Positions 1-46,883 of a stretch of 46,883 bases of DNA are shown in pieces; position 1 is the stretch's first letter; every line of letters starts with the position of its first letter. Source of the DNA: Prevotella sp. (GTDB taxonomy: Bacteria > Bacteroidota > Bacteroidia > Bacteroidales > Bacteroidaceae); the NCBI GenBank assembly GCA_017445845.1, contig JAFSRY010000070.1:1-46883 (forward strand), read 5' to 3'. Made by a program: the position numbers and the translations under genes. Below the pieces are notes generated by a model. That model saw only the letters and a program-made list of their open reading frames with translations. It ran no database searches and was not told where the DNA came from.

Positions 1-83
1 CTCTTGCTCATGCCTGATGAATAATAGTCGCGGATTACCGACAACTTGAATTCCTCACTAATTTGTTTACGACTTCTACTCAT
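1..83 (-). CDS. Transposase N-terminus (partial, cut by window edge)
   Basis: An open frame starts at ATG 83-81 and runs off the left edge after 27 codons. The visible residues begin MSRSRKQISEEFKLSVIRDY and continue YSSGMSK. This pattern (basic start, EEFKLSVIRDYYSSGMSK) is the usual opening of the helix-turn-helix OrfA-type protein of IS3-family elements in Bacteroidetes, where it binds the element ends. The catalytic part would lie outside the window. I could not fix the end of the insertion sequence; it should lie between this start and the stop of the next gene (227). Other helix-turn-helix transposase families remain possible. Confidence 0.6.
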   Translation of the reverse strand, partial: MSRSRKQISEEFKLSVIRDYYSSGMSK

Positions 84-90
84 AAATATT

Positions 91-117
91 ACACATTTTA
101 ATTGTTACTAAATGTGT
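91..117. repeat. Inverted repeat upstream of the transposase start
   Basis: ACACATTT at 91-98 is repeated in inverse orientation as AAATGTGT at 110-117, with an 11-base loop. It sits just upstream of the transposase start and could be part of the element end or a regulatory hairpin in its leader. Confidence 0.4.
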
Positions 118-226
118 CTACCTATATCAGTATAAGTCAATTTTACTTTTCCGATACTTACAAATCGCAGGAAGAGAGCTTAGAATCGGTGCTTAGTCTC
201 GGTAGAAACGGTGGGAGCGGTTGACG

Positions 227-790
227 TCAGTTGTGCTTCGTCAGTGCCCCTTGTGAGATCATCTGTGTTGTTTTTCTGGCTTCGCGCCATCGGGGGAAAT
301 ATCGGTCCATGAGGGCATAGAAGGCAGGACTGTGGTTGGGCACGAGTAGATGGACGAGTTCGTGTACGACGACGTGTTCGATGCACCACTCTGGCAACAG
401 CAGGAGGTATAGGCTGAAGCAGAGCGTGGCGGTGCGGGTGTAGCAGCATCCCCAGCGCGAGATGGTGGGTTTGAAGGTGATGTGTTTGGGTTCAACGCCC
501 ATGAGCTGTGCATAGCGTTCTACTAACTGTTTGATGAGTGGTGTGAGCCGCTGTGTGGCCTGCACGCGCTGCAGGGTGGTCTCGAGGGGCAGCTGCGCAT
601 AGAAGTCACTGCGCTGCTGGAGGCTTTCCTTTCGTCGTTTCTGTGCCTTTGCTATCCATGCTTTGTTCTTTTCGATGAACTGCATGACTTCTGCCTTGCC
701 GACGCCATAGGGTACGGAGACATGCACATCGCCGTTTTGGGCGATGCGCATGGAGAGCCGGCTGGTGCGCCGAACGGTGATTTTTATCAT
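227..790 (-). CDS. YgjP-like (DUF45) zinc metallopeptidase-family protein
   Basis: 187 residues from ATG 790, which is preceded by AGGTG at a good distance; the frame stays open further upstream, but that part only translates repeat DNA. The C-terminal half has the family signature: SRWGCC at about 111-116 and the metal-binding HELVH at 143-147 followed by PNHSPAFY. These are the marks of the YgjP/WLM metal-dependent hydrolase family (DUF45), cytosolic proteins of poorly defined substrate. No signal peptide is seen. It stands alone on the minus strand, downstream of the SusE/F-like gene by about 220 bases, so it may be transcribed separately. The family call is strong; the physiological role is unknown. 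Confidence 0.85.
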   Translation of the reverse strand: MIKITVRRTSRLSMRIAQNGDVHVSVPYGVGKAEVMQFIEKNKAWIAKAQKRRKESLQQRSDFYAQLPLETTLQRVQATQRLTPLIKQLVERYAQLMGVEPKHITFKPTISRWGCCYTRTATLCFSLYLLLLPEWCIEHVVVHELVHLLVPNHSPAFYALMDRYFPRWREARKTTQMISQGALTKHN

Positions 791-810
791 TTTTTCACCT
801 TTTATTGAAG

Positions 811-985
811 TTAAGGTAGTTAAAGAAGTTAGCTCGCTTTGGGGAGTTAAAGGACAATAGCTTTGCTTTTCACTTTTCACTTCGTCGGCCGAAAGCAACA
901 ATTCATGGTCAATTCACGGTAATTCGCGTTTTAAAAAAAACGTTTAAGGTGTTTTTATTCGACATGAATTTTCCATGAATTATCA
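811..985. repeat. Repeat-rich intergenic segment (TTAAGTAG-like and AATTCATGG-like units)
   Basis: 811-845 holds short TTAA(g/a)GTAGTTAAAG-like units, of the same kind as those near 12.9-13.06 kb. 901-930 is three imperfect 10-base units (ATTCATGGTC, AATTCACGGT, AATTCGCGTT). At 964-985 CATGAATT occurs twice in the opposite sense. No gene is visible here. Confidence 0.5.
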
Positions 986-1012
986 TAGATTTAATCTCCT
1001 AAACGACCCATT

Positions 1013-1915
1013 TTACTTTTGAATGACTTTCTTCCCGTTCAGGATGTAGATGCCTTTTGGTTTAGAGCCTTTCCAAGCCTCACCCCCTACTCCTCTCCAA
1101 GGGGAGAGGGGAGTCATTACTCCTGAGTTTCTTCCGTCCTCCACTCTCTGGGGCTGCTGTATGGCTGTCTCGGTGTCGGCTGAAGTTCCCAAGAATTCGG
1201 CCCGAAGGGTTTCGCGGAACACGTCGACGGTGAGCCGGTAGTATCCGTCGGAGGGTATCTGCCACTTGTTGTCATCGCCGCCCGTACAGAGCTGTGTGGT
1301 CTGGAGTGGCGACTCATCCTGTGTGAAGGGATGGAGTTGCTTGGGGTCCCATGCGTTCTGTCCCATGATTTTGAAGCGTCTGGGCTCAACGTTTTCCGGG
1401 TGTTCACGCAGTTCTCCTGTCCACGTCCAGGTGCACAGCTGGTCTTTCTGGCGTTTGAAGGGCAGCATGACGTACGACTCCCATCCGCACTCTACGCAGC
1501 CTCCTACGATGAAGAGTTCGTCCCATGGCTGGAAGAGTTCGCCTTTGAGTTTTCGTGTGGAGGTGTCGACGGTGAAGCGATATCGGTTTTCTTCGAAGGT
1601 CACGATCCATCCTGGTTCGTCGGCATTGTCCGACAGCTTATAGGCGAGTCCGTTGTTGACGACATACGACTGGTAGTAGCGTGGCACGAGATACTGTGTC
1701 TGGCTGTCGTGTCCGGCGGTGGTCATGACTTTCACTTCGCCTGGCAGCAGTGTGCCGGCAAACTTAAACTGGTGGTTGGGAAAGCGTTCGAGCTGTTGTA
1801 TGCCGCCCGGTACGGCTGAGCCGGTAATCCACAGGTTATCAATATTCTGTGCCCACAGACCCGATGTGCAGAGCCATGCGAGCAGTACGATGAGCTGGTA
1901 TTTCATTTTTTCCAT
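1013..1915 (-). CDS. SusE/SusF-like secreted protein with C-terminal sorting motif
   Basis: 300 residues. The start may be ATG 1915 or ATG 1906; the latter overlaps the stop of the GH31 gene as ATGA, so the two are probably translationally coupled. The N-terminus is a type I signal peptide (MKYQLIVLLAWLCTSGLWAQ). The mature start NLWITGSAVPGGI is typical of the repeated starch-binding-like domains of SusE/SusF outer-membrane proteins (DUF5019/5116 type), and a second such unit seems to begin near ELFIVGGC. It ends KGIYILNGKKVIQK, the short terminal motif of many Prevotella secreted proteins. Just before that motif, about 25 residues (RNSGVMTPLSPWRGVGGEAW) are encoded by a GC-rich palindromic repeat. 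Glycan binding is inferred from the domain type and the GH31 neighbour. Confidence 0.7.
   Translation of the reverse strand: MEKMKYQLIVLLAWLCTSGLWAQNIDNLWITGSAVPGGIQQLERFPNHQFKFAGTLLPGEVKVMTTAGHDSQTQYLVPRYYQSYVVNNGLAYKLSDNADEPGWIVTFEENRYRFTVDTSTRKLKGELFQPWDELFIVGGCVECGWESYVMLPFKRQKDQLCTWTWTGELREHPENVEPRRFKIMGQNAWDPKQLHPFTQDESPLQTTQLCTGGDDNKWQIPSDGYYRLTVDVFRETLRAEFLGTSADTETAIQQPQRVEDGRNSGVMTPLSPWRGVGGEAWKGSKPKGIYILNGKKVIQK
1079..1130. repeat. GC-rich palindromic repeat, in frame inside the SusE/F-like gene
   Basis: The core is CTCCTCTCC AAGG GGAGAGG GGAG, with AGCCTCACCCCC at the left end. It is read in frame by the SusE/F-like gene just before its terminal sorting motif and belongs to the family also seen near 7.28, 11.42, 16.16, 24.95, 38.39, 42.14 and 45.42 kb. 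Confidence 0.75.
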
Positions 1916-4335
1916 ATTGTCTTCTTTCCGTTAATGATGTTCAGGGAGTTGGATGATGGCTGGCTGACCTGACGCCCCTGGAGGTCGTAGATGGGGCTGA
2001 GGTCTGAGGACTGCGGGTCGAGGGTTGAGATGGCGGGGTCGTGGATGCCTACGGTGGGTTCGCAGGTATACTCAACCATTGTCTGGACATCGCATGATGC
2101 TGCAGGAACGCTGACGGTCAGCAGTTCTTTGTCTGCATCGTATTCCCAATCGTCGGTGGCTGTTCCGTCTACCGTGACGGTGAGGGGCTGGCGGACCCCG
2201 TAGAACATCACCTGCCAGGAGCGCTGTGCGGGCATGTCGGGGAAGGTGCCCGTGCGGGGCTCGATGGTCAGTATCACACGGTCGGAGAGGCGTCTCTGCG
2301 AGAATGATGTCGTCGAGAATGCCCCGTGGAGATATGCCTGGCTGTCGCCGTCGTCTTCGTAGAGTGTGCCTGTCCCGTCGGCTCCCGGGTAGACTTTCAG
2401 CAGGAGTCCTTCCGTCGGGGTCTTCAGGTTGCTCACGGCAGGACTGCAAGGCACGATGCTTCCAGCCCGCACGAAATAAGGTATCTCGTCCTGTGCGTAG
2501 CGGTCGGTGAACTCCATGTCGCCCTGTAGCAGTCGGCTTCGGCACACGTCATACCATGTGCCCTCGGGCAGCCAGACGTCGCGCGATGCCCGCTCGCCAT
2601 CCTCGGCTGCCGTGCACACTGGTGCCACGAGCATGTCGGGACCGAAGAAGTATTCGCTTTCGTTGGAATAGGAACGGTTGTCCTCGGGATATTCATAGTA
2701 GAGGGGCCGGCAGATGCTCACCCCGGTCTCGAAGGCCTCGTGCGCGCATGTATATATATAAGGTGTCAGTTCGTAGCGCAGGTTGACGGCATCGAGGAGC
2801 AACGGGAAGTTGGGGTATTTCCAGATGCGCCGCTCGTTGTTGGCCTGGCTGGCACCGTGGGTGCGGAAGATGGGTGAGAAGACTCCGTACTGTAGCCATC
2901 GCAGGTAGAGCTCTGGGTCGGGGTCGGCAACCTGCAGGTGGGCTCCGAGGTCATGCCCCCAATAGCCGAAACAGACGTTGGAGGCCGTCGACGTGAAGTA
3001 GGGTTCGAAGGCCAGCGTGCCAAAGGTGGCAAAGGTGTCGCCCGAGAAGCCGATGGGATAGCGATGGGAGCCCAGTCCGCCCCATCGGTGGAAGATGACG
3101 GGCCGACGGTCTTGCCTGTTCTGTGCCATGTCGTTGTAGAAGACGTGGTTTAGCCAGAAGGTCTGGCTCAGTCCGCTGACGGTGGGATTGAGGAGGTCTT
3201 GCTGCCAGTCAATCCACCAGAAGTCGACTCCTTCCTTTTCGCGTTCGCGGATGATATGGCTGAAGAACGACTGATAGAAGACGGGGTTCTCCAGTTGCCA
3301 GGGCACCCGTGTCTCGGTGGCGGGCAGTCCGAGGTCGTTTCGTATTTCGCTGAAGTGGTCTTCATGATTGCCCACGCCGTCGGCAGGATGTAGGTTGAGG
3401 CTTACTTTCAATCCCTGCCGGTGCATCCAGGTGATGAGTCCCACGGGGTTGGGGATGAGCTGCTTGTTCCAGGTCCAGCCTGTCCAGCCGTCGAGGTGCC
3501 AGTCCATATCCATAATCATCACGTCGATGGGTATCTCGTTCTGTTTCATCTCGTTGACGAGGTTGATGAAGTCCTGCTGCGAGTAGCGTTGATACTTGCT
3601 GTACCAGTAGCCCAGCATGTAGAGGGGCGGCAGGGGCTGTCGTCCGGCCACCTTCACATAGTCTTGCAAGGCTCCTTTGTAGTCGTGTCCGTAGCCCATG
3701 AAGTACCAGTCGGTGGCTGTCTTGTCGATGGGCTCTGCCACCCAGGGGATGCCGTCCACACTGTCGTCGAAGGCAAACGTTGTCGAGCCGTCGCCGCGTT
3801 TCGTGCGCGGAGACTCATCGATGATGGCCCATCCGTCGCGCGAGAGCAATCCTTTTTCTAAGTCAACGCGCCGCGTGTCGCCGATGTCGGCATCGAGGGT
3901 TCGCGTCGTTCCCATCAGGTTGAAGGCATCGTCGCGGCCGGGATACCATGTGACGGTGCGCCCGTTCAGGTCGAAGTCGATGCGCAGGTTTTCGTGTGCT
4001 GTCGTCGTTGCCGACAGGTTACTGCCGATGCGATAGCGCAGCCGCAGGGCTTCGGTGGTGATGTAGAGGTAGCCGTCGCGCTCCTCCTTGGCGAACGAGG
4101 GCACCGGCAGCCGGCGGTTGATGACGGCAAAGGTGGCGCGGTCTTCAAAGAGGTCGCGCGAAGAATACTGGATGCGAATCATCCGTGGGGTCAGCACGGT
4201 GAAGCGCACATGGCTGGACTGCACGACGGCAGCCTCGTCGGCCACAGGGTCGGCGGTGCCGTTGTAGGCTTCCTGCCCCCATGCTGAGACTGCCATAAGC
4301 ATGGCCAAGAGTGTAGGTAATAATTTTCTTTTCAT
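1903..4335 (-). CDS. GH31 family glycosidase (alpha-glucosidase/alpha-xylosidase type), secreted
   Basis: 810 residues from ATG 4335; the frame is open ten codons further up, but this start opens a clear signal peptide (MKRKLLPTLLAMLMAVSAWG). An N-terminal beta domain is followed by a GH31 TIM barrel with DVMIMDMDWH near 271-280. The nucleophile Asp lies in FWWIDWQQD (D376) and the acid/base Asp in FSGDTFATF (D433), then a beta domain with ALVAP-like LVAPV. The C-terminus (PIYDLQGRQVSQP..NIINGKKTIWKK) is the Prevotella-type sorting tail. It cleaves terminal alpha-linked glucose or xylose from oligosaccharides at the cell surface or periplasm; the exact linkage cannot be read from sequence. 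The start lies 11 bases after the nuclease-helicase stop and the stop overlaps the SusE/F-like start. Confidence 0.92.
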   Translation of the reverse strand: MKRKLLPTLLAMLMAVSAWGQEAYNGTADPVADEAAVVQSSHVRFTVLTPRMIRIQYSSRDLFEDRATFAVINRRLPVPSFAKEERDGYLYITTEALRLRYRIGSNLSATTTAHENLRIDFDLNGRTVTWYPGRDDAFNLMGTTRTLDADIGDTRRVDLEKGLLSRDGWAIIDESPRTKRGDGSTTFAFDDSVDGIPWVAEPIDKTATDWYFMGYGHDYKGALQDYVKVAGRQPLPPLYMLGYWYSKYQRYSQQDFINLVNEMKQNEIPIDVMIMDMDWHLDGWTGWTWNKQLIPNPVGLITWMHRQGLKVSLNLHPADGVGNHEDHFSEIRNDLGLPATETRVPWQLENPVFYQSFFSHIIREREKEGVDFWWIDWQQDLLNPTVSGLSQTFWLNHVFYNDMAQNRQDRRPVIFHRWGGLGSHRYPIGFSGDTFATFGTLAFEPYFTSTASNVCFGYWGHDLGAHLQVADPDPELYLRWLQYGVFSPIFRTHGASQANNERRIWKYPNFPLLLDAVNLRYELTPYIYTCAHEAFETGVSICRPLYYEYPEDNRSYSNESEYFFGPDMLVAPVCTAAEDGERASRDVWLPEGTWYDVCRSRLLQGDMEFTDRYAQDEIPYFVRAGSIVPCSPAVSNLKTPTEGLLLKVYPGADGTGTLYEDDGDSQAYLHGAFSTTSFSQRRLSDRVILTIEPRTGTFPDMPAQRSWQVMFYGVRQPLTVTVDGTATDDWEYDADKELLTVSVPAASCDVQTMVEYTCEPTVGIHDPAISTLDPQSSDLSPIYDLQGRQVSQPSSNSLNIINGKKTIWKK

Positions 4336-4346
4336 ATATGTTCTTT

Positions 4347-7300
4347 TTAGTCGTTTGGAGAGCACTTACTAATATAGTCTATAAGGTTTGCGAAGAGTGC
4401 GTTTTGGCGGAGCGTAGGCTCATGGCCGATGAGGATCAGCTCGCGTCGGGCACGTGTCAGTGCCACGTTCAGCTTGCGGTCGATGGGGTGGCCGTCTTCA
4501 TAGAAGGTGTTGGCCGTCAGGAAGTCGAGCTGATAGCGATGGGTGACGGCAAAGGAATAGATGATGACATCGCGCTGCGAACCCTGATAGCGTTCCACGG
4601 TGTCGATGCTGACGTCGAGGAGTTCCGACCGCCCGAGCCGACTGATTTCCTGGCGTATCAAGGCTATCTGGCTGCGATAAGGTACGATGACGCCGACGGT
4701 CTTCTGCACGGAGAACTGCTGCCGGTAGCGCTCATAGACTTCCGTCAGGAGCTGTGCTGTCAGCCGGGCTTCGGCCAGCAACGGGTCGGTGCCGTCCCTT
4801 GCGGAAGTGTCGACAAAGCGAAGGCGTGGTGTCTCGCTTTCTTCCTGCTGATGGGGCAGCGGCACGGGCTGCAACTGCTCGCGGGCATAGAACATGTGCG
4901 AGGGCCAGGCTGCAATGGCCGGATGCATCCGGCCATGACGGTTGAGGACTCCTACGAACTCGGTGCGTCCTGACTCTCGTTCCAGCCGGAGTAGACGTTC
5001 GAAGAGCGACTGCCGGCAGTTGTCGAGGCCGATGGCCCGCAACTGTGGGTCGTCGACGGACGACTCTTCCTCGCTTTGCCTGACGACTGCCGGCAGCTGC
5101 TTGTGGTCGCCGATGAGGATGAACTTCATGCCGGGTCGGCAGAGCAGGCCGATGATGTCGGGTTCAAGTATCTGGCTGGCCTCATCGACAATGAGGGTCG
5201 AGAACGTTTTCAGGCTGAAGAGGTAGGAACGGGATGACAAGGTGGCTGTTGTGGCACAGACAATCGGTACCTGCAGTATGCGCTGGCGCAAGGTGGCGAG
5301 GTGCGGTTCACGGGCAGCCACCTCGCTGACGAGATGGTCACGATAGAGCGGATCGCAACTGTAGGGACTGCCCAGCCGCAGATAATCGAGGCCGTGTTCG
5401 GTGAGCATGGCACAAATCTCGTCGACGGCGCGGTTGGTGTAGGCGGTGAGGAGGAGTGAGGTTTGTGACTCCAGCAGTTCCTTGACCAGGAACTGCAGGG
5501 CCATGGAAGTCTTGCCTGTCCCTGGCGGACCTATCAAGAGAAAGTAGTCGTCGGCCTGCTTGGCCCGCAGGACGATATCATCGTAGGATGGATGATAGGA
5601 ACGAGTCAACGTGCGGGACGCATCGCGGCGCGGCGGCCGTTGGCCTAACAGCAAGTCGCGCTCTGACTGCGGTGCCGAGACAAAGGCATGAAGATGGCCG
5701 ACGGCAGCGGTCGACATGCTGTCGCTATGGGCATGTTCGATGGCATAGCAGCGGTCGTCGGAGGGATTGAAGAGGGTTGGATTCTGCTGTGCGTCGTTCA
5801 ATTGGACGATGACTTCATCGGGCTTTATGTCGGCCAATGCTCCCTTAAAAAGGATATGATGACGGGCATCGGGGTCGTTGCCCGGGTCGTAGGCATAGAT
5901 GTAGACGAGGTCGCCCCGCCGGAAGTTGGGAGCCGACTGGAGCACTGCCCCTGCAGCCCTCTGCAGGGTGATGAGGTCGAAGGGGGCTCCGGGCAGGCTG
6001 CTCTCCTTCTTGACGACCGTGAGGTTGACAAGGATATTTCCCGACTGCAGCTTCTCGGTGAGCGGCATGTTCCAAAGGTCGGCGGCACTGTTGCCTTGTC
6101 CTCCTGCCACCCCTACTTTGGCCAACAGCTGCTCGCGCGCCACAAAGGTCATCATGCGTGAGAAGTAGCTGCGTTCCAAAGGGCTGAGCTGGTGGAGCGG
6201 TGAAAGGATCTGCACAAGCGGCGGCAACAGATAATCCCTATAGAAGGAACCGTCGAGGCCTTCGGTATTGAGCACTTCCGGTTGCAACTGGTCGAGGTAC
6301 GGGTCGAAACCACCCAAGGCGATGTCGAACTCCTGGGCAACAATGAGGTTGCGCAGGCGGATGGCTTCGCGGAAGAGTTTCTGCAGGTTCTCCACACCAA
6401 TCATCCCGTCGGGCAACGGATAGCGTGAGTAGAGCAGGCGAATGTCGGTCTGACGGCGCGGCTTCTGGAAGTTATATTCCATCACGGCATAATAGAGCAG
6501 AGCCTGCACATAGTGTTTCTCCACTTGGACACTGCCGTATCGGCTTCGCGTGTGGCGCTCGATGAAGATGTTGCGGCCTGCCTTTTGCTCCACCAGCAAC
6601 CGCATGTCCTGCGTCATCAGGTCGACGCGACCTTGAAGTCCCAGACATTCGCTGACGAACGACGGTTCCAGCAAGGCTTCCTCGCGGCGGTATTCCTTAG
6701 AGAATATATCGTCTACAGCCTGCCGGATGTTTTTAACCTGCCGGACAGCATCCTCCTTAAAAGCCTGTGGATTGAAGTCGGGACAGGTGACGAATTCAAG
6801 TGCCTTCTCTTGGAAGTTACGCCGCATCGTTGCCTTGAGCCGGTCGGCCGTCGAGGGTTGGTTGATGATGTCGTCGAGGGCATCGCCGGCAAAGTTTCCC
6901 AACAGGGTGTGGCGCGTGTTGGGACGTGGCTTCATCCGGCTGACCACATATTGCAGGGGGTGGTGGCCATAGTCCTCAAAACAACCTGCCAGCACACTGA
7001 TGTCAATCAGAAAGTCAGGTTCGACGACAATGAGCTGCGGCACAAGGCATTCATCGGCAAGGGTGCTGTCGAGGAGGTTGAGTTGCATTCCCTCACGCAG
7101 GACGGACCGCAGGTAGGTGAAGTCAATATATTCGGGGGTGTGTACATAGTCGACGGTGAACCACCGTGTAGTTTCATCCTGATGGGTTGCCACACGAATG
7201 GTTTCGTCGTCCCAACTTTCAACGGTGCAACGGAGGTACTTGAGGGTTGACCCGCCAGTCTCTTCAGTCCTCATCCCGAGAACTCCCCTCGGGAGGGGCT

Positions 7301-7679
7301 GTTGAGGAATTCGAACGGCCACTGATGATGGCACAGCTACCCCGAACACTGCGGAGATGAACAGGCTGAGGGCCCTGCAGTCGTAGAGAAGGTCGGTCGT
7401 GGTGAGTGGTTGCGACACGTTGCTATGGTGCCGCATCTGCTGAATGTCAATGCGGTCTTTCGCCTTGATATGATGCCGCTTGCAAAGGGCATCGACTTCC
7501 GACGACAGATTGCCAAACCGGAAGTTTGTTCCGCGCAGCCCTTCGGCACATGTCATCACCAATACTTCGTGCAATATGCGGTTGAGCTCGGCAGTAGGCA
7601 ACGGGGCAGCGAGAGCCACCTCTTCTACTCTTCCGAACAACTCATCGGCGGTGATGTAGTGCACAGGGACTGACATCAA
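4347..7679 (-). CDS. Dna2-like fused PD-(D/E)XK nuclease and SF1 helicase
   Basis: 1110 residues. A Cas4/Dna2-type nuclease core is visible at GRVD (350-353), EQK (364-366) and the QxxxY motif QALLY (392-396). The helicase core has Walker A GPPGTGKT (717-724), DEAS (832-835), GDHKQLP (857-863), NRHGRMHP (913-920, a variant of the Upf1-type QYRMHP), YQGSQRD (1031-1037) and ALTRAR (1073-1078). This is the Upf1/Dna2 class of superfamily 1, expected to unwind and cut DNA or process RNA-DNA ends in the cytosol. Residues about 125-147 are encoded by a palindromic repeat and look like an insertion. The start follows the adaptor gene stop by two bases, so it sits inside an efflux operon, an unexpected place for a DNA enzyme. 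Confidence 0.88.
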   Translation of the reverse strand: MMSVPVHYITADELFGRVEEVALAAPLPTAELNRILHEVLVMTCAEGLRGTNFRFGNLSSEVDALCKRHHIKAKDRIDIQQMRHHSNVSQPLTTTDLLYDCRALSLFISAVFGVAVPSSVAVRIPQQPLPRGVLGMRTEETGGSTLKYLRCTVESWDDETIRVATHQDETTRWFTVDYVHTPEYIDFTYLRSVLREGMQLNLLDSTLADECLVPQLIVVEPDFLIDISVLAGCFEDYGHHPLQYVVSRMKPRPNTRHTLLGNFAGDALDDIINQPSTADRLKATMRRNFQEKALEFVTCPDFNPQAFKEDAVRQVKNIRQAVDDIFSKEYRREEALLEPSFVSECLGLQGRVDLMTQDMRLLVEQKAGRNIFIERHTRSRYGSVQVEKHYVQALLYYAVMEYNFQKPRRQTDIRLLYSRYPLPDGMIGVENLQKLFREAIRLRNLIVAQEFDIALGGFDPYLDQLQPEVLNTEGLDGSFYRDYLLPPLVQILSPLHQLSPLERSYFSRMMTFVAREQLLAKVGVAGGQGNSAADLWNMPLTEKLQSGNILVNLTVVKKESSLPGAPFDLITLQRAAGAVLQSAPNFRRGDLVYIYAYDPGNDPDARHHILFKGALADIKPDEVIVQLNDAQQNPTLFNPSDDRCYAIEHAHSDSMSTAAVGHLHAFVSAPQSERDLLLGQRPPRRDASRTLTRSYHPSYDDIVLRAKQADDYFLLIGPPGTGKTSMALQFLVKELLESQTSLLLTAYTNRAVDEICAMLTEHGLDYLRLGSPYSCDPLYRDHLVSEVAAREPHLATLRQRILQVPIVCATTATLSSRSYLFSLKTFSTLIVDEASQILEPDIIGLLCRPGMKFILIGDHKQLPAVVRQSEEESSVDDPQLRAIGLDNCRQSLFERLLRLERESGRTEFVGVLNRHGRMHPAIAAWPSHMFYAREQLQPVPLPHQQEESETPRLRFVDTSARDGTDPLLAEARLTAQLLTEVYERYRQQFSVQKTVGVIVPYRSQIALIRQEISRLGRSELLDVSIDTVERYQGSQRDVIIYSFAVTHRYQLDFLTANTFYEDGHPIDRKLNVALTRARRELILIGHEPTLRQNALFANLIDYISKCSPND
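7251..7312. repeat. GC-rich palindromic repeat inside the nuclease-helicase gene
   Basis: The core CTCCCCTCGGGAGGGG (7283-7298) is a near-perfect palindrome. It lies in frame and encodes the stretch PQQPLPRGVLGMRTEETGG. Confidence 0.7.
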
Positions 7680-7681
7680 TC

Positions 7682-8779
7682 TTACTCTTCGGTTATCTTA
7701 ATAGGTCCGCGCACGACGACATCGGGCTTCAGTCCTGAACGTACTTCGATATGAATGCCGTCGGAAAGGCCTGTCGTCACTGCTTGACGGTCGTAGCCGT
7801 CGCCGTTCTTGACATAGACAAAGGTGGAGTCGCCACTGAACTCAATGGCACTCTCGGGAACCGCCAACACCTGAAGGGCCTCAGCCAATACGATTTCGGC
7901 ATTGGCAGAATAGCCGGCACGCAGGTTTTGTGAGTTGGCACCAAGGTTCATGGCAGCCTTGATCTCAAACTGGTTGGCACCGTTGCTCTCTGTGGCCTTC
8001 GGCGAGATATACTCCAGTTGCGCCGTCAGTGAGTCCGTCTGCTGTAGGGCCCCGATGGTGATGCGCATGTTTTGTCCGGGTGTGAGCTGTCCAACCTCGG
8101 TCTCGTCGATGTTGCCCCGGAAGATGAGGTCCGACATGTTGGCAACAGTGGCAATGGTCGTACCGTCGTTGAAGGTGTTGCTGTTGATGACCGAATTTCC
8201 GACCTTGACGGGGATATTGAGGATGAGCCCTGTGATGGTGGATCGGATGAGCGTCGACGATGCGGAGGCGTTGCTCTGCGAGACCCCGTCGCGCACGACA
8301 CCGAGGTTGTCGCGGGCTGCCATCACCTCTTCGCGCGACTGGTCGTAGGCCTGCTTCACCTTTTCGTATTCGTCGGCGGAGACAAGCCCTTTGTCGTAAA
8401 GCACCTGCTCGCGGTCGAGGTTGACCTTCGCCTGCGCGACATTAATCTCAGAGAGCCGGACACGGGCTTCGGCATTACTCAGCTGGGCCATATCGGGCAC
8501 GACCTTCACCTTCGCAATGATTTCCCCTTCACTGACCATCTGTCCGGCTTCTTTGAGAATTTCGGTGATGATGCCGGAGATTTGCGGTTTCACGTTGACT
8601 TCGTTGCGCGGCTCTATCTTTCCGGTGACAACGGTGGTGCGCCGAAGGTCCATCACGGCTGGTGTGAACTCTTCATAGACCACGGGCTTCGGCCGTGAAT
8701 TCTGCCAAAGGAACACAAACATGCCGATGAACAGCAAGAGGACAAGGGCGATGACAAAAAATCTCAAGTACTTCTTCAT
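7682..8779 (-). CDS. HlyD/MacA-type periplasmic adaptor of an ABC efflux system
   Basis: 365 residues. One N-terminal membrane segment (about 8-27, FVIALVLLLFIGMFVFLW) is followed by the adaptor layout. A first lipoyl half reads NVKPQISGIITEILKEAGQMVSEGEIIAKV, a coiled-coil hairpin runs over about 100-160 (LSNAEARVRLSEINVAQAKV and following), then the second lipoyl half (LIRSTITGLILNIPVKVGNSV) and a beta-barrel plus membrane-proximal domain. It should bridge the inner-membrane permeases encoded just upstream to an outer-membrane channel; no TolC-like gene is present here. It starts 81 bases after the second permease and ends two bases before the helicase start. Substrate is unknown; MacA of macrolide or lipid-type exporters is the nearest described model. 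Confidence 0.9.
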   Translation of the reverse strand: MKKYLRFFVIALVLLLFIGMFVFLWQNSRPKPVVYEEFTPAVMDLRRTTVVTGKIEPRNEVNVKPQISGIITEILKEAGQMVSEGEIIAKVKVVPDMAQLSNAEARVRLSEINVAQAKVNLDREQVLYDKGLVSADEYEKVKQAYDQSREEVMAARDNLGVVRDGVSQSNASASSTLIRSTITGLILNIPVKVGNSVINSNTFNDGTTIATVANMSDLIFRGNIDETEVGQLTPGQNMRITIGALQQTDSLTAQLEYISPKATESNGANQFEIKAAMNLGANSQNLRAGYSANAEIVLAEALQVLAVPESAIEFSGDSTFVYVKNGDGYDRQAVTTGLSDGIHIEVRSGLKPDVVVRGPIKITEE

Positions 8780-8808
8780 TGTATATTCAATTATAATTTA
8801 TATCTTTG
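8778..8808 (+). promoter_or_regulatory. Possible antisense promoter in the adaptor-permease gap
   Basis: ATTG at 8778-8781, 19 bases, then TATCTTTG at 8801-8808 on the plus strand matches the Bacteroidetes promoter pattern. No plus-strand gene follows, so it would transcribe antisense to the permease at 8861-10105. It may be a chance match in AT-rich DNA. Confidence 0.3.
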
Positions 8809-8860
8809 CATTCGTATTTTTTTCTTTTTGATTTCGTTTTTTTCTTTGGAGTTCCTATGA

Positions 8861-10105
8861 CTACTCCTCCCTCATGGCATCAACAGGTTTGATGGCCATG
8901 GCCCGCGAGGCTGGGGCGAGACCTGCAAGGACTCCGAGAAGGCTGAGCAGCGCAACGGCTCCGAGCGCCGTCCAGAAGCCCACCTGAAAGTGAGCCGACG
9001 GAATACCGTCGGTGGTATTCGCAAGTTCGAGCATCTGCAGGATGATGACGGCAAAGAGGATGCCGCCCATGCCCGCCACGGCAGTCAGGAAGATGCTTTC
9101 GCTGATTACCTGCGAAAGAATATTTCGGGGTGTGGCGCCGATGGCACGCCGGATGCCAATCTCTGTCGTGCGCTCCTTGACGGTCACCATCATGATGTTG
9201 CTGACACCGATGGCTCCTGCCAACAACGTTCCGATGCCGACAAGCCAAATGAGCAGGTTGACACCGCGGAACATGCTGTCCATCATGCCAAACAGAATCT
9301 CGGTGTTGAACACGGTGACAGCCTTCTCGTCGGTAGGGTCTACATGGTGGGCACGGGCAATGACCTCGCGAATTCGTGGAGCCACCTCACTCATGGTGAC
9401 ACCACGCTTGCCCGTCAGACATATCATATCAACCTGATTGCCCATGTGATAGGCTTGCTGCATGAGACTCATGGGAACACAGATGCTTTCGTCGGCATTA
9501 CCGTTGATGCTGACATTGCCTTCGTTATAGTCTACGCCCACCACGCTATAGTAGGTGGAGTCGATGCGTACCAACTCGCCGCAGGGGTTGCCACCTTGCG
9601 GGAAGAGCGTCTTATAGACTTTCTTTCCGATGACACAAACCTTTCGCCGTTGGGCGATGTCCATGTCGTTGAGGAAACGGCCGTAACGCAATCGGGGTTG
9701 TTCGACGTTGGCATAGTCGGGCAGCAGTCCCTTCACGTTACAAGAGAACTTCTTGTCGCCATGAACAGCATTGCATCCCCATCGCGAGAGATTGGGTGTG
9801 ACAATGTCGAGTTCGGGAACCTGAGCCTTCAAGCGTTCTATGTCCTTATAATCCATCACCCACCAGCGTCCCTTCCTGAACCCGTCGTATGGCTTGGTGG
9901 TGGTCTGTGCGAAGACGAAGCCGGCATTGGTGGCAAAGCCTTCGAACTGTTTCGACAACATCTCCTTCATGCCGGCTCCACCTCCGATGAGGCCTACCAA
10001 CATGAAGACACCCCAGAACACGCCGAAGCCTGTCAGCAGCGAACGCACCTTGTTGCGGGTCAGCGTCTCCAGTATCTCTTGGTAGGTGTCGATGTCTATT
10101 CTCAT
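8861..10105 (-). CDS. MacB/FtsX-type ABC transporter permease (second of pair)
   Basis: 414 residues. The first membrane segment (LLTGFGVFWGVFMLVGLIGG, about 24-43) precedes a long periplasmic MacB_PCD-like domain (about 45-275). Three membrane segments follow near the C-terminus (LLIWLVGIGTLLAGAIGVSN, the AVAGMGGILFAVIIL region, and ALGAVALLSLLGVLAGL), and it ends PASRAMAIKPVDAMREE. The conserved coupling stretch MVTVKERTTEIGIRRAIGAT contacts the ATPase. Its ATG overlaps the stop of the preceding permease as ATGA, so the pair is co-translated and presumably forms a heterodimer. It works with the ATPase at 11449-12114 and the adaptor at 7682-8779. Confidence 0.92.
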   Translation of the reverse strand: MRIDIDTYQEILETLTRNKVRSLLTGFGVFWGVFMLVGLIGGGAGMKEMLSKQFEGFATNAGFVFAQTTTKPYDGFRKGRWWVMDYKDIERLKAQVPELDIVTPNLSRWGCNAVHGDKKFSCNVKGLLPDYANVEQPRLRYGRFLNDMDIAQRRKVCVIGKKVYKTLFPQGGNPCGELVRIDSTYYSVVGVDYNEGNVSINGNADESICVPMSLMQQAYHMGNQVDMICLTGKRGVTMSEVAPRIREVIARAHHVDPTDEKAVTVFNTEILFGMMDSMFRGVNLLIWLVGIGTLLAGAIGVSNIMMVTVKERTTEIGIRRAIGATPRNILSQVISESIFLTAVAGMGGILFAVIILQMLELANTTDGIPSAHFQVGFWTALGAVALLSLLGVLAGLAPASRAMAIKPVDAMREE

Positions 10106-11358
10106 TCTGCTCTCAGTGCTTCTATGGGACGGATATTAGCAGCCTTACGGGCTGGTATGAACCCGGCGATGGTGCCGGCGATAATCATGACAAGCGTGGC
10201 CTCGATACAGGTGGCGATGCCCACCGTGGGGTCGACAAACATAGTGGCTTCGAAGAGACCCGTGCTCACCTTCTCATGCCCCAGCGTGGCATCCATATAA
10301 TGATTGGCGGCGATGCCCAGCAACATGCCGATATATCCGAAGAAGGTGGTGATGACGATGCTCTCGATGATGATGAGTCGGAGTATCTGTGACGGCTTGG
10401 CACCGATGGCTTTGCGGATGCCGAACTCGCGGGTGCGCTCCTTGACGGTGATGAGCATGATGTTCGAAACGCCGACGATGCCGGAGAGAAGGGTAAAGAT
10501 ACCGATTATCCAAAGTGACGTGCGGATGATGTTCATACCCGTATTCATCTGGAGGTTCTGCGTAAAGCGGTTCCACAGCCACAAGGCACTCTCGTCGTCG
10601 GGTGCAGCGCGGTGGTTCTTGAGCACTCGGGCGCGGTAGGCCTTCTCGAAGGCTTCATTATCCTTCATGGAGTTCAACCCATGGAACGAGAACATCAGGT
10701 TGCCGACGAGGTCACCGCGGTTATACATGGTGCGTAGCGTACTGAAGGCGGTGTAGACACTGGAACTCATACTACTCTGGTCGGCCTTGGTAATGCCCAC
10801 CACCTGAAAGGCGATGTTATCAAGTTTCAGATGTCGGCCGATGAGGGCAGAAGGATTTCCCGGAGAGAGTTCCTTGGCTTGGTCTTCGCTGATGACGAGC
10901 ACCTTACGCAGGTTTCTGATGTCGATGTCGTTGATGAAGCGACCGTAGCGCATCTCGGTCTTATTGATGACGGCATGATTGGGGAAGACTCCCGAAAGCT
11001 GGGCGTTGAGGTAGTATTCGCCGTTGCTGACGGTGACCGCCGACTGCGAGAGTTCAGCTCCGACCAGATCGACATGTTCGGGAAAATCGCGGGCGGTCAC
11101 ATCAAAGTCTTTCTGCTGCAACTGTATCCACCGGCCCTCCTTCAGTCCGTCGTAGGGTTTTGATGTCTGCCAGCCGAACACCATCATTGAGTTGTTGAGA
11201 AAACGGTCAGAGTTCTGGGTGACGGCATGGATGAGACCGTTGCCGGCACCTAAGAGGGTGATGAGCATGAAAATGCCCCACGCCACGGCAAACCCCGTTA
11301 GCGTGGTGCGCAGCTTGTTACGCTTCGCCGTTGACCATATTTCTGTCAGTATCTCCAA
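10102..11358 (-). CDS. MacB/FtsX-type ABC transporter permease (first of pair), TTG start
   Basis: 418 residues with the same layout as its partner: N-terminal segment LTGFAVAWGIFMLITLLGAG, a large periplasmic domain, and three C-terminal segments after SLWIIGIFTLLSGIVGVSNI, with coupling motif TVKERTREFGIRKAIGAK. It ends PIEALRAE. No ATG is available at the N-terminus. The first plausible codon is TTG 11358-11356 (or ATT 11364), and the frame is closed by TAA a few codons earlier. The upstream DNA from 11359 is dispersed repeat, so repeat insertion may have displaced the original start codon. The stop overlaps the next permease start. Confidence 0.9.
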   Translation of the reverse strand: MEILTEIWSTAKRNKLRTTLTGFAVAWGIFMLITLLGAGNGLIHAVTQNSDRFLNNSMMVFGWQTSKPYDGLKEGRWIQLQQKDFDVTARDFPEHVDLVGAELSQSAVTVSNGEYYLNAQLSGVFPNHAVINKTEMRYGRFINDIDIRNLRKVLVISEDQAKELSPGNPSALIGRHLKLDNIAFQVVGITKADQSSMSSSVYTAFSTLRTMYNRGDLVGNLMFSFHGLNSMKDNEAFEKAYRARVLKNHRAAPDDESALWLWNRFTQNLQMNTGMNIIRTSLWIIGIFTLLSGIVGVSNIMLITVKERTREFGIRKAIGAKPSQILRLIIIESIVITTFFGYIGMLLGIAANHYMDATLGHEKVSTGLFEATMFVDPTVGIATCIEATLVMIIAGTIAGFIPARKAANIRPIEALRAE

Positions 11359-11460
11359 TTCAATGAGTAATTAGTAAAAAGCCCACCCCAACCCTCCCCA
11401 AGGGAGGGAGGACCTGCCGGAGTTGGACTCCCCTCCCTTTGGGAGGGGTTAGGGGTAGGC
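11359..11460. repeat. Large palindromic repeat between the ATPase and permease genes
   Basis: The left arm (AGCCCACCCCAACCCTCCCC, from 11381) is nearly the inverse of the right arm (GGAGGGGTTAGGGGTAGGCT, up to 11461), each with an inner CCTCCC/GGGAGG core. A TGAGTAATTAGTAA tract at 11363-11377 flanks it. The right end contributes the last codons and TAA stop of the ABC ATPase gene. In mRNA it would fold into a strong hairpin between two operon genes. Confidence 0.8.
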
Positions 11461-12114
11461 TATGACTCCGTCCACGATGCGGATGATGCGCTTCGTCTGA
11501 TGAGCCACGTTGGGGTCGTGGGTGACGATGATTTCCGTCATGTGGTCTTGCTCGTTGAGTTCCTTCAGCAGCTGCATCACCTCGACGGAAGTCTTCGAGT
11601 CGAGGGCACCCGTCGGCTCGTCGGCCAGGATGATGCGGGGCTGCGTGATGAGTGCACGGGCAATGGCGACACGCTGCCGCTGACCACCCGACAGTTCGTT
11701 GGGATAGTGGGAGGCCCAGTCGAGCAGCCCCAACCGTTCCAGATACTCCAGCGCCATCTGGTGGCGTTTCCTGCGCGACACACCCTGATAGAACAGCGGC
11801 AACTCTACATTCTCCACTGCCGTCTTGAAGCCGATGAGGTTGAACGACTGGAAGATGAAGCCTATCATGCGGTTACGGTATTCGGCAGCCTTCCGCTCCG
11901 AGAGGTTCTTGATCAATGTGCCGTCGAGCCAGTATTCGCCGGTATCGTAGTTGTCGAGAATGCCCAATATATTCAATAATGTGGACTTTCCCGAGCCCGA
12001 TGCGCCCATGATGCTCACGAACTCGCCCGCCCCGATGTCAAGCGTGATGCCTTTGAGCACATGCAGCGGCTGCGCTCCGAAGTAGGTCTTGTTGATGTCG
12101 TCGAGATGGATCAT
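11449..12114 (-). CDS. ABC transporter ATPase, MacB/LolD type
   Basis: 221 residues from ATG 12114, five bases after the TlpA-like gene stop; a longer frame reaches into that gene but the family starts at MIHLDDINKTY. Walker A GASGSGKST is at 37-45, Q-loop in FIFQSFNLIG, signature LSGGQ at 141-145, Walker B ILADEP ending at 167, D-loop GALDS and H-loop H199. This is the LolD/MacB class that powers mechanotransmission by FtsX-type permeases rather than classical transport through them. The final residues (VIAYP) and stop are encoded by the palindromic repeat at 11359-11460. Confidence 0.95.
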   Translation of the reverse strand: MIHLDDINKTYFGAQPLHVLKGITLDIGAGEFVSIMGASGSGKSTLLNILGILDNYDTGEYWLDGTLIKNLSERKAAEYRNRMIGFIFQSFNLIGFKTAVENVELPLFYQGVSRRKRHQMALEYLERLGLLDWASHYPNELSGGQRQRVAIARALITQPRIILADEPTGALDSKTSVEVMQLLKELNEQDHMTEIIVTHDPNVAHQTKRIIRIVDGVIAYP

Positions 12115-12118
12115 TTTC

Positions 12119-12700
12119 TTAGTTGACGAGCCCTGTCTGCCCATTTACCTTTTCCAATGCCTTTTCAATCTTCTCCGGCATGACAGTTCCGAAGACAACC
12201 TTTCCGTCAGGGTCTATGAGGTACATCGAGGGTATCCACTCCACGCGGTAGTCAGCAGCAACAGTGATGAGCACCTGTTGTGTGCCGTCGGCGTTCTTCG
12301 TCTTCCATTTCTGAAGCGGACTGACCTGCATCCATTCCAGGGCGTAGTCCTTGATGCACGTCGTCCACTTGTCCTTGTCCGTATCAAAAGACACACCAAG
12401 GAAGGCTACTCCCGGCCTTTGGCCATACCGCTCGTAGAGGGCCTTCAGCGCAGGGATATCCTTCCGGCAGTCAGGACACCACGATGCCCAGAAGTCAAGC
12501 ACGACATACTGTCCGCGCAGGTCGCTCAGCGAGACCTCCTTACCCTCCGGAGTCTTCAGCGTGAAGTCGGGAGCCTCGGTGCCAGCCTTCAACAGGCGGA
12601 CCGCATACCTCGCGTCATCGTCATCGGCAACCGTCTGTGCCGTTGTGTTTGCGGCAAAGAACAACGACAGCACTGCCGCCAAGAAGAAATTCTTTATCAT
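12119..12700 (-). CDS. TlpA/ResA-type thioredoxin-like protein, exported
   Basis: 193 residues with a signal peptide (MIKNFFLAAVLSLFFAANTT-AQ) and a thioredoxin fold of the AhpC/TSA-like TlpA type: APDFTLKTPEGKEVSLSDL, then the active-site CPDC (C75 and C78 in WASWCPDC), and the cis-Pro region VEWIPSMYLIDPDGKVV. It should reduce or shuffle disulfides in the periplasm. It is the first gene of the minus-strand efflux operon and has a good promoter at 12729-12760. Whether its partner is the transporter (for example cysteine pairs in the permeases or adaptor) cannot be told from sequence. Confidence 0.9.
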   Translation of the reverse strand: MIKNFFLAAVLSLFFAANTTAQTVADDDDARYAVRLLKAGTEAPDFTLKTPEGKEVSLSDLRGQYVVLDFWASWCPDCRKDIPALKALYERYGQRPGVAFLGVSFDTDKDKWTTCIKDYALEWMQVSPLQKWKTKNADGTQQVLITVAADYRVEWIPSMYLIDPDGKVVFGTVMPEKIEKALEKVNGQTGLVN

Positions 12701-12728
12701 GTTTATTCCAGTTTATTGCTATATGATG

Positions 12729-12760
12729 CAAAAATACAACGACTTTTCCATATAGCCAAA
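12729..12760 (-). promoter_or_regulatory. Promoter of the TlpA - efflux - nuclease-helicase - GH31 operon
   Basis: Read on the minus strand: TTTG (12760-12757), 20 bases, TATTTTTG (12736-12729). Transcription would start near 12722, about 20 bases before the ATG at 12700. Confidence 0.65.
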
Positions 12761-12800
12761 CATTGCTCTATGTTTTTAGTTTTTTTTAGGGAGCCCCTTT

Positions 12801-12861
12801 GTTTTTTGGCAAAACAGCTTGGTTTTTTGCCAAAACAGCTTGGTTTTTTGCCAATATCCTT
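12801..12861. repeat. 21-bp tandem repeat, about three units, between divergent promoters
   Basis: Units begin at 12801, 12821 and 12842 and share GGTTTTTTGCCAAAACAGCT; the third unit diverges after GCCAA. Each contains a small TTGG..CCAA inverted motif. The array lies exactly between the minus promoter (12729-12760) and the plus promoter (12860-12890). Confidence 0.75.
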
Positions 12862-12890
12862 GGTGGGGATGAAGAAAATCTATAACTTTG
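12860..12890 (+). promoter_or_regulatory. Promoter of the GH78 gene
   Basis: TTGG at 12860-12863, 19 bases, TAACTTTG at 12883-12890. The transcript would begin near 12897 and carry a leader of about 200 bases filled with the repeat at 12915-13060. Confidence 0.6.
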
Positions 12891-12914
12891 CAGTGATTAA
12901 AATAATTCAACTTT

Positions 12915-13060
12915 CTGAAGTAGATAAGTAGTCAGTAGTTAAGTAGTTAAGCCAAATGACTGTGTGGTGGAAGGTAGCCGATAGAAGTAATGGCTTATCT
13001 ACTGTCCGAAAGGACGAGCGAAGCGATAACTACTTAACTCCTTAACTACAAAGAAGTTGA
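12915..13060. repeat. Inverted TAGTTAAGTAGTTAAG repeat pair in the GH78 leader
   Basis: 12918-12952 has tandem GTAGTTAAGTAGTTAAG-type units; 13026-13060 has the inverse (CTACTTAACTCCTTAACTAC). Together they could fold into a long hairpin ahead of the GH78 start. Confidence 0.55.
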
Positions 13061-13093
13061 GCGAATGCGAAACTTGAGTTAAAATAAAAGAAA

Positions 13094-15967
13094 ATGAAAA
13101 AGCTCTTCCTTTTTGCCCTGTCTGCCTTCCTGTCAACCCTGCAGGCCACGGCAGAAGTCTACGACCTGCTTTGCGAGAACCTCCGCGAGCCATTAGGTAT
13201 CGACACCACGCAGCCCCATTTCAGCTGGAAACACACGCTGACGCATGTCGGACAGCAGCAGACAGCGTACGAACTGCAGGTGGGCACCGATGTCGTCAGC
13301 CTTGCCGATGGGCACGCCGACCTATGGGACAGCGGCAAAGTGTCGTCAGCCGAACAGGTGCTCATACCCTATGAAGGCAAGCCTCTCACAAGCCGCCAGC
13401 TCTGCTATTGGCGGTTGCGCACATGGGACGAAGACGGCCATCCTTCTGCGTGGACCCAGCCCCAGCGTTTCGCCATCGGCATCCTCGACGGTATGCCTGG
13501 CAACTACATCGGCTACGACGGTGCCGTCACCAAGGTACGCACCGGCATTCATGTCGACAACCTGGAACAAGGGCCTGTCTTTGCACACGTCAACTCACTG
13601 GGCTACCATGAAGTGTTCGTCAACGGCAGGCGTGTCGGCGACTATGTGCTGCAACCTGCCGTCTCGCAACTCGACCGCCATTCGCTCATCGTCACCTACG
13701 ACATCTCATCCTATCTTCATTCTGGCGACAACGACATCATCGTATGGCTCGGACAAGGCTGGTATAAGAGTACCACCTTCAAAGCCCAATACAACTATCC
13801 GCTGCTCAAGGCCGACATCTGCCAACTGGTGCAAGGAACATGGCAGACGCTCAGCCGCACCGGCACCTCGTGGCAGGCATCACTCACAGGCTACAGCTAT
13901 ACCGACAACTGGTGGCCACTGCACTTTGGCGGCGAACGTCTCAATGCCAATGTGGCCGAAATATGGCATCCTGCCAAATGCTACGACCTGCCGGACATGA
14001 AGGCAACGCCGCAGCTCTTCGAAGGCAACCGCATCATCGACCGGCTGGAGCCGCAGGACATCAGCGAACAAGCCGACGGGTCAGTCGTCATCGACTTCGG
14101 ACGTGTCATCACCGGATGGCTTCATGCCGACTTCGAGAGCCTTCCCAAGAACAAAAACGTCACCATGGAATATACCGACTACATCCCCGTCGGCGGAACC
14201 TTTGAGAGTCAGGGGGAGAGCGACATCTATATCTCCAACGGCAAAGGCAGCGACAGCTTCTGCAACCGCTTCCACCATCATGCCTTCCGCTATGTACGCA
14301 TCAGCGGAGCCACCGTCGACAAGGTCGAAGCCCTGCAGCTGAGTGCCCTGCCGAAGAGCGGCAACGTCTCGACGTTCTCCTGCTCCGACGACCAACTCAA
14401 TGCCATCCACGACATGATACACTACACCATGCAGTGCCTCACCTTCTCCGGCTATATGGTGGACTGCCCACACCTCGAACGCACCGGCTACGGTGGCGAC
14501 GGCAACTCATCCACCATGACACTACAGACCATGTACGACGTGGCACCAACCTACATGAACTGGCTCTCGGCATGGAGCGACAACGTCGATGCCGACGGCT
14601 CGCTGCCACATGTGGCACCGGCAGGAGGCGGTGGCGGCGGACCCTATTGGTGCGGCTTCTTCATCAAAGCCCCCTGGCGCATGTATCTCAACTACGGCGA
14701 CCGCCGACCCATGGAACGCTACTACGAACAGATGAAACTGTGGTTCGACTATGTCGACAAATACACCGTCGACGGACTCCTGCAGCCCTGGCCCGACACC
14801 GACAACCGTATGTGGTTCCTCGGCGACTGGCTGGCTCCCGACGGTGTCGACGTGGGCGGTGAGTCCGTCATCCATGCCAACAACTGCTTCGTCAGCGACT
14901 GCCTCGGCAACATGGCCACCATGGCACGCATCCTCGGACGCGACGACGAAGCCCGACAGTTTGAAAGCCGGCGCCAAGCCCGAAACGAAGCCATCCACGC
15001 CAAATACCTCCACGACGACTATTATGCCAACGGCACCCAACTCGACCAGTCGTATGCCGTCATCGCCGGAGTGCCTGCCGACGATGCCGAACTCCGACAA
15101 GTCAACCAACGGCTCATTCGCGACTGCCGAGTGAAATACCGCGGACACATCGCGGCAGGACTCTTCGGAGTGCCCGTCTTCACCGAATGGGCCGTGCGCC
15201 AACGGCAGACAGACCTCATGGCAGACATCCTGCGACAACCCGACTACCCGGGCTACCTCCACATGATCAATAACGGAGCCACCACCACATGGGAATACTG
15301 GAACGGTGAGCGCAGCCGCGTCCACAACTGCTACAACGGCATCGGCACATGGTTCTATCAGGCCCTCGCAGGCATCCGGAGCGACGGCATCTCCCCCGGC
15401 TACCAGCATTTTATCATCGACCCACAGACCGCCGGCGGCATCACCGCCTGCCAGGCATCAAAGCCCACACCCTACGGACCGACTGCCGTCCGCTGGACCC
15501 TTGACGACGAAGGAGCCATGACCCTCGACGTCACCGTGCCCGTCGGCACCACCGCCACCGTCTGCGTGCCCGCCGCCGAAGGACAGACCCTCTACGACGG
15601 CAACCGCAAGGCCAACGAAGTGGAAGGCAACACCTACCTTGGCTATGAAAACCAGCGGCAACAGTATCTCGTCGGTGCCGGCAGACATGTCTTCAGCCGG
15701 CAGCCGACAACAGACATCCGACAGCCGAAGAACAGGAAAAACAAACAGCCACACCTCACCGTGTGGCCAAACCCCGCCAGCGACGAACTCCATTGGACCG
15801 CCGACACCGAAGTCACACACCTCACCCTATACAGCATGAAAGGACAGCCACACACCACCCCACACGAGGCATCCACCATCAACCTCTCAGGACTCGACAG
15901 CGGCACCTACATCCTTGCCGCCACAACACCGACGGGAACTCTCACGGCGAAGGTGATAAAGAAATAA
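13094..15967 (+). CDS. GH78 alpha-L-rhamnosidase-family protein with type IX sorting domain
   Basis: 957 residues. Signal peptide MKKLFLFALSAFLSTLQATA; beta domains (about 22-430), including the Bac_rhamnosid_N-like region VFAHVNSLGYHEVFVNGRRVG; then an (alpha/alpha)6 barrel from about 430. The catalytic neighbourhood is CPHLERTGYGGDGN (458-471), supplying acidic residues where typical enzymes have CPQRDER..GWTGD, and TTWEYWNG (731-738), whose E734 fits the general base. A C-terminal beta domain (to about 865) precedes a full type A type IX sorting domain (WPNPASDELHW..SGTYILAATT..KVIKK, about 891-957). It should remove rhamnose from pectin- or glycoside-type glycans outside the cell; the variant acid motif makes exact specificity uncertain. 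Confidence 0.9.
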   Translation: MKKLFLFALSAFLSTLQATAEVYDLLCENLREPLGIDTTQPHFSWKHTLTHVGQQQTAYELQVGTDVVSLADGHADLWDSGKVSSAEQVLIPYEGKPLTSRQLCYWRLRTWDEDGHPSAWTQPQRFAIGILDGMPGNYIGYDGAVTKVRTGIHVDNLEQGPVFAHVNSLGYHEVFVNGRRVGDYVLQPAVSQLDRHSLIVTYDISSYLHSGDNDIIVWLGQGWYKSTTFKAQYNYPLLKADICQLVQGTWQTLSRTGTSWQASLTGYSYTDNWWPLHFGGERLNANVAEIWHPAKCYDLPDMKATPQLFEGNRIIDRLEPQDISEQADGSVVIDFGRVITGWLHADFESLPKNKNVTMEYTDYIPVGGTFESQGESDIYISNGKGSDSFCNRFHHHAFRYVRISGATVDKVEALQLSALPKSGNVSTFSCSDDQLNAIHDMIHYTMQCLTFSGYMVDCPHLERTGYGGDGNSSTMTLQTMYDVAPTYMNWLSAWSDNVDADGSLPHVAPAGGGGGGPYWCGFFIKAPWRMYLNYGDRRPMERYYEQMKLWFDYVDKYTVDGLLQPWPDTDNRMWFLGDWLAPDGVDVGGESVIHANNCFVSDCLGNMATMARILGRDDEARQFESRRQARNEAIHAKYLHDDYYANGTQLDQSYAVIAGVPADDAELRQVNQRLIRDCRVKYRGHIAAGLFGVPVFTEWAVRQRQTDLMADILRQPDYPGYLHMINNGATTTWEYWNGERSRVHNCYNGIGTWFYQALAGIRSDGISPGYQHFIIDPQTAGGITACQASKPTPYGPTAVRWTLDDEGAMTLDVTVPVGTTATVCVPAAEGQTLYDGNRKANEVEGNTYLGYENQRQQYLVGAGRHVFSRQPTTDIRQPKNRKNKQPHLTVWPNPASDELHWTADTEVTHLTLYSMKGQPHTTPHEASTINLSGLDSGTYILAATTPTGTLTAKVIKK

Positions 15968-15968
15968 A

Positions 15969-16114
15969 AGCTTTTGCGCATTCTCGTGCAAATAGATTCA
16001 GCAATAGAAAAACTGCTGTCGGGGGCTTCTGTTAAGTAACGAACCGGCGGTTTATCAGAAACTTTCCCGTATGTTCAAAAAGTTCTACGGTGTGTCACCA
16101 AGAGAAAGCATGAG
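15969..16114 (+). pseudogene. Remnant of an AraC-family DNA-binding domain
   Basis: Just after the GH78 stop the plus strand reads LLRILVQIDSAIEKLLSGAS-VK in one frame (15970-16035), then, after small deletions, G-L-S-E-T, and SRMFKKFYGVSPRE in another frame (16057-16104). Together this is the second helix-turn-helix of AraC/XylS proteins, also the output domain of hybrid two-component regulators, broken by frame changes and in-frame loss. It ends in the ATGAGAAATGAG repeat. A regulator of the adjacent rhamnosidase gene has probably been lost here. Confidence 0.7.
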
Positions 16115-16243
16115 AAATGAGAAATGAGGAACCCTTCCAGAAGGCTCTCCTCCCTTTGGGGGAGGTCGGGAAGGGTTCCTCATTTCTCATTCCTCATTCC
16201 TCATTGGCATTCCCTCCCCTTGGGTAGGGTTAGGGAAAGGTTC
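16107..16243. repeat. Composite palindromic repeat between convergent GH78 and pullulanase genes
   Basis: A perfect 22-bp inverted repeat pairs 16117-16138 (ATGAGAAATGAGGAACCC..) with 16169-16190, enclosing the GC-rich core TCCTCCCTTTGGGGGAGG. Further CTCATTCC units and a second GC-rich half (CCCTCCCCTTGGGTAGGG, 16212-16229) follow. No T-run follows the stem, so it is not a standard terminator. Confidence 0.85.
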
Positions 16244-18175
16244 TCAATTATGGAGTATCACTGCCGACTGTGGGCTGACGGTTATTTTGTTGCCCTTGAA
16301 GTCGTGGATGCCCTCTTCGTTGATGACTCCCTCGCAACAGACGACGGTCCATGTGTCGTCGGGGATGTCGACGGTGCGGGCGCTCTTGTTGGCATTGAGC
16401 ACGACGATGATGTCTTCCCATTTGTCGTCACCGGCAAAGTCTTTCAGCCGGAAGGCCACGAGGCAGGGCTGTGTGGGCAGGAACTCGAGGTGCTTCTGTA
16501 TGAGTGCGGTCTCACCCATGTGGAAGGCCGGATGATGGCGGCGCAGGTGGATGAGGTTGCGGTAGTAGTCGAACACCTGCGGATAGCGTTCGAGGTTCTG
16601 CCAGTCGAGTTGGTTGATGCTGTCGGGTGAGTTGTAGGAGTTGTGGACTCCTTTCTTGCTGCGCAACATCTCTTCGCCGGAGAGCATGAAGGGGATGCCC
16701 TGGGAGGTGAAGACGGCGGTTTGTGCCAGCAGGTCGAGGCGGATGAGTTCATCGGTGGTGATGGCGGGCATCTCGGTCTTCAGCCGGTCGACGAGGCACA
16801 TGTCGTCGTGGCAGCTGACATAGCTGATCATCTGTGCGGGCTGCAATGCCCAGGGCTGCTTGCTGTAGTTGACGCGTGAATAGTCCACCTGTGGGTGGGC
16901 GGTCATGGCGGCGATGCCGGCCTTGAGGCTTTCTTCCTCTCCGGGTATGGCGGCGAGGAAGGCTCCCTTGGTGTCGTCGGAGAAGGGTCCGCGCAGGGCG
17001 TCACGGATGTCGTCGGAGAAGGCTGCCACGAGGGGCATCTGGCTGACGTTGGCCTTCATGGCGAGCTTCTCGGCGGGATAGGCGCACGGGCCGGCACTCC
17101 ATCCTTCACCATAGATGAGCATGCGGTCGTCCATCTGATAGAGCATCTTCGACAGGAAGTTCATGGTTTCTATGTCGTGGACGCCCATGAGGTCGAAGCG
17201 GAAACCGTCGATGTGATATTCTTTCATCCAGTATTTCACGCTTTCGAACATGAACATCCGCATCATCTCGCGCTCGGATGCGGTCTCGTTGCCGCAACCC
17301 GAACCGTCGCTCCAGGTGCCGTCGGCATTCTTGCGGTAGAAGTAGCCGGGGAAGGTTTTCTGGAAGTTGCTGCCGTCGATGTTGAAGGTGTGGTTGTAGA
17401 CGACGTCGAGGATGACGCGGATGCCGGCCGTGTGGAGGGCTTTCACCATCTGCTTGAACTCGCGGATGCGGCAGACGGGGTCGTAGGGGTCGGTGGCGTA
17501 TGACCCTTCCGGCACGTTGTAGTTCACGGGGTCGTAGCCCCAGTTATACTGCGGTTGGTCGAGGCGCGTCTCGTCGATGGAGGCGAAGTCGAAGGATGGC
17601 AGGATGTGGACGGCATTGACTCCGAGGCGCCTCAGATGGCGCAGGGCTTTCTTCTCGGTCAGTGCCAGATATTTTCCCTTGTACCGGAAGCCTGACTGCG
17701 GATGGATGGAGAAGTCGCGATGATGCATCTCGTAGACGACCCAGTCGGTGGGTGCGAGCCATACGGGTTTGTCGTCGTCGAGCCATCCCTCAGGGTCGGT
17801 GTCGTTCATATCGATGATGGCACCACGCTGGCCGTTCACACTCACGGCACGGGCAAAGATTCCGGGCGTTTCGTTGGGATGTTTCTTTGTCCCTGTGACG
17901 TCAAAGGTATAGAACTTGCCTTTCAGGTCGCCTTTGACGGTGGCGCGCCAGATATTGTCCAGCTCAGGGTCGCGCGTCATCTTGATGGTCTTGCAGGGTT
18001 TGCCGCCTACGCCTTCGTTATAGAGGCGGAGGGTGACCTGACGGGCCTTGCCGGGTGCAAAGAGCCGGAAGGTGGTGGCTTCCTTCCGATAGACGGTTTC
18101 CGGCCCTTGTGCCCGGACGTCGGTAGCGATGGCCATCATGGCTATGAGGATGAATAGTAATGCTTTCTGTTTCAT
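16244..18175 (-). CDS. pulA: Type I pullulanase (GH13), exported
   Basis: 643 residues from ATG 18175, which opens a signal peptide (MKQKALLFILIAMMAIATDVRA); a longer frame runs 25 codons up into malQ and is not needed. An N-terminal CBM48-like beta domain (about 28-140) precedes the GH13 barrel with the pullulanase signature YNWGYDP (210-216). The nucleophile is in GFRFDLM (D328), the acid/base in YGEGWS (E357) and the transition-state Asp in SCHDD (457/458). It hydrolyses alpha-1,6 branches of pullulan or glycogen/starch oligomers. It lies 19 bases after malQ in a two-gene alpha-glucan operon. Confidence 0.93.
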   Translation of the reverse strand: MKQKALLFILIAMMAIATDVRAQGPETVYRKEATTFRLFAPGKARQVTLRLYNEGVGGKPCKTIKMTRDPELDNIWRATVKGDLKGKFYTFDVTGTKKHPNETPGIFARAVSVNGQRGAIIDMNDTDPEGWLDDDKPVWLAPTDWVVYEMHHRDFSIHPQSGFRYKGKYLALTEKKALRHLRRLGVNAVHILPSFDFASIDETRLDQPQYNWGYDPVNYNVPEGSYATDPYDPVCRIREFKQMVKALHTAGIRVILDVVYNHTFNIDGSNFQKTFPGYFYRKNADGTWSDGSGCGNETASEREMMRMFMFESVKYWMKEYHIDGFRFDLMGVHDIETMNFLSKMLYQMDDRMLIYGEGWSAGPCAYPAEKLAMKANVSQMPLVAAFSDDIRDALRGPFSDDTKGAFLAAIPGEEESLKAGIAAMTAHPQVDYSRVNYSKQPWALQPAQMISYVSCHDDMCLVDRLKTEMPAITTDELIRLDLLAQTAVFTSQGIPFMLSGEEMLRSKKGVHNSYNSPDSINQLDWQNLERYPQVFDYYRNLIHLRRHHPAFHMGETALIQKHLEFLPTQPCLVAFRLKDFAGDDKWEDIIVVLNANKSARTVDIPDDTWTVVCCEGVINEEGIHDFKGNKITVSPQSAVILHN

Positions 18176-18194
18176 ATTGTCATGGGTAGGGGTT

Positions 18195-20633
18195 TTATGC
18201 TCGTCCGCTCCGGGCGACAAGCTCACGGACGTTGGCCGTGAAGTTGGCATTGGCCATGAGGTCTTCGATGTTCAGGTGCATACGGTAACGCCAGTAGTGC
18301 TTGGGGTTGGCGGGTATGTTGATGCGTTCGGCATCGGCATCGGCCAGCCGTAGCTGCTCATCAATGGCCAGCCAGTCTTGCAACGAGATGATGCAGAGCA
18401 TGGAGGGCGACTGGAGGTGCTGCATGACGATGTCGCGTGCCAGCCATCCGGGCAGCGGATGGGGTGCCGGTCCCTGTCGGTGAAGCATGTTGTTGAAGTA
18501 GTCTTGCGTGCGGGGCCAGTCTTCGTCCCACCACTGTCGGAGGGTTGCCATGTCGTGGGTAGAGATGGTGGAAACGGAGCGGTAGGGGTTGCGGTCGAGA
18601 TATCCGAAGCGCACATGCGGATCTTTCGGCATCGACTGTATCTCCAGCGAGAGGATGCGCAACTCCTGCATCACCCATGCCACACAGTCGGGCACCATGC
18701 CGAGGTCTTCGGCACAGACGAGCATACGGGTGGCCTCGACGAGTTTCGGCAATTTCTTCATGGCCTCGCCATACCAGAACTGGTTGTTGCGACGATAATA
18801 GTAGTCGGCATAGAGTTCGTAGAAGCGGCCTTTTTCCCAGTCGGGCAGGCTGTGATAGAACGGGGTCTTCAGTGCTCCGATGGCGGGGTGCCAGCGGTCT
18901 TTCTGCTTATGGTCTTCGAGATAGAGTTCAGGATGGAAGGGCATCCCCCATGCTTCTACGTCCTGACGGCTCAGGGGCAGTGCGGGTTGGAACTGACCGA
19001 AGAGGCCGCTGGATTGTGGCACCGGTATCTCCCAGATGCGGAAGAAGCCAAGCACATGGTCTATGCGGTAGGCATCGAAGAAACGCGCCATGTTTTGGAA
19101 GCGGCGCACCCACCACTGACAGCCGTCCTTCAGCATCTCGTCCCAGTTGTAGGTGGGGAAGCCCCAGTTCTGTCCGTCCTCGGAGAAGTCGTCGGGCGGT
19201 GCTCCTGCCTGACCGTTCATATTGAAATACTTGGGTTCTACCCACACGTCGCATCCCTGACGGCTGACACCGATGGGGATGTCGCCTTTGAGGATGATGC
19301 CCAGTTGGCGGGCATGGTCGTGGGCGGCTCGCATCTGCTTGTCGAGAATGAACTGCACGAAATAATAGAACCCTACCTCTTTATATATACGGGTACGCGC
19401 GGAGGTGAGTTTCTCCCTGTCGTGCTCGTCCCATTGCGGATGCGCGGCCAGCTGGTGGGTGTCGCGCAGAAGGCAGTAGAAGGCGTAGGGCACGAGCCAC
19501 TGCTCAGTGTCGTGGAAGAAGGCTTTGAACTCCTTGCCGGCGAGGGTCTTCTTGCCTTCCTGTTCGTAGAGCAGGCGAAGGATTTCAAGTTTGGCCTGGT
19601 TGACACGCTCATAGTCGATTTGCGGCAGGGCATTGAGTTCCTGTCTCAACTGCTCATACTTCTTGTTAAGCTCGTCATCGCTGAGGGCTGGCAGCTGGCG
19701 AAGGTCGACATACTGAGGATGCAGGGCGAAGATGGAGATGCAGGAGTAGGGGTAGGAGTCGGTCCAGGTGTGTGTGGAGGTGGTGTCGTTGATGGGCAGC
19801 ACCTGCAGGGCTTTCTGTCCGGTCATGGCCACATAGTCAATCATGGTCTTGAGGTCACCGAAGTCGCCGACACCGAAGCTGCCCTTCGTCCGCAGTGAGA
19901 AGACTGGAACGAGGGTGCCTGCCACACGGTCGTTGGGCAGGTCGAAGTAAGCTGCTGAAAGCGAATAGACGGTGACCGTGTCGGTGGGACGCTGTAGTAT
20001 CTGTATAGTCCGATTCTCACCATGTTCCCAGATGGCGGCATCCTTGCTCTTGGCAACGAACTTCAATTCTATGGTTTCTTCCTGCAGACGGTCGGCATCG
20101 ATATCGACAACCCATTCGTGGTAGTTATGCTGAATCATCGGCAGGGCCTTAGCCAGATCCCAGGCTCCAATCTCCTTGGCAGAACCCACCACATAGAGGC
20201 GTTGGCCGCGACCGAGTTGTGGTGCGCGGACGTTGAGCCGGACGATGCGACCCGTCTTATGGCTGGCGGTGACGGTCTCGGGTTCGTCAATGGCAAAGGC
20301 TGCACTGTAGCGATAGCTGTCTTCGGGGATGTTGTTCCAATGGTCGTAGATTTCATAGGACGCCTTCCCCAGGGAAAGTTCCACCCGATGTTTCATCACT
20401 GTCCACTCGTGACATTTCTCATGTCCGTTGCATTCTACGCTGTAGTAGTATTCAATGCACGTCGGATGAGGTTCCGCAATATTGAGCTCATAACTCCAGT
20501 CGAGTCCGTCGCGGGTAGACATCCGATAGGGCACGATCTTCTCTGGGGTGGCATCGGTCTGAGGTGTCACCACGTTTAAAACCAGTTCTTCACCGAAGAT
20601 GGTTTTATACTGTATGTAAAAAGTCAGCTTCAT
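18195..20633 (-). CDS. malQ: 4-alpha-glucanotransferase (GH77) with N-terminal starch-binding domains
   Basis: 812 residues. Two CBM20-like domains (about 1-110 and 125-225, the second with LYVVGSAKEIGAWDL) precede the GH77 barrel. Catalytic residues are in YRIDHVLGFFR (D525), CAEDLGMVP (E642) and STHDMATLR (D694). No signal peptide, so it is cytosolic. The enzyme moves maltodextrin segments between chains during use of maltose and starch oligomers. Two CBM20 domains fused to MalQ is the usual Bacteroidetes form, though members are often somewhat longer. First gene of the operon with pulA; a -7 box lies at 20661-20668 and a LacI-type palindrome at 20724-20737. Confidence 0.93.
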   Translation of the reverse strand: MKLTFYIQYKTIFGEELVLNVVTPQTDATPEKIVPYRMSTRDGLDWSYELNIAEPHPTCIEYYYSVECNGHEKCHEWTVMKHRVELSLGKASYEIYDHWNNIPEDSYRYSAAFAIDEPETVTASHKTGRIVRLNVRAPQLGRGQRLYVVGSAKEIGAWDLAKALPMIQHNYHEWVVDIDADRLQEETIELKFVAKSKDAAIWEHGENRTIQILQRPTDTVTVYSLSAAYFDLPNDRVAGTLVPVFSLRTKGSFGVGDFGDLKTMIDYVAMTGQKALQVLPINDTTSTHTWTDSYPYSCISIFALHPQYVDLRQLPALSDDELNKKYEQLRQELNALPQIDYERVNQAKLEILRLLYEQEGKKTLAGKEFKAFFHDTEQWLVPYAFYCLLRDTHQLAAHPQWDEHDREKLTSARTRIYKEVGFYYFVQFILDKQMRAAHDHARQLGIILKGDIPIGVSRQGCDVWVEPKYFNMNGQAGAPPDDFSEDGQNWGFPTYNWDEMLKDGCQWWVRRFQNMARFFDAYRIDHVLGFFRIWEIPVPQSSGLFGQFQPALPLSRQDVEAWGMPFHPELYLEDHKQKDRWHPAIGALKTPFYHSLPDWEKGRFYELYADYYYRRNNQFWYGEAMKKLPKLVEATRMLVCAEDLGMVPDCVAWVMQELRILSLEIQSMPKDPHVRFGYLDRNPYRSVSTISTHDMATLRQWWDEDWPRTQDYFNNMLHRQGPAPHPLPGWLARDIVMQHLQSPSMLCIISLQDWLAIDEQLRLADADAERINIPANPKHYWRYRMHLNIEDLMANANFTANVRELVARSGRA

Positions 20634-20660
20634 GGGTTTTTAGTTATTTTATTTCCGTTT

Positions 20661-20668
20661 CAAAGTTA
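20661..20668 (-). promoter_or_regulatory. malQ promoter -7 box
   Basis: Minus strand TAACTTTG about 28 bases upstream of the malQ ATG. No convincing TTTG lies 19-20 bases further up, which would fit a promoter that needs an activator. Confidence 0.5.
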
Positions 20669-20723
20669 ATCATTAATTGTCAGGTTGGCACGTTGAACGG
20701 AAAAGAAAAGCGGCTTTTATCGA

Positions 20724-20737
20724 TGCAAACGTTTGCA
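20724..20737. promoter_or_regulatory. LacI-family operator-like palindrome upstream of malQ
   Basis: TGCAAACGTTTGCA is a perfect 14-base palindrome with the central CG typical of LacI/GalR-family operators. It lies about 56 bases upstream of the malQ -7 box and after the end of the phosphatase gene. No LacI-family gene is in the window. Confidence 0.65.
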
Positions 20738-20752
20738 GAAAACCCAACTTTT

Positions 20753-20810
20753 GGATGTTGACTTATTTAACCAAACGACCAGGATGTTGACTTATTTAAC
20801 CCAACGACCC
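20753..20810. repeat. 29-bp tandem repeat, two units, upstream of malQ
   Basis: 20753-20781 and 20782-20810 share GGATGTTGACTTATTTAACC followed by (C/A)AACGACC, with two differences. It lies between the phosphatase stop and the malQ operator. Confidence 0.8.
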
Positions 20811-20819
20811 ATCACCTTT

Positions 20820-22301
20820 TCATTGGTCTGCCACTTCGGTGATGGGGTTGCCGATGCAAGCGTTTGGCATCTGTATGTGGAGCATGGCGCAAACCGTCGG
20901 AGCCACGTCAATCATATAGTTGGTGCGCGAGCTGTGGCCATGCTTGACATTCCATCCGAAGAACACGCAAGGAATGTGCGAGTCATAGGGGTTCCAGGCG
21001 CCGTGGGTCGTGCCGCGATAGTCGTTGCCCGGAACAAAGTCGTAGAGACCCGCCTTGGTGACGCAATAGATGTCGCCCGAACGCTGCGCATTCCATCCAT
21101 TGATGAGTTGTTCTTTGAGGAAAGCCGGCACCGTAGCCTGTGCGGCATGAGCCAGGTCGACGACGTAGAGCAGGTCTTTCTCCTGCTTGAGGAATTCGAT
21201 GCTCTCGTCAACGACATCCTGCAACTTCAGCCCGGCCTTTCTGATGCCTGGGCGGTCGAGGAACAGCTTGTAAGAGTAGGTATAGGGAACCATGTTGTCA
21301 AGTCCAAACTTCTCCTTGAGATATTCGTTCAGTCGCTTGCGGGCATCGCCGACACTCCACCCGCCTGCCGGTATGCGGTGTTCGTTGAGGGTGGTGGAGT
21401 TGTGGGCAGCACCGTGGTCGGCCGAGAGGAAGAGCAGATACTGTCCCTTGCCGACGGTTTTGTCGAGGTAGTTGAGGAACTTGGCCAAGTCACGGTCCAG
21501 TTCCATGTAGACTTCGTAGTTCTCTTGTCCGCGTGTACCGAAAGAGTGGCCGATGGCATCGGTGGGCGACACGCTGATGCAGAGCATGTCACATTCGCCG
21601 CGCTGGCCCAGCTTCTCGTTCTCTATGGCAGCCTGTGCCATGAGGAAAGTCTTCTCCACACCCACAGGCGACATCTTGATATCCTTGCCGGGGTTCCAAG
21701 TGTTCTTGTCGTTGAACTTCTTCACCCACTCGGGCAGCTCCTCCATGTAGTAGCTCGACGTGATGTAGTGCCCTACCTCATTATCCCACCAGTAGGCAGC
21801 ATCGGCGGCCTGTCCGGCAGGAAGGATGGCGGCACGGTCCTTCATAGCCACGCCGATGACTTTCGAGCGGTAGTCGGTGGCCACCTTGAGCATGTCACCG
21901 ATGGTCGTGGCTGTCATCTTACGGGGCGACATCTCTCCGGCACGGCCCTCACCGCCGACACTCTTCACCGAATGGTCGGAGCAGCAGTAGGTAAAGCGTC
22001 CATCCATATAGAAGTCGTTACCCGCTATGCTGTGCAGGGCCGGTGTCGAACCAGTGTAGATAGAGGCATGTCCGATGCCGGTCACGGTCGGGACATAGTT
22101 GATGAGGTTGTTGTCGCAGCTGAAGCCTTCGTCGACCAACCGGCGCAGACCGCCGCGCTCATACCTGTCATAGTAATAATAGAGGTAATCCCAGCGCATC
22201 TGGTCAACGACAAGTCCTACGACGAGTTTCGGTCTCTCAATCTGTGCCGAGGCAGCCATGGCCGCCAGACACAACAGCAGTGTCAATAAATTCCTTTTCA
22301 T
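20820..22301 (-). CDS. PafA-type alkaline phosphatase, exported
   Basis: 493 residues with signal peptide MKRNLLTLLLCLAAMAASAQ. Metal ligand Asp in VVDQM (D33), phospho-accepting Thr in PTVTGIGHASIYTG (T74) and Asn in AGNDFY (N95); the spacings 33-74-95 match the 38-79-100 pattern I know for Elizabethkingia PafA. A later metal site is SADHG. This family releases phosphate from phosphomonoesters, and some members act on sugar phosphates. It is monocistronic with a consensus promoter at 22325-22355. Somewhat shorter than the 520-550 residues common in the family, but all visible catalytic motifs are present. Confidence 0.88.
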   Translation of the reverse strand: MKRNLLTLLLCLAAMAASAQIERPKLVVGLVVDQMRWDYLYYYYDRYERGGLRRLVDEGFSCDNNLINYVPTVTGIGHASIYTGSTPALHSIAGNDFYMDGRFTYCCSDHSVKSVGGEGRAGEMSPRKMTATTIGDMLKVATDYRSKVIGVAMKDRAAILPAGQAADAAYWWDNEVGHYITSSYYMEELPEWVKKFNDKNTWNPGKDIKMSPVGVEKTFLMAQAAIENEKLGQRGECDMLCISVSPTDAIGHSFGTRGQENYEVYMELDRDLAKFLNYLDKTVGKGQYLLFLSADHGAAHNSTTLNEHRIPAGGWSVGDARKRLNEYLKEKFGLDNMVPYTYSYKLFLDRPGIRKAGLKLQDVVDESIEFLKQEKDLLYVVDLAHAAQATVPAFLKEQLINGWNAQRSGDIYCVTKAGLYDFVPGNDYRGTTHGAWNPYDSHIPCVFFGWNVKHGHSSRTNYMIDVAPTVCAMLHIQMPNACIGNPITEVADQ

Positions 22302-22324
22302 GTGATGGATGATTTAAATTTTCG

Positions 22325-22355
22325 CAAAGTTACGAAAAATCGAGGGCAGAACAAA
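22325..22355 (-). promoter_or_regulatory. Promoter of the alkaline phosphatase gene
   Basis: Minus strand TTTG (22355-22352), 19 bases, TAACTTTG (22332-22325); start site near 22318, about 17 bases before the ATG. Confidence 0.7.
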
Positions 22356-22455
22356 ATAAATTCATTTATTTTTTTTGCCGAGATGGAATAACTTATCAAA
22401 AGTTAGGCAAAAAAGTTGAAAGAACAAAGCATCATGTCAACTTTTTCTGAAAACA

Positions 22456-22487
22456 TTTGGTCAACTGAAGAAAAAGCCGTACCTTTG
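22456..22487 (+). promoter_or_regulatory. tmRNA promoter
   Basis: TTTG 22456-22459, 20 bases, TACCTTTG 22480-22487. The transcript would begin about 20 bases before the mature tmRNA end at 22515. Confidence 0.7.
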
Positions 22488-22514
22488 CACCCACTATCAT
22501 CAGAACATCAATCT

Positions 22515-22913
22515 GGGGTTGACTGGATTTGACAGCAGGCTGAGATGGTACGTAAGCACGCGGAGCCTCGGAGGCTATCTCCTTAAACGAAGCTTTCAGA
22601 AAATTAATTGGCAACAATGAGTATGCTCTCGCTGCCTAATCGAAGTATAGTAGATTACTGGCTTTATTCCGCCACCAGGTGACGGAACGGGACGTCGCTC
22701 CAAGGATGTTTTTCCGAATCTGAGGATTCAGCGGCGCAGTGCAATCGGAAATAGTCGGCACGCGCCTCGACATGCCGATGACACTTTAGAGGCTAAGGTT
22801 GCGGTTCAGGTGGTCCAGGTCTTGCCGCAGCACGAAAACCTAAGGCTGGAATAAGCGTGTAGAAAGCGTATGGTTTCCCTGTTTGGACGCGGGTTCGACT
22901 CCCGCCAGCTCCA
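22515..22913 (+). ncRNA. ssrA: Transfer-messenger RNA
   Basis: It rescues stalled ribosomes. The 5' end GGGGTTGACTGGATTTGACAG is the conserved start, and its first seven bases pair with CAGCTCC near the 3' end (22907-22912, with one G-T pair in each half). The T-arm reads GGTTCGACTCC. The tag frame at 22610-22639 follows after about 95 bases. The 3' CCA is not fully encoded (the bases after the discriminator A at 22913 are CCC), so it would be added or trimmed and repaired. A terminator follows at 22918-22950. Confidence 0.95.
22610..22639 (+). other. tmRNA tag reading frame (GNNEYALAA, stop)
   Basis: GGC AAC AAT GAG TAT GCT CTC GCT GCC TAA; with the charged alanine the tag is A-GNNEYALAA. 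It ends in ALAA as expected for ClpXP-type recognition. I recall this exact tag from Prevotella ruminicola, supporting the taxonomic guess. Confidence 0.9.
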
Positions 22914-22917
22914 CCCA

Positions 22918-22950
22918 ACGAGCACCGGCCTTCCGCCGATGCTCGTTTTT
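22918..22950 (+). terminator. tmRNA terminator
   Basis: Stem ACGAGCA (22918-22924) with TGCTCGT (22940-22946), extended inward by CGGC/GCCG, followed by a T-run. Confidence 0.85.
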
Positions 22951-23016
22951 ATATTCCCTTTCATCCCCTTTCCTTGTTTTATATAGCTTGGTGGTACAAA
23001 GAAATTATCACCGAAA

Positions 23017-23048
23017 TTTGGCAATAAAGAAGAAAATGTTTAATTTTG
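23017..23048 (+). promoter_or_regulatory. Promoter of the FG-GAP gene
   Basis: TTTG 23017-23020, 20 bases, TAATTTTG 23041-23048; the leader is about 60 bases. Confidence 0.65.
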
Positions 23049-23113
23049 CAGCCAACAATGATAATCTATTCGACTTTTGGAGTTGAGGAACCATCAAACA
23101 GACCAAGAAAAGT

Positions 23114-25066
23114 ATGCACAAATCACAACATCTGCTAACCGTCATCGCCACGTTCTTCCTGTCGACGATGGCAGGGCTTACACCCACGAAAGCCCAGACG
23201 CTAATCTATCCCGTCTTCACCCAGTATGGAGACTGGGCCAGCTATTATGGTGCCGCAACGAGTGCCGACCTGAACAACGACGGCTACTGCGACCTCGTCA
23301 TTTCCGGTTTCGGCCGTAACGTAACGAACACAAAGGGCACGAACGACATCGAACGCAACCGTATGACCCATGTGCTCCTGGTCGACCCGAATGTAGACAT
23401 GCTGCGCTGGTCGCCCGTCAGCAACCGTCGGATCGGCTTCGATGTCACCGACCGGCCCAGCCTCACCCCCTGCGACATCAACCGCGACGGATTGATGGAC
23501 ATCGTGGCCTTCGAGACCACGGGACGCATTGCCACTGACCAACCCTACACCGACGGCATCGCCAACGAAGGCATCTTCCTCGGACAGGGCGACGGCACCT
23601 TCAGGCAACTCTCTCCGCGCATCCTCGACGCAGAAGGCATGGAGACCGACTTCGACATGCGCAAGTTCCTGTCGGGAACGGTCTGCGATGTCAACAACGA
23701 CGGTCTGCTTGACATCATCGGCATCGGCTATCAGATTGTGGCCGACGTGGCAGCCAAAGACTACGAGACCTGCAACTACATCCTGCTGAACCGCGGCAAC
23801 GACACCTTCCAACAGCAACCTATCTTTGCCGACGGCGACATCTACCACTTCGAAATGGCGTGGGTAAAGAACTACGACCTTAACAACGACGGTCTGCAGG
23901 ACTTCATCATCAGCGGACAGTCGAACGACAACGGAGTCCTCGGGCGCACCGTCCGCTGTCTCGAGAGCGACCAATGCACCGAGACCCACTTCTTCGACAT
24001 CTTCCTCAACGACCCCAACCAACCCGGCACTTTCCGCCGGCAGTACCTGCAGGACAAAAAGAAATGGGGCTCGAGTGCTGTCTGGGCCATCGGCGAGACG
24101 GGCTGTGCCATCGGCGACGTCGACTCTGACGGTGTGCCCGACATGTATCTCGTCGGCTACTGCGGCAACGGTCGCAAGCATGACATCTGGGGCCTCTTCC
24201 GGGCCACACTGCAAGCCGACGGCACCGTCAAGTACGATGTAGACTATACCTGTCCCGTCCTTCTGGCACGACCGCTGAACACCGTCAGCCAGTCCACCGG
24301 CTTCATCGACTGGGACGGCGATGGCAACTTCGACTATTACGCTCCCGGATGGTATGGGGCTTATAACACGCAGACCGCCCTCATCTATACCAACCGCTCG
24401 GGCAACGGCACGTTTACTCAGGCCTATCGGGTGCCTTCCGGCTCTGAGACCGCCTCATGCTTTGTCGACTGGAATGTCGACGGCACGCCCGACATTGTTG
24501 AACTTGGCCAGTCGTGGGACGGCACCTTCTTCGTCAACGGCGGCACTCATTTCCAGGCTACTCCCAATCCCAACAAGGCTCCTGAGCGCCCAGAGGCTCC
24601 GCTGACGCGCGACGCCGTCGTCGAGGACGACTATATCACCCTGTCGTGGGACAAGCCGTCGGGAGCCAAGGGAAACGCCACCTTTGAATACTGGGTAAAA
24701 GATGCCGACGGCCGACTCGTCACCTCGTGCAACGCCTTCATCGGCGGCGACATGGACGGACGACGCAAAGTGGTCGCTCCGGGCAATGCCTGCCAGGCAC
24801 GAAAAGTACGCCTCCACCTGCCCAAAGGACATTATACGTTCGGTGTGCAGACCGTCGACGCCGCCTACCAAGGGTCTCCCTTTGCCACCGGCTCCTTCGA
24901 AGTCATCACCAGCGGCATCGACCACAAATCCATCCCCTTAGAGGAGGACGGGAGGGGTTCAAAACCTCAAACATCAAGCCTCTACAACCTCAAGGGACAG
25001 TCTGTCGGCTCGACACCCCGCCACAACGTGACCATCGTCAACCATAAGAAAATCGTCAACCCATAA
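23114..25066 (+). CDS. Secreted FG-GAP/VCBS-repeat protein with sorting motif
   Basis: 650 residues. A signal peptide (MHKSQHLLTVIATFFLSTMA..KAQ) is followed by seven calcium-loop-like repeats: DLNNDGYCD, DINRDGLMD, DVNNDGLLD, DLNNDGLQD, DVDSDGVPD, DWDGDGNFD and DWNVDGTPD. This is a seven-bladed FG-GAP/VCBS beta-propeller. A fibronectin-III-like segment follows (about 500-605, EAPLTRDAVVEDDYITLSWD). The end (LYNLKGQSVGSTPRHNVTIVN-HKKIVNP) resembles the Prevotella short sorting tail. Just before it, KSIPLEEDGRGSKPQ is encoded by a palindromic repeat. It is probably a surface or secreted binding protein, and no enzyme motif is visible. The SGNH hydrolase gene follows nine bases later, likely co-transcribed. 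Confidence 0.85.
   Translation: MHKSQHLLTVIATFFLSTMAGLTPTKAQTLIYPVFTQYGDWASYYGAATSADLNNDGYCDLVISGFGRNVTNTKGTNDIERNRMTHVLLVDPNVDMLRWSPVSNRRIGFDVTDRPSLTPCDINRDGLMDIVAFETTGRIATDQPYTDGIANEGIFLGQGDGTFRQLSPRILDAEGMETDFDMRKFLSGTVCDVNNDGLLDIIGIGYQIVADVAAKDYETCNYILLNRGNDTFQQQPIFADGDIYHFEMAWVKNYDLNNDGLQDFIISGQSNDNGVLGRTVRCLESDQCTETHFFDIFLNDPNQPGTFRRQYLQDKKKWGSSAVWAIGETGCAIGDVDSDGVPDMYLVGYCGNGRKHDIWGLFRATLQADGTVKYDVDYTCPVLLARPLNTVSQSTGFIDWDGDGNFDYYAPGWYGAYNTQTALIYTNRSGNGTFTQAYRVPSGSETASCFVDWNVDGTPDIVELGQSWDGTFFVNGGTHFQATPNPNKAPERPEAPLTRDAVVEDDYITLSWDKPSGAKGNATFEYWVKDADGRLVTSCNAFIGGDMDGRRKVVAPGNACQARKVRLHLPKGHYTFGVQTVDAAYQGSPFATGSFEVITSGIDHKSIPLEEDGRGSKPQTSSLYNLKGQSVGSTPRHNVTIVNHKKIVNP
24931..24972. repeat. 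Palindromic repeat half inside the FG-GAP gene
   Basis: CATCCCCTTAGAGGAGGACGGGAGGGGTTC is related to the GC-rich family and is read in frame immediately before the sorting tail, the same relative position as in the SusE/F-like gene. Confidence 0.55.
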
Positions 25067-25075
25067 CGAACCGCT

Positions 25076-26323
25076 ATGAAAAAACTACTCATCACCCTGC
25101 TGCCCGCACTGGCCTTTAGCCTGCTGACAAACGCACAGACCCTCCGCTTCGACAGTCCGTTGGAAGACAAATACAATACCTTCTCCGTCATCGGCGACTC
25201 CTATTCAACCTACGTCGGTATGACGGAACCTGCCACCAACGCACAGTTCTACCCGCACGAGGCTATCGACGTCTACGAAGTCACGCAGACCTGGTGGAAA
25301 CTGTTCGAACGCGAGACGGGCATCCGTCTCGAGCATAACAACTCCTATTCGGGCGGCACCATCTGCAACACCTGGTGGAACGGAGCTGATGCCTCCACCG
25401 TGAGCTTCGTCTATCGTTCGCAGAACCTCCGCAAAGCCGACCTCATCATCATCGAGGGCGGCACCAACGACAGCAATGCCGGCTCGCCCATCGGCAACTA
25501 CATGTATGGCGACTGGACCAGCCAGGACCTCAAGGCATTCCGGCCGGCACTGGCAAAGACCATCGACTACCTGCAGCAGAAGTATCCAGAGGCACAGCTC
25601 GTCTTCATGCTCAACAACGGGCTGAAGACCGAAATCAACACCTCTGTCGAAGAAATCTGCAAACATTATGACGTGCCCGTGATGACGCTCTCCGGCGTTT
25701 CCAAGGCCCTCGACCACCCGACCTACAACGGAATGCAGACCATCAGCCACCAGCTCGTCAACTTCCTGCTCGACGACGAATACCTGCCACTCGTAGAGTC
25801 GCTGACCATCACCCGCCGACAGGCCGTGGAAGACGCAAAGGTATATTTCCACATGCCACTGCAGGAAGGCTACTGGACAACGCTCTGCCTGCCCTTCTCG
25901 CTAACTTCCGAACTCACCAAACAGATGTTCGGCGACGAGCACATCCTCGCTGAATATTCCGGACAGGCCGTCATCGACGACAACGACCCCACCAGCGCAA
26001 CGATGATCTTCACCCGTGTGGAGAGCATTGAAGCCGGAAAGCCTTATCTTGTCAGACCCTCCGTGACACGCACCAAAGGTGTCTTCATAGAAGACTTCAC
26101 GCTGCCCGCCTCGAACGCTACGAACGTCAAGGGAGAAGGCTTCACCTTTGCCGGACTCTACCGCACCACCACCTTCTATCCCAACCAGCCCACCTGCTTC
26201 CTCGTACACGGCAACGGCACCGCCGACATTGCCGCCACCACGACACCCCTCGGCAGTATGCACGCCTATATCATTGCACCCAAAGGCATCACCACGGTCA
26301 ACTTGATGATCAACGAGGAATAG
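25076..26323 (+). CDS. SGNH-type hydrolase with C-terminal beta domain, secreted
   Basis: 415 residues with signal peptide MKKLLITLLPALAFSLLTNA-Q. Block I GDSYS (40-44, Ser42) and block III GGTND (128-132) mark an SGNH/GDSL esterase-type domain (to about 245). A candidate Asp/His pair near KALDHPTYNGMQTISHQL (233-250) would complete the triad. The remainder (about 265-415, GYWTTLCLPFSLTSELTKQ to TTVNLMINEE) is a beta-rich module seen at the ends of Prevotella secreted proteins; I cannot name its function. Esterase or deacetylase action on glycans is inferred. A terminator follows at 26364-26408. Confidence 0.8.
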   Translation: MKKLLITLLPALAFSLLTNAQTLRFDSPLEDKYNTFSVIGDSYSTYVGMTEPATNAQFYPHEAIDVYEVTQTWWKLFERETGIRLEHNNSYSGGTICNTWWNGADASTVSFVYRSQNLRKADLIIIEGGTNDSNAGSPIGNYMYGDWTSQDLKAFRPALAKTIDYLQQKYPEAQLVFMLNNGLKTEINTSVEEICKHYDVPVMTLSGVSKALDHPTYNGMQTISHQLVNFLLDDEYLPLVESLTITRRQAVEDAKVYFHMPLQEGYWTTLCLPFSLTSELTKQMFGDEHILAEYSGQAVIDDNDPTSATMIFTRVESIEAGKPYLVRPSVTRTKGVFIEDFTLPASNATNVKGEGFTFAGLYRTTTFYPNQPTCFLVHGNGTADIAATTTPLGSMHAYIIAPKGITTVNLMINEE

Positions 26324-26363
26324 GGGCCCAACGACTGAATATTCATACAGGAATTATATCATT

Positions 26364-26408
26364 GCCACATGGCGTACTTACCAAGAAGGGTATGCCATGT
26401 GGCTTTTT
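26364..26408 (+). terminator. Terminator of the FG-GAP - SGNH operon
   Basis: GCCACATGGCGTA (26364-26376) pairs with TATGCCATGTGGC (26391-26403, one G-T pair), followed by TTTTT. Confidence 0.85.
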
Positions 26409-26465
26409 CTGTGACCGCCGCATCTATCGATCAAGACGGCAACCCGACATTGTATTGATGATTTC

Positions 26466-26597
26466 CAAGCAGTGACAAGGGGCTTAACAAGCATTGATAA
26501 GGGGCTTAACAAGCATTGATAAGGGGCTTAACAAGCATTGATAAGGGGCTTAACAAGCATTGATAAGGGTCGTTTCAAGCAGTGACAAGGCTTTCGG
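26466..26597. repeat. 22-bp tandem repeat, six units
   Basis: Units start at 26466, 26488, 26510, 26532, 26554 and 26576. The consensus is CAAGCATTGATAAGGGGCTT-AA. Units two to four are identical; the first and last share the variant CAAGCAGTGACAAGG. There are no spacers, so it is not a CRISPR array. Confidence 0.9.
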
Positions 26598-26681
26598 AAA
26601 CCATCAAAGCGACCGGTCAATCGGCCTCACCGCCAAGCCCGAGTCATTGGTAAGGTGCTTTGCTGACTACGGAATAAAAAG

Positions 26682-26727
26682 AAGACGAGACTCCTTTCGC
26701 ACACTGCTGTGGAAGAAATCTCGTCTT
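26682..26727. other. Long imperfect hairpin in a gene-free region
   Basis: AAGACGAGA (26682-26690) pairs with TCTCGTCTT (26719-26727); inside, TTTC/GAAA and CACA/TGTG also pair. With the terminator at 26763-26798 it could be the body of a small plus-strand RNA. Confidence 0.4.
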
Positions 26728-26762
26728 GTTGCTAAAGTAAAGAGGTCTTTCCTTCTCATCAT

Positions 26763-26798
26763 ACAGACTGACTAACATTGTCAGTCTGTTCGTTTTTT
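26763..26798 (+). terminator. Strong terminator hairpin with no known gene upstream
   Basis: ACAGACTGAC (26763-26772) and GTCAGTCTGT (26780-26789) form a perfect 10-bp stem followed by TTTTTT at 26793-26798. The T-run is on plus, so it ends plus-strand transcripts, but no plus-strand coding gene lies after 26323. Confidence 0.75.
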
Positions 26799-27015
26799 AG
26801 CGTTTTGTCTTGTTTTTCAGCTGATCGCTGAACAAGGTGAAAAAGTCGTAATCTAAAATAATGGAAATCCGAAACAGATCGGAAGTATCGATACTGCTTT
26901 TCTCGAAAATCTTGTAAACATTTGTTCTGCTGCATGACAACTCATGCGCAAACCATACGACAGTTTTCTTGCGTTCCTTCAGTTTTAGTCTAATTAATTG
27001 TCCAATTTCTACCAT
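26797..27015 (-). CDS. Small helix-turn-helix (XRE-like) protein
   Basis: 72 residues beginning MVEIGQLIRLKLKERKKTV. The pattern IGQLI..KLKERKKTVVWFAHELSC..NVYKIF then SSIDTSDLFRISIILDYDFF matches the small Cro/XRE-like proteins common in Bacteroidetes: helix, turn, a recognition helix around SRTNVYKIF, then a helix ending in DFF. It is probably a DNA-binding regulator; the target is unknown. A TAAATTTG box on the minus strand at 27066-27073 could be its promoter. The surrounding region is AT-rich compared with the neighbours. Confidence 0.7.
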   Translation of the reverse strand: MVEIGQLIRLKLKERKKTVVWFAHELSCSRTNVYKIFEKSSIDTSDLFRISIILDYDFFTLFSDQLKNKTKR

Positions 27016-27301
27016 ATAATATCAAAAATAAACGGCTATTTCATAATTATTTTTTGTTCATTGTGCAAATTTACTATTTTTTTTCTTCTGACAACAAGTT
27101 TTATGTTCCCAATTTGTTGACAGTCAGCCTTTTTCATCATTTTTGTAACCATTTTTATATCATTTTTATACAACTTTTTCCCTTTTGTGGGATTGATTTA
27201 GACAAAAACAATCGACAAAAGAAAAAAATAATTGTCACCGGTGGCGGCAACTTAAGAAAAATAAGCTATCTTTGCAGTCGAATTAAGAACATCACAAGGC
27301 T

Positions 27302-28174
27302 ATGAATACGGACAAACCGCAAAAAATGGGAAAAAAAACGGACAAACCGCAAATATTGCTCATCAACGACATGGTGGGTCACTCGAAGGTGGGCATGGGT
27401 GCGATGGTGCCCATTTTCTCATATATGGGCTTCCCCACTTTCAGTCTGCCGACGGCCATCATCTCAAACACATTCGACTATGGACAGTTCAGTGTGCTCG
27501 ACACCACGGACTATATCCGTCAGACGCTGCCCGTATGGAAGTCGCTGGGGTTCTCGGCCGATGCCATCTGCACGGGGTGTATGCTCAGTGAAGAACAAGC
27601 CCAGCTCGTTGCCTCCTACTGCCGTGAAGAGTCGGCAAGGGGTACGCGGGTGTTCGTAGATCCTATCCTTGGCGACGGCGGACGGCTCTACAACGGCATG
27701 ACACAGCAGCAAGTGAACGCCATGCGTGCCATGGTCAGCGTCGCCGACCTTATATTTCCCAACTACACTGAGGCAGCCCTGCTCACTGGCCACGACTTCA
27801 AACAGGATGGACTGACATGGAGCGAGGCGCAGTCGATGCTCAACGAGCTGCGGGCCATCGGCTGCCAGTCGGCTCTCATCACGAGCTGTCCCATCGACGG
27901 CAAGAGCAGTGTGGCTGGCTACGACCACCAGGCCGACACCTTCTTCCTGCACCGCTACGACGAGATACCCGGTATCTTCCACGGCACCGGCGACCTCTTC
28001 TCGGCTATCCTCATCGTCCACCTCCTCTCGGGGGAGACACTCGAGGTGAGCACCCGTAGGGCTATGGACACCGTCTACCGCCTCATCTATCTGAACCGTG
28101 ACCTCGACGACCGCTGCCAAGGCATCCTCGTCGAACAGTTCCTGAGTGAAGTTAAGATGAGAAATGAGAAATGA
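27302..28174 (+). CDS. Pyridoxal/pyridoxamine kinase-like protein (PfkB/ThiD fold)
   Basis: 290 residues. Ribokinase-type features: ILLINDMVGHSKVGMGAMVPIF near the start, FVDPILGDGGRLYNGM, LIFPNYTEAALLTG, and the C-terminal catalytic motif HGTGDLFSAILIVHLL with GTGD. These fit the PdxY/PdxK branch, which phosphorylates pyridoxal-type B6 vitamers in the cytosol. The start may be ATG 27302 or ATG 27326; a tandem duplication (ACGGACAAACCGCAAA at 27308-27323 and 27340-27355) spans this region and doubles TDKPQ. The last residues (MRNEK, stop) are encoded by the ATGAGAAATGAG repeat. A TATCTTTG box at 27267-27274 is the likely -7 element. Confidence 0.8.
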   Translation: MNTDKPQKMGKKTDKPQILLINDMVGHSKVGMGAMVPIFSYMGFPTFSLPTAIISNTFDYGQFSVLDTTDYIRQTLPVWKSLGFSADAICTGCMLSEEQAQLVASYCREESARGTRVFVDPILGDGGRLYNGMTQQQVNAMRAMVSVADLIFPNYTEAALLTGHDFKQDGLTWSEAQSMLNELRAIGCQSALITSCPIDGKSSVAGYDHQADTFFLHRYDEIPGIFHGTGDLFSAILIVHLLSGETLEVSTRRAMDTVYRLIYLNRDLDDRCQGILVEQFLSEVKMRNEK

Positions 28175-28191
28175 GGAACCGAAGGTCGGCG
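28157..28191. repeat. ATGAGAAATGAG repeat at the 3' end of the kinase gene
   Basis: The tract provides the final codons and TGA stop of the kinase gene. Positions 28171-28191 (ATGAGGAACCGAAGGTCGGC plus G) recur exactly, inverted, at 35333-35353. Confidence 0.8.
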
Positions 28192-28225
28192 TTATTTACT
28201 TCCGAAACATAAGACTTTTAATATT

Positions 28226-29887
28226 TTGTCCTGGCTAAACACCATATTGTTCGAACACTCGGCCATACAGGCGGCCCTTGTCATCTCGCTCATCGTGGCA
28301 GCAGGAATGTCACTGGGTAAGATGAAGATTGGCGGCATCTCACTCGGTGTGGCCTTTGTCTTCTTTGCCGGCATCATTGCCGGACATTTAGGACTCTGCA
28401 TCGATGCCACCACTCTGGCCTATACCGAGACCTTCGGACTCGTGCTCTTCGTCTACACACTCGGACTGAGTGTCGGACCGACGTTTTTCAATTCCCTGAA
28501 ACACGAGGGCCTTGAGTTGAACGCCTGGGGGCTGGCAGTCATCCTGTTGGGAACGGCAATGGCATTGCTTCTCTATCAGCCCCTCGGCATAGCACTGCCC
28601 GACATGGTAGGTCTGCTCTGTGGGGCCACCACCAACACTCCCGCCCTCGGTGCGGCCCAACAGACGCTGAGCAACCTCGGACTACCTTCGGGCAGTCCTG
28701 CTTTGGCAACTGCCGTCACCTACCCTCTCGGTGTCTTGGGTGTCATTTTGGCCATCATGCTGCTGCGGACGCTTTTCGTCAGGTCCTCCGACCTTTCTGT
28801 CAGCGGTGACAACGATGACGACCACACCTATGTGGCACAGTTCGTCGTCGTCAATCCCGCCCTCGACGGAAAGACCGTGGCAGAACTCTCGCACATCTCA
28901 CGAGTGAAGTTCATTATTTCGAGAATCTGGCGCGACAAACAGGTCATCGTTCCTACCGCCGCCACGCATCTGAATATCAACGACAACGTGCTCATCGTCA
29001 CCAACCGCGACGAAGTGGAAACACTTGAATTCTTTTTCGGGCAACGCGTGAAGACCGACTGGAACCGCAGCGAAATCGACTGGAACCACATCGACTCGAA
29101 GGTAGGAAGCCGCATCGTCGTCGTCTCACGCACCGTCCTCAACGGCAAACGCCTGGGGCAGCTGCAACTCCGCAACACCTATGGCGTGAATGTCAGCCGC
29201 ATCCACCGAGGCGACATCACACTGCTCGCCACCGACGACCTGCGCTTAGAGTATGGCGACCAAGTCGTGGTAGTGGGCGAGCCGGCACACCTCGACCAGA
29301 TAGAACACTTCTTCGGCAACTCTGTCCGGCTGCTCAACGAGCCGAACCTCGGCAGCATCTTCCTCGGAATGATTTTCGGACTGCTGCTCGGCACGCTGCC
29401 CATCAGCCTGCCCGGTATGCACGAACCCATCCGACTGGGCATTGCCGGAGGACCCATCATCGTTGGACTCATCGTGGGGGCCCTCGGACCGCGAATGCAT
29501 TTCATCTCCTACACCACCCGCTCGGCATCGCTCATGCTACGCCGATTGGGACTGGCACTCTTTCTGGCCGCCCTCGGCCTCGATGCCGGAGCAGACTTCT
29601 TCGCCACCGTCATGCGTCCCGAAGGACTGCTATGGCTGGGCACCGGCTTTGCCCTGACCATCGTACCCGTGCTGATAGTGGGAACCGTCGCCGTAATGAC
29701 CCGTCGCATGGACTACGGCACCGTCTGCGGAATGCTCAGTGGGGCTATGGCCAACCCGATGGCGATGAACTATGCCAGTGACACCATCAACGAGCGGACA
29801 CCGGCCGTCGCCTATGCCTCGGTCTACCCGTTAGGCATGTTCCTGCGCGTCATCATTGCACAAGTGCTCATCATGTTACTGGCTTAA
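28226..29887 (+). CDS. YidE/AspT-family membrane transporter with RCK_C domains, non-ATG start
   Basis: 553 residues. About five membrane helices (to about 185) contain FGLVLFVYTLGLSVGPTFF and LLCGATTNTPALGAAQ. Two cytosolic TrkA-C-like (RCK_C) domains follow, at about 200-272 (VVVNPALDGKTVAEL) and 290-365 (VVVSRTVLNGKRLGQL). The second membrane half starts at about 375 (LGSIFLGMIFGLLLGTLPI) and repeats the family motif as MLSGAMANPMAMNYA. This is the aspartate:alanine exchanger-like family; the substrate of YidE-type members is unknown. No in-frame ATG exists at the N-terminus; TTG 28226 is the likely start, close to a dispersed repeat. The stop TAA directly abuts the next ATG. Confidence 0.88.
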   Translation: MSWLNTILFEHSAIQAALVISLIVAAGMSLGKMKIGGISLGVAFVFFAGIIAGHLGLCIDATTLAYTETFGLVLFVYTLGLSVGPTFFNSLKHEGLELNAWGLAVILLGTAMALLLYQPLGIALPDMVGLLCGATTNTPALGAAQQTLSNLGLPSGSPALATAVTYPLGVLGVILAIMLLRTLFVRSSDLSVSGDNDDDHTYVAQFVVVNPALDGKTVAELSHISRVKFIISRIWRDKQVIVPTAATHLNINDNVLIVTNRDEVETLEFFFGQRVKTDWNRSEIDWNHIDSKVGSRIVVVSRTVLNGKRLGQLQLRNTYGVNVSRIHRGDITLLATDDLRLEYGDQVVVVGEPAHLDQIEHFFGNSVRLLNEPNLGSIFLGMIFGLLLGTLPISLPGMHEPIRLGIAGGPIIVGLIVGALGPRMHFISYTTRSASLMLRRLGLALFLAALGLDAGADFFATVMRPEGLLWLGTGFALTIVPVLIVGTVAVMTRRMDYGTVCGMLSGAMANPMAMNYASDTINERTPAVAYASVYPLGMFLRVIIAQVLIMLLA

Positions 29888-31450
29888 ATGAAAGAAAAGA
29901 AGAACCCCTTGCCCCTGCGGTCGACCCTCTGGCCTTTTGTCGTCGTCGCCACCCTGCTGATGGCAATACCTGCCAGCTACGAGCCGCGCCATTTCGCCAA
30001 GCTGCTCCTTGCCACGGCCTGTGTGCAGTCGGCGGGATATGCCGTCATCATGGCCCTCCTGACCAGAAAGAGCATCGGGCTTCAACGCACCGTCTTGCTG
30101 CTGCTGGCCTTGCTCTTCGGGATAGAAACGTTTACCTTCCTGCGTTTCGGCTCGCGTTTCAATCCTGCCATTCTCGGCCTTGTCCTACAGACGACATCCC
30201 GCGAAGCTAAGGAGTTTCTGACGACATACATCCTGCACTTCCCTACCCTTCTGTATGTCCTCACAGCCATTCTCGCAGCCGTAGGCCTCACCTTCCTCAT
30301 AAAGCCCGCCACCGCCGACCGAGGGCGAACGCTTCTCGCGGCCCTCCTCATGGCCATTCCTGCCTGTCTGCTCCCGTTGTTTACGGGGTGCCTCGGATTG
30401 CCGATGGGACAAAACAGCCTCAACGAACTCTTCAACGACCTGAGGTTCATTCAGGAGAAACACGGAGAAACGGAGCTGATGGCAACAATGATTGACCATA
30501 TCAATGTCACGGAGACACCCGACTCGACCGAGGCTCCCGTCATTGTCCTCGTCATCGGAGAGTCGTTCGACCGGTTGCACTCTTCACTCTATGGCTACCC
30601 TCTGAAGACATCGCCGCGAATGGAAAAGGAACAAGAGAAAGGACGGCTCACTCTCTTCACTCACGCCACCACGCCGACACCAGCCACCTATGAGGCCATG
30701 CGCTATATCTTCACGCTTCAAGGAGAAGAGGTGACGGGCGACTCTACCGAATACATCCTCATGCCGGCAGTCTTCAGAAAGGCTGGCTATCACGTCGCCT
30801 ATCTCGACAATCAATACACTCGCTCATCGGGCGGTTCCTTCGACTACAGCTGTTCCTACTTCCTGTCGCCGACGGCCATCAACGACCAATGCTTCGACTT
30901 CCGCAACGAAAAGACCTTTGCCTTCGACGGTGACCTTGTCGAACACTATGCCGACCGACTCTTCCTGCAGTCGAAGTCATTGAATATCATCCACCTCATG
31001 GGACAGCACTTTGATGCCAGTCTGCGCTATCCCGACAGTTTCAGCCATTTTACCGCCGACAGCATCCGGCGCAACGAACTCACCCGCCAGCAACGGCAGC
31101 AGGTGGCAGCGTATGACAATGCTACGCTCTACAATGACTTTGTATTGTCGGCTATCATAGAAAAAATGAAGGGAATAAATGCCGTGATGGTTTTCATCTC
31201 CGATCACGGCGAACAAATCTATGCCGGTCCGAACCTCTATTTCGGACGGTCTTTCGGCGGTCCGTCAGATGAAGAAACCGTCGAAAGAGTATTCCGCATT
31301 CCGATGTTCGTATGGACCAGTGAGACCTTCGAAGAAAAACACCCCGACTGTCTACAGGTCCTCCGCGAGAAGGCTGACGCACCGTTCAGCAATGCCGATA
31401 CTCCCTGGTTGTTGTTCTCGCTGGCGGGTATCAGCCTGAGCGTCAACTGA
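29888..31450 (+). CDS. EptA-like phosphoethanolamine transferase (sulfatase fold)
   Basis: 520 residues. Several N-terminal membrane helices (about 15-195) are followed by a periplasmic alkaline-phosphatase-fold domain: [27 protein letters not shown] (metal Glu and nucleophile Thr in KTSPRM), TPATYEAMR, and the later metal motif [10 protein letters not shown]. This is the EptA/CptA type that transfers phosphoethanolamine to lipid A or other cell-surface glycans. It begins immediately after the YidE-family stop, so the two are co-transcribed. Its 3' end overlaps the convergent ruvB 3' end by eight bases (31443-31450). Confidence 0.88.
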
Positions 31451-32477
31451 ACAATTCCTGTTCCATGATGTTTCCGCTATAGGGATTGCGGCCCAGATGG
31501 TCGTAAGCCAGCTTCGTGGCCATACGGCCTCGCGGCGTGCGCTTGATGAAACCTTCCATAATGAGGAAGGGCTCATAGACTTCTTCCACCGTACCGGTGT
31601 CTTCGCCGATGGCGGTGGCAATGGTCGACACGCCGACAGGTCCGCCGCGGAACTTGTCAATGATGGTCAGCAGAATCTTGTTGTCTATCTCGTCGAGGCC
31701 ATATTGGTCGATGTTCAGCGCATGAAGGGCCACGACGGCAATGTCCGACGTAATGCGCCCGTTGCCTTTCACTTGGGCAAAGTCGCGGACACGACGCAAC
31801 AGGGCATTGGCCACACGGGGCGTACCACGCGACCGGCGCGCGATTTCGTAAGCAGCCTCGTCGTCGATGGGCACCTGCAGGATAGATGCCGACCGACGGA
31901 TAATCTGCTGAAGGGTCTCCGGCTCGTAATACTCCAAGTGAAGGTTGATGCCGAAACGGGCACGCAGCGGAGCCGTAAGGAGTCCGCTTCGGGTGGTGGC
32001 GCCAATCATCGTAAAGGGATTGAGGTCTATCTGAATGCTTCGGGCCGAAGGTCCTTTGTCAATCATGATGTCTATCCGATAGTCTTCCATCGCCGAATAT
32101 AAATACTCTTCGACGACAGGCGACAGGCGGTGGATTTCATCAATGAAAAGCACATCGTTGGGCTCGAGCGAAGTCAACAGTCCGGCAAGGTCGCCAGGTT
32201 TGTCGAGGACGGGGCCGCTGGTCAGCTTAAAGCCTACGCCAAGTTCATTGGCGATGATGTTCGAAAGCGTCGTCTTTCCCAGTCCTGGAGGCCCGTGAAG
32301 GAGGGTGTGGTCGAGAGGTTCGCCGCGATACTTGGCAGCTTCGACAAACACCTGCAGGTTTTCCACCACCTTCCGTTGTCCGGTGAAGTCACTGAAACGA
32401 AGGGGACGCAGGGCGTTCTCAAAGTCGCGTTCGTTCTTGCGAATGCTCTCTTGTCTGATATCGAAGTCGTCGTTCAT
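31443..32477 (-). CDS. ruvB: Holliday junction branch migration ATPase RuvB
   Basis: 344 residues, usual length. Walker [10 protein letters not shown] (62-70), Walker B and sensor: FIDEIHRL (DEIH 113-116), GATTRSG (159-165), SRGTPRVAN arginine region, and the C-terminal winged-helix DNA-binding domain ending [21 protein letters not shown]. It drives branch migration with RuvA; ruvA is not in the window. A TAATTTTG -7 box lies at 32504-32511 on the minus strand, about 27 bases from the start. It is convergent with the EptA-like gene. Confidence 0.98.
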
Positions 32478-32564
32478 GATCGCGGTTCGTTGCTTATAGT
32501 CTGCAAAATTACATGTTTTTTTTGAGAAACGTATGGCTTTAAAGAAAAAAAAGTACGATACGGG

Positions 32565-33287
32565 TCACTGCGAACGTGTATAAGCCAACGCAAGGATGCT
32601 GATTTGCCGGGGCTTTGCCTTCATCAGCTCTTGCGCACAGGCCATCAGCGTGGCACCCGTCGTCACCACGTCATCAATGAGCAACACATGCCGACCCTCG
32701 ATGGTTTCCTTTCGCTGCCACCAGTGGGAAGGGGTCAATCGAAAGGCTCCCTCGACGTTTTCGCGACGGTCGATGGCCGACAGGTGGGTCTGGGAACCTT
32801 TGAAGTGGATGCGCCCTACGATATGATGACAGACGGGAAGAGCGGTGACCTCGGCCACACCCCGGGCAATCTCGAGGCTTTGGTTATAGCCGCGTTGCCG
32901 TTGGCGCTTTCTCGACAAGGGTACGGGAATGAGGACATCAATGCCTTCGAAGAAACCTTTCGTAATCAGGTCCTTTGCCATCAGGGCTCCCATCTGGCGG
33001 GCGATGATGGGCTGGTCTTCATACTTCATCCGATAGATGAACCGACTGGAAGACGCCTGTGGCTGATGATAGATGAAAGCCGTTGCCCTTCCCACGGGGA
33101 AACATCCCCAGAACAGCCGCGCCAGACTGTTGTCTTCGAAGGTCGGCTCCAACTGCACTCGCGGCAACTGAAGCAGACATCCGACACAGAGCGTCTGCTC
33201 TCCTGCCGTCAGCCTACGGCCGCAGTTGGCACAGGGACGCGGCATCAGCAGGTCGAGGATATCCTGGAAAAGGGATGGGCGATACAT
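32565..33287 (-). CDS. comF: ComF-family phosphoribosyltransferase-like protein
   Basis: 240 residues from ATG 33287; an in-frame TTG at 33299 would lie inside recX. N-terminal zinc-finger cysteines (C19, C22, C34, C37: CANC..CVGC) precede the phosphoribosyltransferase fold with VLIPVPLSRKRQRQRGYNQ and the PRPP loop HVLLIDDVVTTGATL. In other bacteria this family acts in DNA uptake for natural transformation; here function is inferred from family only. Start lies four bases after the recX stop in a prmC-recX-comF run. Confidence 0.9.
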   Translation of the reverse strand: MYRPSLFQDILDLLMPRPCANCGRRLTAGEQTLCVGCLLQLPRVQLEPTFEDNSLARLFWGCFPVGRATAFIYHQPQASSSRFIYRMKYEDQPIIARQMGALMAKDLITKGFFEGIDVLIPVPLSRKRQRQRGYNQSLEIARGVAEVTALPVCHHIVGRIHFKGSQTHLSAIDRRENVEGAFRLTPSHWWQRKETIEGRHVLLIDDVVTTGATLMACAQELMKAKPRQISILALAYTRSQ

Positions 33288-33291
33288 GGCG

Positions 33292-33768
33292 TCAATCAAT
33301 ATCTGTGTCGCCTACCTTGAGACACTGACGGATGACATCCATCGTAAACCCTCGTCCCAGGGCAAAGCGGATGAGTTTCTGGGTGAGTTCGGCTTCATTG
33401 GAGGCACGTGTCGACCGCCGTTTCTGCCGCAACAGTGGCTGAAGGATGTCGACATATTCTGCCGTCTCCACCTGGCCGAGGACTTCGCGAATGGTATCGC
33501 TGTCGATGCGCTTCTGCCAGAGGGCTTGCTCTATCTTCCGCCTACCCCACTTGTTGTAGCGCACCTTGTCGCGGACGAAAGCCTCGGCAAAACGACGGTT
33601 GTCGACATATCGTTCGGCTGTCAGTCGCGCCATGACGCGGGCCTGACTCTCTTCTGAAAGACCCCAGCGACTCATGGCCAAGGTCATCTCTTGTTCGCAA
33701 TGTTCAGCCTGCGCACAACGTGTCGTAAGCCGAAGGTAGGCCTCCTGTTCTGTTATCTCTTTCATCAT
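33292..33768 (-). CDS. recX: RecX-family regulator of RecA
   Basis: 158 residues. Three-helix repeats of the RecX type: AYLRLTTRCAQAEHCEQEM, GLSEESQARVMARLTAERYVDNRRFAEAFVRDKV and the conserved KWGRRKIEQALWQKRI. It binds RecA filaments and limits their growth. The start overlaps the prmC stop and the stop is four bases before comF, so all three are coupled; RecX with ComF suggests a recombination or transformation theme together with nearby ruvB. Confidence 0.92.
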   Translation of the reverse strand: MMKEITEQEAYLRLTTRCAQAEHCEQEMTLAMSRWGLSEESQARVMARLTAERYVDNRRFAEAFVRDKVRYNKWGRRKIEQALWQKRIDSDTIREVLGQVETAEYVDILQPLLRQKRRSTRASNEAELTQKLIRFALGRGFTMDVIRQCLKVGDTDID

Positions 33769-34637
33769 CGGGGTTGCAGGGCGCAGACGAACCGCTGCCT
33801 TCCGAACAGGTCATCGGCCACGACGACATCGTCGAAGCCGACCGCTTCGAGCCATCGGCACAGTTCAGCTGCATAAAGGGGATTGATTTCAAAGAACAGA
33901 CGACCGCCCGCCGTCAGCGTCTGCCGCGCATAACGGCCGATAGCCTCGTAGAAACACAGCGGCTGGTCATCGGGCACGAAGAGGGCTTGCGAAGGCTCAT
34001 AGTCGAGGACATGAGGTTCCATCTTCGCGCGTTCATTATTACATATATAAGGGGGATTGGAAACGATGACGTCCCAAGACTCATCGTGAGGTGGCAGAAG
34101 ATGAAGGGCATCGCGCCGTTGGAAAGACACATGGACATGTGTACATTTGGCATTCTCGCGCGCCACCTCCAGCGCATCTTCCGAGATGTCCCAGGCTTCG
34201 ACCGTGGCACCAGGCATCCGGGCTGCCAAGGTGCAGGCAATACAGCCTGAGCCGGTACCCACGTCCAACAGCCGGCAGGCTCCGTCATGCCGGTCGCCGC
34301 ACAGGCTGACGACCCACCGACAGAGCTCCTCGGTCTCGGGACGTGGAATGAGAACCGACGGCGACACCTTCAGCCACTGCCCACAGAAAGAAGCCTCGCC
34401 AAGGACATACTGAACGGGTTCTCCCGCTTCCACCCGAAGGATTCTTTCGGTAAAAAGCTGCTGCCGGTCGGCAGGAAGACGTTGCAGTCCGTCGGCCAAC
34501 AAATCGGCCAACGACAAGCCCAACAGGCGCTCGGCCAGCAGGCGCACGATGGCTTGCGCCTCGCCACGTCCCCAACGGGGCTCCAGACGATGCCACCAGT
34601 CGCGGTAGCTAAAAGAAGCGAAAAGTGCTTTTCTCAT
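33765..34637 (-). CDS. prmC: Release factor glutamine N5-methyltransferase PrmC
   Basis: 290 residues. N-terminal helical domain (1-90), then the SAM domain: IPRPETEELCRWV, LLDVGTGSGCIAC (GTGSGC 127-132) and the glutamine-methylating signature NPPY (194-197, IVSNPPYICNNE). It methylates the GGQ glutamine of release factors RF1/RF2 in the cytosol. The start codon lies in a short AATGAGCAATGAG repeat tract, so the repeat supplies the ATG. Its stop overlaps the recX start. Confidence 0.95.
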   Translation of the reverse strand: MRKALFASFSYRDWWHRLEPRWGRGEAQAIVRLLAERLLGLSLADLLADGLQRLPADRQQLFTERILRVEAGEPVQYVLGEASFCGQWLKVSPSVLIPRPETEELCRWVVSLCGDRHDGACRLLDVGTGSGCIACTLAARMPGATVEAWDISEDALEVARENAKCTHVHVSFQRRDALHLLPPHDESWDVIVSNPPYICNNERAKMEPHVLDYEPSQALFVPDDQPLCFYEAIGRYARQTLTAGGRLFFEINPLYAAELCRWLEAVGFDDVVVADDLFGRQRFVCALQPR

Positions 34638-34700
34638 TGCTCATTCTAAGTATAAAGCCATTACCTTGCCTACTCGCCTACTTGTCAACTCGTCAACTAA
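34632..34700. repeat. ATGAG-type and CTACTTGTCAACT-type repeats between PAP2 and prmC genes
   Basis: 34633-34650 (TCTCATTGCTCATT) is a short copy of the ATGAG repeat covering the prmC start. 34668-34697 (CCTACTCGCCTACTTGTC..) is a copy of the second AT-rich repeat type, also seen at 40424-40455 and 42217-42243. Confidence 0.6.
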
Positions 34701-35302
34701 AAAGTATAGGCCACATCAATGCCGTTGGGTGTCGGGACTACTGACAGCCGCGAGCGTTCACCCGTGAGTTTGTCCCCTATCCAATAGCCCACCTCCGTGG
34801 CGCCGATGCCGATGGCAGCACCTGCCGCACACTGCCACCAGTTGTGATGGTCGTGGCGGATGCGTTCTATCGACACGGCCGTCGCCGTGGCATAGCCAGC
34901 CACACTGATCCAAGGCGAATGATGACCATACTCCTTGGCAAGCAGATGGGCACCGGCAAAGGCCACCATCGAATGCCCCGAAGGGAAGCCGTGGTCGTCG
35001 CTATGGTCGGGGCGTTCCGATGACACCGAGAACTTCACGCTATAAGTCACGGCAGCCCCCACGACCAGCGAGGCAGCATTATTCACCAACAGGCGTCGCC
35101 AAGAACTCGCCGACTCGACGCCGCAACCCTTCAGCACATAGACTGAAGCCATCGGCACGAAGCGCAAGATGTCTTCCACACCGTCGGGCTGGGGTTGCGG
35201 CCGCTCGTCCTGTGCCTGTAAAGGCAAAGAAGAGAGAACCAAGAAGAATAACAACCACAGTCCTCTACAAGTCTCAATTAAGTAAGATTTCTCAATTCTC
35301 AT
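34697..35302 (-). CDS. PAP2-family phosphatase, exported, with altered third motif
   Basis: 201 residues. A signal peptide or first helix (RGLWLLFFLVLSSLPLQAQ) precedes the PAP2 motifs: K-x6-RP as KFSVSSERP, PSGH as FPSGHSMVAF, and the third motif, which should be SR-x5-H-x3-D, as ER-IRHDH-H-NWW-Q. The histidines of the catalytic pair are present, but the final Asp that supports the nucleophilic His is Gln. Lipid phosphate or undecaprenyl-diphosphate-type substrates are usual for the family; activity here is uncertain. The ATG and preceding gene's stop are three bases apart inside an ATGAG repeat. Confidence 0.8.
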   Translation of the reverse strand: MRIEKSYLIETCRGLWLLFFLVLSSLPLQAQDERPQPQPDGVEDILRFVPMASVYVLKGCGVESASSWRRLLVNNAASLVVGAAVTYSVKFSVSSERPDHSDDHGFPSGHSMVAFAGAHLLAKEYGHHSPWISVAGYATATAVSIERIRHDHHNWWQCAAGAAIGIGATEVGYWIGDKLTGERSRLSVVPTPNGIDVAYTF

Positions 35303-35353
35303 TCCTCATTTCTCATTGACTTTCCCTTCGGCCGCCGACCTTCGGTTCCTCAT
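35288..35353. repeat. ATGAG repeat forming the protease stop and PAP2 start
   Basis: On the minus strand AATGAGAAATGAGGAATGAG gives TGA (stop of the protease, 35308-35306) and ATG (start of PAP2, 35302-35300). 35333-35353 is the inverted copy of 28171-28191, and encodes protease residues MRNRRSA. Confidence 0.8.
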
Positions 35354-36388
35354 CTGCCCCACCACAGCAATCGTATAGAGTCGCACATAGTCGGCTGAGA
35401 GATAGACAAAACCACCGTAGGCATTCTCCGTACCCCACGAATTCTTTGCCAGATAGAACCGCTCGCCATTGCTGTCTTCGGCGATGCCCACAAGGGTCAG
35501 GCAGTGGTCGTCGGTAGTGCTGAGACGCTCGAACGACTGCTGCCGCAGCTGCTGCACATCGTCGACGCTGTCAAGGGTCAGCCGCGCCACACCTCTTTTG
35601 AAATCGAAGGCTTTGTTCGAGATGTCACCTTCCCAGCACACGGCATGACCCGAAAGCAAGGTGCTGTCGACCGCCGCCATCAGTTCGTCAATAGGAACAT
35701 TACGGAAGCGGCACTGCTCGCGGTTGTCAGGAAATTCCAAAACGACATCCTCCTGAAAACCGTGATGCGTGAAACTCGTCAGCGCCACATACGCCTCCGG
35801 ACGACAGACGCTGCGCCCGAACTGCTGCGGCGTATATTCAACGCCCGCCATGAAGACAAACCGCGGCAGGAAACCCAGCTCGCTGTCGAAGAGGGCATCG
35901 GTATGCCGTGCTAACTGTGCGAACGACTTACTCGTGCGGGCAGCCTGCTCCACCTTCCGACAAAGCACATGATAGTTCAGCGACGACGGCCCATGATAAG
36001 TATCAAAGGGTTCGGCCCCATACTGCTCCAGCAGCCGTAGTGTCATCGGCATCATACCACGCATGGAAATAGGCTTTCGGCCACGCGAGAGATAATAATG
36101 CAATGCCTGCTCCGACAGATACTGCCGGCAAAGGTAGTCGGCAGAAAGGTTCACCGAGTCGCCCATCACCAGACGGTCGGTCTCCACCGTTGCCAGCATG
36201 GCATAGATCCAGCACGACTCACTGTGGCCCTGCTGCTTCACGGGAGTCGTCGGCAGGCGGACAATATCACTGAACACCTCGGTCTCTCCTGACGTTGCCA
36301 CATCCTTGTGGCAGCCTGAGAGAAGGAGAAGGAAGATCAACAACAGACATCCCCAAGTCTCACCTAAGCGAAATTCCACATTCCTCAT
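35306..36388 (-). CDS. Papain-like (C1, bleomycin-hydrolase type) cysteine protease lipoprotein
   Basis: 360 residues. The lipobox LLLSGC puts the lipidated Cys at 26. The catalytic core is VKQQGHSESCW (oxyanion Gln, nucleophile C59), DDHCLTLVG (H295) and AKNSWG (N316), the C1B/aminopeptidase-C arrangement. As a lipoprotein it is expected to be anchored in the periplasm or outer membrane and to cleave peptides. Both ends are built from ATGAG repeat: the N-terminus MRNVEFRLGETWG and the C-terminal VNEK. The 5' coding end resembles that of the PAP2 gene downstream. It belongs to the hemolysin III - protease - PAP2 - prmC run. Confidence 0.85.
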   Translation of the reverse strand: MRNVEFRLGETWGCLLLIFLLLLSGCHKDVATSGETEVFSDIVRLPTTPVKQQGHSESCWIYAMLATVETDRLVMGDSVNLSADYLCRQYLSEQALHYYLSRGRKPISMRGMMPMTLRLLEQYGAEPFDTYHGPSSLNYHVLCRKVEQAARTSKSFAQLARHTDALFDSELGFLPRFVFMAGVEYTPQQFGRSVCRPEAYVALTSFTHHGFQEDVVLEFPDNREQCRFRNVPIDELMAAVDSTLLSGHAVCWEGDISNKAFDFKRGVARLTLDSVDDVQQLRQQSFERLSTTDDHCLTLVGIAEDSNGERFYLAKNSWGTENAYGGFVYLSADYVRLYTIAVVGQMRNRRSAAEGKVNEK

Positions 36389-36404
36389 TTCTCATTCCTC
36401 ACAA
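36372..36404. repeat. ATGAG repeat forming the hemolysin III stop and protease start
   Basis: Minus strand TGAGGAATGAGAAATGAGG: the first TGA ends the hemolysin III gene (36401-36399) and a later ATG (36388-36386) starts the protease gene. Confidence 0.8.
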
Positions 36405-37052
36405 ATTCAACAGCATGTCCCACACCGCAATGATATGGCAGACACTGCCCGCCAAGACAAAGAAGTGGAACACCGTATGCATGAACGGACGACTCTTCAG
36501 ACTATAGAAGACAGCACCCGTCAGGTAACACACGCCCTCGGCAATAATCCAGCTGACAGCGCCGACACTCACATTGTCGACCAGCGGCTTAAAAGCCACC
36601 AACACACTCAGCCCCATCAGACAGAAACACACCGTCTCCAGATGGCTGTGGTCTTTAAGACGGACGAAACTCGCTATCGTACCCGCCACCGCTGCCACCC
36701 ACACAAAGGCAAACAGCGCCCAACCCCAGCCGCCAGCCTGACGAAGCGCCACCAACGTGATGGGAGAATAAGAACCTGCTATATGCCAGTAGATGGCGGC
36801 ATGGTCCCACTTGCGCAGCCGATGCTTCCAACGGCTGCCCGACGGTGCAGCATGATAGACCGTCGACGCCACATAAGACATCAGCATACCAAACAGATAA
36901 AGCACCACACCTGCCGTAGCCCAGCCGTTTCCGTTACGGCCACACCAAATCAGAAAAGCAATGCCTACGGCAATGCCAAGAAGGATGCCCGCACCATGCG
37001 ACCACGCATTCCAAAGCTCCTCCGTACGACTGAAAAAACCTTGTCTGTCCAT
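36399..37052 (-). CDS. Hemolysin III / PAQR-family membrane protein
   Basis: 217 residues with seven predicted helices. Family metal-site motifs are present: SYVASTVYHAAP with a following WDHAAIYWHIAGSYSPI, and the C-terminal HTVFHFFVLAGSVCHIIA. Members are related to adiponectin receptors and may be zinc-dependent amide hydrolases; hemolysis is not a safe inference. A minus-strand TAATTTTG box at 37068-37061 would put the start of transcription within a few bases of the ATG, so the mRNA may be almost leaderless. Divergent from greA. Confidence 0.9.
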   Translation of the reverse strand: MDRQGFFSRTEELWNAWSHGAGILLGIAVGIAFLIWCGRNGNGWATAGVVLYLFGMLMSYVASTVYHAAPSGSRWKHRLRKWDHAAIYWHIAGSYSPITLVALRQAGGWGWALFAFVWVAAVAGTIASFVRLKDHSHLETVCFCLMGLSVLVAFKPLVDNVSVGAVSWIIAEGVCYLTGAVFYSLKSRPFMHTVFHFFVLAGSVCHIIAVWDMLLNL

Positions 37053-37060
37053 AACCTCTG

Positions 37061-37068
37061 CAAAATTA
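37061..37068 (-). promoter_or_regulatory. -7 box of the hemolysin III operon
   Basis: Minus strand TAATTTTG, nine bases from the ATG at 37052; no clear TTTG further up. Confidence 0.5.
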
Positions 37069-37086
37069 CAAAAAAAACACGAAAAG

Positions 37087-37118
37087 TTTGGTCATTTCAG
37101 AAACATTTCTTAACTTTG
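37087..37118 (+). promoter_or_regulatory. greA promoter
   Basis: TTTG 37087-37090, 20 bases, TAACTTTG 37111-37118; start of transcription near 37125, giving a leader of about 165 bases. Confidence 0.75.
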
Positions 37119-37180
37119 CACGCAGAAACAAAAAAATCCATACAGAAGAAGTAACTACTGACACAGCAAAAGATTGTGCG

Positions 37181-37221
37181 GAATTTCGACGTCAAGAACA
37201 AGTCGGAATTCTTTATTTTTT
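37181..37221 (+). terminator. Terminator-like hairpin in the greA leader (possible attenuator)
   Basis: GAATTTCGAC (37181-37190) pairs with GTCGGAATTC (37202-37211, one G-T pair) and is followed at once by TTTATTTTTT. It lies between the greA promoter and the greA start, so it could end a leader RNA of about 97 bases. Confidence 0.65.
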
Positions 37222-37289
37222 ACTGTGCAGAAAAAAACAACAAACCATAGACCCCTAACGGGGAGCAACTAATAAAAAAAAGAACGAAT

Positions 37290-37757
37290 ATGGCTTACAT
37301 GTCACAAGAAGGCTATGAGAAACTCATCGCCGAACTCAGAAGACTCGAAGGCATAGAGCGCCCGAAGGCCTCTGCCGCCATCGCCGAGGCACGCGACAAG
37401 GGTGACCTCAGCGAAAACTCAGAGTATGATGCCGCAAAAGAAGCACAGGCACACCTCGAAAACAAAATAAACCAACTTAAACTCACCATCGCCGAAGCAA
37501 AAATCGTCGATACCAAGCGACTCTCTTCCGACGCCGTACAGATACTGTCGAAAGTAGAAATGACAAACCTCGCAACGGGAGCAAAAATGGCATATACCAT
37601 CGTCAGCGAAGAAGAAGCCAACTTCCGCGAAGGAAAACTCTCCATCAAGACACCCATCGCACAGGGCCTGCTCAACAAGCGAGTGGGCGACGTAGCTGAA
37701 ATAAAAATACCCGCAGGAACCATGAAACTGCGCATCGACAATATCACCATCGGATAA
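37290..37757 (+). CDS. greA: Transcription elongation factor GreA
   Basis: 155 residues, usual length. N-terminal coiled-coil finger (MSQEGYEKLIAELRRLEGIERPKA..) with the acidic tip DKGDLSENSEYDAAKEAQ, and the C-terminal FKBP-like domain with TNLATGAKMAYTIVS and SIKTPIAQGLLNKRVGDVAEI. It stimulates RNA cleavage by backtracked RNA polymerase. The gene has its own promoter and a long structured leader. The HIT-family gene follows after 14 bases. Confidence 0.98.
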   Translation: MAYMSQEGYEKLIAELRRLEGIERPKASAAIAEARDKGDLSENSEYDAAKEAQAHLENKINQLKLTIAEAKIVDTKRLSSDAVQILSKVEMTNLATGAKMAYTIVSEEEANFREGKLSIKTPIAQGLLNKRVGDVAEIKIPAGTMKLRIDNITIG

Positions 37758-37771
37758 ACAATAAAAAAACT

Positions 37772-38173
37772 ATGAGCATCTTCAGCAAAATAGCAGCAGG
37801 AGAAATACCCTCCTACAAATGCGCCGAGAACGAACAGTTCTACGCATTCCTCGACATCAGTCCCGTATCAAAAGGACACACACTCGTCATACCAAGACGT
37901 GAAATAGACTACATCTTCGACCTCACAGACGAAGAACTCGCCGCCATGCAAGTATTCGCCAAACACGTCGCACTCGCCATACGGGAAGTCTTCAAGTGCA
38001 GAAAAGTAGCACAAGTAGTACTCGGACTCGAAGTGCCACACGCACACATACACCTCATCCCCATGAACACCGAAGACGATGTCAACTTCCATCGACCCAA
38101 GCAGCAGTTCCCGGCCGAAGAGATGAAGCAAATCGCCGACAGCATCTACGCCGCCTACCAGAAACAGCAATAA
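37772..38173 (+). CDS. HIT-family nucleotide-binding protein (Hint type)
   Basis: 133 residues. Starts SIFSKIAAGEIPSYK; PVSKGHTLVIPRREIDYIFDL; and the histidine triad HAHIHLIP (H90, H92, H94), the Hint-type nucleoside phosphoramidase or nucleotide hydrolase motif. Cytosolic. Co-transcribed with greA and ended by a terminator at 38203-38234. Confidence 0.95.
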   Translation: MSIFSKIAAGEIPSYKCAENEQFYAFLDISPVSKGHTLVIPRREIDYIFDLTDEELAAMQVFAKHVALAIREVFKCRKVAQVVLGLEVPHAHIHLIPMNTEDDVNFHRPKQQFPAEEMKQIADSIYAAYQKQQ

Positions 38174-38202
38174 AGACTATTCCCCCAAAAAAACATTATA
38201 AA

Positions 38203-38234
38203 AGACAGGTTCGCTGTAGAACCTGTCTTTTTTC
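38203..38234 (+). terminator. Terminator of greA - HIT
   Basis: AGACAGGTTC (38203-38212) and GAACCTGTCT (38219-38228) form a perfect stem with a T-run after it. Confidence 0.9.
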
Positions 38235-38369
38235 GTAACACATACATCTTGGTAGATTGGTAGATGTCCCGAAGCAAACGGTATGGAATAGGGTCAACAA
38301 AATCAAAGAAGCGTTAGGAGTTGTCTCATTGTGACCAAAGGCTGGTCTCAACGGCACAACGAGTAGACT

Positions 38370-38407
38370 GAGCCCCCCAACCCAAAGGGAGAAGGTTGGG
38401 GGGTGGC
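38370..38407. repeat. GC-rich palindromic repeat between convergent genes
   Basis: AGCCCCCCAACCC (from 38371) is inverted as GGTTGGGGGGTGG (to 38407) around AAAGGGAGAA. It lies between the HIT gene terminator and the 3' end of the unknown secreted protein. Confidence 0.75.
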
Positions 38408-38428
38408 CTTGCTTTCTTCTATAGCCTC

Positions 38429-40414
38429 CTACTTCAGGAAGTTGACGGTACGTTGGGGCGAATAGAGTTCCCACAGCGAGGCTGCTGTCCACCCCGGTGC
38501 GAAGATGTCGTTGTAGTAGCCTTTTCCGTTCTTTCCGTAGTCCCATGCGGTATGCTGGACGACTTCGGGGTTGAAGCCTTCGTGGCCGATGCCGCAGAGT
38601 CGTTCGGGCGTGGGCATGAGTTGGTTGAGCGACGAATAGATGAGGTCGTTCATCTGCATGAAGCGGGACTCCTGCAGTGTTTCGCCGAGCCACTTGACGA
38701 TGTGTGCGAGTTCGAAGACGAAGACGTCGACGTGGTTGTTCTCTACCGAGACGTTACTCCATCCGCGGCTACGGAAGCCGAGGTCGCCGAGCATCTGCCC
38801 CTGTGCGAAGGGCACGTCCCAGAGGTAGTACCATGAGAGGGCGAAGTAGGCGGCCTGACGACAGAGGTCGATATAGTGCTGGCGTTCCTTGGCCTTGGTG
38901 ACCATTGCCAGATAATAGGTGGCGGTGACGGCGGCGATGGCAGCCTCCTTGTCTTCGCAGTTGGCATCGAGGGTTGACGAGAAGTAGTCGCTCTTCGAGA
39001 TGATGTTCTGCTCGAGGTAGTCGACGGTGCGTTTGGCTGCTGCCAGATAGCGTTTGTCGCCAAAGTATTTGTAACCCATGACGAGGGCGGAGGTGGCGGA
39101 AGGCGTTGAGCCTCCGCTGGCATCGATGTCGGCACCGCTGTCGTTGAACTTACGGGCATAGTGGCCGTCGGCTTTCTGCAACGTCAGGAAGTTGTCGAGG
39201 AGGGTGCGGATGCGCTGTTCCCATTCTTTGTGCTTGCGGCCTTGTTCCTTTTCGTACTTGAGGTAGAGGAGCACGGCGTAGATGCCTTCCGACTGCTGGC
39301 GGATGCTGTGGACGACTTTGTCGTCGGCCGGGATGCCGTCGTGGAAGAAGATTTCATCGAAGAAGTAGCCAGCCTTGGTGAAGCCGTTCTGAAGGAAGCT
39401 GTCGAAGATGGCGTTGGCCTGGTCGATGAGATCCTGCTCATGGTGCTGCTCACCGTATTCAAGGGTGTTGAAACCATTGAGGAGGGGTCTTCCGCAGAAG
39501 CCGAGCTGCATGATGCCGACGGGTTCGCAGGTGTCGATGCGCAGGCCGTGGCCTGAGTTGAACTTCAAGGGGTACTTGTCGATGTAGGAGGCGCGGAAAT
39601 ACTTGCTGAGCTGTGTCTTCATCTGTTCGGCTGTATAGAGGGCCTTGATGGGTTTGGGGCTCATCTGGTCGAAGCTGTATTCCCATGTCTTGCTGACGAA
39701 CTGTCCGTAGCTGTCGGCCTTTCTGGCCCGGATGCGCCAGGTGAGGGTCTTCACTTCTCCGGGTTCGAGTTTGGCAAAGGCCTGTATGGCGGGAGCCAGC
39801 GTGAGTTTGCGGATGTAACGGCGCGGTGTCTCCATATAGGGATAGCCGAAGGTGAGTCGTGCTGAGGGTCCTTCGCCGTCGATACCGAGGAAGCCGAGGG
39901 ATGTCTTTCCCGAAAGGATGACTTCTCCTTCCTGGTGGGTGGTGAGGGCATCGCATCCGTCTTCCTGTTGGCGCAGCACGCTGACATACTGTCCCGTCTG
40001 CTGGTTGTAGGTACTGGTGAGCGGTGTCGAGAGGCGGTCTTCGCGGAAGTTCCAGGCTTTGGAGGTATGGAACGACGGTGCCTCGCGTGGTGAGCGGAGG
40101 TTGCGATGATACCAGAATCCTGGCAGGTAATACTCGCAATCGACCGATGGGAAGCCTGTGTTGAGGCTGGCCTGATAGCTGAAGTAGACGCGCTTCTTTG
40201 CCAGGATGGTGACGGTGTAGACGACATCATCTCCGTCCTGCCGCTCGTTGGCGGTGACGGTGATGGGCAACTGGCTTTGGGCAACCTTGTCGAGGTCGTA
40301 GCTCACCGCGGCGTTTCCAGGTTGCTTGATGCTGATTTTCGATTTGATGTCGATGGCTTGAACGGCTGTTGCTGCCATCAGGAGCAGTGCTCCGAGTAGG
40401 ATTTTGTTCTTCAT
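38429..40414 (-). CDS. Unknown secreted protein with probable alpha-barrel domain
   Basis: 661 residues that I do not recognise. A signal peptide (MKNKILLGALLLMAATAVQA) is followed by a beta-rich half (about 20-260, with ITVTANERQDGDDVVYTVTI and EPGEVKTLTWRIRARK). From about 270 a helical half has recurring hairpins and aromatic-rich turns (GYFFDEIFFHDG, GIYAVLLYLKY, DGHYARKFNDSGADIDASGGSTPSATSALV, NNHVDVFVFELAHIVKWLGE, GYYNDIFAPGWTAASLWELY). This resembles an (alpha/alpha) toroid of the kind found in polysaccharide lyases and six-hairpin glycosidases, but no known catalytic signature is clear. It is last in the porU - porV - ispF run, 36 bases after ispF, with a repeat in the gap, and has no type IX sorting tail. 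Confidence 0.6.
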   Translation of the reverse strand: MKNKILLGALLLMAATAVQAIDIKSKISIKQPGNAAVSYDLDKVAQSQLPITVTANERQDGDDVVYTVTILAKKRVYFSYQASLNTGFPSVDCEYYLPGFWYHRNLRSPREAPSFHTSKAWNFREDRLSTPLTSTYNQQTGQYVSVLRQQEDGCDALTTHQEGEVILSGKTSLGFLGIDGEGPSARLTFGYPYMETPRRYIRKLTLAPAIQAFAKLEPGEVKTLTWRIRARKADSYGQFVSKTWEYSFDQMSPKPIKALYTAEQMKTQLSKYFRASYIDKYPLKFNSGHGLRIDTCEPVGIMQLGFCGRPLLNGFNTLEYGEQHHEQDLIDQANAIFDSFLQNGFTKAGYFFDEIFFHDGIPADDKVVHSIRQQSEGIYAVLLYLKYEKEQGRKHKEWEQRIRTLLDNFLTLQKADGHYARKFNDSGADIDASGGSTPSATSALVMGYKYFGDKRYLAAAKRTVDYLEQNIISKSDYFSSTLDANCEDKEAAIAAVTATYYLAMVTKAKERQHYIDLCRQAAYFALSWYYLWDVPFAQGQMLGDLGFRSRGWSNVSVENNHVDVFVFELAHIVKWLGETLQESRFMQMNDLIYSSLNQLMPTPERLCGIGHEGFNPEVVQHTAWDYGKNGKGYYNDIFAPGWTAASLWELYSPQRTVNFLK

Positions 40415-40423
40415 TATGTTTTT

Positions 40424-40455
40424 TTGGTTGTCTACTTGTTTACTTGTCTACTAAC
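40424..40455. repeat. CTACTTGTCTACT-type repeat
   Basis: TTGTCTACTTGTTTACTTGTCTACT: short tandem units, filling the gap between ispF and the unknown secreted gene and overlapping the ispF stop. Confidence 0.6.
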
Positions 40456-40933
40456 AAATCATTTCTATCAGGCCGACGGCATATGCAGCGAGTCCTTCTT
40501 CACGGCCGACGAAGCCGAGGTGTTCAGTGGTTGTGGCCTTGATGGAGATGGCATCGGGGTCGATGCCGATGACGTCGGCCAGACACTGTTGCATGGCAGG
40601 AATGTGAGGGTTGAGTTTCGGGTGCTGGGCGCATACCGTAGCATCGATGTTTCCCACTCGGTAGCCCTTGGTGGCAATCAGTCTGACGGTGTCACGCAGG
40701 ATGATCTTACTGTCCATGCCGAGGGTCTTTTCGGAGTTGTCGGGGAAGTGATAGCCGATGTCGCGCATGTTGGCGGCTCCCAAGAGTGCGTCGCAGATGG
40801 CATGGATGAGGACGTCGGCATCGCTGTGCCCGAGTAGTCCCTGTGTATGTTCAATCTTTATTCCACCGAGTATGAGGTCGCGACCCTCTACCAACTGATG
40901 GACATCATAGCCGAAACCAATGCGAAAGTTCAT
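40451..40933 (-). CDS. ispF: 2-C-methyl-D-erythritol 2,4-cyclodiphosphate synthase
   Basis: 160 residues from ATG 40933; a longer frame overlaps porV and is not supported. Zinc ligands D10 and H12 (GYDVH) and H44 (VLIHAICD), the loop GHSDADV (35-41), and the C-terminal ATTTEHLGFVGREEG are all present. It closes the cyclodiphosphate ring in the non-mevalonate isoprenoid pathway in the cytosol. It starts 10 bases after porV, so an essential housekeeping gene shares the secretion-gene transcript. Confidence 0.97.
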   Translation of the reverse strand: MNFRIGFGYDVHQLVEGRDLILGGIKIEHTQGLLGHSDADVLIHAICDALLGAANMRDIGYHFPDNSEKTLGMDSKIILRDTVRLIATKGYRVGNIDATVCAQHPKLNPHIPAMQQCLADVIGIDPDAISIKATTTEHLGFVGREEGLAAYAVGLIEMIC

Positions 40934-40943
40934 ATCCGTCTTT

Positions 40944-42206
40944 TTATTTAAACAAATCCTTGATACCGTCCATATCGAACGAGAGGGTGAAGCGCATGGT
41001 CTGGTCGAGGGGGTTTGACTGTGCCGTTGAGATGACATAGCCTGCATCAAGCGAGAAGACGCTCATCTTGAAGCCGGCTCCGACGGTGAAATACTTACGG
41101 TTACCCTTGCTCTCCGACTCATGGTGATAACCGGCACGGATGCTGAACTGGTCGTGGTAGACATACTCGGCACCGACGCTCCACTGTATCTCCTCCAATT
41201 CCTCGCTGAAGCCGTTGGGGGCGTCGTGGAAGCTCTTGAACATGCCTCCGATGCTCGACTGGTCGTAGTATTTCTTGCGCACATAGTCCTCGTAGTCGAG
41301 ATAGGTGTCCTTCTCGGGGTCGGCCTTATACTGGTCTTCCGAGGGATAGGTGGGCACGAGCAGCTTGTTGGCATCGGCGGCAATGGTGAAGCGGTTGTAT
41401 TCGTCGACGGGTATCATCAGCGAGGCACCCAGACGGAGGTTTGTCGGGATGAACTCACTGTCGTCGCTGCCGCTGAAGTTTATCTTTGAACCGATGTTCG
41501 ACACGTTCATACCGAGTCCCACCTGACATTCGCGGTCGCCGAGGTTCAGGAAGTTCTGATAGTAGAGTGACAGGTCGGCAGCGAAGGCTCCTGCCGTGGG
41601 TTTCTCTTCGTCGGTCGAATACGACATGTCAGAGAAGAGGTAGCGCAGGCCTGCAGCCATCGAGAAGTTCTCGCTGAGCATGATGGAGTAGGCGACGTCG
41701 AGCGACATCTCATAGGGGTGGATGGTGTAGGCGTCGGCATCGAGGCTTGTATACACCTCACCGAGCGAGAAATAGTTGAGTGCACCGGAGATAGCGGAGT
41801 AGTCGCCGATACGATAGTAACCCGACAGATAGGCGAGGTCCATATCGTTGACCAACTGGCGCAGCCACGGTGTGTAGTTCAGTGCTACTCCGGCCCGTGA
41901 GATGGTGAAGGGATACTTGGCAGGGTTCCAATACTGCGACACGACGTCAGGGTCGGTGGCAGCACCCACGTCACCCATACCGCCGGCACGGGCGTCGGGG
42001 GCAATGGTCTGCGAGACGAGGGCGGTGTGGACGGGGTTAAACATCTTTCGCTTCGTGTCCTGAGCCTGAAGGGAGAGCGGCAGGAGAAGAAGGAGGAGGA
42101 GGAGCCCACCCCCTGTTAACTCCCCTCTGAACCCCATGTTTGGCGAGGGGCGAAAACCCCAAGAGAGGGAGGGCTGGTTACTTTTTCTATTTAAAAACTT
42201 CAACAT
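40944..42206 (-). CDS. porV: PorV (LptO) outer-membrane protein of the type IX secretion system
   Basis: 420 residues from ATG 42206. A FadL-like beta-barrel of the PorV family: SQTIAPDARAGGMGDVGAATDPDVVSQYWNPAKYPF at the mature start, AVALNYTPWLRQL-like strands, and ending DQTMRFTLSFDMDGIKDLFK. PorV carries folded cargo from the translocon to the PorU sortase. The signal peptide is split: MLKFLNRK, then about 26 residues encoded by a palindromic repeat (SNQPSLSWGFRPSPNMGFRG and ELTGGG), then the hydrophobic LLLLLLLLPLSLQAQ. The leader n-region is thus unusually long but still basic and followed by an intact hydrophobic core. Lies 55 bases after porU. Confidence 0.92.
   Translation of the reverse strand: MLKFLNRKSNQPSLSWGFRPSPNMGFRGELTGGGLLLLLLLLPLSLQAQDTKRKMFNPVHTALVSQTIAPDARAGGMGDVGAATDPDVVSQYWNPAKYPFTISRAGVALNYTPWLRQLVNDMDLAYLSGYYRIGDYSAISGALNYFSLGEVYTSLDADAYTIHPYEMSLDVAYSIMLSENFSMAAGLRYLFSDMSYSTDEEKPTAGAFAADLSLYYQNFLNLGDRECQVGLGMNVSNIGSKINFSGSDDSEFIPTNLRLGASLMIPVDEYNRFTIAADANKLLVPTYPSEDQYKADPEKDTYLDYEDYVRKKYYDQSSIGGMFKSFHDAPNGFSEELEEIQWSVGAEYVYHDQFSIRAGYHHESESKGNRKYFTVGAGFKMSVFSLDAGYVISTAQSNPLDQTMRFTLSFDMDGIKDLFK
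42102..42180. repeat. GC-rich palindromic repeat inside the porV signal peptide
   Basis: The ends are AGCCCACCCCC (42103-42113) and GGGAGGGCT (42167-42175), with inner CCCCTC/GAGGGG pairs. It is in frame with porV between the basic start and the hydrophobic core of the leader. Confidence 0.8.
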
Positions 42207-42216
42207 AATCTTTTTT

Positions 42217-42282
42217 AGTTGACAAGTTAACGAGTTATTACTCATTTCTCATTCCTCATTACTAATTACTAATTACTATCAG
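42217..42282. repeat. AT-rich and ATGAG repeats at the porU-porV junction
   Basis: AGTTGACAAGTTAACGAGTT (42217-42236), then CTCATTTCTCATTCCTCATT (42241-42260) and three TACTAATTACTAATTAC units. The last codons of porU (ISN, stop) come from this tract. Confidence 0.7.
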
Positions 42283-45200
42283 CTTTCTGGCCTTCGACGT
42301 GTGGGTAGTGCCTTCGCTGGTGAGGCGCATCCGATAGAGGTAGATGCCTGTCTGCAGCTGTTGACCTCCGTCTACACAGAGGTTCCAGTCGTAGGTGTAA
42401 GCCCCGCTGGTGGTGATGCCGTCGTCGAGGTGGCTCCACAGCTGTCGGCCGCTCATGTCGAAGACTTCAATCTCGATGTCGACGGCACTGCCTGTGCGGT
42501 CGTGACTGACGATGAATGTCGTCTGCGTGCGGGCAGGGTTGTTGGTGCAGCTGATGTCATAGATAACAGGTTCGAGGTTCTTCGCCACACGGAAGTTCAG
42601 CGTTGCCACCGACGAATTGTTCATGATGTCCCAGGCACGGAAGAGCAGCGTATGCTCGCCCTCCGTCAGCTCGGGTATGCTGTAATAGGTGGTACCACTG
42701 GTATAGGAGCCGAAGTCGAACTGGAAGTTGTCGTTGAGGACATACGTCCGCGACATCTCTCCGTCGATGACGAGTTCCAGGTCGTGGCCGATGCCGCTGC
42801 CCGAGGCGTTGATGCCGTCGCTGTCAGAGAGCTGTGCCACGAAGTAAGGCGTGCTGTTGACGTGGTCGCCGTTGTTGAACGACGGTGCGTTCAGGTAGCA
42901 GTAGATGCTGGGGCCGGTGGGGTCGCCCGACTGCAGGTCGCTGCCGCCCACGCGGAAGTCTTCGCTGTAGCCGTGGGCGTCGAGGGTGTGGCTGCTGTTA
43001 TAGGCATGGAGGTTGATGAGTCCTGTGCCGCCGCTGTAGTTGAGGTCTTTCGGTATGGCGAAGTTGAAGCGGAACTTACCGCCACGCACGCTGTCGGTGC
43101 CTTGGAAGAGGGTGTTGGTGCGGTCGTAGTAGGTGAAGGGCACGTCGGCCTCATGGGTGTTGTTGAGTTTGCAGGTGATGAGTTCGCGGCTGTCGCGTAC
43201 CGCCAGCGCCACGACGCCGTTGAAGTCTTCAGCTCCGTCGATATGTCCTGCGACGTTGGCAATACTGCCTGCTTTCATCTGCGGCAGGTTGTCGGCGATG
43301 TCAGCCACCGCCTGCCCGTTGATAGAGTCGACAATGACTTCCATCTGCGGCTGATGCAGGGCCAGGGCCGGGTCGCCCAGCAGGGAGTATTGCAGCTTGT
43401 TGGTACTCAGGTCCGTGCCTTTCTCGATGAGTTCGTTCTTCGCGCGCCGCTGCGCCTCACCGATGGTGATGGGCTTGTCGTCCACTTTGCTGAGCACATG
43501 CCGCAGGAATGCCATGTTGATGACTTTGTTCTGCGTGGCATAGACGGTACGGGTAGTGCCGAAGAAGGCCACGGCACCTCCCCGTGGATTAAGGACGGCG
43601 GTCTCACCGATGGTCTCGCTGATGCCGTCGAAGGGCATCAGGTCGCACGACGCGGTAATCCATAGCGGCAGGTTACGGTTGGAGAACGCAGCAAAGTCAT
43701 TGATGCGCAGCACCGACTCGTGGGATACCTGCACCTCGGAGCCGTGGCCGGCATAGTCCATGATGAGCGCCCCCTGCTGCTGCGCCTGTTTGATGAGTCG
43801 GGTGACCTCGGGATAGCGATAGCCCGTCGATGAGGACTCGCGGTCGTAGGCATCCCAGATAATCTTCTTCACTGTATAGCCGGGATGGAGGGTCATGATT
43901 TCTTCTGCCGCCTCGTTCAGGTCGCGCATGTGCCGGTTGTCGTCGCCGTCGTCGCCCATGAAGACCAGCGTGTTCTGCCATGCACCGGCATTCTCGTTTT
44001 CTGCATAGGCGATGGTCTTGTCGACCATGATCTTCGCCTCCTCCACGCTGTTCACGGGGAAGCGTCCGATGGCGATGTCGAGTTTGTCTGCCGACTGCGG
44101 GTTGCCGCCTTCGCCCTCGTCGAGGAGTCCGAAGAAGCCGTCGTCGATATAACAGTTCACCTTGTGCAGTGAGTTTTCACTTTCGAAGCACAGCAGCAGG
44201 TCGTCGGCGTCGAGCTTCGCACACTCGGCGGTGAGCAGCCGGTTGTCCCACATGCAGTCGCCGAAGAGCAACAGATAGCGCGGCAGGTCGGAATCGCTCC
44301 CGGCACGGTCGTAGAGCATCTTCATATAGCGGCGGTAGGCATTGGCGTCGGGCGTGCCGCTGGAGAACTCGTTGTAGAGCTCGTCGGCGGGCACGATATT
44401 TACGCGCAGCGAGTCGTGTTGCTCATGGAAGGCCTTCAGCCGTTCAGCTTCTGCGCGCAGCTTCTGCGAGGTGGGAATGATGATGACCATGTCGGCCTGC
44501 GGGTCGCCATGAAGGTTTTGGTTCGTGATGTTGTAAACGAATTCGGGTGCGGGGAACGTGCCGCCCTGCAGGTCGGGGGCTGGCCGGGGCGTGTCCCAGG
44601 CCATCGACACATAGTCGAGGCGCAGCGGGCCGCCGCGCGTGCAGACGATGCTGACGGTGTTCTCATCCTTGAGACCCTTGATGCTGTAGATGCCTGTCGA
44701 CTCAACACCCTTGGTGTATTCATCGTTGACGGTGAACGAGAAGGTGCCGAGCAGCGAGTCGTTGAGCAGGATCTGTCCGCCACTGGTCGTGCCTCCCGAG
44801 AGGCGTACCGACAGGGTGCCGGTGGCAGCATGACCCTCGTTCCTCAACACCACCTGCTTAGCCTTCTGCGTCGTAATCTGCTCGCGGTCGTAGAGGTTGC
44901 GGCCCCCGGGATACCAGGCGTAGCCGTCCACCTCGTAGAGCGAGTGGTAGTCGTCGGGCGAAGGATAGAAGCTGCCGAGGAACTCCGAGTCACTCACCTT
45001 GAGCGGCTCCTCGTCGCCCTGCGTGAGGAAGTAGTAGCCGTAGTCGGAATAGTGGTTGCGCGTGCGCCGTTGGGCATCATCCGTACTCCATGTCACAGGG
45101 CCTACGGCATAGAAGAGCCTGCGCCCGTTGATGGTCGCCGTGGGCACCTCCTGCAGGTCGTCGGTGGCAGCGAGATAGCTGCGGCTGAGCACCTCCGGCT

Positions 45201-45807
45201 GCAGCGCACCGCCATAGCCATAGACCCTCACCTTCGACGCATCGGAGAAACCTGCCTGACGCACCAGCGCATCGGTAATCTCATAGACCCCAGTTGCCGG
45301 CACCCGTATCTTTGCCCAGCGGCCGGAGGCGAGAAGCGAACCTTCCACCTCTCCGCTGCCCTGCTCCCGAAAGACATTAGCCTTCACCCTTGTTCCGGGG
45401 GAGGCATCATTGCGGCCACACCCCTCGTGAGAGGGACGGGGAACTGCGGTCACCCTCATCATGAAGCTCACTAAAATCTGTTGACGCCCGTCGCGCCACA
45501 CCCAGGGTGTGAAGAGCACTTCCAACGCTCCACGCTTACGGTCCAGGGCGACGCGCTGTTCCACCAGCGGCATCGGCGGCAGCAGGCTGTCGACGGTCTG
45601 AGGGGCATCGATAAATTCGGGATAGAGCAGGCTCACCGTATACAACGAGTCCTGATAGTCGGCGGGCAACGGGAACGACCACACCAGCCGGGGCACACCA
45701 CCGTCCGTCAGCCCCACCTCTTCCGCGGTCAGGTTGACAAACTGCGTGCGCTGAGCCTTCAGCCCCATCACCGCCAGCAGCAGTACCAGTGTCAGTCGTA
45801 TCTTCAT
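42262..45807 (-). CDS. porU: PorU, type IX secretion C-terminal sortase (C25 peptidase)
   Basis: 1181 residues. A signal peptide (MKIRLTLVLLLAVMGLKAQ) and beta-rich N-terminal region precede the gingipain-like C25 domain (about 415-800). Catalytic His is in DYAGHGSEV (H688) and Cys in ITASCDLMPF (C721); their spacing of 33 equals that of H657/C690 in Porphyromonas gingivalis PorU. A C-terminal part with Ig-like strands follows and ends in a type-A-like domain (VFDMSGRQLWSH..GIYLYRMRL..RKLIVISN). PorU removes the C-terminal signal of cargo and joins the protein to lipopolysaccharide or a linker at the cell surface. Residues about 122-144 (RPSHEGCGRNDASPGTR) are encoded by a palindromic repeat. 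First gene of the porU-porV-ispF run. Confidence 0.94.
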   Translation of the reverse strand: MKIRLTLVLLLAVMGLKAQRTQFVNLTAEEVGLTDGGVPRLVWSFPLPADYQDSLYTVSLLYPEFIDAPQTVDSLLPPMPLVEQRVALDRKRGALEVLFTPWVWRDGRQQILVSFMMRVTAVPRPSHEGCGRNDASPGTRVKANVFREQGSGEVEGSLLASGRWAKIRVPATGVYEITDALVRQAGFSDASKVRVYGYGGALQPEVLSRSYLAATDDLQEVPTATINGRRLFYAVGPVTWSTDDAQRRTRNHYSDYGYYFLTQGDEEPLKVSDSEFLGSFYPSPDDYHSLYEVDGYAWYPGGRNLYDREQITTQKAKQVVLRNEGHAATGTLSVRLSGGTTSGGQILLNDSLLGTFSFTVNDEYTKGVESTGIYSIKGLKDENTVSIVCTRGGPLRLDYVSMAWDTPRPAPDLQGGTFPAPEFVYNITNQNLHGDPQADMVIIIPTSQKLRAEAERLKAFHEQHDSLRVNIVPADELYNEFSSGTPDANAYRRYMKMLYDRAGSDSDLPRYLLLFGDCMWDNRLLTAECAKLDADDLLLCFESENSLHKVNCYIDDGFFGLLDEGEGGNPQSADKLDIAIGRFPVNSVEEAKIMVDKTIAYAENENAGAWQNTLVFMGDDGDDNRHMRDLNEAAEEIMTLHPGYTVKKIIWDAYDRESSSTGYRYPEVTRLIKQAQQQGALIMDYAGHGSEVQVSHESVLRINDFAAFSNRNLPLWITASCDLMPFDGISETIGETAVLNPRGGAVAFFGTTRTVYATQNKVINMAFLRHVLSKVDDKPITIGEAQRRAKNELIEKGTDLSTNKLQYSLLGDPALALHQPQMEVIVDSINGQAVADIADNLPQMKAGSIANVAGHIDGAEDFNGVVALAVRDSRELITCKLNNTHEADVPFTYYDRTNTLFQGTDSVRGGKFRFNFAIPKDLNYSGGTGLINLHAYNSSHTLDAHGYSEDFRVGGSDLQSGDPTGPSIYCYLNAPSFNNGDHVNSTPYFVAQLSDSDGINASGSGIGHDLELVIDGEMSRTYVLNDNFQFDFGSYTSGTTYYSIPELTEGEHTLLFRAWDIMNNSSVATLNFRVAKNLEPVIYDISCTNNPARTQTTFIVSHDRTGSAVDIEIEVFDMSGRQLWSHLDDGITTSGAYTYDWNLCVDGGQQLQTGIYLYRMRLTSEGTTHTSKARKLIVISN
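45385..45445. repeat. Palindromic repeat inside porU
   Basis: CACCCTTGTTCCGGGGGAGG..CACACCCCTCGTGAGAGGG: GC-rich halves around ATCATTGCGG, in frame in the N-terminal region of porU. More diverged than the other copies. Confidence 0.55.
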
Positions 45808-45932
45808 GACTTTTTACAGTCTTCCTTGAAGAATATAACGCAAAATCTGCCGCTTTATTGTGCACGACCCCTTCCTTTTCTGTAATTATTATTGCGGGAT
45901 ATGCCGTGAAGGGTCGAGTCCCATAGGAAAAG

Positions 45933-46385
45933 TCACTCAAAAGAGATTTGCACACCCTGACTGAAGATAACACTCCAGATAGCGTTGAAAAAACTTGCAA
46001 CGACCGTATTCAACAGGAGAATGACAAGCAGCGACAACCCGAAGATCCAGTATTTCCGGATCTGGAAACACAGTGTGGCCAGGACGATGCAGACCATTGT
46101 CAACAATCTCAAGGAAAACGTACTTAACAGGAGCGTCCACGACGACACATCTACATAGAGGGCTATTCCGAGACATATTGCCAGGGTGATGAACCAGTTA
46201 CTGATGGTCAGCTTCTGCGAATAGTAACACAAACAAAAATAGGTCAAGGCATAATAGCAGACAGAATCAGCCCAAAACAATCCGTATGTCCTGCCATAGT
46301 GGTTGGCATACAGCAGCGGCAGGAACAGGATAAACGACAAAAGAAACGGTTTTGCCAACACAAGACAGTTTTTCTTCATATTCAT
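45933..46385 (-). CDS. Small integral membrane protein of unknown function
   Basis: 150 residues from ATG 46385 (ATG 46379 or GTG 46406 are alternatives; the GTG overlaps the stop of the gene before it). About five hydrophobic helices (KPFLLSFILFLPLLYANHY, VCYYALTYFCLCYY, WFITLAICLGIALYV, LLSTFSLRLLTMVCIVLATL, YWIFGLSLLVILLLNTVVAS). No recognised domain. It directly follows the remains of an O-antigen-ligase-like gene and could be its detached C-terminal membrane part or a separate gene. The gap from here to porU (45808-45932) shows nothing I can assign except a weak AGATTTTG on the minus strand. Confidence 0.5.
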   Translation of the reverse strand: MNMKKNCLVLAKPFLLSFILFLPLLYANHYGRTYGLFWADSVCYYALTYFCLCYYSQKLTISNWFITLAICLGIALYVDVSSWTLLLSTFSLRLLTMVCIVLATLCFQIRKYWIFGLSLLVILLLNTVVASFFNAIWSVIFSQGVQISFE

Positions 46386-46402
46386 TATTATTTTTTTACC
46401 AT

Positions 46403-46787
46403 TCACATTTTCCTGTACAATCCAACGAGTCCATATCGTACGAGAATTTCCAGATACTCATTATACAGATGCTTAACATTGTCAGCCAACAGAAGATAAA
46501 GACTTTCCGGATGAGCTTTCAGATAAGCAGCCTGATAGTCCATGTAATGACACTCCACCGCGTTCGGTCCATGTCCCAGCAGAGGCTTGTCGGCAACTAT
46601 TTCTAAGGCGCATCGCCAGATGAGCAGTCTTCCGTCGGCAGAATCCTTCTTGAACAGGTATACACCATACAGGCTTCCGAGCAGGACAGAGGCACAGACG
46701 TATCTCCGCATCCACGAACAGGTTTGAGGTGGCGAAGATACTGCCGAAGGCACAGAGGCCGCTTACTGCAGTCAGGGTTTTCTTCAT
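46403..46787 (-). pseudogene. O-antigen-ligase-like (Wzy/WaaL) gene with large internal deletion
   Basis: ATG 46787 begins KKTLTAVSGLCAFGSIFATSNLFVDAE, an N-terminal membrane start of this family. The next frame then reads RRYVCASVLLGSLYGVYLFKKDSADGRLLIW, followed by VADKPLLGHGPNA, YMDYQAAYL, and ADNVKHLYNEYLEILVRYGLVGL. That second part is the conserved late region of Bacteroidetes O-antigen-ligase-like proteins (KDSADGRLLIW, DKPL.GHG, Y..YQA, NVKH..NEYL). Several hundred residues that should separate the two parts are missing and the frame changes at the junction near 46704-46712. It ends at TGA 46405-46403. Confidence 0.7.
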
Positions 46788-46883
46788 TTATGCATTAATA
46801 CATCTGTCTTAATATCAGAATCAAATATGTTTGTGAAGAAGTGAACGACATGATGGGTATCGCGATTGACTACATAGTATTGC
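46784..46883 (-). CDS. C-terminal end of an unidentified gene (partial, cut by window edge)
   Basis: A frame open from the right edge for 32 codons ends NIFDSDIKTDVLMHK at TGA 46786-46784, which overlaps the next ATG (46787-46785) as ATGA. That overlap, of the same kind as elsewhere in this genome, is the main reason to believe it. No domain can be recognised. Confidence 0.45.
   Translation of the reverse strand, partial: QYYVVNRDTHHVVHFFTNIFDSDIKTDVLMHK

What the first reader, a model, noticed from the sequence alone, without database searches (positions are those of the whole stretch)
1079..45445. Dispersed GC-rich palindrome family that lands in frame inside genes
Eight sites (about 1.10, 7.28, 11.42, 16.16, 24.95, 38.39, 42.14, 45.42 kb) share a CCCTCCC..GGGAGGG core, and several share ends like AGCCCACCCC. 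Five of the eight lie inside coding genes and all five keep the frame, adding roughly 15-26 residues rich in P, G, S and R. Each is located at a place likely to tolerate insertion: a signal peptide, just before a sorting tail, an N-terminal domain. This recalls the Rickettsia palindromic elements known to insert in frame; I do not know a named counterpart in Prevotella. The bias to frame-preserving insertion could reflect selection alone or an element whose length is a multiple of three.
Basis: partly seen in the sequence, partly recalled or inferred. Interest (0 to 1): 0.8.

Follow-up and report, generated by a model that had tools for sequence, protein, structure and literature searches.

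The report
Triplex-DNA repeats tied to DUF559 nuclease
Short GC-rich DNA repeats scattered through this bacterium, some of them in frame inside proteins, belong to a family of potential three-stranded-DNA repeats that in many bacterial phyla flanks one poorly understood nuclease gene (DUF559), which points to an unrecognised kind of small mobile element and names its likely enzyme.

Summary
The palindrome family is real, but 3 of the 8 window sites hold up: 1.08-1.11, 11.38-11.46 (an inverted pair) and 16.15-16.18 kb. Genome-wide there are dozens of copies, in frame in about a dozen genes; orthologues lack the segments tested in PorV, GH3 and IspF. Survivorship explains the frame.

Each unit is a hairpin plus a third strand mirroring its purine arm: a class II intrastrand triplex motif, like E. 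coli TM_ECO (PMC4666352), for which no mobility gene was found. Inverted unit pairs flank a DUF559 (PF04480) Vsr-like endonuclease gene. In the genus, copy number follows DUF559 (median 27 vs 0, p=2e-16) far more than Y1 transposases. In 80 DUF559 loci from many phyla, motif density is 3.5/kb within 250 bp of the gene and 0.02-0.2/kb beyond; 62 of 80 have one within 300 bp, 43 on both sides. At ffh-folD this genome has the full element, its closest relative an internally deleted one, and 14 of 18 relatives read have none.

Shown: structure, linkage, alternative alleles. Inferred: that DUF559 mobilises the repeats.

The parts
1076..1113 (-). Triplex-motif unit in frame near the C-terminus of gene 1013-1915 (reads PLSPWRGVGGEAW before the tail KGIYILNGKKVIQK); purine strand is the minus strand
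   Evidence: CM E 3e-8 (a seed of the model), structural scan 1078-1113, translation
1013..1915 (-). Host gene of the 1.10-kb unit; sub-threshold SusF_SusE match, C-terminal sorting-type tail
   Evidence: three complete orthologues end before the tail, the closest (L179/L266, 57% id) has a shorter hairpin remnant DLSPKGERSG at about the same place
11379..11462 (.). 84-bp inverted pair of triplex-motif units between an FtsX-like ABC permease gene (10102-11358) and an ABC ATPase gene (11449-12144); the right unit overlaps the 3' end of the latter
   Evidence: CM E 8e-6 and 2e-9, structural scan; in five of 18 relatives' loci the two genes abut within 3-5 bp; ABC names by motif recall
16145..16177 (+). 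Intergenic triplex-motif unit inside a larger palindrome with heptamer-type flanks
   Evidence: CM E 0.012, structural scan 16146-16175
16210..16242 (-). Weak unit next to the 3' end of gene 16244-18250
   Evidence: CM E 0.16; not found by the structural scan
38371..38409 (.). Possible decayed copy, intergenic
   Evidence: CM E 0.7 and 0.9, chance level
7268..7310 (-). Possible decayed copy in gene 4347-7679 (AAA-domain protein)
   Evidence: partial CM match 7283-7301, E 4; no orthologue test
42096..42178 (-). Extra segment in the PorV signal peptide (gene 40944-42245), probably a decayed copy
   Evidence: no CM or structural hit; segment absent from 29 orthologues aligned; PorV by Pfam PF19572
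24925..24968 (+).
   Evidence: no match at E<=5, no structural hit
45412..45445 (-).
   Evidence: no hit; linker length varies among 29 orthologues; peptidase C25 by Pfam
40451..40933 (-). IspF-like gene directly after PorV: site without the DUF559 element that G151 and G155 carry fused in frame to IspF here
   Evidence: translation, G151/G155, IspF within 300 bp of PorV in 18 of 22 relatives' loci that could be read; IspF by motif recall

Best explanation
The palindromes are ends or remnants of a family of small mobile elements. Each unit (about 35 bp) is a C-rich/G-rich hairpin followed after a short loop by a third G-rich stretch that mirrors the purine arm: a class II intrastrand triplex motif. 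Two such units in opposite orientation bracket one gene, a DUF559 (PF04480) Vsr-like PD-(D/E)XK endonuclease (527 bp in all at ffh-folD of this genome). Paired elements without the gene (84 to about 240 bp) and single units are non-autonomous derivatives. Shown: the unit structure, the linkage to DUF559 in this genus and in other phyla, matched inverted ends, an internally deleted derivative at an orthologous site, empty sites, and in-frame copies absent from orthologues. Inferred: the unit folds when single-stranded, DUF559 recognises it and cuts it or the target, and repair or replication spreads it, as RAYT transposases are thought to do for REPs but with an unrelated nuclease. Insertions within genes survive only where they keep the frame and the place tolerates about 10-30 residues; since 88% of the unit's frames are open, such survivors arise easily.
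For: Mirror design: in 79 unique asymmetric cases the third strand fits the mirror of the arm better than its direct copy in 58 and worse in 6; mean score .915 against .838 (sd .008, maximum .868 in 2000 permutations); 10 distinct asymmetric arms with a perfect mirror. Linkage: R1 copies per genome median 27 with DUF559 (121 genomes) and 0 without (79), p=1.8e-16, Spearman .68; 69 R1 hits in 98 kb of DUF559 loci against 12 in 321 kb of PorU and GH3 loci. Other phyla: 137 motifs in 39 kb within 250 bp of DUF559, 27 in 327 kb beyond; 62 of 80 loci within 300 bp, 43 on both sides; same scan 21 of 30 DUF559 loci of the genus, 0 of 30 Y1_Tnp loci, 2 of 58 PorU/GH3 loci; shuffled flanks 0-1 hits against 102. 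Ends: nearest left and right units inverted in 59 of 63 loci and more alike within a locus (.883) than between loci (.714; highest of 400 permutations .765). Derivation: at ffh-folD the full element here and in G051, the same ends with most of DUF559 deleted in G135, a 166-bp pair in G172, no motif in 14 of 18 genomes. In-frame insertion. Enzyme kinship: 3hrl 'Endonuclease-Like Protein' E 3e-39, 3r3p 'Mobile intron protein' E 5e-4; YcjD named as PD-(D/E)XK with Vsr similarity (PMC1189080, passages).
Against: No cutting or movement was shown. 18 of 80 DUF559 loci (and 9 of 30 in the genus) have no motif within 300 bp. 38 of 79 genomes without a DUF559 match still have at least one R1 copy, 11 of them 10 or more, and 13 of 121 with DUF559 have none (many genomes are incomplete). 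The 80 named loci are the best of 529 by likeness to YcjD, not a random sample. The genus loci were mostly fetched for R1 hits, related copies are not independent, and the own genome alone is inconclusive (.820 vs .799, 11 to 5). Motif orientation differs between clades: third strand towards the gene in 37, away in 22. In E. coli K-12 only the 3' side of ycjD carries a motif, 166 bp away. Y1 presence also shows a weak association with R1 (p=.02). Holder et al. found TM_ECO always intergenic and no mobility gene in E. coli K-12.
Confidence: 0.6

Rival explanations
1. The triplex motifs are not mobile as such; they spread and vanish by replication slippage and recombination at non-B DNA, and DUF559 is a repair nuclease kept near structures that it processes.
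For: Holder et al. tie TM motifs to small intergenic changes and propose replication slippage (PMC4666352, section 20 part 1 and passages). A tandem duplication of the end unit is seen in G135. Vsr-like nucleases are repair enzymes in known cases (PMC12907096, passages).
Against: Gene-bearing and gene-less elements with matched inverted ends at the same and at different sites look like insertion units; the motif density falls at once beyond 250 bp from DUF559.
Confidence: 0.2
2. They are ordinary MITEs moved by a still unseen transposase, with DUF559 as a passenger gene.
For: Inverted paired ends and gene-less copies of 106-239 bp are MITE-like; no target duplication or cutting by DUF559 was shown.
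Against: The linkage to DUF559 recurs in many phyla with locus-specific ends, and no other gene was seen between paired units in the three cases read.
Confidence: 0.12
3. They are REPs moved by RAYT (Y1) transposases.
For: REPIN-like inverted pairs; PF01797 in 110 of 200 genomes; weak association with R1 presence (>=1 copy in 89 of 110 vs 57 of 90, p=.007); one RAYT (L141) stands between two R1 arms.
Against: No PF01797 match in the own genome (75% complete); no motif within 300 bp in 30 Y1 loci; 10 of 13 RAYT flanks read carry GTAGGGGC/GTAGGGAC-tagged palindromes instead; at 20 or more R1 copies no association (p=.19).
Confidence: 0.05
4. In-frame copies reflect an element whose length is a multiple of three.
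For: The intragenic copies that were read keep the frame.
Against: Lengths vary (84, 106-239, 527 bp) and 8 of 16 paired elements in relatives are divisible by 3; only intact genes are recognised, so frame-breaking copies go unseen.
Confidence: 0.03

Closest known systems
Intrastrand triplex motifs TM / TM_ECO, Holder et al. 2015 (PMC4666352: abstract, sections 15, 16, 18, section 20 part 1, passages)
   Same: C-rich arm, short loop, G-rich arm, short loop (often TTA or CCG), mirror G-rich third strand; dispersed; sometimes inverted pairs (5 in E. coli K-12)
   Different: Arms here are mostly shorter and of several kinds; copies occur in frame inside genes (TM_ECO in E. coli K-12 always intergenic); linkage to DUF559 was not reported there
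Rickettsia palindromic elements (RPE) and intragenic GTAG/CGTC REPs (PMC3733652: sections 15, 16 and passages)
   Same: Short palindromes, singly or as dimers, in frame in coding genes and adding 20-30 residues
   Different: Neither GTAG nor CGTC tag; mirror third strand; another linked enzyme
REPIN/RAYT and TIRtron/TIRYT systems (PMC3733652 section 16)
   Same: Short repeats as inverted pairs around a dedicated nuclease or transposase gene, with many gene-less copies; the TIRtron motif GGGGWSAS resembles the third strand
   Different: Their enzyme is a Y1 HUH transposase; here it is a PD-(D/E)XK DUF559 protein, and Y1 loci lack the motif
Vsr-related homing endonuclease of the mobile-intron kind (PDB 3r3p; EDxHD family cited in PMC9403480, passage)
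   Same: Distantly related small nuclease (profile E 5e-4) that serves mobility of its own gene (recalled)
   Different: DUF559 here is in no intron or intein but between inverted triplex motifs, with many gene-less copies
MITEs
   Same: Inverted ends and internally deleted copies
   Different: No target duplication established; partner is not a known transposase

Membership tests
Class II intrastrand triplex motif (general TM class) | Hairpin plus mirror third strand after a short loop | tested here: met
   in the own genome alone the mirror preference is inconclusive
Class II intrastrand triplex motif (general TM class) | Forms a triplex in vitro | not testable with these tools
   shown for TM_ECO in PMC4666352 (abstract); not for these sequences
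TM_ECO in the strict sense | Pattern CCCTCNCCC-N3-6-GGGNGAGGG-N3-GGGNGAGGG | tested here: not met
   the four window units have other arms; many of the 80 named DUF559 loci carry TM_ECO-like sequences
GTAG REP with RAYT | GTAG tag and linked Y1 transposase | tested here: not met
   unit consensus has no such 5' tag; no PF01797 in own genome, 0 of 30 Y1 loci with the motif within 300 bp
CGTC REP / RPE-4, RPE-6 | CGTC tag | tested here: not met
   consensus AGGCCCACCCCCAACCCCTCCCCAAGGGAGGGGAG
Works like Rickettsia palindromic elements | In-frame insertion in coding genes, absent in orthologues | tested here: met
   sequence kinship to RPE not tested
MITE | Terminal inverted repeats and internally deleted copies | tested here: met
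MITE | Target-site duplication | tested here: inconclusive
   flanks at ffh-folD and PorV-IspF too diverged to tell
DUF559 / PF04480 | Match over Pfam's cut-off | tested here: met
   own 7.6e-33, YcjD 1.4e-49, L333 8.4e-41
PD-(D/E)XK Vsr-like nuclease | Fold and catalytic residues | tested here: inconclusive
Enzyme of the repeats | Nuclease activity on the motif | not testable with these tools
   no bench data

The most novel reading that the evidence does not exclude
Intrastrand triplex repeats throughout bacteria (TM_ECO and kin) are the recognition ends of one widespread class of mobile elements whose enzyme is the DUF559 Vsr-like nuclease: a REP-like system built on a DNA triplex and a nuclease fold not known to move short repeats, which also keeps adding in-frame peptides of the PLPLGGVGGG and LTPDPSPRGEG type to proteins.
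Probability: 0.5. Interest if true: 0.92.

Novelty: new variant of a known kind. Interest (0 to 1): 0.85.

Why it matters
Triplex-type repeats were described in hundreds of bacterial genomes with no function and no linked mobility gene (PMC4666352). Tying them to DUF559, a family that Pfam still lists as of unknown function, offers a shared explanation and a test in E. coli K-12 (ycjD). It would add a nuclease type to the enzymes that spread short repeats, explain G/P/S/R-rich peptide inserts in proteins, and account for part of the genome instability ascribed to triplex motifs.

Tried and rejected
RAYT/REP origin: PF01797 searches, R1 near Y1 genes (the 20 loci were partly chosen because R1 hits lay on the same contig) and RAYT flanks, where 10 of 13 carry GTAG-tagged palindromes; rejected as the main explanation.

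G-quadruplex repeats (PMC4692102, outline and abstract only): the G runs would allow a quadruplex, but the mirror placement of A/T across different arms is not needed for one. Known RNA family: Rfam gives only tmRNA in the window and nothing in L003, L272, L273. Length a multiple of three: rejected.

Limits: of the 76 places, 55 were inspected; the 19 lowest-scoring and two that overlap a listed place on the other strand were dropped. The R1 search of 200 genomes scored about 34 candidates per genome, so high counts are floors. In one search, 157 of 398 genomes were not scored. PorU and GH3 'orthologues' are the 29 best loci of each search. DUF559 loci of the genus are the 30 returned, not all matches; one search printed 13 of them. 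Most host-gene names, and ffh, folD, IspF and TrmH, come from motif recall; Pfam confirmed GH3, PorV, peptidase C25, AAA and FG-GAP. Matches to enterotoxin B chains (E 0.005-0.26) were disregarded as chance. The genus is named by no call; 'Prevotella' is untested. Literature: DUF559 14 papers (passages read in three), COG2852/PF04480 5 (titles and abstract starts), DUF559 with repeat and palindrom 2, triplex/ycjD terms 100, of which 25 listed; none seen links DUF559 to dispersed repeats.
Full report
OBSERVATION. The window is contig C28 of a 2.46-Mb, 103-contig, 75.5% complete genome. The exact core occurs at one place. A covariance model from 11 own-genome units finds 11428-11462, 1076-1110 and 11379-11410 strongly (the first two are seeds), 16145-16177 moderately, and the other claimed sites at chance level or not at all. 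A detector that uses only structure finds four units at the same places, and none with arms of 7 or more in 20 dinucleotide shuffles. The family is genome-wide (76 matches at E<=10); 146 of 200 same-genus genomes have at least one match at E<=0.01 (57 of 85 high-quality ones).

IN-FRAME COPIES. Of 55 own-genome places inspected, 10 lie in stop-free stretches of at least 250 codons with at least 40 codons on each side. Examples (gene names mostly by motif recall): three copies in an LptD-like N-terminal linker (SLTPHPSPKGEGNSLTPDPSPRGEG), a pair in a GH3 enzyme, a DsbD-like linker, lipoprotein signal peptides (KPLLIGKGWGWALLLLLLTACGS, LSLGGVGGGLLSSCSD), N-termini of a guanylate-kinase-like and a HAD-like protein (some may lie before the true start), and C-terminal sorting tails. 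Orthologue tests: the GH3 loop reads VLLKN-GSLPLSPSKGKGNSETAKLPLPLERGGE-RLALIG here and VLLQN-NNSILPLKGDE-RIALVG in the closest relative; of 29 orthologues one is broken, three have moderately longer loops and the others short ones. The PorV signal peptide carries a segment absent from the 29 orthologues aligned. IspF of G151 and of G027 carries a loop insert (IPFNLPSR..GG..) that the window's IspF and the other relatives read lack. The PorU site at 45.42 kb fails this test. The frame bias needs no more than survivorship: 292 of 330 frames of the 55 units are open.

WHAT THE UNIT IS. On the purine strand it reads C-rich arm, loop, G-rich arm, 2-5 bases, G-rich third stretch. The third stretch mirrors the arm: GGAGGGG goes with GGGGAGG, GGGGAGG with GGAGGGG, GGAGAGGGG with GGGGTGAGG, AGGGAGGGG with GGGGTGGGT. 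Over 79 unique asymmetric cases mirror beats direct copy 58 to 6 and the mean mirror score exceeds all 2000 permutations; the own genome alone (17 cases, 11 to 5) is inconclusive, and the permutations do not remove relatedness. This is the class II intrastrand triplex design reported for TM_ECO (PMC4666352).

THE LINKED GENE. Inverted unit pairs about 0.5 kb apart enclose one open frame in own C2, G081 and G051. It matches PF04480, DUF559, in own C2 and G081; the G051 copy aligns to the own element at 74%. DUF559 occurs in 121 of 200 same-genus genomes. R1 counts are median 27 with it and 0 without (p=1.8e-16; at least 10 copies in 87 of 121 against 11 of 79), Spearman .68; for Y1 transposase presence it is .16. 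R1 gives 69 hits in 98 kb of DUF559 loci and 12 in 321 kb of control loci.

OTHER PHYLA. A scan of one genome per species with an alignment led by E. coli YcjD gave 529 relatives, of which the best 80 were kept, named, from Gamma-, Beta-, Alpha- and Deltaproteobacteria, Chloroflexi, Gastranaerophilales, Omnitrophota, Kapabacteria, Verrucomicrobia, Levyibacteriota and others. With the structure-only detector the density is 3.48/kb within 250 bp of the gene, then .13.20.046 and .019; 62 of 80 have a motif within 300 bp, 43 on both sides. Controls: Y1 0 of 30, PorU/GH3 2 of 58, shuffled flanks 0-1 hits against 102. Left and right motifs are inverted in 59 of 63 loci and alike within a locus (.883 vs .714). 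The third strand points to the gene in 37 and away from it in 22; the window's genus is mostly of the outward type. In E. coli K-12 a TM_ECO-type motif lies 166 bp past the 3' end of ycjD and a partial hairpin at that end; none was found on the other side. A gonococcal DUF559 gene has a perfect mirror motif on its right and an imperfect one on its left; that 3hrl is the gonococcal protein is recalled.

MOBILITY EVIDENCE. At ffh-folD this genome carries a 527-bp motif-DUF559-motif element. G135 has the same ends but lacks most of the gene and has one end unit duplicated; G051 has a full element; G172 a 166-bp motif pair; G059 another palindrome pair; the other 14 of 18 genomes read have no motif there, and two of the 20 searched gave no match. 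Between PorV and IspF, G151 and G155 carry DUF559 fused in frame to IspF, while the window has 10 bp. In E. coli the fabI-ycjD-sapF interval is at least 80% covered in 3362 of 5426 genomes; the two others opened carry an efflux operon instead, in line with PMC12817139 (passages), which reports ycjD in place of eefRABCD. That is an alternative allele, not proof of insertion.

MECHANISM. Shown: repeat structure, linkage, matched inverted ends, a deleted derivative, alternative alleles, in-frame survivors. Inferred: DUF559 recognises folded ends and promotes excision, copying or insertion. Support by kinship: YcjD as PD-(D/E)XK with Vsr similarity (PMC1189080, passages), 3hrl, and a weaker match to the mobile-intron protein 3r3p. 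Not shown: cutting, movement, target choice.

NOVELTY. Triplex repeats, intragenic REPs and DUF559 nucleases are each known; no link between DUF559 and dispersed repeats was seen in the searches made, which cover open-licence papers only. I file it as a new variant of the short-repeat-plus-enzyme kind; if DUF559 is shown to move the repeats it would deserve a class of its own.

Noticed in passing
window 22515-22916 (+): tmRNA gene (Rfam RF00023, E 7e-57).
   Followed up: no
window 16110-16215, 35288-35327, 36374-36413, 42238-42277: Heptamer-type direct repeats (CTCATTC / AATTAGT kind) in intergenic spots, often next to triplex-motif copies elsewhere in the genome.
   Followed up: no
window 26444-26612: 22-bp tandem repeat, about 6 copies (CAAGCATTGATAAGGGGCTTAA).
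   Followed up: no
L137-L155 RAYT loci: RAYT genes of this genus carry their own GTAGGGGC/GTAGGGAC-tagged palindromes in 10 of 13 flanks read.
   Followed up: partly
L141 (G038:C30) 2640-3730: A RAYT gene with its own REPs stands inside a long inverted repeat whose outer part is the triplex motif; nested insertion or a hybrid element.
   Followed up: partly
L295 (G062), L301 (G155), L315 (G151): DUF559 fused in frame through a triplex-motif peptide to a TrmH-like methyltransferase or to IspF (host names by motif recall). PMC1829167 mentions a DUF559-SPOUT fusion in Alphaproteobacteria (passage).
   Followed up: partly
L117 (G110:C28) 1438-1524: Inverted unit pair in frame within a 905-codon open frame that looks like a cobalamin-synthesis protein.
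   Followed up: no
L003 (own C2:2343-2400): The element end seems to supply a GTG start to the FolD-like gene behind it (read).
   Followed up: no
L407 (G059:C8): At the same ffh-folD spot sits another palindrome pair (GCCCCCTAAGTTAGGGGGC), so the spot may be a hotspot.
   Followed up: no
E. coli fabI-sapF interval: ycjD with its motif and the eef efflux operon are alternative alleles at one place (PMC12817139 passages).
   Followed up: partly
control list: PF04480 rang in only 2 of 14 control genomes and not in an E. coli, although YcjD of K-12 matches PF04480 at 1e-49; reason unknown.
   Followed up: no
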